A DNA stretch of 64,000 nucleotides. It comes from Notolepis coatsorum (taxonomy: Eukaryota; Chordata; Actinopteri; Aulopiformes; Paralepididae). A program made the translations under genes and the position numbers. Location of the stretch: assembly GCA_963971535.1 (NCBI GenBank), contig OZ020585.1:27460193-27524192 (forward strand), given 5' to 3'. This document shows positions 1 to 64,000 of this stretch, piece after piece. The notes under the pieces are model-generated. The model had not been told where the DNA came from and made no database searches. It was given only the letters and a program-made list of their open reading frames with translations. Within the stretch, counting starts at the first letter, position 1; each line of letters opens with the position of its first letter.

Positions 1-574
1 CCAGATGGGGGGGGGGGGGGGGGTCGTTTATAATTCCGTGGCCAACGTTAGATGATTCATCTAGTGTGGGTGATATGAGCATTAGAGCAGTTTATATCGA
101 ACATGGTAAAAAAAAACGCTGAATCTTACCCCAGTCTCCTCGGGCCGCTGGGCGATGAGCAAAAATATTCCTATTATGGGATGTAGAAATATGCGATCCA
201 TTTCCAGGTTGTATAATAGTATATACGTCCAAATCATGTTGTTTATGGAGTTATTGGTAACGGATTGCTATCCATTGTGTCTAGCTCGAGTCCCGGGACT
301 ATTAGCGAGTGATCGGACCGAATTGGAATGAGCACCAGCTTCCGTTTCCTGTTTCCGGATTGGGCGATCCGCCGATCGGCCACCAGATGGCGCTCTTGAA
401 CCGTTGGAGAGTTGAGAGGGGATCAACAGTAGATCTCAAGTCTCCGGGGGAGAAATATGATTGCGATCACAGATTTTTGAAATATTGATCTCAATGACGT
501 GTTACGGCGTAATTGGCAGAATTAGCATGGCGGGGAATGACGAGTTTAGGCGTCTCTGGCAGAGAAAGTGTTAA
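1..574 (-). mobile_element. piggyBac-like TTAA element, right part, cut by window edge
   Basis: The sequence runs as the reverse complement of the complete element at 54359-55274. Shared stretches cover the part about CTGGAAATGGATCGCAT, the CATCTGGTGGCC stretch, and the terminal GGCAGAGAAAG(T)GTTAA. The copy ends at TTAA (571-574). A G-homopolymer at 7-23 interrupts its left side. It is a non-autonomous piggyBac-type MITE judged by TTAA ends; no transposase is visible. Confidence 0.7.
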
Positions 575-587
575 TATAAATGGAAAT

Positions 588-871
588 TAGGTATGTCCGA
601 TATTATCGGCTGACCGATATTATCGGCCGATATCGGCAGTAAAATGTGATATCGGAAAATATCGGTATCGGTTTAAAAAAAAGAAAAACAATAACAATAT
701 TTGTTATATATATATCCAGTGAAATCATTAGTTACCTGAAATTATTCAGTTTTTGGGGGGGGGGGGGAACCCTGCATATATCGGTATCGGTTGATATCGG
801 TATCGGAAATTAAGAGTTGGACAATATCGGAATATCGGCATCGGTAAAAAAGCCAATATCGAGCATCCCTA
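588..871. mobile_element. hAT MITE with ATATCGG iterons
   Basis: This is a 284-bp element with ends TAGGTATGTCCG and CGAGCATCCCTA. It is flanked by a perfect 8-bp duplication ATGGAAAT (580-587 and 872-879), the hAT signature. Both subterminal regions are packed with TATCGG/CCGATA repeats. The middle is AT-rich with a G-run. It has no coding capacity. Confidence 0.85.
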
Positions 872-1096
872 ATGGAAATGTATGGTTGAAACATGCAAAC
901 GTTCAAACGCACACACATTAATAAGCATTGGAGGCTTTTAACCAGGGCCGGACTGGGGAAATCATTAAGGCCAGGAAATATAGTGCAAAATATAGCCCCA
1001 GTCAGGCCACTTTTTAAGCAGGGGGTCCCCTATCAGGACATTTTTTGTTACAAAGACTTAATTTCCTGCATTCTGGTGCAGGAATTTTTTTATTTG

Positions 1097-1420
1097 TACC
1101 CTTTAAATGCCAGTGTTTGTGATGGCATCACAAATTATTGTTAAAAAAAATTGCTAGCATATGTATGATTAGCAACAACACTGATTTTGATGGATTTTCT
1201 GTTTTTTTTTTATGTCGGATTGAAAAAAATACAATCTTTTAATTCAACTTCAGCCTTGATCATAACACCACATATTCATTTTATAATTCTAACCCTTTAA
1301 ATGCCAGTGTGTGTGATGGCATATATTTGCAATATATCAAATGCAAAGTAGATTTTTCTGGGGGGGATTATTACAGGCTAGCATGTGTCAATGATTAGCA
1401 ACAACAGTTTTTTGTAAGGG
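1097..1420. repeat. two diverged direct repeat units
   Basis: ACCCTTTAAATGCCAGTG followed by TGTGATGGCAT occurs at 1097 and again at about 1290. Each is followed by GCTAGCAT and GATTAGCAACAACA. The units are about 190 bp apart and diverged. The opening motif resembles the TTAACCCTTT..TGCC ends of the piggyBac-like elements elsewhere in the window, so these may be degraded ends. The surrounding 880-1660 has no gene. Confidence 0.45.
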
Positions 1421-1664
1421 TCCCGCCTCCACCAATCACATGCAGCTCCCTTTGTGTGTGTGTGAGAGCAAGAGAGAGAAAGAGATAGTTCTCCAACTTG
1501 TGTGAGTTGCAGTGATCTCCTGGTTGTTCCCCACCTAGGTTATCTAACTATTGTGCTGCTGCAACTAGAAACACTGGCCTGCTTGCTTCTAAGTTCAGTG
1601 GCCTGACTGCATAAAAAAATAAAAATAATCATCTGGCGAACCCCCCCCCCCCCCCCGTCCCCCC

Positions 1665-1951
1665 CGTCTAATGAAATGACAATTGCTCGTCATTGAAGGT
1701 CCGAGCTGGTCTGTGTCTAATGAAATGACAATTGCTTGTCATTGAAGGTCCGCGCTGGTCTGTGTCTATAATGAAATGAGAAGAAAGCGCTGCGCTAAAG
1801 CAAGTCGGTCCGTGTTGATAGTTTGTTTCTAGCCACGGCGGCTAACTGACGTTACAACATATACTCGATGTTCACGATATATAAATTTACTACATCTCAC
1901 GTAGAACAAGCCACGATACATCGAGTATACTCTATATATCGCCCAGCCCTA
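1665..1951. mobile_element. truncated hAT MITE (right end only)
   Basis: This matches the right portion of the complete element at 35578-36629. Shared parts are the repeated GTCATTGAAGGTCCG..GCTGGTCTGTGT motif, ACAACATATACTCGATGTTC and the terminal ATATCGCCCAGCCCTA. No left end is found; a C-homopolymer lies at 1640-1665. Confidence 0.7.
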
Positions 1952-2076
1952 GTTCGTCTGTCGCACTGCTGATCTTTGGTAGGTTGTTGAGGTGTGTTGT
2001 TGTTGTACTGTTGCTGTACAGTCATCAGTCTGTCTGGCCAATTAAGTGTTTTTGATTCATAGTCATATTATTATAG

Positions 2077-2380
2077 TGTTTCCCCTATTGCCTTGGCGGG
2101 GCGGGTCGCCCCGCTAACGGGACCCCCCCCCCCCCCCCCGAAAAAGTTATAATAATAAAAAAAAGCATACATTTTATTTTTATTTTCTAACACTTTTTTT
2201 TTAATTAAAGTTTGCTTTAATCACAGTAACGTTGGCGAGCTAGCTAAATTATACATACATCGGTTTTCATATAAATCAATCAATTCACTAAAACTTTAAA
2301 ACGGTGGTGCGGCACGGTCTAAGGAGACACAGAAAAAAACCTACCAAATCCATTCCAAGAAAATCCTGTGGGAAACACTG
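2077..2380. mobile_element. MITE with AGTGTTTCCC inverted ends
   Basis: The left end AGTGTTTCCCCTATTG and the right end TCCTGTGGGAAACACT form a terminal inverted repeat. A C-run follows the left end. No clear target-site duplication is seen, so the family is uncertain (hAT-like ends). Confidence 0.5.
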
Positions 2381-2991
2381 TCCCTGTATTGTAAATAGTT
2401 GTGTGTTGTCACTACTGTATGTAAAATTGTAAATAAGTTCATTTATGCGTTAATATTTATTTACCAAATTTATGTGCAATTGTTTCATTTCAGCTCAGTG
2501 TAGAGAAATGCACCGATACTAACAACCGCCTTACGACACTGTTGACACCACGTATCCGTGACACGCGCGCCCCGCGACAACACTAGTAGTTTTGGGGGGC
2601 CTACCACCCCCCCTGAAAAAAATCCTAGGGGAAAAACTGTAGGGTATGTTCAGACTTCTGGACAACTACCACCATTTCCTACTTTCCTATCAGTTGAGTC
2701 CTCTCAGCACAAACCATGGTGTTCTTCATACTGGGATACACATAGTTCTGGCTAGAAAGCTACAAAACAGATGCAGGTTTTAGCTGTGGGTATTCAGCGT
2801 GAAGAACAGCATGTATAGTGCTGAGAAGAACTCTACTGATCAATGTCATCATTGGTAAATAGGATGATGTAAATTCTGAACTTATATCAAGGAGGGTAAT
2901 TGACCTCAAGCTCCAACCTCTTTTCTTTTGTCTACTGAAGTACACATGCCATACATTATGGGGGTGTACTTTGGTAGAATATAGTTCCTAC

Positions 2992-3607
2992 TAGGGCTGA
3001 GCCCAAACATTCGAAGGTTCGGACCTTCCGTTCGTTACGTTGGCACTCAAATCTTAATGAATGGGTTTGAACCTCTTTCTTTATTTTACACGAAAAATGC
3101 ATATCAGAATGTGATATATCAGAATATCACAGTACTATGTTGTGTTTACAATAATTTTTAAAGTCACGAAAGTCACGCATGAACAGTCGAACACAGATAC
3201 ACAGTCAACGAGGAGGGGTCACCGACATACAATATCAGGAAATTAATCAATGCTATGCACGTTAGTCACGCTATGCATGTTTAGCTTGCTAACGTTAAGA
3301 TAGCAGGAGCAGTCTGCCAACAAAGATGCTATTTCAACAAATGCATTCACAAAATGGATTACCATCCAAACGTTATTGAAGACTCCTGTGACCAGTAAGT
3401 AGATGTACTACTACTTTTACTAACCACTTTTAACGGCAGCAATATGCGCATATGTTCTACGTTATATTGCGTAAATGTGCCTAAAGTCAAGACTTGACAG
3501 TACTGAACCGGAAAAATTATTCATACGATTAAAAACGATGGTTCGTCTGTTAGAAAAACCCTGCCGAAGTTCGAATCCGGAAAAACAGGGCTTCGGGGAC
3601 AGCTCTA
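2992..3607. mobile_element. hAT MITE with TTCGAA-type ends
   Basis: This is a 616-bp element starting TAGGGCTGAGCCC and ending GGGGACAGCTCTA, flanked by a perfect 8-bp duplication GTTCCTAC (2984-2991 and 3608-3615). Left and right ends carry CATTCGAAGGTTCGG and AGTTCGAATCCGG motifs. A related copy without a left end lies at 48755-49478. Non-coding. Confidence 0.85.
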
Positions 3608-3866
3608 GTTCCTACATGAAACTGCTCACAACAAGATCTGTGGATTATCTTGAGTAACCAGGTCATGATTTCTGGAAAGAGACACTGCTTTTGAGTATTT
3701 AAAAATGTTTTCTTTTGGCCACTTCAAGTGCCACAAACCGAATGCCATTTAGCTGCATTGTATTGGAGTGATGGCAGAACTAGGCAAATCACACTGAAAC
3801 TATCAAGATGGATAGGTAGCACTCCAGATATATATTCTTTTCCTCTTTAAAATGTTCTGTGAACTG

Positions 3867-4067
3867 GGGCGCCCCAGTGGCGAACCACATAGCGCGCTCA
3901 GCCGCGACACGGCCGACCCGGGTTCAATTCCCGAACCCGTCGTTATTTGCCGAATGTCTTCCCCCCCCACTCTGTCTCCCATTCCTCCTCTGTCTCTCTC
4001 TACTGGACTGCCCAGTAGAAATAAAGCGATAAAACGCCAAAAAAATTAATCTTTAAATTTTTTTCCC
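3867..4067 (+). mobile_element. tRNA-derived SINE
   Basis: The head has Pol III A-box-like (AGTGGCGAACC) and B-box (GGTTCAATTCC) motifs. A C/T-rich body and an A-rich tail follow. An 8-bp direct repeat GTGAACTG (3859-3866 and 4068-4075) flanks it. A second member, with the same head and pyrimidine-rich body, is at 62212-62403 on the other strand. It sits 45 bp inside scaf8 intron 4, antisense to the gene. Confidence 0.75.
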
Positions 4068-4112
4068 GTGAACTGTAACTTTAAGGGAAAAAAATCAGGA
4101 ATCCTAACATAC

Positions 4113-4274
4113 CTTGTCATCTGAGGGGCAGCGGTAGAGGTACTGGAAAGTTCCGATGATGTTCTTGCTGAAGCGTGGGGCGAACACATCCTTGTCTATG
4201 CCAAACTGGTGCCGCGACTGCCTGACGATGGAGTCGATGACGTACAACCCCGGGACCTTGTATTCTGGTTTGCA
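4113..4274 (-). CDS. scaf8: scaf8 coding exon 4 (CID, residues 54-107)
   Basis: SR-related CTD-associated factor 8 binds phosphorylated RNA polymerase II CTD through its N-terminal CID and suppresses early transcript termination. This 54-codon exon is phase 0 at both ends. The acceptor is TTCCAACAG|TGC and the donor GACAAG|GTATGT. The peptide begins CKPEYKVPGL, contains the CID signature YVIDSIVRQSRHQFG and ends RCPSDDK. Recalled human SCAF8 reads almost the same here (VFAPRFS, RCPGDDK), whereas SCAF4 has VFGPRFS and LCPSEDK, which favours SCAF8. The upstream in-frame ATG at 4326-4328 is intronic, not a start. The following exon (SKIVRVLNLW in the family) is not in bases 1-4112. Confidence 0.95.
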
Positions 4275-4430
4275 CTGTTGGAACAGAGATGCAATGTACC
4301 GGTAAGTGTCACTGAAAGTTCTCTCCAATTTCCATTTAGAAAATGTATTTTAGATTTTGGATTATTTTACTGAAACATGTTCTGTTCTGACCATGACTGA
4401 GATGTTAGAACATAGGAATGGGAATCAAAT

Positions 4431-4707
4431 CAAATCAAATTTATTTGTAAGGCCCGACAACACACGTTAATGTCATAGGCCGGACATGTCTTCTTTAAAC
4501 AAGTCAAGAAGGAACATCACAATAAATCAACAAAACAAAAACACCATAAAGTCCAGATTTTTTTAAATAAATAAAATAAATGCAACACTCCCAGACATAC
4601 CCCACACGAAGGTAAGGAAAAACTCACTAAAACCTAGCAATAAAAATAAAATAAAAATGTATCTACCCCCTATAGCTTGCTCTGTTTGGGGTTGGTCGGA
4701 CTGAAAG
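4431..4707. repeat. CAAAT-repeat and AT-rich dispersed-repeat-like stretch
   Basis: Three tandem CAAAT-type units lead into TTTATTTG, a common retroposon-tail form in fish. A-rich low-complexity sequence follows up to the hAT element at 4708. No coding signal or clear boundaries are seen. Confidence 0.35.
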
Positions 4708-5924
4708 TAGGGATACACCGATCCGATATTGGTATCGGCTGCCGATATCAGTAAAATAGCTGGATCGGATATCGGTAAAAAAAAATATATAATAAATAAA
4801 ATAAGAAATAACAATTCAGTATGTGTTAATTTGTTACATTTAGTTTCACTAAGTTAGGAAAGTAATGTTTTAAGTCAAGCCTTGCACAAAAGAATGATCC
4901 CAGTCTCTTCCACACAGGACAGTGAGGCATACAGTTTATTAATTGAATGAAGTTTATTTTCTGTCTTTGTTTACAACAAATAAAACACTTGTGATCCTTT
5001 ACAATTCTTAAAAACAAAATATATTTTAATATTTAAAAAAAAACATGGATTTAAATTATATATATATATTTTAATTGAACAATGGGTATCGGATCGGTAT
5101 CGGTATTGGCCGATACCAGTGCATGTGAGCGGATCGGAGCGTGAGCGGCGCGGGGCGCGGAGCGGCCGGTTTTGACGTGAGCGAGGAGTGGGTTTTAAAA
5201 TGAGTCGGCGCGACGTCCGGAGCGAGAGTTCTCCTCCGCTCCAATCCACTCCAGGCCGCTCACAGTGGTTTAACACTGTTGATGTAATATATACATGCAG
5301 TACAATGTCAAAGCAACAGATGGCGATGTACAAACATGAAGGCCATTTTCAACCAATGAGAAGGGTTCAGGCTTCGTCACTGTAGAGACGCCCACCATAG
5401 ATATCTATGACGCCCACACTCACTCTCCTGTTAGAAAAGGTATCGACGCCATTGTTGTTGACGTTAGCTTACATGCTAACGTTAATGGCAGCGACCATAG
5501 CATTGTGGCTCGGCTAGCCTATCATCGCTTAATAGAACTAGTGAATGGATAAACAACGTTATTTAACATTGCAGAATGGCTACAATTACAATGCGGCTCA
5601 ATACAAACAATTGTTAAGGGGCCCAGGGGGTGTAGACTGTTGTAGTTTGAGCTCATTTACACCATGCTCCAAAAAAGAAAAAGAAAAACTGCCGAGTGAT
5701 CTGGCGCGGGGAGCGGGGAGCGCTCAATTCAAGGTGAGTGGGGAGCGAGCGGAGAGCGACTTGGGGGCGGGGTCAACATGAGCGATTAGCGGAGCGGACC
5801 AAGCTTTAAAGAGCGAAGAGCGGATTTCTCGGCCGCGCCGATCCGCTCACGTGGTCTGGCCGATACCCAACCCAAACCCAGGTATCGGTATTGGGAGTGA
5901 AAAAGTCGGATCGGTGCATCCCTA
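4708..5924. mobile_element. hAT MITE with ATCGG iterons, carrying a nested hAT
   Basis: The ends are TAGGGATACACCGATCC and GGATCGGTGCATCCCTA. The 8-bp duplication is ACTGAAAG (4700-4707) against ACTGAAAC (5925-5932), one mismatch. Subterminal regions are rich in GGTATCGG/CCGATACC. The same family occurs intact at 29700-30203 and as a right end at 14020-14110. A second hAT (5117-5858) sits inside it. Confidence 0.85.
5117..5858. mobile_element. nested hAT MITE with GAGCGG iterons
   Basis: This is a 742-bp element with ends CAGTGCATGTGAGCGG and CCGCTCACGTGGTCTG. It is flanked by a perfect 8-bp duplication GCCGATAC (5109-5116 and 5859-5866) cut into the host element's own iteron. The ends are GC-rich with many GAGCGG/CCGCTC copies. 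The inverted relative is 31667-32301. It also holds a fragment like the retroposon tail (AATGCGGCTCAATACA). Confidence 0.88.
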
Positions 5925-5954
5925 ACTGAAACCCTTTAAATTATAGTAGCTTAC

Positions 5955-5999
5955 CTTCTGTACAAATTTCTCCACACTCTGGACAACATGCTTGTAAAA
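5955..5999 (-). CDS. scaf8: scaf8 coding exon 3 (CID, residues 39-53)
   Basis: This 15-codon exon encodes FYKHVVQSVEKFVQK, a CID alpha-helix, against FYKHVVQSVEKFIQK recalled for human SCAF8. The acceptor is CTGTTTCAG|TTT and the donor CAGAAG|GTAAG, both phase 0, so it joins exons 2 and 4 without a shift. It is too short to stand out as an open frame and is found from splice sites and family match. A fold-back transposon begins 92 bp upstream in intron 2. Confidence 0.95.
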
Positions 6000-6090
6000 C
6001 TGAAACAGAAGAGAAAACGAGAGAACACAAATTGTGATACCCAAACAAAACCACGGCATCTCAAGGGAGCACTGTAAAAACATTCACCAC

Positions 6091-6717
6091 TTAAAGGGGA
6101 ACTCCACTTTTTTTGGAAATTAGCTTATTTAACATCTTCCCTGGAGTTAGACAAGAAGATGCATACCTTTTTTGTCTCTGTGCGTGCATTTTATCTTTGG
6201 GAATAGACGCTCCGTTAGCATAGCTTAGCTTCATCACTGGAAGTGAGGCAGGACAGTAGCCTTACAGTGCCTTACAGTGTATTGCAAGGTCTGACATTGA
6301 CCAAACTTGATATGCATGACCTTGGTGGGCTCTAGGCCAACTCCTGAAAAGGGGGTCAATGTCAGACCTTGCAATCAAAAGTTAGGGGCGCACTGAAATT
6401 ATGGCAAGGGTTATTAGCCCCCTAACTTTTGATTGCAAAGTCTGACATTGACCCCCTTTTCAGGAGTTGACCTAGAGCCCACCAAGGTCATGCATATCAA
6501 GTTTGGTCAATGTCAGACCTTGCAATACACTGTAAGGCACTGTAAGGCTACTGTCCTGCCTCACTTCCAGTGATGAAGCTAAGCTATGCTAACGGAGCGT
6601 CTATTCCCAAAGCTAAAATGCACGCACAGAGACAAAAAAGGTATGCATCTTCTTGTCTAACTCCAGGGAAGATGTTAAATAAGCTAATTTCCAAAAAAAA
6701 GTGGAGTTCCCCTTTAA
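6091..6717. mobile_element. fold-back element with ~300-bp inverted arms
   Basis: The left arm (6091-6389) and right arm (6417-6717) are near-perfect inverted copies around a loop of about 27 nt. Only a few mismatches were seen across the compared stretches (for example ATTTTATC versus ATTTTAGC). The outermost bases are TTAAAGGGGAACTCCAC and its complement, so TTAA bounds both sides. No coding region. It lies in scaf8 intron 2 beside exon 3, and the transcript would contain a hairpin of about 300 bp. Confidence 0.85.
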
Positions 6718-7015
6718 AACATGTTCAACGGTTGCATATTTGGTTAGATGAATGATCCCAGGAAAGGGGAACTGTGGAAAATACTTGGTCAAAACCACTC
6801 ATGCTTCAAGTGGTAAATTAAAATGTTCATAGAATATCCAAAAAATGCACAAAAAGGACAAATTCTTTGTGGCTGAAACTGTGAATCACAGTTGTGTTAT
6901 CATTCAATGTAACACGTCAGCACAAAGATTTTAAAGTCTCAATCAGATGTGCTTTTAGCGCATCAATGATAATGACTTGATCGTAGTAGAAAATAGGCCC
7001 AATATATATAAAAAC

Positions 7016-7588
7016 TAGGGCTGTCAAAGTTAATGCTTTAACTTGAGATTAATTTAAATTATTTAAAGCATTAAAATAAATTAATCTAGATTAATCTATG
7101 GAGTGAAAAACTTCAACGTTCTGAACTTTCAGCAGTATATTTGCTTGTTCTTTTTTTGCATTGACTCATTCACCTTTTTGAAAATCATGATGAAAAAAAA
7201 AATTGTTGTTAATGATTTATATTACTGGTAGTTCATACAAGACATTATCGTCCTCTAAGCCAATCTGCACTTTAACATAGGCCTGGGTTGTTTTTATTTC
7301 TGTTAGCGCCGCAGATATAAGAAAGAGGTCTAGCTGAGTCAATGTTGATGGTTGTTGAACATTTGTATTTCACAGGAGAGAAACTGTATTCAAAGAAAGC
7401 TATTAAAATAGTCTTTGAATCTAAATATACTTTTTGTGTTGATTTTACATTAATTCCATGATTTTACTCAAGTAAATATCTGTTACAAGCTTCGGTCTTG
7501 AGTCGAAAAATGCAATTTTTAATCTAGATTAATTGCAGAAAATTGAGAGGTTAATTAGTTAATTTTTTTTAATCTATTGACAGCACTA
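7016..7588. mobile_element. hAT MITE with TTAATC iterons
   Basis: This is a 573-bp element. The ends are TAGGGCTGTCAAAGTTAA and CTATTGACAGCACTA. The perfect 8-bp duplication is ATAAAAAC (7008-7015 and 7589-7596). Subterminal GATTAA/TTAATCTAGATTAA repeats are present. A right-end fragment of the same family is at about 26020-26096. Confidence 0.87.
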
Positions 7589-7705
7589 ATAAAAACACAT
7601 GTAGGCTATGTTGAAAGATATTGTATCCAGACTTTTGTCAATCTGATATCATATGGTATAGGGAGGTGTAGTCTGACATCACTGGTTGTTCCACCCGTAT
7701 AGGGA

Positions 7706-7936
7706 TTTACAAATGGGGGAAATAAGTATTGAACACATCAGCATTTTGTCCCGTAAATATATTTCCAATGTGGCCATTCAAGTGACATTTTCACCAGACT
7801 TTGGTATTAACTCAGGGAATCCAGACAAAATCTAAACATTAAAGTCCATACATAAATAAAGGTATGTGTAATAAAGTGGAATGACATAGGAAAAAAGTAT
7901 TGAACATATTAACTGAAATTAACTCAATACTTAGTC
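7706..7936. mobile_element. Tc1/mariner-like fragment
   Basis: The stretch GGGGGAAATAAGTATTGAAC and its rough inverse near 7890-7925 resemble the ends of fish Tc1-like transposons. There is no transposase frame and the borders are approximate. Confidence 0.5.
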
Positions 7937-8444
7937 AGGGCTCCAGGGTGCGCCCGTTTTGGTCGCATTTTGAGACCAAATATCAGCGCAGTGAGACTGG
8001 ATGTTTTCTGATTGGCTCCGATTGTTATTCACTGAATTACACCACTGCGCCACTGTGAAACCAAAATATACCTTTCGGAAGGAATGGCTGGTTAAATTTC
8101 CCTGGCTCCGCTACGATAAAGCGACAAACAGTATGGTTTGCATGTATTGCAAGGAGTGTGGTCCTAATATGGCTGGCAGTACTGCGTTTGCTGTCAGATC
8201 ATCAACATTCAGAATAGAAACATTAAAAAAAGCATAGTGTCTCCAAAAAACACATACTGTGTCGTGACAGGTGTGTTGCCAGCACATCAACAGTGCCTCT
8301 CCACTGCTTATAATATCGCAAAAGAAGAGCTGGCGTTTACTAAATTCAAATCGCAGATCACCCTAATGAAAAAAAACTGCTTAAACGTCAACCCGACGTA
8401 CAGCAACGACACTGCCTGTGCCTGTTCATAGGAGTGATTGCAGA
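7937..8444 (+). pseudogene. hAT-derived transposase, 5' part (TTF-type zinc finger), frameshifted
   Basis: It starts at a hAT-like terminus CAGGGCTCCAGGGTGCG. The reading frame at 8001-8237 encodes a TTF/BED-like zinc finger: WLVKFPWLRYDK, then MVCMYCKECG. The frame breaks at an A-run (about 8226). A second frame holds ELAFTKFKSQITLMKKN and SNDTACA, then a third begins LFIGVIAD. This matches domesticated or decayed hAT proteins of the ZNF862/KIAA1586 type. The coding sequence resumes at 10370 after a 1.9-kb hAT insertion. It is a dead copy. Confidence 0.75.
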
Positions 8445-8952
8445 TAGGGATGCACCGATACGAAAATTTGCCACCGATACCGATTGTTCAACTAACACAA
8501 TCGGCCGATACCAATACCGATATTTGTGGCATTTTTTTTTTTATATATATATATTTCTTTTGTAATATTTTTTTTTGGTAATATTTTTTTTTGGTAATAT
8601 TTTTATTTTATTTTATGAAACTACTGTATATTTCTGTTACAAATTGTGCTCACCGATATGAACATAGGCCTCTTTACTTACTTAAAAAAAGGAAACATCA
8701 AGAAATAGCACTATCTCTCTACCAGTATGTTCTGCAGGAGGGCTGCAGCTAGATACTAGTTCTCCCAGTATGGTCTACCGGCTGGGCTGCAGCTGGATAC
8801 TATTGTCTCAACCAGAGCTCTCAACCAATGAAATTTTGATTGACAGTCGATTCTGCCAATTACGTCACACACCGCTTGCACCCGCCTCTGCTGTTACCAC
8901 CAATCGGCAATTTACTTCCGCTTTTGTCCGCCATTGATTTTGACGAGAGGTA

Positions 8953-9321
8953 CCGTACTTTTCGCACTATAAGCCGCACCTGACTATAAGCCGCAGCAGC
9001 TAAATTTAATGATGTGTACATATATAAGCCGCACTGGACTATAAGCCGCAGGTGTTTTAATGTTTAATTACCATATGTAATTAGCATTGGGACACAATAC
9101 TGTCAGACAAATAACAAGAATTAACTAATTTACAAGTTGTATTAAGTTTAGCAAATAAGGGAACAGATAAATAACATTTCAATGCAGTCAAAAAAGCAAT
9201 ATTTAGATTTTTACATTTTCGGGTTTGGTCACGTCAAGTCACATATAAGCCGCACCGTTATATAAGCCGCAGGGTCGAAAAATGGGGGGAAAAGCCATGG
9301 CTTATAGTCCGAAAAGTACGG
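8953..9321. mobile_element. MITE with CCGTACTTTTCG ends and TA duplication
   Basis: The ends are CCGTACTTTTCGCACTATAA and its complement TTATAGTCCGAAAAGTACGG, with TA on both sides. The ends are filled with TATAAGCCGCA repeats (eight or so copies in both strands). TA duplication suggests Tc1/mariner-type mobilisation. Nested within the 8445-10361 hAT. Confidence 0.75.
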
Positions 9322-9679
9322 TATTCTACAACAACAACAACGGCGGCGGCGCGGCCGACGTTTAGCTTTTAGCTCCGCAGGATGACTTAAACGAGGCATA
9401 ATGATTTTACTGCAACGAATGTTATAATAAAACAAAGCCTTTCTATACATGTGTGATTGAAAACTTTATTAACAGATTGCAGAATGGGTAAAACTCAGGG
9501 CTCTATGAGCAACGGAAGGAACTGAGCTAGTATGAACGCGTAATGCTTGCTACGTTCGGGTAAATAATATGCTGATGTTATTGAATGTGTAACACTAACT
9601 ATATAACGTTAATGCCACAAAACGAATGCCTTGTTAATCATAAGTAGTAACTTTGATGCAGTAGCTTGTGTGTGTGTGT

Positions 9680-10148
9680 TAAGGCTGAGCCCGAACCCTG
9701 TTTTTAGGGTTTGAACGTTCGCCAGGGTTTATCGAACGAACGTTCGAACGTTCGTTTTTTGTAAATTTTTTAATACAATTTTTTTTTTATTAAACCTTTT
9801 TTTTATATAATTTTTTTTTTTTTTTTATTATAGATCCTACGGTGGGCGGCATTGCATAATCTATTGGTGAAAAAACATGTTGTTTACAGTGGTGGCTGTT
9901 CATGTAAACATGTAATTAAACAAAGCACTCAGAAGAAAATAAACAAGCTACTGAGTACTGCATAAAGTTCCTACTTATGATAAACAATAGCCCTTGCACA
10001 CCGCAGTCACGTAAGGGGCTAGATAAACAAATGAATTCGTTTTGTGGCATTAAAGTTATATAGTTAGTGTTACACGTTCAATAACAGGTATTCACTCTTG
10101 GTCGACGGGAAGGAGAGAGGCGTGCGCCTCGGCTCGGGCTCAGCCTTA
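9680..10148. mobile_element. nested hAT MITE with GAACGTTCG iterons
   Basis: The ends are TAAGGCTGAGCCCGAACC and CGGGCTCAGCCTTA. It is inserted in a GT repeat, so the apparent 8-bp duplication GTGTGTGT is not independent evidence. The left end has palindromic CGAACGTTCGAACGTTCG. It resembles in style the TTCGAA family at 2992-3607. Confidence 0.75.
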
Positions 10149-10369
10149 GTGTGTGTGTGTGTGTGTGTGTGGGGGGGGACTGGGGACGGCGTTGTGCAGG
10201 TCGCAAGTGAACTTTTTTTTGTCTTTTGACGCTACACAAATTGATGGATATTTATTGGCTACTGCCATCGGCACATTCGAGCTTATCGGCCGATAGGCCG
10301 ATTGCAGTCAACAAGGCACTTATCGGCCAATACCGATACCCGACCAATACATGCACCCCTAATTGCAGA

Positions 10370-10580
10370 CACATTAAAAAAGAAGACGTCCCTTCAGACG
10401 TCCCTTCAGATTGCGGAGAACATCTACATGAGCTTCATGATCGACGGAGATACAGACGTCTCTGAGTGCGAGCTCGTCTACAGCCGCATATTGCACAACG
10501 GGAGACCTATCAATATCCTAATTGGCCACATCGAGGTGGAGCATGCACATGCAAAAAGGTACAGCAATGTTATTATATAA
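10370..10580 (+). pseudogene. hAT-derived transposase, continuation
   Basis: The frame encodes DTLKKKTSLQ, a duplicated TSLQ, then ENIYMSFMIDGDTDV, ECELVYSRILHNG and HIEVEHAHAK. It continues the protein broken at 8444. The order matches ZNF862/KIAA1586-like hAT-derived proteins. It runs out at a GGTAC junction near 10558. The downstream 10600-11690 has no recognisable coding sequence. Confidence 0.7.
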
Positions 10581-11689
10581 TAACTCCAGTTTAAGCAGAA
10601 ATAAGACAAGCAACACATTTAAATAGTTATTGCTATTCAAATAGATTCAATAAGCATATAGGGCCCCAACTATGGAATCTGTTATTATTACGTTTTATTT
10701 TTTCAATGTAATTTTCAGTTTTAATGTCGAGTAATAATAATAATAATAATAATGAGTAATAGACATACAACCTGGATTTAGGCTACTGGAGCTGAGCTGA
10801 ATGTGTTAAAATAGACATAAAAAAGTGAAGGATTGTACTTTGCTAACTGTAATACAATGTTATTTTTTCATAGGAGTCTATGCTGCCAAGTCAAGCACAG
10901 CACTTTTTTCCCCTTCTTCTAAACAATTGAGGTTATTGCAATCTTATTTGAATTTTTAAGCTCGAGTGGAATTTTGTGAGACAATTAGTTTGAAAGCCAT
11001 TTGTCTGAACTTTAAGACCTGCCGTGTGTTATATGACAATTTCTTGTTTGTGATTTAAATAAAGAAAAAACATTTATCTGTACCTTTTATTCCCGTTTAC
11101 AATAATTTACATAACATATTAAGAATTACTAATGTGTATGGGAACTGAATTGTTAAGCTTATGGAATGTAAGGGAAATCTGATCCTAGGTCTGTGACTAT
11201 AGGCAGGAGGCTACGCTGTGGTGACGTCAGTCAGCAGCGCCAAATAGCAGTGTAGTTTCCCAGTGAATGAAAAAATAAACGTTGTTATTTTGCTACCTTT
11301 ACAATTAATTGCGAATATTTTCATGTTGAGCTATAGATTGTGGATAAATACGCACAGAAAGGTACACCATGCGAACGTTAATGCTTTATTTATCTAAAAC
11401 GAGCAGATTTAGAAATGGTCAATGGGGAAATACATTAAGTGGAACAGAGGGTGGAAGAGGAAAAAACGAAAATGACGTAACCACTACACCTCCCTATAGA
11501 CCGGTTCGCTGTATACAAACATACCGTGTTCGAGCCAATCAGCAATACCAACTGAGTCACGTGACCAAGTTGCCCCCTACCTGCATGGGCTGCTGCTCTA
11601 AAAAAGTATGACTGGGCTCTATGGAGAAACCATGACACTCCCGACTAAAAGTTGACCAAACAGGGTAGGTGTGAACGCGCCCTTATAAT
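10581..11689. other. AT-rich sequence without recognised gene
   Basis: There are scattered TAA repeats (10733-10753). A stretch at 11425-11505 recurs in reverse orientation at 31110-31180 (shared AGGGAGGTGTAG and TTCCACCCTCTGTTCC). It is presumably internal sequence of the decayed hAT and unclassified repeats. The 80-residue frame at 11369-11611 has no recognisable similarity. Confidence 0.4.
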
Positions 11690-11768
11690 GCATGTCCCCT
11701 TTAAATTTCGAATGTTGATTTAGAATTCGAATGTCAACATTATGATCGAAGCATTCGGTACAGCCCTA
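11690..11768. mobile_element. hAT right-end fragment (TTCGAA family)
   Basis: It ends in ATTATGATCGAAGCATTCGG TACAGCCCTA, the complement of the left terminus of the complete element at 15583-18026. No partner left end is found nearby. Confidence 0.6.
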
Positions 11769-12005
11769 CCATTTAGAAATAAGGCTCAATATTAATACAG
11801 TACATTTTGTTTGATTAAGACATTTTCTAGGCAACCAATTTTCATACTAGAGCAGGGAGGGGCAACTGGCGGCCCGCAGGCGTCTACCTTAATGATAAGC
11901 AAGCAGTGCAAAAATGCGGAAGCATTCGTCACCGCACGCCACTACGGTAAAGCGCCTTTCTTTTCAGGCCCGCTTTGGGAGCTGTCGCGCGGAAATAGGC
12001 TGTCT

Positions 12006-12295
12006 ATTGCCATTCTCTTTGACAAACTCTAACCTTAACCAGCTCCTTAACAGCGCCTAAACTTAACCGTTCTAACCTTAACCAACTCCGAAACAATGCC
12101 TAACCTTAACCTTAACCTTAACCATGCCTAACCTTAACCATAGAAAGAATATTGCCATTCTCTTTGACAAACTCTAACCTTAACCAGCTCCTTAACAGCG
12201 CCTAAACTTAACCGTTCTAACCTTAACCAACTCCGAAACAATGCCTAACCTTAACCTTAACCTTAACCATGTCTAACCTTAACCGGCGAAAGAAT
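12006..12295. repeat. two 145-bp tandem units rich in CCTTAACC
   Basis: The unit beginning ATTGCCATTCTCTTTGACAA at 12006 repeats at 12151. Each contains runs of CTAACCTTAACC, resembling degenerate telomere repeats. It lies inside the 11887-12622 element. Confidence 0.8.
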
Positions 12296-12336
12296 ACACG
12301 TTAAAAAAAAAATCACGTTAAAAAAAAATATATTTT

Positions 12337-12412
12337 ATGGGATTCGAACTCGCCAGCAAACGAGCTGTAGGATCCACAGCCATGCAGTGTTGCCAATTGA
12401 GCTATTTCTCGA
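12337..12412 (-). tRNA. degenerate tRNA-like sequence
   Basis: On the minus strand an A-box TAGCTCAATTGGC and a B-box AGTTCGAATCCC are spaced as in a tRNA. A hairpin GCTGT-GGATCCT-ACAGC lies where the anticodon arm should be. Position 33 is not T and the T-stem pairs poorly, so it is not a functional tRNA. Pol III recognition is possible. Confidence 0.45.
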
Positions 12413-12810
12413 TACTGAATAAGGGGCGGTGACTTATATATATTGAGCTCCGCTCGTGTCGAACCAAGGCGGGATCTCATGCGCATGCGCGGGCACCTCG
12501 CGCGAGCACGCCGGCGCACGCACGCACCTGAGCGCTGGGCGGCGGAAAATGAAAGGCGCATTACCGCACGCCACTACGGTAGAATGCTTCCGCATTCTTG
12601 CACTGCTTGCTTATCATTAAGGAACAGGCGGCCCGCAGGCCGCATGCGGCCCTCACTGACGCTCCATGCGGCCCCAGGTCAATATTTATAAAAAATTTAA
12701 TAATTATAATATATATCTTTTTTGCATTCAACTAAAGAGGTTGGCAGTCGACTATGGCTCCTTTCGATCGATTAGTTGACTATTCGACTAATAGGGGTCA
12801 GCCCTAGTGT

Positions 12811-12985
12811 GTGGACATATTCAACACTGTTGAAAGTGCCGTGCAGCAATATGGGGGGGTTTGATAAACTGTCCGCTGTTGTTACCGATGGAGCACCCGC
12901 AATGAAAGGAAAACACACAGGATTCGCCGGGCTTCTAAGGCAGAGTGGCGTTGAGTGTACAATGCTGCACTGCATTATACATCAG
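12811..12985 (+). pseudogene. hAT (Charlie/GTF2IRD2-type) transposase exon remnant
   Basis: The frame VDIFNTVESAVQQYGG is followed after a 7-G run (one-base frameshift) by FDKLSAVVTDGAPAMKGKHT, GFAGLLRQSGVE and LHCIIHQ. This is the catalytic-core region seen in Charlie transposases and the host proteins derived from them. It stops at a consensus splice donor CATCAG|GTAAG. The next exon is not recognised. Confidence 0.8.
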
Positions 12986-13749
12986 GTAAGTTCGCTAACA
13001 TAATTTCCATCTATTGTGGGTCACTAATAATCAGCAGTGCAGTGCCATGTGGTACCACGCCGTCCCAGCACTTTTCTGAGAAGTACGCGCACGGATGTGC
13101 ACACAAAAATAAAACGTTATTTCATCTGATGCAGATCGCATGCACAAACATTGAAGTTGACATTCCTTCTATTGTGCGCCAACAGGAGAGACCACAAGTA
13201 TCTCATTAAAGACAGAACCATTATTGACCCACTGTGGGGGTGTGGGGGGGGGGGGGGGGGGTGAATGTCATGCCAGTTTGATAAAGGGTCAATGGGAGGC
13301 ACTCAGGAATGTTTTGTTTAGTAGCAGGATAAAAGTTTATACATTTAATAAAATAATTTATTATTGCACTTTTGATTTACTGTTGTAGTGAAATGCAGCT
13401 TGTTTGTTGAGCAGTGGGCTTTAAGTTCATACATTTATTTTAATAGAAGCCTTAATTATAAATGTCATTTTTGTATATATTTGGGTTACACAGCAATACT
13501 TGAGCTGTATTTAAAAATTTATAAAGTTGAAATTAAGCATTACTAAATGCGTTTGAAATGGAATAAAAACAAAGTTACAAATTATAATAGTTTATATGCC
13601 TTATTTATCACATCTGTGGATATTATGGGCTATTTGAGTGATGGGGTACTACTGGCGGGACTGCCGATAAACAATGCGGCCCCCCAGATTTAGTGTGGAA
13701 ATTTTGTGGCTCTCACCATATACAAAGTTGCCCACCCCTGTACTAGAGT

Positions 13750-14019
13750 ATCTCACACAGGACTTCATCCCCAGAACTGGGAAATCAGCCATATACTGTG
13801 TACAGGATAATATAACGTACAGGTAATATACAGGATAATATACTGTACAGTAAGGAGATCTGAATTACTATAGCTACCACTTTCATCATAAACATGCTAC
13901 TTGGTTTGCTGCCAAGACATTCTCAGGTTAATAATAAATGTATTCCCTTCCTATTGGATTTATGCCGACCTACTTGGGCATTGAGCCAATAATGAAGGGA
14001 TTTTAGAGCAAAGTTGACA
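13750..14019. other. intronic sequence, no feature recognised
   Basis: This is scaf8 intron 2 sequence with a small ACAGGATAATATACTGTACAG duplication near 13800-13850 and nothing else identifiable. Confidence 0.4.
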
Positions 14020-14110
14020 ATGGGTATCGGATCGGTAGTCGGTATCGGCCGATACTCAAAGCCCATGTATCGGTATCAGGACTGAAAAAGTCAATCGGTG
14101 CATCCCTAGT
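14020..14110. mobile_element. hAT right-end fragment (ATCGG family)
   Basis: It has GACAATGGGTATCGGATCGG, then CCGATACTCAAAGCC, ending AATCGGTGCATCCCTA. It matches the right ends of 4708-5924 and 29700-30203. The left part is missing. Confidence 0.7.
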
Positions 14111-14274
14111 TAAAACATCATAGCTGCGGTATCAATTGAGCATCCAAATGAGCAGAAATGGGCAGGGGCACAAGCACAAAAGGGAAGCTGAGGGATAAAA
14201 CATAAAATACGTACAATAAGAATCCTTACCTCTAAGGGGAATTATAGTTCTTTACTTTTAAGATCATTCGTGTC

Positions 14275-15223
14275 TTAACACATTGACTGCCGCTCATGTA
14301 GATCTACGCTTCTGTCGCCCGACGGTTGAGTGCCAGAAACGTAGATCTACGTTTCTGTCACGGTATTTCTTTTATTATCTATTGCCATTCATAATTCAGC
14401 GGGGCACCTTGTGCATACTGTTCTGAGTGTGTCTGAGCTGGCAGACGGTATTATACCGCCCTCTAACGCCTTCGGCCAGTAATGCACCCCGTTAGAAACG
14501 GGTTGGTTTCTTTTCTCTAACGAGCTGCGGCATGGGGGCGGGTCCTAAACACTCCAGCAAAACACACGCTTGTAGGGATGCTTTGGACTACTGACCCCGC
14601 CCGCCCGTTGAAGAGCAATGTCCTTCAACATCGGAGGCACGATCACTGTGGATAACTGGAATGGCGATGAGATTATTGGATTCCTTTTTTTTTTTCATTA
14701 CTTCAGAGACCAGGTAAGGACAATATATGAAAGCTTCCGTTGATCTGATATTTATTTCTACTGCGATTGAAGCTATCTGTGTTATAGCTGTTTGGTTGTT
14801 TTCCGTTGGGTTGCAGGAGGGGGGGGGGGGGGGGGGGGTCTAAATCGCATTGCATGCGTGCACGACAAAGGATGATAGTGATGATCTAGCATTGATTTCA
14901 GGAAGATCCGATAACCAGGCGAAAAATTACAACATGTTTATTGAATTACACAAAAACGCTGCTTGTGTATTTTCCCTGGAATTGCTCAGAAGCGGCCGGA
15001 CTATGTTCATATTCAAAACTGTATAAAACGGAAATGTACGGATGAAAAAAGAATCTGTTTTTTGCACGTTGACCAGAAGCAGCTCAATGAGGCGTTATTA
15101 GAGCCATAGCTATACTATAAAATATAGGTTTAGGTGTACAAAGTACAACTACGTTTACATGGGTTTAATGGATGGCACGGAAGTGGTCACTTCCCGGAAG
15201 GGGCGTGGCACTCAATGTGTTAA
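14275..15223. mobile_element. piggyBac-like TTAA element (949 bp)
   Basis: The left TTAACACATTGACTGCC and the right GGCACTCAATGTGTTAA form the terminal inverted repeat, with TTAA included at both ends. A palindromic GTAGATCTACG repeat lies just inside the left end. A splice-donor-like ACCAGGTAAGG is at about 14709-14719, followed by a G-run. No transposase frame. One of five complete members (others begin 31178, 33045, 39339, 54359). Confidence 0.75.
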
Positions 15224-16734
15224 AGGTGCAATAAATGGTATTTTCTAAGTAAGTGGTCTACATGTTAAAATAATAGCTCTACATTCTGACAGCCACCACT
15301 GATACAGAGTATTTGGACAGTAACATGGGTCTCGCAGTCTCTCCCCTCAGTAAACAGAAAACAACATTTTCTGGAATCCCATTCAGACTTTATCAAACAC
15401 TGCAAAAATGGTCAGACCAAAATGAGAAATACAAATTAGTTATGAACAAATATGTGCTTGAAACAAGTAAAGTAATCTGCTAGTGCAGCAAGATAATTTG
15501 GCTTGGCAAGATTTCTTTAAATAAGTACAAATATATAGGGTTCCTTCTCCTGATTGGATAAAGTTGGAAGGGATACCAGAACTAGGGCTGTACCGAATGC
15601 TTCGATCATAATGTTGACATTTGAATTCTAAAACATTCGAATTTTTTATTTTTAATAATCTTTTATTTTTTTCAATCTGTTTAAACCAATGGCTACACTA
15701 ATATTATAATATTATACATAAGACGTCACCTAGGGCTGGGCGATATAACGATAACAATAAATATCGCAATATATTTTAATAATCGATATCGAAAAGAAAA
15801 AAAATCATTTTTTTTTTTTTTTTTTTTACGTGCAACAGGGCAGTTTTAAAACCAGAGACAGTGGACAGACTTGTCTTTCTTGCCTGCAACTTAAAGTAAT
15901 GGCTTTGCTTGTCCAAATGACAATACTGACCAAATTGAGATTTATTTTTCTCTTGTCCATTTATTTTGTTTGCTTTCTAATTTAAAATACAGTTTGAAAC
16001 CGTCTGTACACAGTAGGCTATGTGTGCGAGCAGAACTAGACTCCAGTCACGAGTCACGGTGCACATGTGCAGTGGTTTGTCCACCAAAAAAGCGCCAAAA
16101 GATCGAAAATAAACTAGCAGAGCCAGAACTGTTCAACTCCCCTGGGCCCTGTTTCTTGTACCTGGATAACTGAGTTAGCCGGATAACTTTAACTGGATAA
16201 CTGGGTTAGCCGGACTTTCCGGTTTCATGTACGTGGATTTTCCAAATCACCATGACAACATATCCAAAAGTTTGAGCCTGGTCGAAAGCAGAGTTCAAGT
16301 TCAACTTAGCCTGAACCATCGCCACGCCCCCGCAAAGAATTGACGGCCCGTTTCCTGAAACTATTCCCACAGTCTACGATCTGCATTATACCATTCTGAA
16401 TTACGTTCTTGTGCTCCATTCTTCCAGAGGGGGCTTTTGAAATGTAAAATAGACCCAAAATGCTGATACTAAATTCACTTTGTCCTAAATAATGCACGTT
16501 ATATATAGCGTGGCGACAGTGGCGCTCGCTCGTGCGATGTACACATTATGTGGTTATTTTAATTGTAACTGGGATTAAGATGTCTGATGAGATGCGCTGT
16601 TTGACGGATTTGAGAAATTGAATGAGCCGTTGACGTCACATTAATGAATGAGGATAAAGAGATAAACTTCATTCATAACAAAGGATATTCTAAACACGGG
16701 TCCATTAATGTATAAACAATGAATTTATCCCATC

Positions 16735-16806
16735 TGGCACAGTGGTCCAGCGGTAGTGCTCAAGCCTGCCAACCCAGCGACCGGGGTTCAAAACCCGGTC
16801 TTTCCA
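16735..16806 (+). tRNA. tRNA-Gly(GCC)-like sequence, probably degenerate
   Basis: The A-box TGGTCCAGCGGTAG and B-box GGTTCAAAACC are tRNA-spaced. CTCAAGCCTGCCAACCCAG sits at the anticodon arm, with GCC as the likely anticodon and similarity to tRNA-Gly. The T-stem CCGGG/CCCGG pairs only with an 8-nt loop and the acceptor stem does not close. It is more likely a tRNA-derived pseudogene. Confidence 0.5.
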
Positions 16807-16960
16807 ATATGATTTTTTTTAATATAATATTAATGATTATACGCCAAAGTAGCCTGGTTTTAAGTTAAAATATTATAAATCTACATGCATTGAGGATGTC
16901 ATTCTTTATATAGCTCTCAACGTGCACCAAATTGAATTATTCCTATATTGCAAAAAGAAG

Positions 16961-17032
16961 GAGACGACTAGGGTCTTGAACCCCGGTCGTCTGTGTGAAA
17001 GTCAAAAGAACAACCCGTTAGACCACATTGGA
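16961..17032 (-). tRNA. tRNA-Glu(TTC)-like sequence, probably degenerate
   Basis: On the minus strand: A-box TGGTCTAACGG, anticodon-region CTTTCACA (TTC), B-box GGGTTCAAGACCC. The order and spacing resemble tRNA-Glu. The anticodon stem and acceptor stem are poor. It faces the tRNA-Gly-like sequence 155 bp away in the same transposon. Confidence 0.45.
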
Positions 17033-18087
17033 GATAAGTTAAAGATTGACTATACATCAATCAATGGGTAAGAGAGCCGTATCGTAATTCTGTATAACAG
17101 TTAACTAATTATTTTCGCTAGCAAGATCTCATTTGATTATTCAATCCAGCAGGCAAGTTTAAAGAAATATAATCTGATTGATTGAGGTAATGAGGGACTT
17201 AAAATTAGCCTATAGATAACGCATTTAACTTGTCGGCGAGGCGATTGAGCCGTACTGCAATATGTTAATAAAGTTTTAAATCAATTAATCAATCAATGCC
17301 GCTAGAGAATCAGGATTTCTGCGATCGACACCTGCTGTCTTCTCAGCTGAGGCGGGCGCGCGCACTGATCCTGAGAATCAAGTCTGGCTTGAGTTAACGA
17401 GACTGAATCCACCTTCTTGGAACAGGAAAATCCCGGCTTCAAACATCGGGTTAACTGAAGCTGGATAATGACATCTTGATCGACTTAGTTGAACCACGTA
17501 CAAGAAACAGGGCCCTGGAGCCACAGCCAGCAGAGAAGCTGGTTTACTTTAGCTTTTAAACCAGCTGCAGCCTGAGAAATGGAGTGTGAGTGGATGCAAC
17601 ACTAAAGATGGCGGCAATGACAAAGAATTGCTGCAAAATAAACATACATCTGTTGTTTATAATACAAAAAAAAAAAAAAAAAATTTTTTTAATACTTATA
17701 ACAATTAGATAATTATCGATATCGAGAAATATGATAACATTATCATATCGTTATCGCGATATGATTTCTTTCCATATCGCCCAGCCCTACGTCACCATCA
17801 CTTTCATACCAACCGTGCCCTTAATGGATTATTTATGTTGACGAAACTGATGAGTTATATTCATTAAAGAAAGTTGATTTAATAAAAGAGACTCATTTAA
17901 TCAGAATAATCACTTTATAAAAATGTTGGATTTAGTTTGAATATATATATATAGACATTCGAAGCTTCGTTCGAATACTTCAATCGAAGCTTCGAATGTT
18001 AAAAAATGACATTAGGTACAGCCCTAACCAGAACATTTATTTTGTGTTTACTGCAGAGCGGAGGGACTGGGAGACCTATGTTACAGG

Positions 18088-19303
18088 TAGGGATGGGTAT
18101 CGTTAGGATTTTATCGATACTACTACTCCTATCGATACTGCTTAACGGTTCGGTACTTTATCGATACTCTTATCGGTTCTTTTTTATACTTTTTTTATGA
18201 TTTTTATATTTGCAGTTGAGAGCATTGGTCATCTCCCTACAGTAAAGATTAGAAATGATTGAATTATTGTAAATGTGTGTGGAGTGGTGGGAATAGCTGC
18301 TTCAATAATAACTTATAACAACAACAGACAAGTTAGACAACTATGTATACAAAAAAAACGATATACACTGAATGATTAGTTGTTACCTAAAGTCCTTGGA
18401 CTCCACTGTAGAGAACGGGTGCAGGCCTTTGACAACAAACTTTGTCACAGCCCTGTGACACTCGTTCACCCTATCCTCTGTCATCTTTCCTCTAGCTGCT
18501 AGGGAGAAAGGACTTTGGGTGGTGGAGGTATAGAGGGAGGATGTGTGGTGGGCTCACTGGCCTGGGACACATTGGTGGCTGACCTCAGCTTGACGATCTA
18601 TAAAAAGTTTTTAGATTGTAGTATTTGTAGCTAAACAATTATTTTGTTTATTAGCCTATTTGTAATAATTCGTTATTAGCCTAGGAAACTCCGTATCTTG
18701 GCTTACCGGCTGCAGTGGACGTGGATGCAGATGAACCACTGCGCGCAAGGCAGTCGAATACGGCGCATTTCTGCACACTAATATAGTGTTTTGCAAACAA
18801 ATGTTTTGATAGATTGCTCGTATTGCCACCCTTACTGGCAAATGTTTTGTTGCACTTGTGAACGCTTCGCTCTATCCGCCATCACGACTCAGTCCATGCA
18901 GAGCTGTCTGTGTCTGTGTGCAGCGCGCGTCGGCACGGAGACAGCGCTGAGATGCTTCCAGCTGCAGCACATCAGGTGTGCGGGGCTTGTATGTGCAGGG
19001 CTTGTAAGCGCTGCTGTCTGACGTGCTGCAGCTGCATACTATTGACAGCGCTTTCATTAAGGAGTACCCGTATGTATGTGTAGCGCGACTCGCGAGGAGT
19101 GTGTGTAATAATGACTCGCTGCTTCTCGTGCAGAGACAGAGAGAGGAGAGATCGTTCGCAACTTTTAAATAATAATAATAATAATAATAATTTCTCTAGA
19201 GTATCGATAGCAGTACCGAGGACGTCTGAGCTTATAAATACTCCGGTATTTTCTAATATAGTACCGGTTCCCGTTTAAAACCGGGGTCCGGGGGGCATCC
19301 CTA
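18088..19303. mobile_element. hAT MITE with TATCGATAC iterons
   Basis: This is a 1216-bp element with ends TAGGGATGGGTATCGTTAGG and GGTCCGGGGGGCATCCCTA. The perfect 8-bp duplication is GTTACAGG (18080-18087 and 19304-19311). TATCGATAC/GGTACCG motifs are at both ends, and a TAA run is near 19170. It is inserted in the right arm of the 15265-19342 MITE. Non-coding. Confidence 0.88.
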
Positions 19304-19342
19304 GTTACAGGCCAAACACTGTAAGAATGTAGAGCTATTTAA

Positions 19343-19786
19343 CACACTAATCACCCTTAAAATAAATAGACAATTCTCTTCATCAGCATTAGCCCAATAT
19401 TAAATTAGGGGCTGTGACTACTTCTGCAGTATATATATATTGCATCAGAGTTCAACAGTAGAGTCGGGCAACAGTTCAAATTATCCATATATTCTAAGAA
19501 ACTGTAAGGTAGGTTTACTAAGGTTCACTTTACTTCTGTAATGCACATCAATTTGTGCAATGTGTGCTTTTGTTTTTCAAACTGGCAGAACTGCTGTCCT
19601 CAGGTAGCATTGGTTCTACTGTTACAGAACATTGAAAATAGGGAATACAAATTTGATTCACTTAGTAACTCGCGCCTGCTGCTCTCATTTAGATCCAAAA
19701 CCCGGTTGAACCTGGCAGTTCGCCCAGGCAGGGGGGCGAGTGGAGCTAAAACAGTCAGCTAGTCTGGGAAATAAATTACTTATCAA
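19343..19786. other. intronic sequence, no feature recognised
   Basis: Non-repetitive by eye, with a short TATATA run. The 73-residue frame at 19541-19762 shows no known motif and carries no splice or codon support. Confidence 0.4.
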
Positions 19787-20650
19787 CAGGGCTCTACGCT
19801 AACCTTTTTCACTAGGGGCACAGGTGCTCCTAAATGAAAAAATTTAGGAGCACACAAAGAAATTTAGGAGCACCCAAAAATATTTAGGAGCACAGTGAAA
19901 ATATTTCAAGTAACAGTTTTTTTTTTTTTTTTTAATAAATGTATATTTGTACTGTGCGTGCATGTGCAAACGGGAACGGGACACACATCTGTGCAATAGC
20001 ACATACCACCAAAGTCACTGGCCCACTGTGTGCGTGTGTGTGTATCATCTGCGTGTGCAAACGGGAATGGAACAGACATTTGAACTATTAATTAAGTGAT
20101 TAATGCCTACTGTGGCAAAGTTGTAGCCAATAAGAAATCTAATAAGAAAGGCAGTGACATTGAACAAAAAGGAGACACTGGCATTACCACCAGGGCCATC
20201 AGTAGAGGGGGGAGCTAGTGTTGCTCTTCTAGAAAAAGAATCCTTTCAGGTAGGGATGCACCGAATGGGAAATTCTTGGCCGAAACCGATACCGAAAATA
20301 GGAAACAGTTGGCCGAAAACCGAATGCCGAAAGGCCAAAAATGATTCATAGAATAGATTTTTTTTTACCAATGTTGTTCAGCTACCTGATTATGGAAAAA
20401 TATATGATTATGGCAAAACTTAACTTAAATAATAAATAATCACTATTATGGGTCCATAAAACATTTATTCAGCACTTCTGAATGCATACAGCACATTAAT
20501 TCCAAGTCAAGTGCATTTTCTTTTCTCTGTAGGATAACTACAAAGTGCATTCAGAACAAAGCCAATGTGCTTTAAAACTGCATAAAGATCTGCACACATG
20601 AGGGAGAATAGCTTATAGCAGACTTAATGATGTTACTGTAGTGGCTACAC

Positions 20651-21885
20651 CAGCGTTTCCGTTAGCCGGTAATTACCGGTATTTGACCGGCAAAATATGT
20701 TGAAGTCCGAATATTTTAATCTCTCCGGTCTTAATGTCCGGTGAAAATAATTCCTCTAAGCACAATTTTATTATTTGAATTGTATTAAAATCGGCTAAAA
20801 TTAAATAGCCTATGCGATGAACGAAACAATAATTCCATTTTCAGTTTAATTGTTGCTTCACTCTGATAGGATGGCGCCGCTCAGATGTGAAACTTATTTT
20901 TCTTTTTTTTTGAGCCTGCACGCTCTGGCCACCATAACGACAAACAGGTATACGAGGAATAGAGAGAGAGATGGCGAAACAAGCTAAGCTTAGTAAATAT
21001 TTCATGAAACCAAGCACAAGCAGGTCTAATAATGACAACGAAGATGAGTCTTCTGAACTTGAAGTCACAGAGACCGCTGACGCTGATGCCGTGGTGGCTC
21101 CCGCGGAAAAGAAACAAATGTCGAGCGTACTTTTACTATTAATTTATTGATTGAACCACAAAGAGCATCCCCAGTCTGCTGCTACCGTTGCGAGCCTCGC
21201 CTGTTCCAATGGGGATCTATTAAAGTCGAACCAGCAACTAAAGTCGCTGTTCTCGCAGCCGTCGCAGGTACAAAACGGATAGGCACAACGCGAGACGGGG
21301 TGAGTGAGTGTTGACATTTTTAATCATATGCAACTGTTGGTTGACTGCCGTGTCACATAGTAATGCATGTTATTGATTATAACTAAATGTAGGCTATAAC
21401 CTATAATGAAATTAACAAATGCGTTACACGCATGTGGCTCGTCCTCTCTGCATGTGGCGACGAGCTAGCAAACGAGGCAATGTGATGATCAACTACAGTT
21501 TGCTGTGTGTGAAGTTGAACATTATGATATGTGTGACGTGTCTGATACAACGAGGTGAAGCGATGTCTACTCGAGATTCATTTGGGGGTGCGTGTGACAG
21601 AGCTGCTGCAGCGCAAGCCTGCGGGGCGGGAGCTTGATGCTGGTAGCGTATCGCACTAACTTGAGAGGCGAGAGATAGTAATTTGATTCTGCAAATCAAT
21701 TTCTCATTCTTCGCTTGATGTAATTAATACACATGTCCAATTATAACGGAATTCGTTAGCTCATAAAAATGTGATCATAATAGACTGCTGTTTAAAACTC
21801 TGACCGGAATATCTCGAATATGTCCGGTGATAGAAATCTTGCAGGACACCCAGACCAGCACGAATATGTTCTAACGGAAACGCTG
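20651..21885 (+). mobile_element. nested hAT element with CCGGT iterons and coding remnant
   Basis: The ends are CAGCGTTTCCGTTAGCCGG and TTCTAACGGAAACGCTG. The perfect 8-bp duplication is GGCTACAC (20643-20650 and 21886-21893). Repeated ACCGG/CCGGT lies at the left and right ends. It encodes the beginning of a transposase-like protein (20971-21150). About 1235 bp, so it is an internally deleted copy. Confidence 0.88.
20971..21150 (+). pseudogene. N-terminal fragment of hAT protein with PIP-box-like motif
   Basis: This 59-codon frame starts MAKQAKLSKYFMKPSTSRS and is followed by an acidic, serine-rich stretch (NDNEDESSELEVTETADADA). QAKLSKYF fits the PCNA-interacting PIP-box pattern Q-x-x-L-x-x-Y-F. 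After a one-base shift, the next 100 bp read LKSNQQLKSLFSQPSQ up to a donor-like CAG|GTAC near 21267. It is the first exon of a transposase-type gene whose remainder is deleted. Confidence 0.55.
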
Positions 21886-21893
21886 GGCTACAC

Positions 21894-22328
21894 AGTAAGC
21901 ATTTTATATAAAAGTACCCCCTCCAATGTACACTACAGTAAATTACCTAGTATGGTTGTCAATATTCGAATGTACAGGTTTGCTTGTACAGTTGTACATT
22001 GTTTCCCCCCCCAACCCAACCCCCCACCTCCTCCAATGTACAGTTTCTACGTCAAATGTATATACTCCCTTTTCTGGACTCTTTTTGTATCACACAGTAC
22101 TGTATTTGCAAATCTGGTATGTCATAAATGTATAGATGTAGCAGTACTGTCTATCTGTATGTCATGTATGTCATATGTCCTGATGAATTGAAACTGGGGG
22201 ACCCTGATGTAAACAAGACGAAAGTCTTTCTCTGGTCTCCATCCCCTTAACAATTGTGTGTATTGAGCTGTACTGTACCCATTCTGCAATCTGTTAATAA
22301 AGTTTTCAATCAATCAATCAATCAATCA
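21894..22328 (+). mobile_element. retroposon 3' tail ending in (ATCA)n
   Basis: It runs through CCAATGTACAGTTTCTACG, GATGTAAACAAGACGAAAGTC and TGTTAATAAAGTTTTCAATC to ATCA repeats. The AATAAA followed by a short tandem tail indicates a LINE or SINE 3' end. Other copies are at 39110-39256, 56440-56656 and, reversed, 57893-58290. A (GA)n run follows to 22386. Confidence 0.7.
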
Positions 22329-23171
22329 GAGAGAGAGATAGAGAGAAAGAAAGAGAGAGAGAGAGAGAGGTAGATAGAGAGAGAGAAGACATGTGTGGCT
22401 GCCGCCATGGCGGACATCTGTGCTCTACTGAGCGCACCTTTCTAGTCCCCAGATGAATGTGCTCTCTTGACTTTGGCACAGTAGACGCGCGACGTGTATT
22501 CTCGAGAATGATAATAATAATAATACTCTTCAGATTATATTATCAACGACAGACAGCGTCAATGTGAGAAACACAATCCCTCCCCCTCTCGCTCTGAAGA
22601 ATATGCATATTAGATCTCAGTGATTAACCGCGACGGGCATATAGTAAATAAGGATATAAAGCATGTTAAAGACGCATTTATTGGACGCGTTGCGCGCAGA
22701 GTTTACATAGAAACAGCGCGACTCCCAAGAGGATTTATCACAGGCTGCAGAACGCAGGATGCGCATGTAATGACTGAAGCCGCGTTTTGATGACATCATC
22801 ACAACAACACGCGTTAGGTTACAGGTTGTTTCTGTGATATATTTTCGGTGAAAAAACTCTTTCGGCCGAAAGCCGAAAGGCCATTTTTTGCCATTTTCGG
22901 CCGAAAACTTTCGGTGGCCGAAGTTTCGGTGCATCCCTACTTTCAGGGTTGCCTATTGAAATACTGTACACCTCCAGTACAGAAACATTGTTTATGAGTT
23001 TGCGTGTCAGGTAGACCATTGATTGACAGTCGATTCGGCCAATTACGACGTCACACCGCTTGCACTCTGGCCGTCCGGCGCTGCAGCTGGACCCTATTGC
23101 CCACCTCTGCGGTTGATAACGCTAGCCAAGTTAGCTGTACACACATACACAGTGGGCCAGTTACTTTGGTG

Positions 23172-23208
23172 TAGGGGTGTAACAATGCATCGCAATGCAT
23201 CGATCCTA
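23172..23208. mobile_element. 37-bp hAT terminal remnant
   Basis: TAGGGGTGTAACAATGCATC begins the piece and GATCCTA ends it, with GCATCG/ATGCATCGAT motifs. It is flanked by CTTTG on both sides. It interrupts the zinc-finger coding sequence of the host hAT. Confidence 0.45.
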
Positions 23209-23518
23209 CTTTGCAATATTTACAAAACATGACATTGTTTTCGAACTCTAGCCATGGGGAAATGTTTAGCCAATTCACGTTAAATTTGTATGTCTTCCCT
23301 CCGGCTCCAGTGGGTGTAGCTTCGCTAGCTACAGTGGGTACTACAGTGGGGGTAGTAGTGGGTGTAGCCTCACTAGCTTGGCCAACTTCGCTAGCATGCT
23401 GGCTAGCGTCAGTATCTTGGTTAACGTTAACTATCACCTCTGTAACATGAGCTGCCTCGCCTGACTTCTCATTCTCCAGTATGTTTTGCGCAAAATAAAA
23501 ACGAATGGGCTTCGACAT
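23209..23518 (-). pseudogene. hAT-derived protein N-terminus with TTF-type zinc finger
   Basis: The frame starts MSKPIRFYFAQNILENEKSG. A Thr/Pro/Val-rich linker follows, then FNVNWLNISPWLEFENN and VMFCKYCK, the beginning of a TTF-type zinc finger as in ZNF862-like proteins. A 37-bp hAT remnant then breaks the frame. An earlier in-frame ATG at 23581 is possible; the MSKP start fits the family better. Confidence 0.6.
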
Positions 23519-23783
23519 GGCTGTATTGTCTGACTCAGACAGACGCTGATCATTACGTTCAGTTTCCAGTCGCGTGACCACAGGAAACTCTACTGTGATT
23601 GAAACGTTTATGCGACTGTGAACTGTGGGGCTTGTAGTTTTTTAACGATTCTCGCAGCGGAGAAAAAAAAAGAACGAATGAGGCTGTAATCTGCACTCGC
23701 ACGCCGTGCGAGTAATTGATTTCAGGTTCGCACACATATTTTAGGGGCATATGCGAGCAATATGGTCGCACTGTAGAGCCCTG

Positions 23784-24188
23784 ATCAATTATTGTAGCTT
23801 AGCGCATGTAGAAATCTAAAGCCGTCGCAAACAAGCTAACGTTATCCGAGATTATTCTCCAACACTGTTTAAGTCTGCTGTTTTGGAGCATTACAGATTT
23901 AGTTTAGTCTATGACAGAGATGGATAAAACAGTGCTGCTCAGTGTGAGGCGTATGCGAGTGGCACCACTACGGTCCATTACCAGCATGAGCAGGGATTCA
24001 GGGAGACCATGCAGGTTCAGACAGGGCTATTCATAACCACAACACCTTGTCAGCTTTCAGCAACAAGGTAATTCCGGACTTGAACAGATACGAGGCAGAA
24101 TTGTCAAGTAACTGTCTTAACTCAGGAGTTCTCAAACTTTTTTATACCATGACCACTTTATTTAGAATTTTTTTTGGCGACCCCACAC
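23784..24188. other. intronic sequence, no feature recognised
   Basis: No frame, repeat boundary or structural signal is recognised. It is scaf8 intron 2 sequence. Confidence 0.4.
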
Positions 24189-24345
24189 TTAACACTTTGA
24201 GTGCCAGCCACGAGAAATCTCGTTAGTTCATGCCATGCGATGAGTGCCAGGAATGAGAAATCTCGTTATTTAATCGTTATTTTTTTTATTATAGATTTCC
24301 ATAAATTTTTCGTCAATCTAGCCTCACGTTACCACTGGGACTCTT
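24189..24345. mobile_element. piggyBac-like left-end fragment
   Basis: TTAACACTTTGAGTGCCAGC, then repeated CGAGAAATCTCGTTA, then TCGTCAATCTAGCCTCACGT. It matches the left end of the complete element at 31178-32738 (TTAACACTTTGAGTGCCA, TCATCAATCTAGCCTCACGT). A LINE sequence replaces the rest. Confidence 0.65.
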
Positions 24346-25790
24346 CATTGGGAAGCTTCAGCTTATCCAAAACTCTGCAGCTAGTTTATAACTCGTACAA
24401 AGAGAAGAGAACACATCACTCCAGTCCTAGCCACTCTGCACTGGCTGCCAATAACTCATAGAATTGATTTTAAGGTCCTTTTCCTGACATATAAAGCTCT
24501 TAATGCGCAAGGCCCAAAATACATAGCAAATTCCCTAGTTGGTTATCTGCCCTCAAGAACGCTACGGTCATCCACTATAGGTTTATTAGACACACCCAGA
24601 AACCAAAAGAGGATCGGAAGTATGGCATTTGCCAACTATGCCCCAAAACTAGGGATGTCCCGATCGCCTTTTTTTGCTTCCGATCCGATCCCGATCATAT
24701 GATTTTAAATATCTATCGATCCGATCGTTTCCGATCCGATCTTTCACATTAGTAATCAATTTTGACGCATTTTTGTCAGAAACTGGCAGAGTGAGACAAG
24801 CCCATCTGTTGCCTATATCCGGGGCGCGAGCGCGGAGGCGTTTGTTATTACATTCACCCTGAGAAATGTGCTTCTGCTTCATATGAGAAATATTAAAAGT
24901 TTCAATATATGTTTGCACATTAGTATACATTCAGTGTTCGACTTACGTAATGGTCCATTCTGGTCTGAAACGCCGACGATAAAGTCACGTAACGTTATCC
25001 TCCTGTTGAAAAGTTAGTTTGAAAACTTCGCCTCCAGCCTGCTGCTTCATGAGTTTTTCCTCCACGCGGAATCTCCTCCTTGCAAACATTGCAACTGGCT
25101 TGACTTTCTATTTTTAAATGCTTAGTTCCAAACCTCTGACATTAAGTCTAGCTGCTCAAGTCAGTGGATATTAACCGTGTTTCGGGAGCGACGTGTTGTT
25201 GTTGTGATGTGGTCGCGACTCGCGTGTAGCGTGTAGCGTCTAAATTAAAGGGAATGTTTGTTGCAACGGTGAAAATTAAAGGGGAATGTGTTTGTTGTGG
25301 ATAATTATTCTGCTCTGTGTGACAATAAATACATTAATGATGATATATTATGTAATTTAAAACCAAAACTAAGGCCTCCGTATGAGTTTAAGACGTGTTT
25401 TTTTTGACTGCCGATTTTTATTATTATTTTTTCCCGATCCCCGATACTCTGAAAAGCACGTGATCGACGCCGATTCCGATCACGTGATCGGATCGGGACA
25501 TCCCTACCCAAAACTATGGAACACACTACAAACACACATCAGGAACGCCAGCTCCATACACATTTTTAAAGGAAAATGTATAACGTATACCTATACAGTC
25601 TAGCTTACAAATAGTGTACCAATAAGAGAGTATCTTATTGAAATGTTTTTATTATTATGCGTTTTTAATTTCATGTATTGATCTTTTACTGAATGCTTTA
25701 CATATGCGTATGTTTGTGTACAGCACTTTGAGCTGCATGACATGTATGAACGGTGCTTTATAAATAAATGTTTACTTACTTACTAGGCTT
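24346..25790 (+). mobile_element. LINE 3' end (L2/CR1-like reverse transcriptase C-terminus), split by a hAT
   Basis: The readable frame from 24412 gives HITPVLATLHWLPITHRIDF, then FLTYKALNAQGP. It continues after the 24650-25506 hAT as PKLWNTLQTHIRN up to about 25605. The LHWLP..RIDFK..Y and LWN motifs are typical of the ORF2 C-terminus of fish L2-like LINEs. The 3' UTR ends GCTTTATAAATAAATG followed by TTAC repeats near 25790. It is 5'-truncated with stops upstream, so inactive. Confidence 0.8.
24650..25506. mobile_element. hAT MITE with GATCGG iterons inside LINE coding sequence
   Basis: This is an 857-bp element with ends TAGGGATGTCCCGATCGCC and GATCGGGACATCCCTA. The perfect 8-bp duplication CCCAAAAC (24642-24649, 25507-25514) lies within the LINE codons for PKLW. 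Subterminal CCGATCCGATC repeats are present. Non-coding. Confidence 0.9.
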
Positions 25791-26019
25791 GAGTAAATTG
25801 TAATGAACCAAATGAGAATATCAATTAAATTTTTTTTTATCTTTGACTGTGAATAACACTATGCTCAAATTGACCAGACCTGAAAAATCTAAGCAAATTA
25901 ATAGATGGAAGATGATTAAACAGAAGGTTTTGTAGATACAGTACTGAATTCTGCCATCCGGACACATTCAATTTGAAATATGATTAAGAATATAGAATAT
26001 CAGGCATAAAATGTTTATG

Positions 26020-26096
26020 CGATAAAAATGTGATTAATTAATTACAAATCCTGTAATTAATTAGATAAATTGTTTTAATCGCTTGACAGCACTAAT
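26020..26096. mobile_element. hAT right-end fragment (TTAATC family)
   Basis: GTGATTAATTAATTACAAAT leads to CGCTTGACAGCACTAAT. This matches the right terminus of 7016-7588. No left end is seen. Confidence 0.55.
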
Positions 26097-26139
26097 ATAA
26101 ATATATATATATATAATGTATTTCATTTTTTTCCAGCTA

Positions 26140-26436
26140 CATGATTATGGCAAAAGACATTATGGGTTGTGTGCTCATGGGACAATTATGACATTATTAT
26201 TATGGGTCCATAAAACATTTATTCAGCACTTTTGAATGCATACATTAATTCCAGACTGACTGCTGAAAGATTGTACAATTTAAACATTTTCTCTTTGCAT
26301 ACAACAAAATGTGCATTAAAGTAAAGTGCATTTTCTTTTCTCTGTAGGATAACTACAACAAAGTGCATTCAGAACAAAGCCAACATGCTTTAAAACTGCA
26401 TAAAGATCTGCACACATGAGGGAGAATAGCTTATAG
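26140..26436. repeat. dispersed internal segment shared with 20370-20640
   Basis: Shared stretches include TGGGTCCATAAAACATTTAT, TCAGAACAAAGCCAA and CACACATGAGGGAGAATAGC. It lies immediately before a hAT terminus of a different type, so this segment travels with more than one kind of element. Confidence 0.6.
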
Positions 26437-26631
26437 TAGGCTTGGGCGGTATAATTTTTTTCACACAGTCATACCTTACTGACATAATACCCCGGTATAC
26501 GGTATATGACGGTATGACTTTCATTTATCAGCGGGGGGCGCAACCCGTGTTACCAAGTAAACAAATCACGTCGTTAGCTCTCAGAATGGTAGCCAGAAGC
26601 CTGCAGCATCTGTTATTTTCAACACCCACTG
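26437..26631. mobile_element. hAT end fragment (CGGTAT family)
   Basis: TAGGCTTGGGCGGTATAA and the following 180 bp are the reverse of the right end of 42079-42900 (shared AACCCGTGTTACCAAGTAAAC). It is interrupted by the hAT at 26632; no second end is found. Confidence 0.6.
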
Positions 26632-27482
26632 TAGGGGTGGACGGTATGGTCTAAAATTTATATCACGGTATAATTTGAAGCATAGACGGTAACGGTATAT
26701 ATCACGGTATCATCGTTTTTGATAAAAAAAAATAATAATTTTATATAATTTTAATTTTATAAAATATATATATTATATAATTAGACTTGTACTTGTATTA
26801 TCTGCGAGACATCGCCACCACGCAACAAGCTCCACTGTCTGTGTGTACTCTAGTAGCCTCCAGCTACGGCCAGGATTCTCCGGAGCTGCACCTGGACCTA
26901 TACTCGAGTAGCCTCGAGCAGAGCTACGGCCAGGATTCTCCGGCGCTGCACCTGGACCCTATTGTATTGGTATAACGTTACTTAACTGTGCTCAGCAAGC
27001 CCTCAGCTCAAATACGCATCGAATCAATGTTATAAGACATTGATATCAGGAGCTATCTGTAGCTACTGCTAGCCGGATATATAACGTTAATACAACGCCT
27101 CAGTGAATTATTTAGTTCAATGGGACATTTCGTTTTGAACGGTGAACTAACTTGCGTTAACGTGAGCTAACAGCTAACAGGTAGCACACACGTCTCTACT
27201 AGACTTTGTGGAGCGTTTGTTGATGTCAGGAGCTATCGGTAGCTGGGCGACTAGATACCGTTCAGTTAGACAATGCCTCATCATGTATTAAACTAAAAGT
27301 GAATAGTTGACTGGGTCATTTTGTAACGGTAGCTAAGCTAACGTTAGCTCAGGGAGACGCCGCCGTCCTCCCGTGTACCGTCCCACTAGACTACTAGACC
27401 CGTGTTTACATGCGTGCGGTAGGGGCTGGTAGAGCAAATTCATACCGTTTATACCGTATACCGTTTATACCGTCCACCCCTA
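26632..27482. mobile_element. hAT MITE with ACGGTAT iterons and shared core
   Basis: This is an 851-bp element with ends TAGGGGTGGACGGTATGG and ACCGTCCACCCCTA. The perfect 8-bp duplication is ACCCACTG (26624-26631, 27483-27490). Ends have CACGGTAT/ATACCGT repeats. The middle (CTGCGAGACATCGCCACCAC, CAGCTACGGCCAGGATTC, ATATCAGGAGCTATC) is homologous to the cores of 28251-29286 and 52255-53150, whose termini differ. Confidence 0.88.
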
Positions 27483-27490
27483 ACCCACTG

Positions 27491-28125
27491 TAAACCAAAA
27501 TATAGTTTTACTCCAGTGTTTATAAACAAAAACAGACATAAACAAACCGTTTACAATCACAACATAAAGGAAATGGGATACAATTAAAAACTAATTTAGC
27601 CTACTTGTTGTCTAGCGTTTAGGGACACTAATTTAGTGATTACACCAATATATCTTCATGTCATGGTTCACAATTTACTGACCAATAGTGACTATAGCCT
27701 AAATCTGCCAAGAATGAAAAGTAGAATAGTTTTGGTTCTTTATATTAACATTTTCCAAAATCGGAACAGAGATTCGATAAGAAACAGAACTGATCAAATC
27801 CAAACGATGTCTAACCCCATCAGTATGAACATTTTGCACTGTGCTCCTACATTTTTTTTTATTTCCATTTCACATGGGGTCCTTGGGGGGGGAAAGTAAG
27901 CATCAAACCCTGTTAGGCCCAAGATGTTTACATTTGGATCACTGATTAGGTCTTTATTGTGGTAAAATGGAACAATAACTGCATTGGAGTGTGTACAGAT
28001 GGAGCTGCAGAACAGGAAGACGGAGCATCATTTCTCCTGTGGGGGGGGGGGCATGGAATAATTCGACGTTGGGACTTGGGAGGCCTTAGGAGCAAAATGG
28101 TTGAAATCCACTTAAACTGAGCAGC
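27491..28125. other. intronic sequence, no feature recognised
   Basis: AT-rich intron with poly-T and poly-G runs. The 87-residue frame at 27636-27899 has no recognisable motif. Confidence 0.4.
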
Positions 28126-28240
28126 ATGATCCATTCTCATCCAAACTTCAGCCTCACACCTAGGCTTACTTCTGTGAAGCCAGTGGTATGATCCATTCTG
28201 ATCCAAACTTCAGCCTCACAACTACTTCTGTATAGCCAAA
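28126..28240. repeat. tandem duplication, ~57-bp unit
   Basis: ATGATCCATTCTCATCCAAA followed by CTTCAGCCTCACA occurs twice in a row, with ACTTCTGT.AGCCA after each copy. Confidence 0.65.
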
Positions 28241-28250
28241 CTGATAAAGA

Positions 28251-29286
28251 CAGGGCTGTACGCTAAGCTTTTTCACTAGGGGCACACTTGCCCCTAAATG
28301 AGAAATTTAGGGGCAAAACATATTTCTTTAGGGGCACATTTTTGAATAACAATTTTACCATTATTTATATCGATTGTTTTTGATTTAAAAAAAAAAAGGA
28401 AAAAAAAGTTTTTATATATTTTTTTTTTAATAAAATATATATATTATATAATCATACTTGTTGTATTATCTGCGAGACATCGCCACCACGCAACAAGTCT
28501 AAATGCTCACTATATGCAACCAGCTCCACTGTGTACTCGAGTAGCCTCTAGCTACGGCCAGGATTCCCCGGAGCTGCAGCTGGACCCTATACTGTAGCCT
28601 CCAGCTACGGCCAGGATTCTCCGGCGCTGCAGCTGGACCCTATTGACTATATTCAGCGTGCCCTCAGCTCGAATACGCATCGACTCAGTGTTATAACTAG
28701 ACATTGATATCAGGAGCTATCTGAACTATTTAGTTTAATGGGACGTTTCGTTTTGAACAGTAAGCCAACGCGAGCTATCATGCACTACTAGACTTACTGG
28801 AGCATTTGTTGATAGCTATCAGTAGCTAGCCGGCTGGCAGGCTCACCGAGGTCCCAGTGTCCCACTAGAGACTAGTGTTTACAACAGCCACGGGTGCGGG
28901 AGGGAGGAGGAGCAGCAGCAGACGCCGCAGCTCTCTGTGTGTCTGAGTTCAGTTCAGTTCGGCTCACTATAGGAGGTTGAACGCGTCGAAAATATGAAGC
29001 AATACTAACGTTACTTTTCTTCATAGCTAAATCAGACAGTCAGCCAGTCTATCAGAGTGAGTGCTCAGTCGATTGTTCCCGCTGATCATACCTGCTGAGT
29101 GCTCACTGCTCAGCTCGCGTGAGTGACGTCATCGCGTCATCACACGCCTTGGATAATTTAGGAGTGAAATGCGAATGCAAGGCTTAAAAGCACTACTCGC
29201 AAGCCCGCCCCCAGATAATATTTACCAATCGCAACGGCCAATTAAAGGGGCAATTCGCGACGAGATCATCGCAGTGTACAGCCCTG
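28251..29286. mobile_element. hAT-like element with CAGGGCTGTAC ends and shared core
   Basis: The left CAGGGCTGTACGCTAAGC and the right CGCAGTGTACAGCCCTG form an inverted repeat. TTAGGGGCA repeats lie near the left end. No clear target duplication. The middle carries the same core as 26632-27482 and 52255-53150 (CTGCGAGACATCGCCACCAC, GGATTCTCCGGCGCTGCAGC). Confidence 0.7.
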
Positions 29287-29699
29287 AAAGATATCGCCAA
29301 TTAACCATAATATAGGCAATTTAGCCAATAAGCATACGACTGCAAAATCAACAATTTTGTTATTACAAGGCTTCAAAGATAGACAAATAATGTTTGCTTC
29401 TTAAATCCTCCAGGTAGGCCAATTAATGACAGAAAGCTTAAGTTCATCTACCTGCCAGCAGATGGTGTGAAAGGACAGGCTACTAACTGTAACTGGAATG
29501 ATAACATTCATCACCTCAGAAGTAGAGGACCATAGGAACACACAACCATTTCACTTCAAACATCACTTTGGAAGCAAAGGTAAAAAGGAGCAGTGGGCTT
29601 GTTGAAAATGAGCAAGCCATGTTGTGTCAGAAATAATAGGTCTTCAGTTTCCATTCAATGGAATAGCAGTGCATTGGTAGTAGTAATCCATATTGAAAC
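29287..29699. other. intronic sequence, no feature recognised
   Basis: No coding, repeat or structural signal was recognised by eye. Confidence 0.4.
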
Positions 29700-30203
29700 T
29701 AGGGATGCACCGATCCGATATTGGTATCGGCTGCCGATATCAGTAAAATAGCTGGATCGGTAAAATATATATAGGATTTTTTATTTATTTTTTATAAATA
29801 AGAAATAACCATTCAGTACATTTATATCTATGTGTTAATTTGTTACATTTAGTTTCACGAAGTTAGGAAAGTAATGTTTTAAGTCAAGCCTGATGTTGCC
29901 TTGCACAAAAGAATGATCCCAGTCTCTTCCACAGTGACAGTGAGGCGGCATACAGTTTATTAATTGAATGAAGTTTATTTTCCGTCTTTGTTTACAACAA
30001 ATCAAAAACACACTTGTGATCCTTTACAATTGTTAAAAACTAAATATATTTTAATAAAAAAAAAAGTGGATTAAATTATTATTATTTTTTACTTTTTTGG
30101 AAAACAAATTTGGACAATGGGTCTATATCGGTATCGGTATTGGCCGATACCCAAACCCAGGTATCTGTATCGGGACTGAAAAAGTCGGATCGGTGCATCC
30201 CTA
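29700..30203. mobile_element. hAT MITE with ATCGG iterons
   Basis: This is a 504-bp element with ends TAGGGATGCACCGATCCG and TCGGATCGGTGCATCCCTA. The perfect 8-bp duplication is ATTGAAAC (29692-29699, 30204-30211). It is the intact form of the family at 4708-5924, without the internal insertion. Confidence 0.9.
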
Positions 30204-30472
30204 ATTGAAACTATTACTATAGGTCCCTGCTAGCTCCAGGCTTCCAACTAGCTGTGCCCCAGGATTTCATTGATGAAAGCAAACAAAGCCAACATTCCAT
30301 TTTACAGAAACTGAAGGGCAAATAGACTGGTGAAGCACAAAAACAAACTTGACATTCTAAATGTCAAAATATCATTTTAAAGCTTTTAAATTTAGTCAGA
30401 TCTTACAGATTAAGTGAAATGACAATAGTGAGAGAGAGTGACAAAGGAAAAATAAAACATTGATATTGGCAT

Positions 30473-30650
30473 TAGGGGTGGGAATCACCAGTTTCATCAC
30501 GATACGATAGATTCTTTGGACAACTATACGATATTTGCCGATATCACAAAGTCTGCCACGATACGATACGATACGATTCAGGTGCCTGCGATCGATATGA
30601 GACGATATTGTGCCCATTTAACACAATCAGTCAGATTTAGATCAACTAAA
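30473..30650. mobile_element. hAT left-end fragment with ACGATACGAT iterons
   Basis: TAGGGGTGGGAATCACCAG, then CACGATACGATAG and CCACGATACGATACGATACG. No right terminus is recognised downstream, so the length is unknown. Confidence 0.55.
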
Positions 30651-31177
30651 AAAAGGCTACGGAAATATCAATTGACGTTTTTATTTTTGAGCTCTTCCAG
30701 ACATTTAAATGAAAAACAATCTATTGTTTTTAATACAAATAGACCTCCTGTTCACTGTAAAGTGCCACGTTTTTATATATTGAGCTTTAAACTTTAAGTA
30801 AAATGCTTTGGAACTCACAACACGCAACCTAAAACCCCTCCCTCTCCCAAACTGTTCCTACAATTGTTTTATGAAATGTATTCATGTTTAAATATCAACA
30901 TTATCTGTCCTCAGTAAATAATATCAATATAATAATACTCCTGACTTCATCAGTCTTTTCAAACGCACACAGAATGCCCCTCCCCCAGTCCCCACACAGA
31001 AAGGTAGAAAGTAGTGTGTGTCTGGTAAAGAGGGCTTTGCTATGACTGAAAATGTAAAGGGTGAAACATATTTTAATTTGGAACCTGCTGGTTATATAGC
31101 TGCCAATAACGGAGGCTAATAGGGAGGTGTAGAGGTTACGTAATTTTCATTTTTTCCTGTTCCACCCTCTGTTCCAC

Positions 31178-32738
31178 TTAACACTTTGAGTGCCAACGAC
31201 GAGATTTCTCATTAGTTCATGCCAACTGTTCAGTGCCAATGACGAGATTAGTGATTTCCATTCATATTTCATCAATCTAGCCTCACGTTATCACTGGAAC
31301 TCTCTGAGCTCCATTGGGAAAATACCACCCCTTATCGTCTCTCCGGATGGTACTGCACCCCATTGGATTGGATTGAATGAAAAAATCCTTCTTCCACATT
31401 TTACTTGTCAGACAAGTAACCCGAGACGATTGAAGTCATTGCAGAGCCGCAGAACAGCGGCTAATGTGTGTTTCCAGTACCCAGCGTTGGATCAATAAAC
31501 GCGATCGATATTTGGAATGGCGATCAGGAATAGGAATAATCTTTTTGGAGAACATCTGATCTGAGGTAAGGAATCTATTTTACCAGTCTTGGGGTAATCA
31601 GAGCTTTTTTCACAGATATATCAACGTGGGCCCTATGTGTGTGTGTGTGTGTGTGTGTGTGCTGATCAGGCCACGTGAGCGGATTGGCGTGGGCGAGAAA
31701 TCCGCTCTTCGCTCTTTAAAGCTTGGTCCGCTCCGCTAATCGCTCATGTTGACCCCGCCCCCAAGTCGCTCTCCGCTCGCTCACCTTGAATCGAGCGGTC
31801 CCCGCTCCACATCGCTCGGCAGATTTTTTTTTTTTTGGGGCATGGTGTAAATTAGCTCAAACTACAACAGCCGCATTGTAATTGTACCCATTCTGCAATG
31901 TTAAATAACGTTGTTTATCCATTCACTAGCTCTATTAAGCGATGATAGCTAGCCTAGCCACAATGCTATGGTCGCTGCCATTAACGTTAGCATGTAAGCT
32001 AACGACAACAATGGCGTCAAAACTTTTTCTAACAGGATGTGAGTGACAAAGCCTGAACAGGATATCACAGGTTCACCCTTCTCATTGGTTGAAAATGGCC
32101 TTCATGTTTGTACATCGCCATCTGTTGCTTTGGCATTGTACTACATGTATATTACATCAGTGTTAAACCACTGAGCAGCCTGGAGTGGATTGGAGCGGAG
32201 GAGAACTCTCGCTCCGGACGTCGCGCCGACCCATTTTAAAACCCACTCCTCGCTCACGTCAAAACCGCCCGCTCCGCTCCCTGCGCCGCTCACGCGGCCT
32301 GGTGCTGATCAGGAAATGGATAATCGATTTTTCAGCCCGCTTCTATAGCGTGCATAAGTACACATATACTATCGATAATCTAGCGTTTATTTGAAAACGA
32401 TTCATAAATAGGCCGAAAAATTACAACGTTTTTTTGTGTATTCCAGTGTATTCCACAGAATACAGGCGTTTATCACAGAATCTTTATTTTCTTCTGGAAC
32501 TTTCATAAAACGAGCGTTTTTCAAAATTGTATAAAACGGAAATGAACTGATTAAAAAACAATCAGTTTCGACAATGTTGACTGCAAACAAGTCATTGATA
32601 AGCGACGGCCATATTAGACACAGCGCCATAATTTAAGATAGTTTATGCGTTCGCAAATATGAGAGCTCTATCATTGAAGTGGGTGGTGGCACGCAACAGG
32701 GTTCCGGGGCACCGCATGGCTGGCACTGAAAGTGTTAA
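31178..32738. mobile_element. piggyBac-like TTAA element with nested hAT
   Basis: The left TTAACACTTTGAGTGCCA and the right TGGCACTGAAAGTGTTAA delimit it. It is 1561 bp, or about 918 bp without the hAT 31667-32301 and its duplication. A donor-like CTGAGGTAAGG lies at about 31560. The internal TCTAGCGTTTATTTGAAAAC is shared with 39339-40275. Confidence 0.75.
31667..32301. mobile_element. nested hAT MITE with GAGCGG iterons
   Basis: This is a 635-bp element with ends CAGGCCACGTGAGCGG and CCGCTCACGCGGCCTG. The perfect 8-bp duplication is GTGCTGAT (31659-31666, 32302-32309). It is an inverted relative of 5117-5858. Confidence 0.88.
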
Positions 32739-33044
32739 GAGACTGCTATGGGTGCGACCCATGTTCAAAGTTTCGCAGGACTTTTCCTGGGCCTATGGGG
32801 GGAAAATGGCACATCTACAGTCCAGTCAACCCTTTCCTGGACAAAATGAAGTGTTATGGCAGATACACTGACAACCTAATCATGATATTTACAGGGACTG
32901 AGGAAGAGTCTCCATTTTCACAAGTACATCAACTCAACGAATGACGACCTTAGGTCAAGTTTATAATATAGTAAGTCTGAAAAAAATATTTGACATAAAA
33001 CATATCAAAGGATCCCAATGGCAACATCCAACCACAATACCATC
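32739..33044. other. intronic sequence, no feature recognised
   Basis: A short spacer between two piggyBac-like elements. No coding or repeat signal. Confidence 0.4.
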
Positions 33045-34675
33045 TTAACACATTCGGGGCCAACCACATATATATACGTGTTTCGGCGCCATGCTTAAAG
33101 GGCCAACCACGTATATATACGTGGCAAGGTTGTTTTGGCTTTTATTCCATTGTAATATCCTACTCAATGTCACCGAGCGGCACTGCAGATTTACCCTACT
33201 CTTGGAATTCGGAAAAGTGCATTACCGAACAGATCCTCGTAGGGGCGCAGTCTCGATAATGCAGTGTTCCCTGTTACAGACGGTGTTTTTTTTATTTTAT
33301 TATGAATGGAATTTTCCGTTAGCCTAAAGCTATGCATGTAGCCGATCGCCTAGAATCGTTTTTGGAACGCTGAATTCAGTGTGCAGTAAAGGAAAATAGC
33401 ATCAGCCAATGGACATATGGATCTACCAGATGGCGATCGATAACTGGAAAATCCTTTTTGCAGTCCAACCGGCCACAGGTAAGAACTAGGGCTGGGCGAT
33501 ATGGAAAAAAATCATATCGCGATAACGATATGATAATTTTATTTTATTTCTCGATATCGATAATTATCGAATTGTTATAAGTATTAAAAAAAAAAAAAAA
33601 AAAAAAAAACAGATGTATGTTTATTTTGCAGCAATTCTTTGTCGTTGCCGCCATCTTTAGTGTTACATCCCCTCACACTCGAGTTCTCACGCTGCAGCTG
33701 GTTTAAAAGCTAAAGTAAACCGGCTTCTCTGCTGGCTGTGGCTCCAGAGGAGTTAAACAGTTCTGGCTCTGTTAGTTTATTTTCGATCTTTTGGCGCTTT
33801 TTTGGTGGACAAACCACCGCACATGTGCACTGTAACTCGTGACTGGAGTCTAGTTCTGCTAGCACACATAGCCTACTGTGTACAGACGGTTTCAAAATGT
33901 ATTTTAAATTAGAAAGCAATCAAAATAAATGGACAAGAGAAAAATAAATCTCAATTTGGTCAGTATTGTCATTTGGACAAGCAAAGCCATTACTTTAAGT
34001 TGCAGGCAAGAAAGACAAGTCTGTCCACTGCCCTGTTGCAGGTAGAAAAAAAAAAAAATATATTATAAAAAAAAAAAAAAAAAAAAATTTTTTCCGATAT
34101 TCGATATAGATTATTAAAATATATCGCGATATTTATCGTTATCGTTATATCGCCCAGCCCTAGTAAGAACGATTTGACGTCAATTTCAGCCTGATCTGGC
34201 CTTGCTTTGATAGCCATCCACCCGGTCAGCAAATGAGGCTACTGCCGTTATTGGTAATCAATAATCAGAAACGACGTCCCCCACCCCCTTTCATGCATTC
34301 ATGGTGGACCATGATACCGACAATATGCATGTTGAGTTTTAACTCTAGCTCGTCTATAGCCGAAACGCCATTCGATTTAACGTTATTAGCTTAGCACCCT
34401 ATATCTCGCGTTCCAGGAAATACCCCAGAACATTCTGCTATAACGTTCATATTCAAGACGCTATAAAATGGAAACGTATTGATGAAAAAAATAATTATTT
34501 AAGGCATATTGAAGGGACGGTTTATAGTGTCAATTGACAATGAGAATACAGATAGCAATAATATAAAGTATAGATTTAGCTCTACAAACAGCCTCACGCA
34601 CAATGAAAGGTTGTTATGAAATGCTGGCCGTATAGAGTGGGCCCCGTCTAATCCCAATGGCCCCGAATGTGTTAA
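33045..34675. mobile_element. piggyBac-like TTAA element with nested hAT
   Basis: The left TTAACACATTCGGGGCC and the right GGCCCCGAATGTGTTAA delimit it. It is about 947 bp without the insert. ACGTATATATACGT palindromes lie at the left end. A donor-like CACAGGTAAGAAC is at 33475-33486, and the hAT inserted exactly there, duplicating GTAAGAAC. Confidence 0.77.
33487..34162. mobile_element. hAT MITE with ATCGATATCG iterons
   Basis: This is a 676-bp element with ends TAGGGCTGGGCGATATGG and TTATATCGCCCAGCCCTA. The perfect 8-bp duplication is GTAAGAAC (33479-33486, 34163-34170). It is close to 53262-53981 and to the outer parts of 15731-17789, and includes the same minus-strand open stretch (33710-33919). 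Confidence 0.9.
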
Positions 34676-35013
34676 AGAGCATAGCATACAGCTTTCATCC
34701 TTCTAGCCTCATTGCTAAAACATTGCCTTTGGGCAGTACGAGAGACTAAGGAGAATGTGTAATTCTTGAGGATGACTTCGACTAACAAGCCACTAACATG
34801 CACCAAAGGTTCAAACAAAGGGGCAGAGACAGAGACTCTCAATCAGGTTCACATCAAAGCCAAATCCCTTGAGGGGAGAAGCCCCTTCCAAACATGTTCC
34901 TGATTCTCCTGAACTGGACAGATATACTTCACCATCTGTCAATAGCACAATGTTTCATGACCTCAAGCACATAATCAAAAAGAATTAGTGTATTGTACAA
35001 AGTGATCCCTTTT
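34676..35013. other. intronic sequence, no feature recognised
   Basis: No repeat end or coding signal recognised. Confidence 0.4.
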
Positions 35014-35281
35014 TAGGGCTTGTGTCCACCAGGGACGTTTTATGAGTTGTCAGCTCCTTTCTGTCATTAATTTCTATGCTGGAGACGCGACAGGCACGCT
35101 CCTCTTCCCAGCGCCGCGCCTCGTGTTTTATGAGCTCTCGGCGGGAGCGTTTTTGGTCGGAGCGCTCCCAGCTCATAAAGTTGAAACTAGTTCAACTTTT
35201 GGAAAGGAACACGCTCATCAATGTAACTCATCAAGGAAGGGGCGGAGCCGCGGCTGGCGCGAGCCTCAGAAAAACGCTCGG

Positions 35282-35317
<36 letters not shown>

Positions 35318-35361
35318 CGGTCCGCCTTGAAAAAAAGGTTTTTAGTGGACACATAGCCTTA
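35014..35361. mobile_element. MITE with TAGGGCTTGTGTCCACC ends
   Basis: The left TAGGGCTTGTGTCCACCAGG and the right TTTAGTGGACACATAGCCTTA are imperfect inverted ends. There are internal GAGCG(T/C)TC motifs and a T-run of over 30. No target duplication is visible. Confidence 0.5.
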
Positions 35362-35391
35362 CACACTGTTTCCTCACCCTCCAGATCTCCT

Positions 35392-35577
35392 TAACCCTTT
35401 CACTGCCGCACTAACAAACGGTTAACCCTTTCACTGCGACAATACACAGAAGGTTAACCCTTTCACCGCCGCACTACAGAAGGTTACCCCTTTACTATCA
35501 CACTACCGACAGTAACCATCGGTAGTGCGATAGTAAAGGGTTAACCTTCTGTAGTGTGTCGGTGAAAGGGTTAAGAC
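35392..35577. repeat. phased TTAACCCTTT cluster with inverted half
   Basis: TTAACCCTTTCACTGC-type motifs start at 35392, 35422, 35454 and (degenerate) 35484, about 30-32 bp apart. After a hairpin CTACCGA..TCGGTAG come inverted copies ending at about 35544 and 35574. The motif equals the termini of the piggyBac-like elements. It directly abuts the hAT at 35578, whose 8-bp target lies in the last motif. Confidence 0.7.
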
Positions 35578-36629
35578 TAGGGCTGGGCGATATGGCCTCT
35601 AAATGATATCGCGATATTTTATATATCGTGATATTTTGACATTTCCTCTAAAGCACTTAAAAATGCTTGATTTAACCCTTTGATGCATAGTCACGCCAAT
35701 ATGATGATTATAATAAGTACCTGCAAAATATGTTTCCATTATTAAACCATGAAGATGCTTTAAAAAATTATTAAATGAAAATGTACTAAGAGTAGTCTAC
35801 TGACACACGAATAAAAAAAATTATTTACATCTAAGACAATTTATATAAAAACTATTGGGTGCCTAAGACTTTTGCACAGTACTGTGTTTTCTATCTACTT
35901 TAGCCAAACACACATATTTTATATATATATATCACACACAAAGCCTTACAAAGGGATAATGGCTTATAGCAGACTTAATGATTTTAGAATATTTTATATG
36001 TTTATATCATCAACTATCCAGTTAGTATTTATACTGTAACGTTTGGCCACTTTAAATCATTGAAAAGAGAAAGAGAAAGAGAGATAGAGAGAACGCGTTT
36101 GCGTTTTGAGCGTATAAGCTGCCGTAGGCGATGATGTCACACTCTAATGTAAACACAGGAAGTTGAACACACGGAGATTGAAAGAATGCAAGAAACGAAT
36201 AACCAATAAATATTAAGTTATCTTTAAACCTCTGTTGTCAAGCGTCGTCAATATAACCCACCCCCTTTTCCCACGAATGGAACTAGTGTCGTGGAGTCCG
36301 CTTTGAGCTAACGCTAGCAGCTAAGAGCTAGCAGCTAAGAGCTAACGCTAGTTAGCTTAGCCTATTATGGTTTAACTTAGCAGCTAACGTTAGCCCATTG
36401 CATGTCATTGAAGGTCCGCGCTGGTCTGTGTAATGAAATTACAATTGCATGTCATTTAAGGTCCGCGCTGGTCTGTCTATAATGAAATGAGAGGAACGCT
36501 CTGCACTAAAGCAAGTCTCATATCAGTCGCAACAACATATACTCGATGTTCACGATATAGTAATTTACTACATCTCACGTAGAACAAGCCGCGATACATC
36601 GAGTATACTCGATATATCGCCCAGCCCTA
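35578..36629. mobile_element. hAT MITE with CGATAT iterons (1052 bp)
   Basis: The ends are TAGGGCTGGGCGATATGGCC and GATATATCGCCCAGCCCTA. The perfect 8-bp duplication is GTTAAGAC (35570-35577, 36630-36637). It contains GCTAACGCTAGC-type repeats (36300-36390) and GGTCCGCGCTGGTCTGT repeats. A truncated copy is at 1665-1951. Confidence 0.9.
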
Positions 36630-36637
36630 GTTAAGAC

Positions 36638-37298
36638 CTAAGAACAAGTTGGTACAGAGCTACAGTTCCTGCCCCACACACCCTCCATCTAGTCCTGGCT
36701 CCAAACACCAGTGAGGAACTACAGATGCGGTGGATGCAACCACTGTACAAACATCGTCAAAACAGCTTTGTGGATGTTTTTGTTTTGTTTTTAAATCAGA
36801 GAACCTAATCAGGTCATTCCTAAATCTGTGAGGTGGGGATGGACTTAACCTGCTAAGGCATAAAAAAAATAATGTTTGTTTCCTGTTGGTCGTCAGTTAA
36901 GGCATGGGTAGGTAGGGAATTTATTTTATTTTATTTTTTTATTTTATTCTTTCCCACGGCGACTATGGATAGGGAATTTCTTTATTTAATTAAAATGTTC
37001 ACAACAACATGGATGCATGTACTCTGCCAGCATGTTTAATATCCATAATACTAAAGGTTTGACTAAGATTTCTATGAAACTTTATTAAAAAAAATAAAAA
37101 ATTAAATCAGATTTTTTTGTAATTTTTTTTCAAAACTCATAAAATATATTGGGTCGCACCTAAATCGGCAGGGTCGGTCGGCAACCGGAAACAAACAATA
37201 TTTTTTGTTATGCCTGACGGGTCCGGTACCGGTCCCAAAATGACATCACGTCATAAATCAATCTCTCTAGACTGTATGACATAATGTTGTGTTTTTTC
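36638..37298. other. AT-rich intronic sequence, possible unassigned repeat
   Basis: T/A-rich runs and a phrase GGCAGGGTCGGTCGGCAACC suggest an old repeat but no ends were identified. Confidence 0.35.
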
Positions 37299-38176
37299 TA
37301 GGGCTGACCTTCGAAGCTTTTTTTGGCAATCGAAGATTCGGGGCCGAGCTTCGATTTTAATTCGAAGCTTCGAAAAATTAAAAATATATAATTTATTTTT
37401 AATAATTACATTTTTTATTTTTTTAATCTTATGTTGTGAGACTTGTACAGCACTTTGGTAAACTTTGTTGTTTTTAAATGTGCTCTATAAATAAAGTGGA
37501 TTGGATTAATGAATTAAGTAGCCCCTTTCGTGACTGACGCAGCCAACAAGGTTTCACTCGGCTGTGTGATTTAATTCAAGGTGGATCACTGTTGTCGTTT
37601 GAACAACTTCAGATTTCATGGGAACTACCAATCCCCCAAATCAAGAATGTTTAAGATGAATGAATGAAGTAAGATTTTGATTATTTGAAATATGGCCTGT
37701 GTAGACTAAACTATGCACAGAATTATGTCAGTCTACAAGGTCCGGATTCTACATGGTCCGGCAATGTAGACCTTGTAGACTCCACTACAGACCAATTATC
37801 AGTGAATGTTCATGCATTTTTAAGAAGGGCTACTTCCACAAAAAAACAAAGAACTCACCAAAAACATCTCAGTAGCACCTTATCTAAATGTTCTATTTCA
37901 TATATGGAGATTCATATTTATTTATGTATTGCATGCATTTCTACATTTTATTTCCTATTTTGTTTATTCATCCCAGTATCTTTCTTTCTTATGTGTGGAA
38001 TTCTACAAGGCATGTAGGTGTATATGTGTTTGAGGATGATATCCTTCAAAACAGGCAATAGTGATGATATAATTTGGGCAGTGCTGAGCTGGGTTACTTT
38101 CCTCCAGTGTATTTGTCCCCCGGCCCCACCCAATGGCCCCATGCGCACGCGCACACACGCACACACACACAAACCG

Positions 38177-38212
<36 letters not shown>

Positions 38213-38334
38213 AAGTAAAAAAAGAATTTGAAACATTTATATATATATATATATTTTTTTTAAACTTTGATTTTTTTTTTATGTTCAAAGCTTGTGCCAT
38301 CGAACGAAGCTTCGAAGTATTTAAGACAGCCCTA
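37299..38334. mobile_element. hAT-like element with TTCGAAGC ends
   Basis: The left end TAGGGCTGACCTTCGAAGC and the right end AAGCTTCGAAGTATTTAAGA CAGCCCTA delimit it. Flanks GTTTTTTC and GTGAACAT do not match, so it may be a composite of two copies. Inside are a LINE-like tail (CTCTATAAATAAAGTGGATT), an AC repeat and a poly-A run (38153-38222). Confidence 0.55.
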
Positions 38335-38472
38335 GTGAACATGAACATCTCTCATTTCCTGGTACATTTCCAGATTTTCTTTTCATAATGAAACTCATTT
38401 GGGTATAAGATTTCAAGAAACATGGGTCCACAAAGTCTTCAATTCTATAGAAGAGCTTTAATACCTGATGAC

Positions 38473-38600
38473 TAGGGGTGTAATGATGCAACCTCACAAC
38501 GATTAAATTCTATTACGATTCTTCAGGCAACGATTCAATGAATCATGAAATCTCTTTATTTGACCACGATTCGATTCATTTTCTATCAGTTAATTTCCCC
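38473..38600. mobile_element. hAT left-end fragment with AACGATT iterons
   Basis: TAGGGGTGTAATGATGCAACC, then repeated ACGATTC/AACGATT. No right end is seen. Confidence 0.5.
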
Positions 38601-38984
38601 AAAAGAAATGTATACACAAATGTGGCTGGGGGAACTGATTCACTCAGCATGAATGGACTATAGGCAGGGATTAAAGCAAAAAAAATCTCCTGACTGAACT
38701 TTTTTTCAGGCCAAGTCATATTCTTATTTTAACCTCCACTGTATTTTTTTTAATAGCGTTAGCGTTTTAAGGGAGCCTACTTGTAGAGCCTACTGTCCTG
38801 ACTGTGACTATAGACCCTACTGTTGTGGTTGTTGTGCCAGGCAGGGAGGCTGTGTGCTGGAGAGCGTGAATGCAAGTCTTGTGGCCATCTTCTGATTGAT
38901 GGCGAGCTAGCACCCTTTTCCCATTACTTTGAACCATGAACTAAACGGCTTGTTATCATACAAACAAGGGACTAAACACGTTTA

Positions 38985-39045
38985 GCAATTATGCCACAAC
39001 AATGTGGAACGCCCTACCCACAGCCGTAAAAAAAATTTGAATCCT
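38985..39045 (+). mobile_element. small LINE C-terminal fragment
   Basis: The frame reads YATTMWNALPTAVKK, like the A..LWN.LP..V motif of LINE ORF2 ends. It is too short to classify further. Confidence 0.4.
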
Positions 39046-39109
39046 CAGGGCTAGATCCACAAAGAATGGATTGCACGGAGCAAGTTGCACCCTTACTTAA
39101 AATTCATTA

Positions 39110-39256
39110 TGAATTGAAAATGGGGGACCCTGATGTAAACAAGACGAAAGTCTCTCTCTGGTCTGCATCCCCTTAACAGTTGTGTGTATTGAGCCGTACT
39201 GTATTGTACCCATTCTGCAATCTGTTAATAAAGTTTTCATTCAATGAATCAATCTC
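39110..39256 (+). mobile_element. retroposon 3' tail copy
   Basis: It carries GACCCTGATGTAAACAAGAC through CTGTTAATAAAGTTTTCATT with an ATCA-type tail. It is the same family as 21894-22328. Confidence 0.65.
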
Positions 39257-39261
39257 TGCAC

Positions 39262-40345
39262 GGTGATTGATTGAATGACAATTTTATTAACAGATTGCAG
39301 AATGGGTCAAATACAGTACGGCTCAATACACACAATTGTTAACTCTTTCAGTGCCACTCACGAGATTTCTCGGGTTTTTTTATAGGTGGTTGCGTGCCAC
39401 TCACGAGATTTCTCGGAATTATTATTATTATTATTTTTTGCGATCTGAAAAATTATTGCATCACCCGAGCCTACCCGAGTATAGCCGAGCTGCGCCGGTG
39501 ATCACTGTGGAAAAAAGCGCCCCCTGTCGTCTCCCAGATGACATAAGTGATTTTGGAATGGACTCAATGAATGGGGAAAAAAATCCGGTACTCCACATTT
39601 TCCAGTTCACTGATCCAGCCGGGGTTACCACAGTTCATTCTGGAGCCTCAGATCCCCGCGGATCATGGAGATCTACAGTGTCGCGTTGGATCCATACACG
39701 TATCGATTTTTTCGAATGGTGATCAGGAATTGGAATATACCAGTTGGATACCATATGATGTCAGGTAAGGACTCTATGTTATCAGTGGTAGGATAATCGG
39801 AGTAAGTTTGATGAAGTTATAAGCTGTTTTGTGAAATGTCTTCTTTCGGTTTCACTGTAAAAGTCTGAGGAAATCAACGGAGCGATTATCAGTGCGCGGC
39901 CGTAATGTGCTTGCGTGCACGTATAATATTGATCATCTAGCGTTTATTTGAAAACGATTCATAAAAAGGCAGACGAATATCAACGTTGTGGAATATTCCA
40001 CTAAAAGACGATTTTCATAGAATGCTCCAGAATGAGCTGTTTTTTATATCAAAACGGGGGCTTTTCTAACTGCTCTGAAACGGAAACGACGCGATAAAAA
40101 AACAATCTGCCTTCACAGCACTGACTGGAAAATAGTCTTTGATAATGCGATGGGCAGATTAGACACATAGCCATAATTTAAAACATAGATTAGGCGATAT
40201 TAACGTTAACATTGGCGCCGATGGTGGCATTCAAGCGGTAAAACGGAAAACCAGGCGTGGCACTGAAAGAGTTAAGGGGACCAGAGAAATACTTTAGTCT
40301 TGTTTACATCAGGGTCCTCCATTTTCAATTCATGGATCTAGCCTT
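39262..40345 (-). mobile_element. inverted retroposon tail split by a piggyBac-like element
   Basis: TTATTAACAGATTGCAGAAT to CACACAATTGTTAA is the reverse of the adjacent copy. It continues after 40275 as GGGGACCAGAGAAA and CTTGTTTACATCAGGGTCC. The break falls exactly in TTAA. Confidence 0.65.
39339..40275. mobile_element. piggyBac-like TTAA element (937 bp)
   Basis: The left TTAACTCTTTCAGTGCCA and the right TGGCACTGAAAGAGTTAA delimit it. It is inserted in the TTAA of a retroposon tail whose uninterrupted sequence is known from other copies, so TTAA duplication is demonstrated. CACGAGATTTCTCG palindromes lie at the left end. A donor-like GTCAGGTAAGG is at 39761-39771. Confidence 0.85.
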
Positions 40346-42078
40346 GAGAATGTAACCCATTTTCTGATTGGCCTGTTGCCAACTAGGGGTCGAATTCACA
40401 AAGGGATTGCGTGGCTTTTTCTGACACTATGCCTGTGAAAATAGCCCCAAAAGAAACTTTGCTATTCACAAAGCACTCGCAAAGGGTGAAATACCATGCT
40501 AGCTGCGTTGTCATCATCATTGCGTCTCTTGTGTGTCTGTGCTATTTGCAGGTATTTAAATGAGGTAATATGGGCAGAAAATGTGGCCCTTTCTATGCAA
40601 ATGAGCCTCATTGCAAAAACACTCCAATTCACAAATATCTGCGCTAATTGCCACACAGTTAAAGTGACGTTATTTACGTCTTCAGAGAGTTGGTGGTAAC
40701 TAAGTGCATTTATAAGGGGTGTCATGGCCAGCGTCTCTGGTGATCTGGTGGGTTAGGTAATAATCGCAATAAAGAGATAGAACCCGCACACTCATATGCT
40801 CCAGAATAAACTTTTTATTTATAACGTTTCGTCAGGTCCATGAGGAGTAGACACTGGAAACACGGTCAATGAAGCGTTTATTCTGGAGTATATGAGAATG
40901 AGAGTTCTATTAGCTTAAAAACATTAAATACAACATAATTACTCTAAAGATATTCCTAAATCAAAAATTATTTTCACTGGCATAGTGCCCAACTTCGGCC
41001 AAAAGATTCAGCACCATGAACAGGTCTGCTCAAACTCAGTTATTTTGGGACGATTTGGTACAATCTGCCATCTGGGTGGGCAAATTCTAGATGTGATAAA
41101 AAAAAATTAATTTAATTCCTATACATCCCTAGATTATGTTTTGATATGATGTAACTTAGTGGTTATCACCTCCTGAAGGTATAGAATGCTTTTGTTCAAA
41201 ATAAGAGTTTTCGCAAAATAAGTCACCTGCCATATTTTTCTCCCCTTCATAGATTTGCTCATAGGTCAGGTTGTGAGGGTACTAGAGACATGACCATGAT
41301 CACGTTTTTAGACAGTCTCATGAACACGTAGAGATAAACCCACAGTTGATCGGACCTTCCTACGCTGAGCTATGGTAACTTCCGTGCACCTACCGCATAA
41401 TACCTCCAAGGCTGCAACAAAGAGGCATTCACCTGTAGGGGGTAGGTGTGCGAAAGTGACCATATATTATAGAATTTGCACCACCCAATTCGTACCAAAA
41501 AAAGTGTTTGGCCCAAGTACTAGAAGAGCTATTGATTTGTCAGGACTTTCAATTCGCGATCAGAGAATTGAGGCTTCCGTTTTCGTCTGCCATTGTCAAT
41601 TTGTCATGGGCAGTATTTACACTATTTTACCATATCAGGGACAAATTGCACTCAGATGCTCCATGAGCCAACAGCGCTGCCAGATATCAGGAGCAAATTG
41701 CACACCATATGGGCGTGTCTGCGCCGATATATAATTCGTGCAATATCTTTAGTGAATAGGTCCTTAAGACGGAGCAAATAGTGGGCGCAAATCACACGCA
41801 GTTAAACTGAATTCTCCCTTACTAGACCATAGAAATAACATCTGAATTCTTAATTTGGGTGGCGTTTGCCTTTAAAGTTTATATAGATAGATACTGCCAA
41901 ATTTGTGGACTGTTTAGTAAATGACTCATTTCATTAATTGATAATGCAGCCAAAACCATCGTTTTTTTCCCATGCGATAGGTTGGAGGAGAATTTAACAA
42001 TTTTTACCAGCTAAAAAATAACTAATGTGAACCCTGACATCAACATGGTAGGACATGGTGTTAAGTCTCTGCACTAAC
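40346..42078. other. intronic sequence with one imperfect inverted repeat
   Basis: The only structure seen is an imperfect inverted pair around ATGCTCCAGAATAAAC (40797) and CGTTTATTCTGGAGTAT (40885). The 120-residue frame at 41372-41734 shows no known motif. Phrases like TTCACAAAG and GTGAATAGG at the flanks may mark an old DNA transposon. Confidence 0.4.
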
Positions 42079-42900
42079 TAGGCTTGGGCGGTATACCAGG
42101 GTGTTTAGAAATCCCGACTGTATTGAAAATCAATACCGTCCGTCACAGTCAAAATCACAGATGCGCTTCAGTTTCTATTACAGTGAAACGGAGTTTTGAG
42201 TGTAGTGCACACACGCGCCAGCAGAGGGCGAGACCAGTCCTCACTAGTGGAGCGAGTGGGTCACAACGGGGTTCACATTTTACGGTAATGTTGCGACAGT
42301 GCTGTGAAAATACCGTAAAGCGTTGTGGTAACTAGCGTTGGTTTGTGTTGTTGTGCACTAGTGGAGCAAGCAAATAATCTGTCTTTTATTATATGTGAAC
42401 TAAAGAGTACAAGGTTTACACAACAGCCCCCACCCGCCTTTTTATTGTATTTGTACCGTCCTGTACTATCCGCTGTCAGCTGTTTATCTCTCTGTGTGAG
42501 CTTGATTAACTAGCGTTAGCTCACGTTAACTAGCGTTAGCTCTGCGGCTAATCTTAGATTACCCTGAACTAAATCAATGACTAGGTTATAAAGCATTAAG
42601 AGTAGTTTTCACTGCACATAGAAGTAGCCAAACAACAGGAGCATTTCGGGAGCATATGACCAAAACCCAGGCAATTTCGAGCCCTTAAGGAATCAAATAG
42701 TCTGCCATGGCTAGGCTAGATGCTAACGGTGCAGGCTTCTGACTACCATTCTGAGAGCTGACGATGGTTTGTTTACTTGGTAACACGGGTTGCCCCCCCC
42801 CCGCTGATGAAAATGAAAGTCATACAGTCATATACCGTACACCGGGGTATTATGTCATCAAGATATGACGGTGTGAAAAAAATGATACCGCCCAAGCCTA
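42079..42900. mobile_element. hAT MITE with CGGTAT iterons (822 bp)
   Basis: The ends are TAGGCTTGGGCGGTATACC and ATACCGCCCAAGCCTA. The perfect 8-bp duplication is GCACTAAC (42071-42078, 42901-42908). Non-coding. A part copy is at 26437-26631. Confidence 0.9.
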
Positions 42901-42908
42901 GCACTAAC

Positions 42909-44653
42909 CTTAAAATTCTAATATACCAATGTGGCACAATATGTACAGGGACATGGTGGGGGGGAGCCAGACAGAGGTCAGTCTTGTGCTTTCTATGCGT
43001 GTGTGCCGCATGTGAACGATCTGCATGTTTTAAACACATTTCCCCTCAAATCTCATGCACCAAGGAAAGCAGTGCAAAGCGCTCTAGTGGTCTTTTTAGA
43101 GTTGTGTCATTCTGTGAATTAGGAAACAAAACATTCACACACGGCGTGATAAAATAAATGTATTGGACAACAAAGTCTTGTGGGACAATCACGATTAAAA
43201 GACAGCCCACTATCATATGTTGTATGTCTCCCTGGCATGCTAAAGATAAGCTTCCATAACAGCTCTTTTGAATCACTTTGTATGTGTAGCAGCAGCTAAC
43301 CACACTGACAATACCTCATCGCTTCTCCCTGACCAAACACTTCCCTAGAAAAATTGTGATCGGGTGATGAAGAAAAGAGGGCGGGGTTGGAGATTAAACT
43401 GAATGTAAAAGCTTCCAAAGCCACCGGCATATTCTTTCCCAACAGCTCTCAGTCTAGCGATTGGCCCACATTTGAATAAGATGGTGGACCGATTAAATAT
43501 AAATTAAATCATGAATAAGATATGTCTGCAATCCGGGTGAAAAATTAACACCAGCCAAGTGATGGCGAATGTTGTCGGGTAAACAACCACACCGTCTAAA
43601 ATTCTATTTGAGTGGTAGAATATTGAAAGTGTCTGGTGAATTTATTAATCCACTAACCACTGTGACTGATGAATGAAAAAATATGTTTACTGCCCCGTTT
43701 GTAATTACGTCATGGCAAAACCAGAAGATGAGTCATTATACCGAGAGCTCTTAACTGCAGAAAGGGACAATGGTGTTATTTGGAGCACTGTTGCAATCAC
43801 ACCCTAAATTAACTACTAACGTCAGAGATGTCAACAATGCAGTCTCGGCATGGGAAGGGGTTCCGTAACAGTGCAGTTCACACCAAACACCACAAACCAT
43901 TGTACACAATGTGTGTATTCATCAAGCCTCAGACAGGAAGATCTTATCTGAGATCACTGACCAGAGTCCCCTTGACCATGATCTAATAGGCTAAACTGAT
44001 CCTAGATTAGCTCCCATAGCCCAAGAAACTTGATAATGAGGCAACCTCTCACGTCAAAGGTATGCATCTTTCCTACTTTACCAGCAATATGCTCATGAAA
44101 ATTAGTAACTATTGTTTGTTAGTCTCTTCCAATGTGAAGACAAATAACATGGATAATAGACTACATATAGCTTGTCTACAGTCACATGATTCCGATGACT
44201 GAAGCTGACATATGTTGGCCGTGACCCTTATGTTATGAAGAGGAGCGATTTTCCAACTGAATTGAAAGACTTGCCTACTAGATCTAGGCAGCTTGACACA
44301 TTTTGGAAGGAAAAGGAAATAACCATTTATGGTTTTTTCCCCCCCTCCGAGAGAACGAAGCCACGATTACACGTTTCTGTCTTCAGCAGACTCGAAATTT
44401 AAAAGGGACTGTATGTGACATTTAGAGCCACAATAAACAGTTAAGTACTTGGTATCATTCTCTTCCCAACATTCAACACAGCGGCACCTCTCAACGTATG
44501 GTTGTTCACTAACGTTACTAAGTTAACCAATTAAAGGTCACTATAAGACTAAGAGCCAGGGAAGGTTCGGCTCCGTGGTCAGAGTTTGGTTTGAAAGTGT
44601 GCATGCAGGAATTGCATTTTAGGCTTAACGTTAGTAAACTTAGGTTAGCATCA
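42909..44653. other. intronic sequence, no feature recognised
   Basis: Mixed-composition intron without recognisable repeat ends, frames or structured RNA. The longest frame (42777-43157) starts inside the neighbouring hAT and has no known motif. Confidence 0.45.
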
Positions 44654-44661
44654 CTCACTGG

Positions 44662-45020
44662 TAGGGATGGGTACCTTTCACATTTGAACCGATACCGGTA
44701 CCTGTGAATCGATACCGGTACCCAACGGTACCTTTTTTCGGTACTTTAGTCTCAAGTTGTCGGGGGGAAAAAATCCAAACTTCAAATAACTACAATTTCG
44801 ACAGTTTTCGGCTTGCCATTGCTCCGACTGCTTTGTTGTTGAATCAAGTAAAATCCTAGGTAAGCATATATTGTGCGTGTGAACGTTGACATGAAAAGAA
44901 AAAAGCAAAAAAAAAGTAAAAGAAAAAAAAAAAACGGTATCTCACTTGATTCGATACTCGGTAGTACCGACGTGTTTCGGTTCGGTACCTCAAAAGTACC
45001 GAATTCGGTACCCATCCCTA
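44662..45020. mobile_element. short hAT MITE with GGTACC iterons (359 bp)
   Basis: The ends are TAGGGATGGGTACCTTTC and GAATTCGGTACCCATCCCTA. The perfect 8-bp duplication is CTCACTGG (44654-44661, 45021-45028). GATACCGGTACC repeats occur at both ends around an A-rich middle. Confidence 0.9.
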
Positions 45021-45028
45021 CTCACTGG

Positions 45029-46931
45029 CCTATCATGTTTGGGGCTAGATGATAAATGGGCTCCGCTTTACACTAACGTGACGTTTTGGCTCATTGCCAC
45101 GACACAGAACTATGGAATGGGTCGATTTGGATATGAATGCCATGATGCTTAACGCTCTAAAACCGAGTGGAACTCACACGCACCACTAGAATTGTTGGAG
45201 ATTCTCTTCTTTCCGGTTGAATTGAAAGTGTCTTTCACAGTGACCAGCAGGCTGCCTGGCAGAACACGGAAGTGCTGCTTCGAATTCGCTCTTGAAACAT
45301 CTCTTTTTCCATCTTCCACATTCAAGATCGTAAATCCTGTCCATCTAAATATCTGTGACTGGGCTTTTAGTCTGTAGCCAATGGAAATGCTAGACATGGT
45401 CATGTTAGCTGGGAGGACCAATGGGAAATTCAATCCAGTACTCTCTACACTGGAATCTCTGCAGATTCAGGCAGACATGCGCTGGTTGCCCGTAACAGAG
45501 GATAGAGAAAGGAGCTTGCCCCTGGTTATATAATAAAATAGCAAGACATGAAAAGAGGTATAAATGTTCAACAAGGATTGTAATGTGTTGTGGATGTACT
45601 CTGAGCCAGATAACTGGGACAGTTATGATGACAATCATAGTGAAGGATTCGATGCGTTTGAAGATATGGTATGAAGTAGCCGACTCTTGTATCAATTGAT
45701 CTGACACATATTATTGTGCAGCTTGAATGAAAATCCCATGTTGATGATTCATGCGTATATGCTATTTGGATGATGCAGAGGGACATTGATAGGAGCTATA
45801 TGATGGAGGGGAATTTTTCTTTTGTGTGTGTGTGCGTGCGTGTGAAATCATATCCGTCATCTTGAGCACCACTCATCTGCTCATCTGTGGATGAGTTTGC
45901 ACTGGCAGGATAGTCTCTCTAGACAGCTGTTATCAGGCATGACACATTTCATTATGCTGTTTTTGACACGTCTGTAGAATTACTAGGGATTTAAAAAAAA
46001 TTGTTATTTGATAACATTTGTTTCACGTATGCAAAAAATGCAAAAGGACCTCTTCAACTATAGCACTCACCATAAGTGTGCTTGTTATTTTTCAGGAATT
46101 AAGTAATTCAGCATAGAATTCACTAATAAACTTGGTTGACTAAGATGAAACCAACAGATTACTTTACTAATTGACTTAAAAGACTAAACAACCCTAACAA
46201 CTGGCTAGTTCCAATCTTCTATGAGACGTTACTTTCTCAAGGGAAAACCTGGAGGACTTAACGTTTTCTTCTGCTCTCTGGAGAGGAAGATAAGTCTTGC
46301 CAGTTTTCTATACAGGAAGTGATGTCTCTCTCATGGCAGATATGTACTGGGTAATTGTACAGACGTGTTGAAAGTGGAGCATGTGAAATAAGTCGTAGTC
46401 GATATGGCCGAGTAGAGACTATTAGCAGGATGGAAAGAAGCAGACAAGCTTAGGGATGCAGAAATTTACATTATGATAGGATCATCCTAATGCAAGGCTG
46501 ATATTAAGGCCGATTCCTGACAAATTCCCAACTTTCTTGAAGTCCAATAAGGTCTATTCTCTGTCATACAACAGGATTGTAAATAAAGTGAACATTCCAC
46601 CCATAATAGCCCATATGATGTGTTTGGTATGAGAAATGCATGAATGTACTGAAACCAGCTCTGTTCAGCTCTCAAACAGCACCTGGCTATCCCTAAGTAA
46701 CAAGCCACACACAGCCTGGCTTCTTACAGCTCGCTGACGGCAACTAGCCTACCGGTCTACGCTTCCTCATTAATCCTCCATTATTAATGCCATCCATCAA
46801 GCCTATAAACTCCATCAATCCAGAGTATCTTCTGATCCTCTTAACAGGACCAAATAAGAGCATCAGTTCAGATTAAATATCTGAAGAAAGCTGAAAGGAC
46901 ATAATAGAGAAACAAGCCCAAGATGCCAGTA
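45029..46931. other. intronic sequence, no feature recognised
   Basis: Apart from a short GT/GC-rich run near 45820 nothing structured is visible. Overlapping frames of 60-100 residues on both strands lack motifs or splice support. Confidence 0.45.
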
Positions 46932-46939
46932 TGCCAATC

Positions 46940-47640
46940 TAGTGTCGTCACGATACCAGAATTTGGACTTGGACACGATGCCAAGTTTAGCATCAGGATT
47001 CCTGATACCAAACAATTAGACAAATAAATTAAATATGAATGACAAATAAAAGTCTCTTTGAAATTAATGCAAAGACAATAGAGTACAACTTTTCCCTGAG
47101 AGCAGCTTCTATTCTAACTAATGGCAAACATTACTTTGGCATTGACCAATGAACGCTCTGAACGCCTTCATGTCACTGGTCAGAAATGACCATCTGTGTA
47201 ATGAAAGGCAAAGCGGACAAGCGTGAAAAGCCACCATTGTTAACATTTTCTTAATTAAACATAAATGAACAGCATACATCAGACCGGCAATACGAGTTTA
47301 ATGAGATTTGCCGGTCTGATGTATTGCTTCTCCAAAATATTTTTGGGCAAATTGAAAAAAGAAAATCAAGCAAACCCTTCAAGGACATTTTTGTAAACAA
47401 TATGACTTGAACGGACCTCCGCTTTCATCCTGCAGCAGCAGATCCAGAGAGAAGCACAAACACGCACTATATAAACATTAGACTTAGTACCGCGTGTCAA
47501 GTCACTGACAATAAGTCAGACTCAACATTCCCGGGGAAAGATTTTGATAAAAGTAATGACCATTTAGCAATATTGAATCCATTTTCATGCCGAAGTATCA
47601 CCCGAATAACGCATTTTCAATGATCGTCGTGACAACACTA
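46940..47640. mobile_element. hAT MITE with GTCGTCACG ends (701 bp)
   Basis: The left TAGTGTCGTCACGATACC and the right ATGATCGTCGTGACAACACTA delimit it. The perfect 8-bp duplication is TGCCAATC (46932-46939, 47641-47648). A 17-bp perfect hairpin sits in its middle (47274-47324). Confidence 0.87.
47274..47324. repeat. perfect 17-bp hairpin
   Basis: ATACATCAGACCGGCAA (47274-47290) and its exact complement (47308-47324) are separated by 17 nt. It is located centrally in the 46940-47640 hAT. Confidence 0.8.
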
Positions 47641-47648
47641 TGCCAATC

Positions 47649-48754
47649 AAAACATTTCTATAACACTAACAAAAAGATGGCATCTCCTCCAGAGTTCAAG
47701 CAACTAGAAAATAGCTCAAAGCCAACATCAACTGGCACATGAGCCAGAGACAGGACAGCAGGGGGTGGCCCACAGTGCCACCAGCAACAGCCACCCCCAC
47801 TCCCTCCACAGTGTGTGTGAGAGCAGACTGAAAAATGAGTTTGGTCTTCATCTTCCTTGTGAAACAACCCGTACTCCTACCTAAGCTGGTTAGGGATTCT
47901 CTTATCTCTTTGTAACTCTCTCCACCCCATCCTCCTGCTTCACTTTCAGTGCTTTGGGGGAGCTGGGAGAGCTGCTGAGGGAAGGGGAAAGATGAGTTAT
48001 TCACAGGCAACACAAGGCACAGCAACACCAAGATTATTAAAAGAAATAAACTAGAAAAGAAGAACAAGGACGTTAATTATTACTAGAAACTGATCACCGA
48101 AGGCTGGTGTCCTGGGCATAGGTATATATATTAGGTCTTCAACTAAAGATAAGACATGTTTAATCAAATGCCAGTATCTATGCCGCATCTCAGAGAAGAA
48201 ATGCTGAGCAGAAGTAATAAATCACAATAGACTGAATGAGATGGTCATGGTGATCAGCACTTCTTCTTCAAGAGGCTTTTTATAGCCCAGGGTCCAGGAA
48301 ATCAGTAATCGGTGTATGGCAGTACCACTGTTTAAGAAAGGTAGGAGCGCAATCTATAGAAAGGTAAAGAGACTTGTAGTGCCACACACGTTAAGCCCAT
48401 TTCAAGGGAGAACATGACTCAGTGGTCTTGCAAAAATGTCTGCTCAACATCCGAGGGAGGACCGTTATTTCGTACAGGAAGAGTGTGTTGTGTTTTAGTG
48501 TACCCAGTAAATTACTGTGCACTTCTGCATGTTTCACATAGTAGGCTTGATGAATGTAATTTGATCTTGTAATTCCTTCGGACTTAATTTCTTTGGGGTG
48601 ATTGAGAGCTCGGTGTAACTAATGTTAAGTTTTGCTTTTGAAATCAGTACACTGCAGCATTAAGAAAGCAGTTTCTTTCCCATAGTTAATGTTGAAACCC
48701 AGGATTTGATACATTTTAATGAGGTATGCATGTTTTTATTGGGATATAAAACAT
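47649..48754. other. intronic sequence, no feature recognised
   Basis: A 123-residue minus-strand frame (47696-48067) begins with a hydrophobic stretch but shows no family, splice sites or upstream promoter. It is treated as chance. No repeats recognised. Confidence 0.4.
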
Positions 48755-49478
48755 TATGTTATGTTGGCATTTGAATCTTAATTAATGGGTTCGAACCTCC
48801 ACCTTTTTATTTATTTTAACTTTTACATTTTCGTTTAATTTTTTTAAATTATTTTACACTAAAAATATATATCAGAATGTGATATATATCAGAATATCAC
48901 ACTATGTTGTGTTTACAATAATTAGAAAGTCAGCTGTGAACACAGGTAATAACAAGTCTAGTCGGGATGAGGAGGGGTCACCATCATACATTATCAGGAA
49001 ATTAATCAATCATGCAAAAAAGAGCGAGTTTTGAGTGACTCACACTTCATAATACAACATTTTCGAATGGACGTTTGGATTAAACCATGTGTATGCAGTG
49101 ACGCTGATGCTTTCCCAGCAGAACACAAGTTACTTAACGTTACACAGGTATGTTATGGACGTTAATTAAGCTATGCAGAGCGCAGCCCTTGCTAACGTTA
49201 AGATAGCAGGAGCAGTCGGCCAACCAAGATGTTGTTCAACAAATGTATTCACAAAATGGATTATCATCCAAACGTTATTGAAGCCGCCGGCTCCCGTGAC
49301 AAGCAACACTACTCTTAATAACCGCACCGCAGTAATATGCGCTACGTTATATATGTTAGACTCGACAGTACTGAACCACAAATTATTTAGGAGCAAATTT
49401 TGTGAATGCTTAAAAACGATTGTTCGAAAAACCCTGGCGAATGTTCGAATCCCAAAAACAGGCTTGTGGACAGCTCTA
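48755..49478. mobile_element. hAT-related copy lacking its left end
   Basis: This matches 3042-3607: AATTAATGGGTTCGAACCTC, ATCAGAATGTGATATAT, GAGGAGGGGTCACC, GTTATTGAAG, AATGTTCGAATCCC and the terminal GGACAGCTCTA. The 5' end is absent. Confidence 0.65.
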
Positions 49479-50061
49479 AAGGTAGCTATATTTAAGTCTC
49501 TCTTGTTGACACACATTTGGTCCCAATTAAATTATATTCAAGGTCAGTGAATCTGACTCACTCTCTGCATGCAGAAAATAAAAGTATCGACTGTGTTCTA
49601 CTCTCTTAGATCTTCATATAAACAGACGTCTTCCCGTCTTCCTGCAGTGTCATGCTCCACTTTCCCATCCAACTACACAGATCAACTGTCAAAGTATGTT
49701 GAGGAGAGATTCTACACTCCGGGCTGTAGTATGCATCACAATAATATACCTGGTCTTGAAACCCATCTACAAAATAATATCTTTCTCTCTGCTTGCATTA
49801 ATTATGAACCTAACTACAAGTTAATCATGTTAGACATGTCGAAGACACAAGTATGGGCCTAACAACTCCACTCTGAGCCAATGCTACCTGAGGGACAACA
49901 AGCCTCGTCAAGAATGTCACTCGTTTAAGGAAACAGTTTTCCTTCATAGTTATGAACTTGCATAAGGTTATGTTGGTCTCAAAAGTCAATGTTTGCTTTC
50001 CTTTGTCCGAGGAAAGCAACAGTTGTGATTGGAAGATAGAGGCATTTGACTTTACTACACT
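49479..50061. other. intronic sequence, no feature recognised
   Basis: Open frames of up to 97 residues (49569-49862) have no motif, and nothing repeated was seen. Confidence 0.4.
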
Positions 50062-50379
50062 GGCCTGGTTATCATCATGTTAAACCTATGGTATTTTAAA
50101 GAGTGATCATGCTGGCCAGGTTTTCATCATGTTAAACCTATGGTATTTTAAAGTGATCATGCTGGCTTGGTTTTCATCATGTTAAACCTATGGTATTTTA
50201 AAGTGATCATGCTGGCTTGGTTTTCATCATGTTAAACCTATGGTATTTTAACGAGTGATCATGCTGGCTTGGTTTTCATCATGTTAAACCTATGGTATTT
50301 AAAAGAGTGATCGGGCTGGCTTGGTTGTCATCATGTTAAACCTATGGTATTTTAAAGAGTGATCGTGCTGGCTTGGTTT
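50062..50379. repeat. minisatellite, six 50-52-bp units
   Basis: The unit GGCTTGGTTTTCATCATGTT continues with AAACCTATGGTATTTTAAAG and (AG)TGATCATGCT. Starts are at 50062, 50114, 50164, 50214, 50266, 50318 and a partial unit at 50370. Spacing alternates between 50 and 52 by gain or loss of AG. Confidence 0.9.
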
Positions 50380-51737
50380 ATCATACATATGCCATCAAGT
50401 GTAGACTGGGCAATTGCTATTGCACAGTATGTAATTTCTGCCACTCTGGGTCTTTCAATCAAAACAATAACAAAGAACCGAGTTTGATGACATCGTGAGG
50501 TAGCATGCAATCATAAGACTTGTCGTCTTCATTGCATAAACAAAGCACTGCACTTTTAGCTAGATTGAGTTACTGGCAGTCTGGGGTACATCACCCAAAT
50601 CTGTATTAATTATGGAGTTAATAGGTAGCTCAAAGGTGTAGCATAGCAATGCTAACCATTTCATGCAGGTGGGTGGAAAATGCTAAAACACGTAGCCTCT
50701 TAGTCGGAGAGGTATAGTTCAATAAATACACAGATGTACTACCCTAGTCTGCTAGTTAGCCGATTAGTCAAGATAACTGGCAGACTACTGTGGTAGTGAA
50801 TAATAAGCTCAAAGGTTTCATGTAAGTGAATGGAAAATGCTAGAACTATTAGCGCCATACTCTGGGAGGTATAGTTTAATAATAAAAAAACTGATTTGGG
50901 TGGTCTAGCTTAGTTTGCTAGTTAGTGGATTAATCAAGCTTTCTAACCAAGTAGGGTCCATTTGATAGTTGTGGTCAAATGAAAGGGAGCAGTCAGTCAA
51001 GCGTGATATGATCACGCCCCTAAAGAGACAATAAGCCAATTGTCAACGCGATATCGGAGGCATGGCAGTTGTCACACCCTATGAGGCGTGTTGGGAATCG
51101 TGAGGACGCGAGGGTAAAGGGGATATGACACAATTGACAGACTACCAAATGAAATGCTTCGTTGCCTTGATTGAGATTACAGATATCTCAGGGTTTGAAC
51201 ATTGTTGGAAACATTTGGGATAATGCAAGTACACAACTCAACAAAGTATATAACATAGCTCTTGTTGTTTTTATAAATTTCAATGCAGAAGTGTTACATA
51301 TTATAGATTTAAATCCCTGAATTTCCCCAAGGGGATCAATTAAGGAATATCTTCTCATCTTAAATGTGTAATATTATATCTTGTCCCATCATATTCCCAA
51401 TCCCTACAATACTGAAGTAACTAAAGGAATATCAATATCTGCATCACTGCAAACAAAAGAAAACTCATCATAATTTACGAGTCGAATAATGTCTTTTCAA
51501 GTGAGATAAGGAGTGAATAGTAACAGACTACATGTCAAAACTGTCTTTCCAACTTTCAATTTCAATGTTTAGATTCTGCTTGATTTACAGATAGGTTTGA
51601 ATAGATGGATGCTTGCCGGTGTTAAGATTCAGCAGAGAAAGTGTTTTAAATAATGAAGGGAGAATGACTCCCTTTTCAGACCAGTTATTTTTATTTCCCT
51701 CTCAGCCTCCCTCGTCCTGTCACTTCTACATACTTAC
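50380..51737. other. intronic sequence upstream of exon 2 donor
   Basis: A pair of related segments (50590-50760 and 50800-50945, each with ATGGAAAATGCTA and AGTTTGCTAGTTAG-like text) hints at an old duplication. Otherwise unremarkable. Confidence 0.4.
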
Positions 51738-51821
51738 TTTCATAGCTTTGATTCCCGACTTGGTGATCTGGGTCATCTTGGCCTTTGAGATGGGAGGCTT
51801 GTACTCGTTCAGCGAGTACAG
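51738..51821 (-). CDS. scaf8: scaf8 coding exon 2 (CID, residues 11-38)
   Basis: This 28-codon exon is phase 0 at both ends. The acceptor is ATCTTCCAG|CTG and the donor ATGAAA|GTAAGT. The peptide reads LYSLNEYKPPISKAKM then TQITKSGIKAMK, the first helices of the CID. LYSLN.YKPPISKAKMTQITK agrees with recalled human SCAF8 and differs from SCAF4 (LFSLMDMKPPISRAKM), so this is scaf8. About 45.7 kb of repeat-rich intron separates it from exon 3. Confidence 0.95.
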
Positions 51822-52246
51822 CTGGAAGATAAAAGGGAACAATACAAAAAACATCTCAGTCATAATTTCTTGACATTAATTCTGCAATGAGAATAAACAC
51901 TCTTTAAATTGGAACAAGTGTTGTCTTCACAATCCCTCACGTTAATAAGGGAGTAGTCCACTGCTTTAGGATCTAAAAACAAAACTGCAACTACACATTT
52001 GAGAAAAGCCTGAATGTGTCAATGCCTGCCAGAGGTTGGTGACTGAGATCAGAACATGCAAAACTGCAGCATCAGTCATGGTGGCGGAGCATTCCTTCAG
52101 CAATCAAGATTTGATCTCTGCTCCTAATGTCTGCATGCATGTCCATTCTAAAACATACAGACTTTCATAATGGTACTTTACTTATGCATTTGATATTTTT
52201 ATGCCATATCTCGCCAGCCCTAACTTATTGGAATAAATGGTAAATG
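51822..52246. other. intron 1 sequence with hAT end fragment
   Basis: The fragment CATATCTCGCCAGCCCTAA (52205-52223) resembles a degraded hAT right terminus. The rest is unremarkable. Confidence 0.4.
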
Positions 52247-52254
52247 GACTGCAT

Positions 52255-53150
52255 TAGGGATGCCCCGATCGATCGGCCACCGATCGTTATCGGCCGATAA
52301 TTTGTATAAATATGCGATCGGGGAATTCCGATAATTAGTCATATTCGCCGATCGCGGAAACTGATCAAGTGGATATCTCACTCGCTTGTATCAGACGCAC
52401 AGGACCTGCAAACTGCTCCTCCTCCCTAGCCCCGCCCGTACCCGTGTAGAGTTTGTAAACACGTCCGCCTCCTCTGCTGAGTCTAGATAAGTGCATTCGA
52501 CCTGAGCTAACGTTAGCTACCTAGCTATCGTTACTGTTTAAACAAAATTACCCAGTCAACTATTCACTTTTAGTAGGCATTGTCTAACGGTATTTAGCCG
52601 GCTAGCTACCGATAGCTCCTGATATCAACAAATGCTCCAGCAAGTCTTGTAGTGCATGTTGATACCTCCGTTAGCTCGCGTTAGCTGACGTTAATTCACT
52701 GTTCAAAACGATAGTTGTCTTAACGTCATCTAGCCGGCTACTAGCAGTAGCTACAGATAGCTCCTGATATCAATGTCTTATAACATCGATTGAATGCGTA
52801 TTCGAGCTGAGGGCTTGCTGAATGTTAAATGACCAAAGCATAATGTTACCAATAGGGTCCCGCTGCAGCGCCGGAGAATCCTTTTTGGTAGCTGGAGGCT
52901 ACTAGAGTACACACAGACAGTGGAGCTGTTTGCAGATAGCGAGCATTTTGACTTGTTGCGTGGTGGCGATGTCTCGCAGATAATACAAGTACAAGTCTAA
53001 TTATATAATATATATATTTTATATAAAAAAAAAATATATATAAAATAATTTTTAATTTCTTTTTAATCAAAAACGATCGGTATCGGATCGGTATCGGCCG
53101 ATATGGCTCACGACGATCGGTGGAAAAAAAACGTGATCGGGGCATCCCTA
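52255..53150. mobile_element. hAT MITE with CCGATCG iterons and shared core (reversed)
   Basis: This is an 896-bp element with ends TAGGGATGCCCCGATCGATC and GTGATCGGGGCATCCCTA. The perfect 8-bp duplication is GACTGCAT (52247-52254, 53151-53158). Its core is the reverse complement of that in 26632-27482 and 28251-29286 (GATAGCTCCTGATATCAA, GTGGCGATGTCTCGCAGATA). Confidence 0.9.
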
Positions 53151-53261
53151 GACTGCATTTAGTTATTTACAACAGCCTCACATTCACACGCCGACAGCCG
53201 AGGCAACCATGCAAGGTGCCAACCTGCTCATCGGGATCAGGAACCAGAATTGAACCGGGAA

Positions 53262-53981
53262 TAGGGCTGGGCCTGGGCGATATGGAAAAAAATCATATCG
53301 CGATAACGATATGATAATTTTATTTTATTTCTCGATATCGATAATTATCGAATTGTTATAAGTATAAAAAAAATTAAAAAAAAATAAACATTTTTTCAAT
53401 TTTTTTCAACAACAGATGTATGTTTATTTTGCAGCAATTCTTTGTCATTGCCGCCATCTTTAGTGTTACATCCCCTCACACTCCAGTTCTCAGGCTGCAG
53501 CTGGTTTAAAAGCTAAAGTAAACCGGCTTCTCTGCTGGCTGTGGCTCCAGAGGAGTTGAACAGTTCTGGCTCTGCTAGTTTATTTTCGATATTTTGGCGC
53601 TTTTTTGGTGGACAAACCACCGCACATGTGCACCGTGACTCGTGACTGGAGTCTAGTTCTGCTCGCACACATAGCCTACTGTGTACAGACGGTTTCAAAC
53701 TGTATTTTAAATTAGAAAGCAAACAAAATAAATGGACAAGAGAAAAATAAATCTCAATTTGGTCAGTATTGTCATTTGGACAAGCAAAGCCATTACTTTA
53801 AGTTGCAGGCAAGAAAGACAAGTCTGTCCACTGTCTCTGGTTTTAAAACTGCCCTGTTGCAGGTAAAAAAAAAATAAAAAAAAAAAAACGATTTTTCGAT
53901 TTTTTTTTTATTTCGATATTCGATATCGATTATTAAAATATATCGCGATATTTACGGTTATCGTTATATCGCCCAGCCCTA
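53262..53981. mobile_element. hAT MITE with ATCGATATCG iterons
   Basis: This is a 720-bp element with ends TAGGGCTGGGCCTGGGCG and TTATATCGCCCAGCCCTA. The perfect 8-bp duplication is ACCGGGAA (53254-53261, 53982-53989). It is highly similar to 33487-34162. An extra GGGCCT near the left end looks like a small duplication. The shared minus-strand frame is at 53513-53722. Confidence 0.9.
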
Positions 53982-54358
53982 ACCGGGAACCTTCCGGTTA
54001 CCAAACGACTGCTCTACCTCCACTGCCACTGTCGCCCCTAATATTGAATACTTTCAGAACACAGACCCTTGGGGGAATAATTATGCGGTAAGCAACTCCA
54101 TTAAAGTCTGTATGTTTATAATGGACAGACAGTAGATTCAGCAGTTGTGAAACTAGGAGTTAAAATTGCCGAATGAATGGTCCTCCGCCACGACTGAGAT
54201 CCTTCAGGTTTGCATGTTTGTATCAAGTCACTAGCCCCAAAACGAGGCTTTGATAGTGGGATGGACACCATCAAAGCCACGCAGCCTGACACGGCTCACC
54301 TATGCATTCCTCATCCCGCTGGTAACGGCAGCGTCCATGTAGTTGCTCCGCGGTCACT

Positions 54359-55274
54359 TTAACCCTTTAATCGCCAAGGACGACTTTAGACGCCATTGCT
54401 CGCCATGCTTAATCTGCCAATGACGTCGTACAGCGTCTTTGAGATCAATATTTAAAAAATCTGTCATGGCAATCATATTTCACCCACGGAGACTTGAGAC
54501 TTGCTGTTGATCTCCTCTCAACTCTCCAACGGTTCAAGACCGCCATCTGGTGGCCGATCGGCGAATCGCCAAAACCGGAAGTGAGCGGCCGGAAGTGGTG
54601 CTCACCCATATTTCGGACTCCAGCTTGATACACTGGATAGCGATCCGTTGCCAATAAATCGATAAACAACATGATTTGGACGTATATAGTATTATACAAC
54701 CTGGAAATGGATCGCATGTATCAACATCCCATAATAGCGATCTTTCTGCTCCACGCTGATCACCCAACGGTCAGAGGAAGCTGCAGTGAGTTTCAGCTTG
54801 TTTGATTATTATTATCCATATAAACTGCTCTGATCTATGTATCGCCCATACTACAAATGATTTAACGTCGGCCACGGACTTATAAACCCCCCCCCCCCTC
54901 ACCAGCAGATGATGAGGCATGACGTTTAGGACCTTGTACAATTGAAATTTTTAATCTGACGTCAATCGGTATCAAACTACATTTGATGATCTAATATATG
55001 TATTTATGGCTATAACTCACGTTCTGCAGAAAACGATAAAAACATATTTATACTTTAGACCGTATTTTAGTATGAATATGTGAATGAAAAAGTAGAATGT
55101 TGCTACATCCTAAACGATAGATACTTGACGTTGAATGGGCCATAGTAATGTCAATTTAGCAATACAATTTAAAAAAGTTATAGCCCTGCAAAGAAGGGGA
55201 ACATCTCCATAGACAAATAGAGCTGGCAGAGGATGGTATAAGGATGGATATAAGCGTGGCAGAGAAAGGGTTAA
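54359..55274. mobile_element. piggyBac-like TTAA element (916 bp)
   Basis: The left TTAACCCTTTAATCGCCA and the right TGGCAGAGAAAGGGTTAA delimit it. It is the complete relative of the partial copy at 1-574 (reverse orientation). It contains GCCATCTGGTGGCCGATCGG and a C-run near 54887. No transposase. Confidence 0.78.
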
Positions 55275-56439
55275 AATAGCCACCGGGCTCCTTCCTACCA
55301 CGTCTATGGTTGCTGGTAGTGTTACATTTGTAATTAATGTTCCAGGTTGGCCACAATATGAATTCTTGCTAGGCTGATACAAATACTAGCTGGTGACATC
55401 GCGCCCCACATACAGGCAAATACAGCAGACCTGAACGGTGAAATCAAGACAGTGTAATGCCACAGATCATCTACACACGTTTCCGATTTGATGCCACAGG
55501 CATGCATGTGCTTGTAGTTGTACACGGGGTGAGACCTCACCGGCAAGCTTGTGTCGGTGTAGCATTGTGCAGCAAAGGTTCATGTTGTGGAAAAACTAAA
55601 CCATCAATCACAAATTACAAAATAAACTAACAGTATATAAGGTAGCAGGAGCACAACAGCAAGTTAAAGCGAGCGGCCACAGAGCAACTGCCATCACCAG
55701 TGAGATGACTGAGCAACCGCCACCACCAATGAGACAAGAAAGGATGAGCAAAAATACATGAAAAATGTAGTCAGAAATTACACATTCTAGGTTTTGATTC
55801 CTAGTTTTTAATATAATTGAAAAGCCTTTATACGGCTTACGGTCATGTGGACCCCAGGACTGGACATGGGGAGTAGGCGATTCCTTCCTCAGCACATCCT
55901 GTACCTTTCAGTCTGACCTACATCTTCCACTGTTCTGAGGTCAGTCAGACCTTACAAATATTGCTTGTTCTGAAGGAATATTCATTCTTGTTAGCAGCTA
56001 ATGGCAGCACCCAGTGATGCCGGTGGCTTGACAAAGTTGTTATTTATTTTGCATTATCCATCTTTGTATGCAATTATTAATATCCTGGTAGTTTCTAAAT
56101 ACAACAATACTGTCATCAGATGTAACCCATTAAAATTGCATGATCTTATAATAGCTGCAAAAATGACACAATGGAAATTAAATGTATTTTAAATATATGT
56201 GATGGAAATAGTGGCCATCTCTGCCTAAAAGTGAGCCAAATCAGTCTGTGGGACTTTTGATATTGTCCATCCAAATAAATAAATCAGTATTAAGTCCCTT
56301 TTGGGGCTGTATTGATTCATGGCTAGCCATGATGGGTGATAATAATAACAACGGTTATGGCTTATTTGAATGCAAAGCCAGCCACCATCTGAACATAATG
56401 ATGAGAAAATGAGAAAAGACTTGTCTAGTAGTCAACAAA
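55275..56439. other. scaf8 intron 1, no feature recognised
   Basis: Frames up to 95 residues (55608-55895 minus) have no motif. No repeat ends seen. Confidence 0.4.
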
Positions 56440-56656
56440 CAGTACTGTATTTGCAAATCTGGTATGTCATAAATGTATAGATGTAGCAGTACTGTCTAGC
56501 TGTATGTCATAATGTTATGTTGAATTGAAAATGGGAGACCCTGATGTAAACAAGACGAAAGTCTTTGTCTGGTCTGCATCCCCTTAACAATTGTGTGTAT
56601 TGAGCTGTACTGTACCCATTCTGCAATCTGTTAATAAAATGTTCAATCAATCAATC
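56440..56656 (+). mobile_element. retroposon 3' tail ending in (ATCA)n
   Basis: It carries CAGTACTGTATTTGCAAATC through CTGTTAATAAAATGTTCAATC to ATCA repeats. It is nearly identical to the 3' half of 21894-22328. Confidence 0.7.
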
Positions 56657-57398
56657 AAAACAGATTACAAATGAGTTGTAGTGTTGCAAAAACAGATGGT
56701 TTGTGTTGCTACTGTACGGCCATTTATATACTAGTAGTAGCAAACAATAAACAATAGCTAACAGCATAATATTATTAGCGTTAGTTGCCACTGGTGACCG
56801 TAACGTTGTGTGCATCTCGACTATATGGCGCCCAGATCTCGATGCATTGCAACGATTTGTCTTCTAACGTTACAAAGGTTTTGCGCAGCGCATCATGTAA
56901 CGTTAGTTAGCTACACATTAGCCCGCTAACGTTACATATTATTGTTCAACTAACGACGAGGTTCGCCGGAATAAAGTCAGAGCAACAAGACACATAATGC
57001 AGTCAGCAGCCATCATCAGAACTGGGCCTCTAGTTCAGGAGAGCCGGGCTGACGACGAATCAACGCGAATTGAGATATTCGGTTCGTTAGTGCTAACTAG
57101 CTAATGTAACGTTTGCTCATTAGTTAGCAAGTTAACGTTACCTAGTATCTATATAGCTAAGCGATATTGTTGTAAAGTTAATAATCACATCATAACCCAT
57201 CCAGTAAACACCCTGTTCGGCGAACATAAAACCGGTTGTGTGAGAGAAAGAGAATGCGGCCTTGTGTGTTGACGGCCCTCTTCTTGTTGTCTGCTAGCTA
57301 AATGCTAATGCTAATGTTAGCTCGGGGCCAACCTTCCAACCTTCTTGTTTTTAACGTTACCACTTTTACATTCCAAATGTAAGCAACTCAAGACAAAC
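56657..57398. other. scaf8 intron 1, 5' part
   Basis: Rich in CTAACGTTA and TTAGCTA-type palindromes, common in fish intergenic and promoter-proximal DNA. It ends at the exon 1 donor. Confidence 0.45.
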
Positions 57399-57428
57399 CT
57401 CGCCGTTAAAATGTTTGACGGCCTCCAT
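57399..57428 (-). CDS. scaf8: scaf8 coding exon 1 (start codon, residues 1-10)
   Basis: ATGGAGGCCGTCAAACATTT begins the exon, encoding MEAVKHFNGE with donor GGCGAG|GTTTGT. Human SCAF8 begins MEAVKTFNSE, so this is the authentic start. Phase 0 joins to LYSLNEYK in exon 2. The MDAVNAFNQE start of SCAF4 is different. The 5' UTR extends rightwards into a GC-rich region with CTG-type repeats. Confidence 0.93.
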
Positions 57429-57680
57429 GGTGCTGCTGCTGTATTTGGGCTCGCAGTTGGTTGAAATGTTTATATTGTTGTGTTCTCCTCAAGGACCGGC
57501 TGAGACGACATGCATGCTGCTCGAGGTGCAGTGAGATGGTGGAGAGACGACTCTGCTGCCAATATGGCGCCGCGCGCACAACCCACTGAAACCAGAGACC
57601 AGCGCCCCCCGGTGGCGAGACGAAGGTAGTAGAGACCAGCGCCCCCCAGTGGCGATACCAAGGGCGCTGCAATTTCCTAC
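57429..57680 (-). promoter_or_regulatory. scaf8: scaf8 5' UTR and likely promoter
   Basis: GC-rich with CpGs (GGCGCCGCGCGC at 57567-57578). A YY1-like AATATGGCGCC on the plus strand at 57561 is typical of TATA-less housekeeping promoters. No TATA box was seen. A 37-bp tandem repeat with CTCF-like motifs lies at its outer edge. The transcription start is not determined. Confidence 0.55.
57599..57655 (-). promoter_or_regulatory. two tandem CTCF-like motifs
   Basis: CCAGCGCCCCCCGGTGGCGA (57599-57618) and CCAGCGCCCCCCAGTGGCGA (57636-57655), 37 bp apart. On the minus strand they read GCCACCGGGGGGCGCTGG and GCCACTGGGGGGCGCTGG, one base from the CCAC(C/T)AGGGGGCGCT CTCF core. Confidence 0.5.
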
Positions 57681-57689
57681 TTCTCAAGA

Positions 57690-57890
57690 TTCAAGAGGTT
57701 TATTTGTCACATAATTATGATACCAGGCAGGCAGGGCATACAGTGAAATGCGGGTGGCCATGCCCGCTTTGATTGTGCAATAATACTAAATAATAAAATA
57801 GACATAATAAACAGGTAATCAAATAGACATAAAATAGGCATGATAAAATAGACATGCTAAAGTCCTGAGATATGCAATATACAATGTTAG
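57690..57890. mobile_element. dispersed retroposon-like fragment
   Basis: CAAGATTCAAGAGGTTTATT, then CAGGGCATACAGTGAAATGC and a run of ATAAAATAGACAT repeats. This is a familiar fish dispersed sequence; no borders were determined. Confidence 0.45.
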
Positions 57891-57892
57891 CT

Positions 57893-58290
57893 ATTGATTG
57901 ATTGAAAACTTTTATTAACAGATTTCAGAATGGGTACAAACAATACAGTACAGCTCAATACACACAATTGTTAAGGTGATGCAGACCGAAAGACTTTCGT
58001 CTTGTTTACATCAGGGTCCCCCATTTTCAATTCATCATAACATATATGACATACACGACATACAGATAGACAGTACTGCTACATCTATACATTTATGACA
58101 TACCAGATTTACAAATACAGTACCGTTTGTGATACAAAAAGAGTCTAAAAAAGAGAGTATATACATTTGACGTAGAAACTGTACATTGGAGGAGGTTGGC
58201 TAGGTGGGGTGGGGGAACTGTACATTGGAGGTGATTTGGTGGGTTGGTAGACAGGGTGGGGGAAACTGTACAAGCAAAACTGTACATTGG
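57893..58290 (-). mobile_element. retroposon 3' tail, reverse copy
   Basis: It begins at GATTGATTGAAAAC (tail) and runs back through GACTTTCGTCTTGTTTACAT to GTAGAAACTGTACATTGGAG. This is the reverse of 21894-22328 over nearly its full length. Confidence 0.7.
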
Positions 58291-58479
58291 AATATCGACA
58301 AAACCTTACTTGGTCCCAAGAAGAGGGTCTCGTGTATGGATGGCTACGGATTAAGGCACTGGGTCCTATGTACTGTACACTACTATACAATATACAGTTT
58401 TTACTCTATATCCTTATGCTATACTTGCTATTTCTAAACTATACTATACAAGAACCACATCAGTCCTTTCCTTAAAGTG

Positions 58480-58660
58480 ACCTTTATTTTCCTCGTTCCT
58501 TTAGTGTCCTTTCCATTTAGTTTAAAGTGACCGTTTGTGTGTGAGCGAATGCAGCATGTGTGTTGTGTACGTGTATGTGTGTGCTCATATGTACTTGTGT
58601 GTGGAGAGTTCAGTGTTGAATGTTCTGATGGCCTGGGGGAAGAAGCTTCTGTAAAAAGAA
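58480..58660. repeat. GT-rich stretch with dispersed fish repeat phrase
   Basis: Degenerate GTGTGT text is followed by GTTCTGATGGCCTGGGGGAA GAAGCTTCTG, a phrase I recall from dispersed retroelements in fish. Borders unclear. Confidence 0.35.
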
Positions 58661-58699
58661 AAAAAAGGTACTGCAAGTCATAAAAAGCACAGTACATTT

Positions 58700-60700
<2,001 letters not shown>

Positions 60701-60901
60701 TTATAAACTAGTCTCTACCACTGGAGCAGCGATGGCTGCGGCTGCTGTCGTCTCCTGCTCTGCTGCCCCCTGCTGGCCATTTCTGAGACAGATCTCCTGT
60801 AGCAGGGGTGAGTTGGCGTCCTTCCACTGTTTGAATCGGTCAGAGTTGAGCCCCGGGTCTGACAGTACCTGCTCTATGGCCTGCAGGTCTGTCTCTTTAG
60901 A
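60701..60901 (-). CDS. ipcef1: ipcef1 terminal coding exon
   Basis: IPCEF1 (the CNK3 C-terminal half) is a PH-domain adaptor acting with cytohesin ARF exchange factors. This last exon encodes 66 residues and TAA. The acceptor is TTTGGTCCAG|TCT. It starts SKETDLQAIEQVLSDPGL, then RFKQWKDANSPLLQEIC, matching the conserved C-terminal helical region (human IPCEF1: CKEHDLAMINQLLDDPKL, REWK). An Ala-rich linker precedes the C-terminus VETSL, a class I PDZ-ligand pattern (T-x-L); recalled CNKSR2 ends ETHV and IPCEF1 ENSI. The phase 0 junction follows LNSTLK. Confidence 0.92.
   Translation of the reverse strand, partial: SKETDLQAIEQVLSDPGLNSDRFKQWKDANSPLLQEICLRNGQQGAAEQETTAAAAIAAPVVETSL
60763..60778 (-). 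promoter_or_regulatory. CTCF-like motif inside ipcef1 exon
   Basis: The minus strand reads GGCCAGCAGGGGGCAG, an excellent match to the CTCF core (CCA..AGGGGGCAG), within codons for NGQQGA. It has the same orientation as the pair at 57599-57655. Confidence 0.45.
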
Positions 60902-61355
60902 CTGGACCAAAGGAGACCAGAGAGAGAAGGAGACCAGAGAGAAGAGATGAGTGTGAGAAAATAAATAAAACCTTTCTTGTCCCCCCCCCCACTCTGTCCT
61001 TAGTAGGTTATATATTCATTGTAGGCTACTTTTTATTTTTAGCTACTTATTCTCAGGAGTCTTGGGCATTGTTGATATACCCTCAGCATTCCTCATTTTG
61101 CCTTCTTGCTATGTTGTTGGCACAAGAATGTGAACTAATTCTACCTTTGCACTCGTTCTAAAATTGCCTGCTATAAATACGTAAAAGGCCGACATGAAGG
61201 TAACCACAAAGTGCAACAACTCAAAAACAAACAAACATCTCCCAGAACTAATTGGGTTTTTGTTACCTCTACTTTGATGACGGATTATATATGGACCAAA
61301 CATTTAGTGATGGAAAAATATACACACATAAGAATTTACGAAGCAGATCTTCTAC

Positions 61356-61546
61356 CTTTAGCGTGCTATTGAGGGCCCTGATGAGGTGCAGCTTGTTGTT
61401 GACGGTCTGGTTTTTACAGCGTTTTATAAAGGAGGCCCTGAAGTCCCTCTTGGTGGATGGCTTACGGTCCCCTATCGGCGAGAGGCTGGCCTGCTTCAGC
61501 CGGATGTAGAGCTTCTCCATCTCATCTGAGCTGCTGTCTTGGTCTC
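61356..61546 (-). CDS. ipcef1: ipcef1 penultimate coding exon
   Basis: 191 nt: two bases completing a split Gly codon, then 63 codons. The acceptor is TTCTCATAG|GAG and the donor CTAAAG|GTAGAA. The peptide contains DQDSSSDEMEKLYIRLKQ, ASLSPIGDRKPSTKRDF, SFIKRCKNQTVNNKLH and IRALNSTLK. Human IPCEF1 has DDEMEKLYKSLEQASLSPLG, DRRPSTKKELRKSF, VKRCKN and RTLNSTLK in the same order, and CNKSR2 a more distant version (STKMEYKLSFIKRCND). This is the strongest diagnostic exon for the gene. Confidence 0.95.
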
Positions 61547-61659
61547 CTATGAGAAAAGAAGACACGGTTATAATTGTAACTTCACCAGACGTGCTATACC
61601 CGTGCTACTCAAGCTGTTCCGAGACTGTACTGACACACTGTATTGGTTCCACAAAACCA

Positions 61660-61770
61660 AAAGGCAAGGCTCATTTTATTTATATAGCACATTTCATACA
61701 CAGGCAATTCATAGTGCTTCACATAAAATGTATACAAAGGAAAGAGCATAAAAAAGATTAAAGAGCATTT
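61660..61770. repeat. dispersed fish repeat fragment
   Basis: TTTATTTATATAGCACATTT, then CACAGGCAATTCATAGTGCT and an A-rich AAAGAGCAT repeat. Common fish retroposon-derived text; intronic in ipcef1. Confidence 0.45.
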
Positions 61771-61837
61771 TAGAGTCAATAGAGTTAAAAGTGGTTAAGT
61801 GGTATTTTTCTGTTTGTTCAAATAAGTGGCCTACATG

Positions 61838-62168
61838 TTAAAATAATAGCTCTACACTCCCGACAGCCATCATTGATATCGAGTGTTTGGTCAGTAACAT
61901 GGGTCTCCCAGTCCCTCCTGCTCTGCAGTAAACAGAACATTTAATCTTCTGAAAGTTCCCACTTTATTCAATCAGGAGAGAGAACTAAAAACAAGTTTAA
62001 AGCAAATATGTGCTTGAGTTGAAACTAGTAAAATAATATGCAAGTGCAGTAAGCTAATTTGGCTTCATAAGATTAACTGAAATAAGTGTTAAAAAAAAAA
62101 GTAAAACCCATGTTACTGACCAAACACACTATATCAGTGATGGCTCTTGGAATGTAGAGCTATTTAAA
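61838..62168. mobile_element. long-TIR MITE (uninterrupted relative of 15265-19342)
   Basis: The left AATAGCTCTACACTCCCGAC and the right TCTTGGAATGTAGAGCTATT start inverted arms that both contain TGTTTGGTCAGTAACATGGG. Length about 330 bp. It lies in an ipcef1 intron. Confidence 0.7.
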
Positions 62169-62211
62169 ACGTACAGCATCTTTAGCAAAGGCGGAAAATG
62201 ACGTTTTTTAA

Positions 62212-62403
62212 AACAAATCTAAGATTTATTTGAGTGTTTTTACAGCTTCCACTTTATGGCCATACAAGACCGACAGAGAGGGAGAACGAGAAAAAAAGTG
62301 GGGAGGACATGCGACAAATGATCCCCCGGGAGTAAGAGGCGAACCCGGGACGGCCGCGTAGGTGTGCGAGGCACTATGCGGTGCGCCACGAGGGTGCCCG
62401 AAC
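62212..62403 (-). mobile_element. tRNA-derived SINE
   Basis: The minus strand begins GGGCACCCTCGTGGCGCACC, with a B-box CGGGTTCGCCTC and a pyrimidine-rich body like 3867-4067. A 14-bp target duplication ATGACGTTTTTTAA lies at 62198-62211 and 62404-62417. It is intronic in ipcef1 and in the same orientation as the gene. Confidence 0.85.
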
Positions 62404-62417
62404 ATGACGTTTTTTAA

Positions 62418-63375
62418 CATATTTTTGAGTTGGGGCTGATCCAAGATCAGTGTCGCCTACACAGTACATCTCTCCACCAAATACCTCCATGACAAATTCC
62501 AACAGTAGGACAATTGACCCATCTGAAACTCTGCCCTCTTTTCTTGATCCTCCAATCACAACGGTTGCTTTCCTCAGACCAACAAAGTGCCTTGTGTGTG
62601 ACATACATGAGCCAGGCGTGGCCATCAAACAGACAAGGGTCTGGCAAAGCAACATAAAAGGATCGAAATAAAAGAGGGCAGAGTGCGAGTTCATTATGAC
62701 ACAACCTAAGAAACAAGTCGGGGGGAAAAAACAGGATCTTCTGGTATTTTGGTCCGTCTTACGTAAAGCCTGACAAGCTCTGAGCCAGGATGCGTAGGCG
62801 CTAGGCAGAGGCCAGCAGACTTTCCTTCAAGTGCTGCTATTTTACCATCAGGCTGGATGTGTTGGCTAATACAGACGCAAGATGGCGTTACACAAGAACA
62901 CAGAAACGGGAAGCGTGCTCTCTACACATGTCTTTATACCAGAACTCTTTGCTTAATACAGGTGGAAATTGTGGAGGGAAGTGGGGAAAAAAAGGTTCAG
63001 CAATTTCCTTGATGTCAGAGAAAATGTAATCTATGACCAGAAGCCATAGTCAACTAGCCATATTTGACTCATATTATACTGACATTGAAAGTAAAGATGT
63101 GTTTATGCTTGTCTAAGTGTATGTCTTGTACTGAACTTGGACGTCAATGTTAGTTCCTGTGTACCATGTGTATCAGTCTGCAGTGGGAACATTTGTTGCG
63201 TTATGTATATCTATCAGCACCAAATGACGTTGCACGTTCACTGTACAAATGCACTAAAAAGAGATAGATTCAAACAAAATTAAACAATCAGGTTATCAAA
63301 AAAAAATCCACATGATTCACTCAACCCTGCACCATTCATAGTAGTAGAAACTACACCAATGCTGAGCAGCCTCAC
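62418..63375. other. ipcef1: ipcef1 intron, no feature recognised
   Basis: No repeat ends or motifs seen. The frames at 62374-62716 on the minus strand have no splice or family support. Confidence 0.45.
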
Positions 63376-63769
63376 CTTCATCAGCTGCACCTGGAGCAGA
63401 CCCCTGTGTTTGGCCCTCAGCAGTGGGGTGTTCTTCCCTCGCTCCGGTCTCCTGGGAGTCTTGGGGCACCTGAGGGTCTCCTGAGGGCTCCTGTAGGAGA
63501 GTCTCCTCTAGGAGGGTCTCCTCTTCTACTTCTACCTCCTCCTCCTCCTCTTCTTGCGGTGGTTGATGATGCGTGTGCACCTGCACTGAGCACACCACGG
63601 TCGTCTCCCCAGCAGCGGGAGAGGCCTGCGAGACCAGGTCCAACCAGGACTGCCGGTGCTTGGCCAGCGAGGAGGCGGAGCCCTGTGATGTCATGGTGCT
63701 GACGGGCGATGGGAGGGAGCCGTTGGCTTCACTGGGGAGCAGGGTGGAGTAAGGCGGAGGAAGGGCGCC
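63376..63769 (-). CDS. ipcef1: ipcef1 internal coding exon (linker)
   Basis: 394 nt, phase 0 start (TTTCTCCCAG|GGC), ending one base into a Gly codon (GATGAAG|GTGAGG), which fits the next exon exactly. It encodes 131 residues. The start GALPPPYSTLLPSEANGS contains a PPxY-type WW ligand, comparable to SPPPPYDTYP in CNKSR2. Next come SLAKHRQSWLDLVSQ (RRSWQDL in CNKSR2), VVCSVQVHTHHQ (FAVQVHSP in IPCEF1), a Glu-rich run (QEEEEEEVEVEEE) and a Gln/Pro/Glu-rich tail ending GAADE. The PH domain must lie in exons beyond 64000. Confidence 0.9.
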
Positions 63770-64000
63770 CTGGGAGAAACAAACACATGCGGTCAAAACA
63801 AGCGGAGAGCCGTCGGAGGAAAGGCAAGCAGAAGTGGAATCGTCAATACAAGCCCTTCTGGTCGGGCACGGCCAGTGGAGCGAGATCTTGTGTGTGAACA
63901 GGAAATATAAGGCTACAGTCTCATAACTAGAGCAGCCCACAAAGTTTTTTTTTTTGATCCACTTTTTCTCCCATTTTTCTCCCATCCCAATTTTCATATC

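Follow-up and report, generated by a model that had tools for sequence, protein, structure and literature searches.

Family-specific repeat codes at the ends of hAT elements in Notolepis coatsorum, and one element body found with three sets of ends

The 64,000-nucleotide stretch of Notolepis coatsorum DNA analysed here (the window) contains 22 accepted elements, each with TIRs and an 8-bp target-site duplication (TSD; with a single mismatch in one element and offset by one base in another). E12b, which has a 5-bp repeat, is a further element outside this count. The elements are non-autonomous hAT elements of the BED (Ac-like) kind, and the short repeat within their ends is referred to as the code. 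They are listed below with exact TSDs unless stated; a strand is assigned only to the shared body in E20.

588-871: E01, CCGATA code 15 times; TSD ATGGAAAT; partner transposase L108
2992-3607: E02, TTCGAA-like, motif alone not significant; TSD GTTCCTAC
4708-5924: E03, CCGATA code 6 times; TSD with 1 mismatch; E14-like stretch inside
7016-7588: E04, AGATTA/ATTAATCTAGATTAAT code (AGATTA 7 times, p=0.003); TSD ATAAAAAC; 16-bp palindrome
8445-10361: E05, CCGATA code 8 times; TSD ATTGCAGA
11853-13740: E06, CAGGG tip, another hAT-like group; TSD TACTAGAG
15583-18026: E07, TTCGAA code, hosts E07n; TSD ACCAGAAC; CGAAGC 5 times, p=0.036
15731-17789: E07n, ATATCG code, nested in E07; TSD slipped one base, ACGTCACC/CGTCACCA
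18088-19303: E08, TATCGATA/CCGG code; TSD GTTACAGG; BED exon remnant inside
20251-22939: E09, CCGAAA code 12 times, hosts E10; TSD CTTTCAGG
20651-21885: E10, CAGCG tip, nested in E09; TSD GGCTACAC; motif p=0.063
24650-25506: E11, CCGATC code, tip TCCCGATC; TSD CCCAAAAC
26632-27482: E12, ACGGTA code 10 times, flanking the shared body; TSD ACCCACTG
26712-27353: shared body in E12, from the alignment to E20
28251-29286: E12b, GGGGCA code (TTTAGGGGCA), CAGGGCTGTAC tips; 5-bp repeat AAAGA; third wearer of the body
29700-30203: E13, CCGATA code 7 times, E03 family; TSD ATTGAAAC
31667-32301: E14, CCGCTC code 8 times, CAGGCC tip; TSD GTGCTGAT
33487-34162: E15, ATATCG/GCGATAT code; TSD GTAAGAAC; partner L088
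35578-36629: E16, ATATCG code 7 times, second subfamily; TSD GTTAAGAC; 16-bp palindrome
42079-42900: E17, GCGGTAT code; TSD GCACTAAC; partner L096
44662-45020: E18, GGTACC/CGGTAC code; TSD CTCACTGG; 16-bp palindrome GTACCGAATTCGGTAC
46940-47640: E19, TAGTG tip; TSD TGCCAATC
52255-53150: E20, CCGATC code flanking the reversed shared body; TSD GACTGCAT; partner L089/L091/L092
52501-53077, minus strand: shared body in E20, from the alignment to E12
53262-53981: E21, ATATCG code, E15 family (88% to E15); TSD ACCGGGAA

In blast comparisons E03 matched E13 and E14, and E07n matched E15/E21 at 87-93%. The BED remnant of E08 matched the BED exons of L090, L095 and L105 (83-88% over 124-130 bp). E11 is best read from its sequence as a deletion derivative of an autonomous element, with 75-78% identity over 359-498 bp to L094, L097 and L100. 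Nesting was seen in the window, E07n lying inside E07 and E10 inside E09. The window ORF at 23054-23641 had no Pfam match at E 0.01.

When the window was scanned for exact flanking repeats with a 12-bp TIR, 8-bp repeats gave 20 candidates, 13 of them TAG-ended. TAG-ended candidates numbered two at 4 bp and one at 7 bp, and none was found at 5, 6, 9, 10, 11 or 12 bp. A targeted scan for [TC]AG... ends with at most one mismatch in the duplication gave 21 pairs; with the flanks displaced by 5, 6, 7, 9 and 10, it gave 0, 2, 0, 0 and 0 pairs. The accepted set consists of these pairs without 24248-29094, plus 31667-32301 and 15731-17789. The pair dropped is likely a chance one, having five TIR mismatches and one duplication mismatch, spanning other elements and crossing 28251-29286. 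The second and third bases of the short TIR are A and G, as in the hAT superfamily, and the 8-bp duplication, a hAT hallmark, is present in all but E12b. The scans and offset controls thus bear out the first-pass annotation in describing hAT-type elements with matching 8-bp duplications and mostly common tips. It had counted 24 elements, against the 22 accepted here. One of them, placed in a GT repeat, is probably 9680-12806, which was judged a false pair since its two ends carry different motifs and it overlaps 11853-13740.

An over-represented end hexamer was found in 18 of the 22 elements (p<0.05 in the terminal 130 bp, without low-complexity words and the tip octamer, relative to 1,000 first-order Markov shuffles). 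No significant hexamer was found by this test in E02, E06, E10 and E19; TTCGAA in E02 and CCGGT in E10 are therefore weak taken alone, and no repeat code was seen in E06 and no clear one in E19 (p=1.0 in both). A stricter earlier version, with low-complexity words kept in the null, placed the coded hexamer above the 95% line in 10 of 22. The claim that each family has its own motif is supported for most families, whose subterminal repeats are palindromic. In a set of 38 ends, which leaves out E06, E10 and E14, the longest perfect palindrome exceeded the 95th percentile of 3,755 background stretches in 20 ends and the 99th in 5; among the 20, that of E07nL is an A/T run and that of E19L is not a repeat of a code. 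In the Hermes-type architecture a palindromic STR pair adjoins the TIR at only one of the ends; here compact and spaced ends could be told apart, and some elements have long palindromes at both ends. The repeats are kept elsewhere in the genome wherever this was checked: in 7 ACGGTA and 11 CCGATC copies read, and in the 32-bp CCGAAA end of E09, which has 1,303 genome copies (control 0). Other tips are carried by E06 (CAGGG), E10 (CAGCG), E14 (CAGGCC) and 28251-29286 (CAGGG), the last with a 5-bp duplication, so not all of the elements need belong to one radiation. The single radiation proposed earlier is favoured by the end scaffold that some families share, but not by these four.

Partner transposases were searched for in the 3.42-Gb genome. 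BED exons were found to adjoin ends of matching code, giving pairings for E20, E11, E01, E17 and E15/E21. Of 37 loci retrieved for this purpose, 28 had both tip and BED exon, representing 11 families and 9 codes, plus one unsure (L095). The other nine (L090, L093, L098, L105, L106, L112, L115, L116 and L117) had no usable tip of their own. E20 matched the 5′ ends of L089/L091/L092 at 91-94% over 107-114 bp, and E01 matched L108 at 92.5% over 120 bp, in the 5′ end that precedes a BED exon. E15 matched the tip of L088 (91% over 45 bp), and the E17 tip TAGGCTTGGGCGGTAT adjoins the BED exon of L096 (71% over 108 bp). L107 matched the E17 interior at 87% over 260 bp, but the stretch stops at the L107 tip and it was taken as a neighbour. 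L116, considered as a CCGAAA partner, is really a CCGAAA element inserted in a CCGATC-b2 remnant. No transposase was found in the genome search for CCGAAA, ACGGTA, TTCGAA or CGGTAC, so that the expected pairing with autonomous elements was obtained for several families but not for these codes.

The autonomous GCGATAT element L088 has two open exons, encoding zf-BED (29.8 bits) and, in exon 2, Dimer_Tnp_hAT (77.7 bits). The C-terminal domain was seen in this one family, the BED side being what was fetched for other codes. The top genome matches to Dimer_Tnp_hAT belonged mostly to other hAT groups; L074 and L078 matched E15/E21 and led to L088, and a clean own CA.CCCTA end was found in none of 20 downstream flanks fetched of the top matches. 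Together with the TIRs and 8-bp duplications, the zf-BED and Dimer_Tnp_hAT domains of this relative support the hAT identity assigned at first.

Four proteins carried an N-terminal zf-BED of the CCHH type (29.8-51 bits), and in seven aligned BEDs W, F, C, C, T, N, H, L and H were invariant. Between codes, the BED domains share only 31-54% identity, and blast shows no relation among most of the element bodies, so the code is not the main difference and the first-pass view of divergence mainly in the binding code is not upheld. Families differ in BED residue H-1 (Hermes R70), though it is not constant inside every family. It is R in 8 of 10 CCGATC copies, the exceptions being L109 (K) and L097 (S), and L101 and L122 differ from their family mates at this position. 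Covariation of BED residues with code is only suggestive, these four copies being exceptions.

The compact ends of the CCGATC-b and CCGAAA families are identical at 29 of 38 positions. Eight of the nine differences fall in the two variable half-site letters, and the intervening spacer is unchanged. Some families thus appear to have homologous ends built on one scaffold, with the repeats recoded in register. In-register identity was significant for a minority of family pairs. The CpG register signal was modest: among 668 end pairs of different families, 305 coincidences were counted with no shift, 276 with a shift of 1 or 2, and 220-239 with shifts from 3 to 8, shift 7 (186) excepted. The codes could instead be old family signatures, the likeness in register reflecting common descent and drift, without either concerted recoding or selection for incompatibility. 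The 31-54% identity of the BED domains would have left ample time for drift, but the concentration of differences in the half-site letters is less readily explained in this way, and we regard this alternative as possible but less likely than not.

Three of the codes flank one and the same body. The bodies of E12 and E20 are 71% identical over 669 columns and near identical in blocks, and that of E12b reaches 76-77%. A 28-mer from the non-coding E12 body had 10,987 genome matches (control 0). Twenty body copies were read: 11 with CCGATC, 7 with ACGGTA and 2 with GGGGCA ends; two of them, L041 and L046, share their flank and represent one duplicated insertion. Right ends were searched for independently of code. 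Both ends were read in 11 body copies (5 of the 11 CCGATC copies among them), and in all 11 the left and right codes agreed and the 8-bp duplication was exact. For 9 of the 20, no right end turned up within the sequence read, so mixed-code hybrids may be present among these. In a tree of the bodies, used for clustering only and distorted by unalignable tails (seen as three long branches), 3 label changes were counted as against 9.4 in shuffles. One mosaic copy (L036 with L056) has a CCGATC left end and an ACGGTA-like body and then jumps back. The finding of one body with three unrelated sets of ends is new here and absent from the earlier annotation.

The shared body could be an independent repeat that inserted near the ends of three unrelated elements and was carried along, with no exchange of ends. 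Its position is indeed close to the left end with each of the three codes, and nesting does occur here, as in E07 and E09. Against this, the body spans almost from end region to end region, showed on visual inspection of the alignments neither its own TIR nor a duplication at its flanks, and meets the left end at much the same junction in all copies read of a coded set; the mosaic copy, moreover, shows exchange between coded sets. We therefore consider independent insertion unlikely. The shared body and the mosaic rather suggest that ends were exchanged through template switching, which would make these elements the hAT equivalent of coral CMITEs. In-register recoding of the E12 and E20 ends failed a shuffle test: the ends are not significantly alike (13/38, p about 0.3) though the body is shared, so that end exchange fits better there than stepwise recoding.

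These results are probably best explained jointly by non-autonomous BED-type hATs whose repeats serve as transposase addresses, new addresses arising through recoding or end exchange. The catalytic core would act on the largely common outer octamer TAGGGNTG. Inward of it, the palindromic repeats are the predicted sites of the N-terminal BED fingers, which would bind as pairs on head-to-head half-sites. By analogy with Hermes, each transposase would recognise the repeat of its own family as an address. The ends of an element are often unlike: the putative half-sites of the compact end lie at about 12, 20, 27, 37 and 41, and the spaced end would have one at the tip and the next at about 31-35. 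A new address could arise when all half-sites of a scaffold change together after a change in the BED finger, as may have happened at the CCGATC, CCGAAA and CCGATA ends; this order of events we infer. Alternatively, recombination, or template switching while a gap is repaired, could provide a non-autonomous body with another family's ends. The repeats might also serve the host, as host-factor sites or as nucleosome-excluding or silencing motifs. All window codes but AGATTA and GGGGCA contain CG, and the genome has a host-like gene whose 1280-aa frame encodes four BED domains (C35:90096675-90098126), but the repeats are family-specific and adjoin the BED-encoding exon of the same element, which makes a host role very improbable. 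A broader reading is offered tentatively: hATs may consist of two interchangeable modules, a fixed end scaffold whose half-sites can be jointly recoded for a new BED finger, and cargo bodies able to pass from one transposase system to another when whole ends are swapped by template switching. The body would then have reached about eleven thousand copies via at least three addresses, one probably of another group with a 5-bp duplication, and the families would form a readable BED recognition code.

The way in which a transposase and its binding sites evolve jointly while function is kept becomes directly testable with about a dozen coded hAT families, several of them having BED exons next to their presumed target ends. 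From scaffolds that are nearly identical outside the coded letters, a recognition code might be derived for BED fingers, those of host ZBED proteins among them. One filler behind three codes suggests that the address and the cargo of a transposon are exchangeable; through such a shared body, what was a parasite of one transposon could turn into a parasite of another.

In Hermes, BED domains bind a palindrome just inside the tip cooperatively, and the available sections of its description (PDB 8EB5, PMC10368747) show the same quasi-palindromic subterminal repeat inside the TIR, N-terminal BED finger and unequal ends. The profile of the seven BEDs matched the Hermes BED, TTRQTSNLCRH (E=0.026). 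The Hermes site is AAGT/AAGC, whereas the repeats here are mostly CG-containing palindromes of several codes, known from sequence alone. Tol2 likewise has a perfect palindrome directly after the TIR (PMC10368747, same sections), but is one family with an AAGT motif. CGGBP-like (CGGBP/hAT-19) proteins, with a BED and a Hermes-type DNA-binding domain, bind varied, mostly CGG- or CGC-containing motifs, and the motifs of the hAT proteins among them match the subterminal region of their own element; that study measured proteins, and end scaffolds and shared bodies are not compared in its available portions (PMC8097297). In maize Ac/Ds, non-autonomous elements share a short TIR and some subterminal repeats (PMC3260210, in part); there one TIR set encloses varied interiors, whereas here one interior has several sets of ends. 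As in coral CMITEs (PMC2872659), the interior is conserved across families with different TIRs. CMITEs are piggyBac-like, with TTAA and about 100 bp, whereas the present hATs measure about 0.85-1.1 kb and have subterminal codes; of the three codes, one (CCGATC) could be paired with a transposase. No description of the present families was found in the accessible parts of the literature on hAT codes, MITE end exchange and fish hATs.

The target duplications of Ac-like hAT elements follow the consensus nTnnnnAn. Among 29 duplications examined here, T was present at position 2 in 15 and A at position 7 in 18.

Twenty-two elements were accepted in the window (C6:27460193-27524192 of the 3.42 Gb genome), each bounded by terminal inverted repeats and flanked by an 8-bp duplication; the duplication is mismatched in one of them and slipped by a base in another. 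TAG-ended pairs numbered 13 at a duplication length of 8 bp vs 0-2 at other lengths, and offset controls of the scan gave 0, 2, 0, 0 and 0 pairs. With these controls the coded elements described in the first-pass annotation are upheld. Their assignment to hAT is also borne out, by the 8-bp duplications, by the BED exons beside coded ends and, in L088, by an exon with the dimerisation domain. Binned at 20 kb, tip octamers (TAGGGNTG) total 44 across the window's first 60 kb vs 29 across the next 204 kb (C6:27524193-27724192, L009-L028, plus the window end; about 13 kb of this stretch reads N), a severalfold higher density. Window 1-60000 is a local nest of hAT insertions. GC is lower there, 0.40 vs 0.42-0.48 in the following stretch.

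The codes, short palindromic motifs inside the element ends, were sought as over-represented hexamers, and one was found in 18/22 elements.

Over-represented hexamers in the terminal 130 bp, octamer excluded
CCGATA: E01, E03, E05, E13
CCGATC: E11, E20
CCGAAA: E09
ATATCG: E07n, E15, E16, E21
TATCGA: E08
ACGGTA/ATACCG: E12, E17
CGGTAC: E18
CCGCTC: E14
AGATTA: E04
CGAAGC: E07

No significant hexamer enrichment was seen in the terminal 130 bp of E02, E06, E10 and E19. In a separate, earlier test, with a null retaining low-complexity words, the coded hexamer passed in 10/22. When interiors of the same elements served as control (19 of sufficient length), only 2-5 reached over-representation. Measured against 3,755 background stretches, 20/38 ends had a perfect palindrome above the 95th percentile; one of these is just an A/T run and one is not a code repeat. 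Genome-wide, the pattern TAGGGNTGNAA gave 51,661 matches vs 20,113 for its reversed control, and a 32-bp CCGAAA end gave 1,303 vs 0 (up to 2 mismatches). The first repeat of the CCGAAA end is the perfect palindrome CCGAAATTTCGG in most matches listed; the corresponding palindrome of the CCGATC end is CCGATCGATCGG. At L087:12-373 lies a small element tipped by TAGGGCTGACCCC whose palindromes are AGTCGACT; it apparently represents a further coded hAT family, and similar ends occur at window 12806 and sample 218363-220171.

In genome searches for transposases, scores were obtained for 150/10,698 hAT dimerisation-domain candidates, 150/8,401 zf-BED candidates, and 150/2,507 and 150/2,077 candidates from two BED queries. 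With its flanks fetched, L088 proved to be an autonomous GCGATAT element (tip at 1014) with exons of 322 aa, carrying zf-BED, and 375 aa, ending in the dimerisation domain. Further BED exons lie about 180-460 bp inward of a code-bearing tip.

BED exons inside coded tips, and the residue at H-1 of the finger, the position of Hermes R70
CCGATC-b: L089, L091, L092
CCGATC-b2: L109, L110, L111, L118
CCGATC-a: L094, L097, L100
All CCGATC: H-1 R in 8/10 copies, S in L097, K in L109
CCGATA: L108; H-1 S (1 copy)
CCGATAC: L107, L113, L114; H-1 K (3/3)
GCGATAT: H-1 Y (1 copy)
GCGGTAT: L096; H-1 S (1 copy)
GGTACG: L099, L101-L104; H-1 T in 4/5 copies, M in L101
CCGCGGT: L120, L122; H-1 S and L, one each
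GCGATAA: L119, L121 (tip damaged), L124; H-1 L (3/3)
CGATTAAT: L123 (first tip letters altered); H-1 Q (1 copy)
Code unsure: L095
E08-like copies: H-1 K (3/3)

Nucleotide identity ties window elements to these loci: E20 to L089/L091/L092 (91-94% over 107-114 bp), E01 to L108 (92.5% over 120 bp), E11 to L094/L097/L100 (75-78% over 359-498 bp), E17 to L096 (71% over 108 bp), and E15/E21 to L088. E08 is tied in the same way to the L090/L095/L105 BED exon, with 83-88% over 124-130 bp. Among the 150 scored zf-BED matches, 31, L100 included, are identical in score, their open frames measuring 470-475 aa; this suggests a recent expansion, the sole copy read, L100, being a CCGATC-a transposase. A local cluster of seven BED-encoding matches lies at C28:1351370-1387364, five with equal score and a 128-aa frame. 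At C35:90096675-90098126, a 1280-aa open frame has four zf-BED matches, reminiscent of the host gene ZBED4.

Nine columns (W, F, C, C, T, N, H, L, H) are invariant among seven aligned BED fingers, T (H-6) and N (H-4) included, and the profile aligns to the Hermes BED domain, TTRQTSNLCRH. In Hermes, bases are reportedly contacted by S66, N67 and R70 (PMC10368747). The residue survey used a search pattern that demanded T, T/S and N, and all 30 copies supplied matched. All five CCGA-initial code families carry an insertion of five residues (the RGG loop, which reads RGR in L092) that is absent from the remaining families. Since these five may form one clade, the loop counts as one observation, not five; its going with CCGA-initial codes is suggestive.

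In CCGATC-b and GCGATAT, which are known at both ends together with the BED exon, it is the compact end, with closely spaced half-sites, that adjoins the exon. Compact CCGATC-b and CCGAAA ends are identical at 29/38 positions after the octamer, with 8/9 differences falling on the two variable letters of half-sites; CCGATC-b and the E01 CCGATA end share 22/38, and GCGATAT and GCGGTAT ends 20-23/38 (shuffle p 0.002 or less in each case). For most remaining pairs of differing codes, identity was not significant by the shuffle test, and the register signal across all end pairs of different families is modest.

One non-coding body is common to E12 (ACGGTA), E20 (CCGATC) and 28251-29286 (GGGGCA), an element additional to the 22, with a 5-bp repeat. 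The ends of E12 and E20 are not alike beyond chance. A 28-mer of this body has 10,987 genome matches vs 0 for the control (up to 2 mismatches). Among the first 20 matches listed, every one on C1, left-end codes were CCGATC in 11, ACGGTA in 7 and GGGGCA in 2; L041 and L046 (CCGATC) have identical flanks and represent one duplicated insertion. Both ends and an exact 8-bp duplication were readable in 11 copies (ACGGTA 6/7, CCGATC 5/11, GGGGCA 0/2), and the code was the same at both ends in 11/11. Pairwise likeness among ACGGTA bodies is 95-99% (28 pairs, mean 96.6%); CCGATC bodies are far more variable, part of the spread being unalignable tails. A mosaic copy (L036 with L056) passes from a CCGATC left end into an ACGGTA-type body and back to a CCGATC-type stretch. 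The simplest reading of these sequences is end exchange between body-sharing elements, probably via template switching during repair of the excision gap. Coral CMITEs, whose interiors are described as more conserved than their ends, offer a precedent (PMC2872659). Ends are apparently exchangeable wholesale between elements. The earlier proposal of a radiation diverging mainly in the code survives in part: related scaffolds with altered codes exist, but proteins and bodies have diverged too.

The window also holds other repeats.

59969-60624: uninterrupted 656-bp TG repeat
50060-50384: 52-bp tandem repeat, six copies
12005-12296: 145-bp tandem duplication
22243-22326, 39109-39342, 56436-56658, 57893-58224: a short repeat, also in L115 and L117

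The short repeat lies inside E09, E05 and E07 as well and, with many occurrences across the window and the fetched loci, is SINE-like as judged by its distribution.
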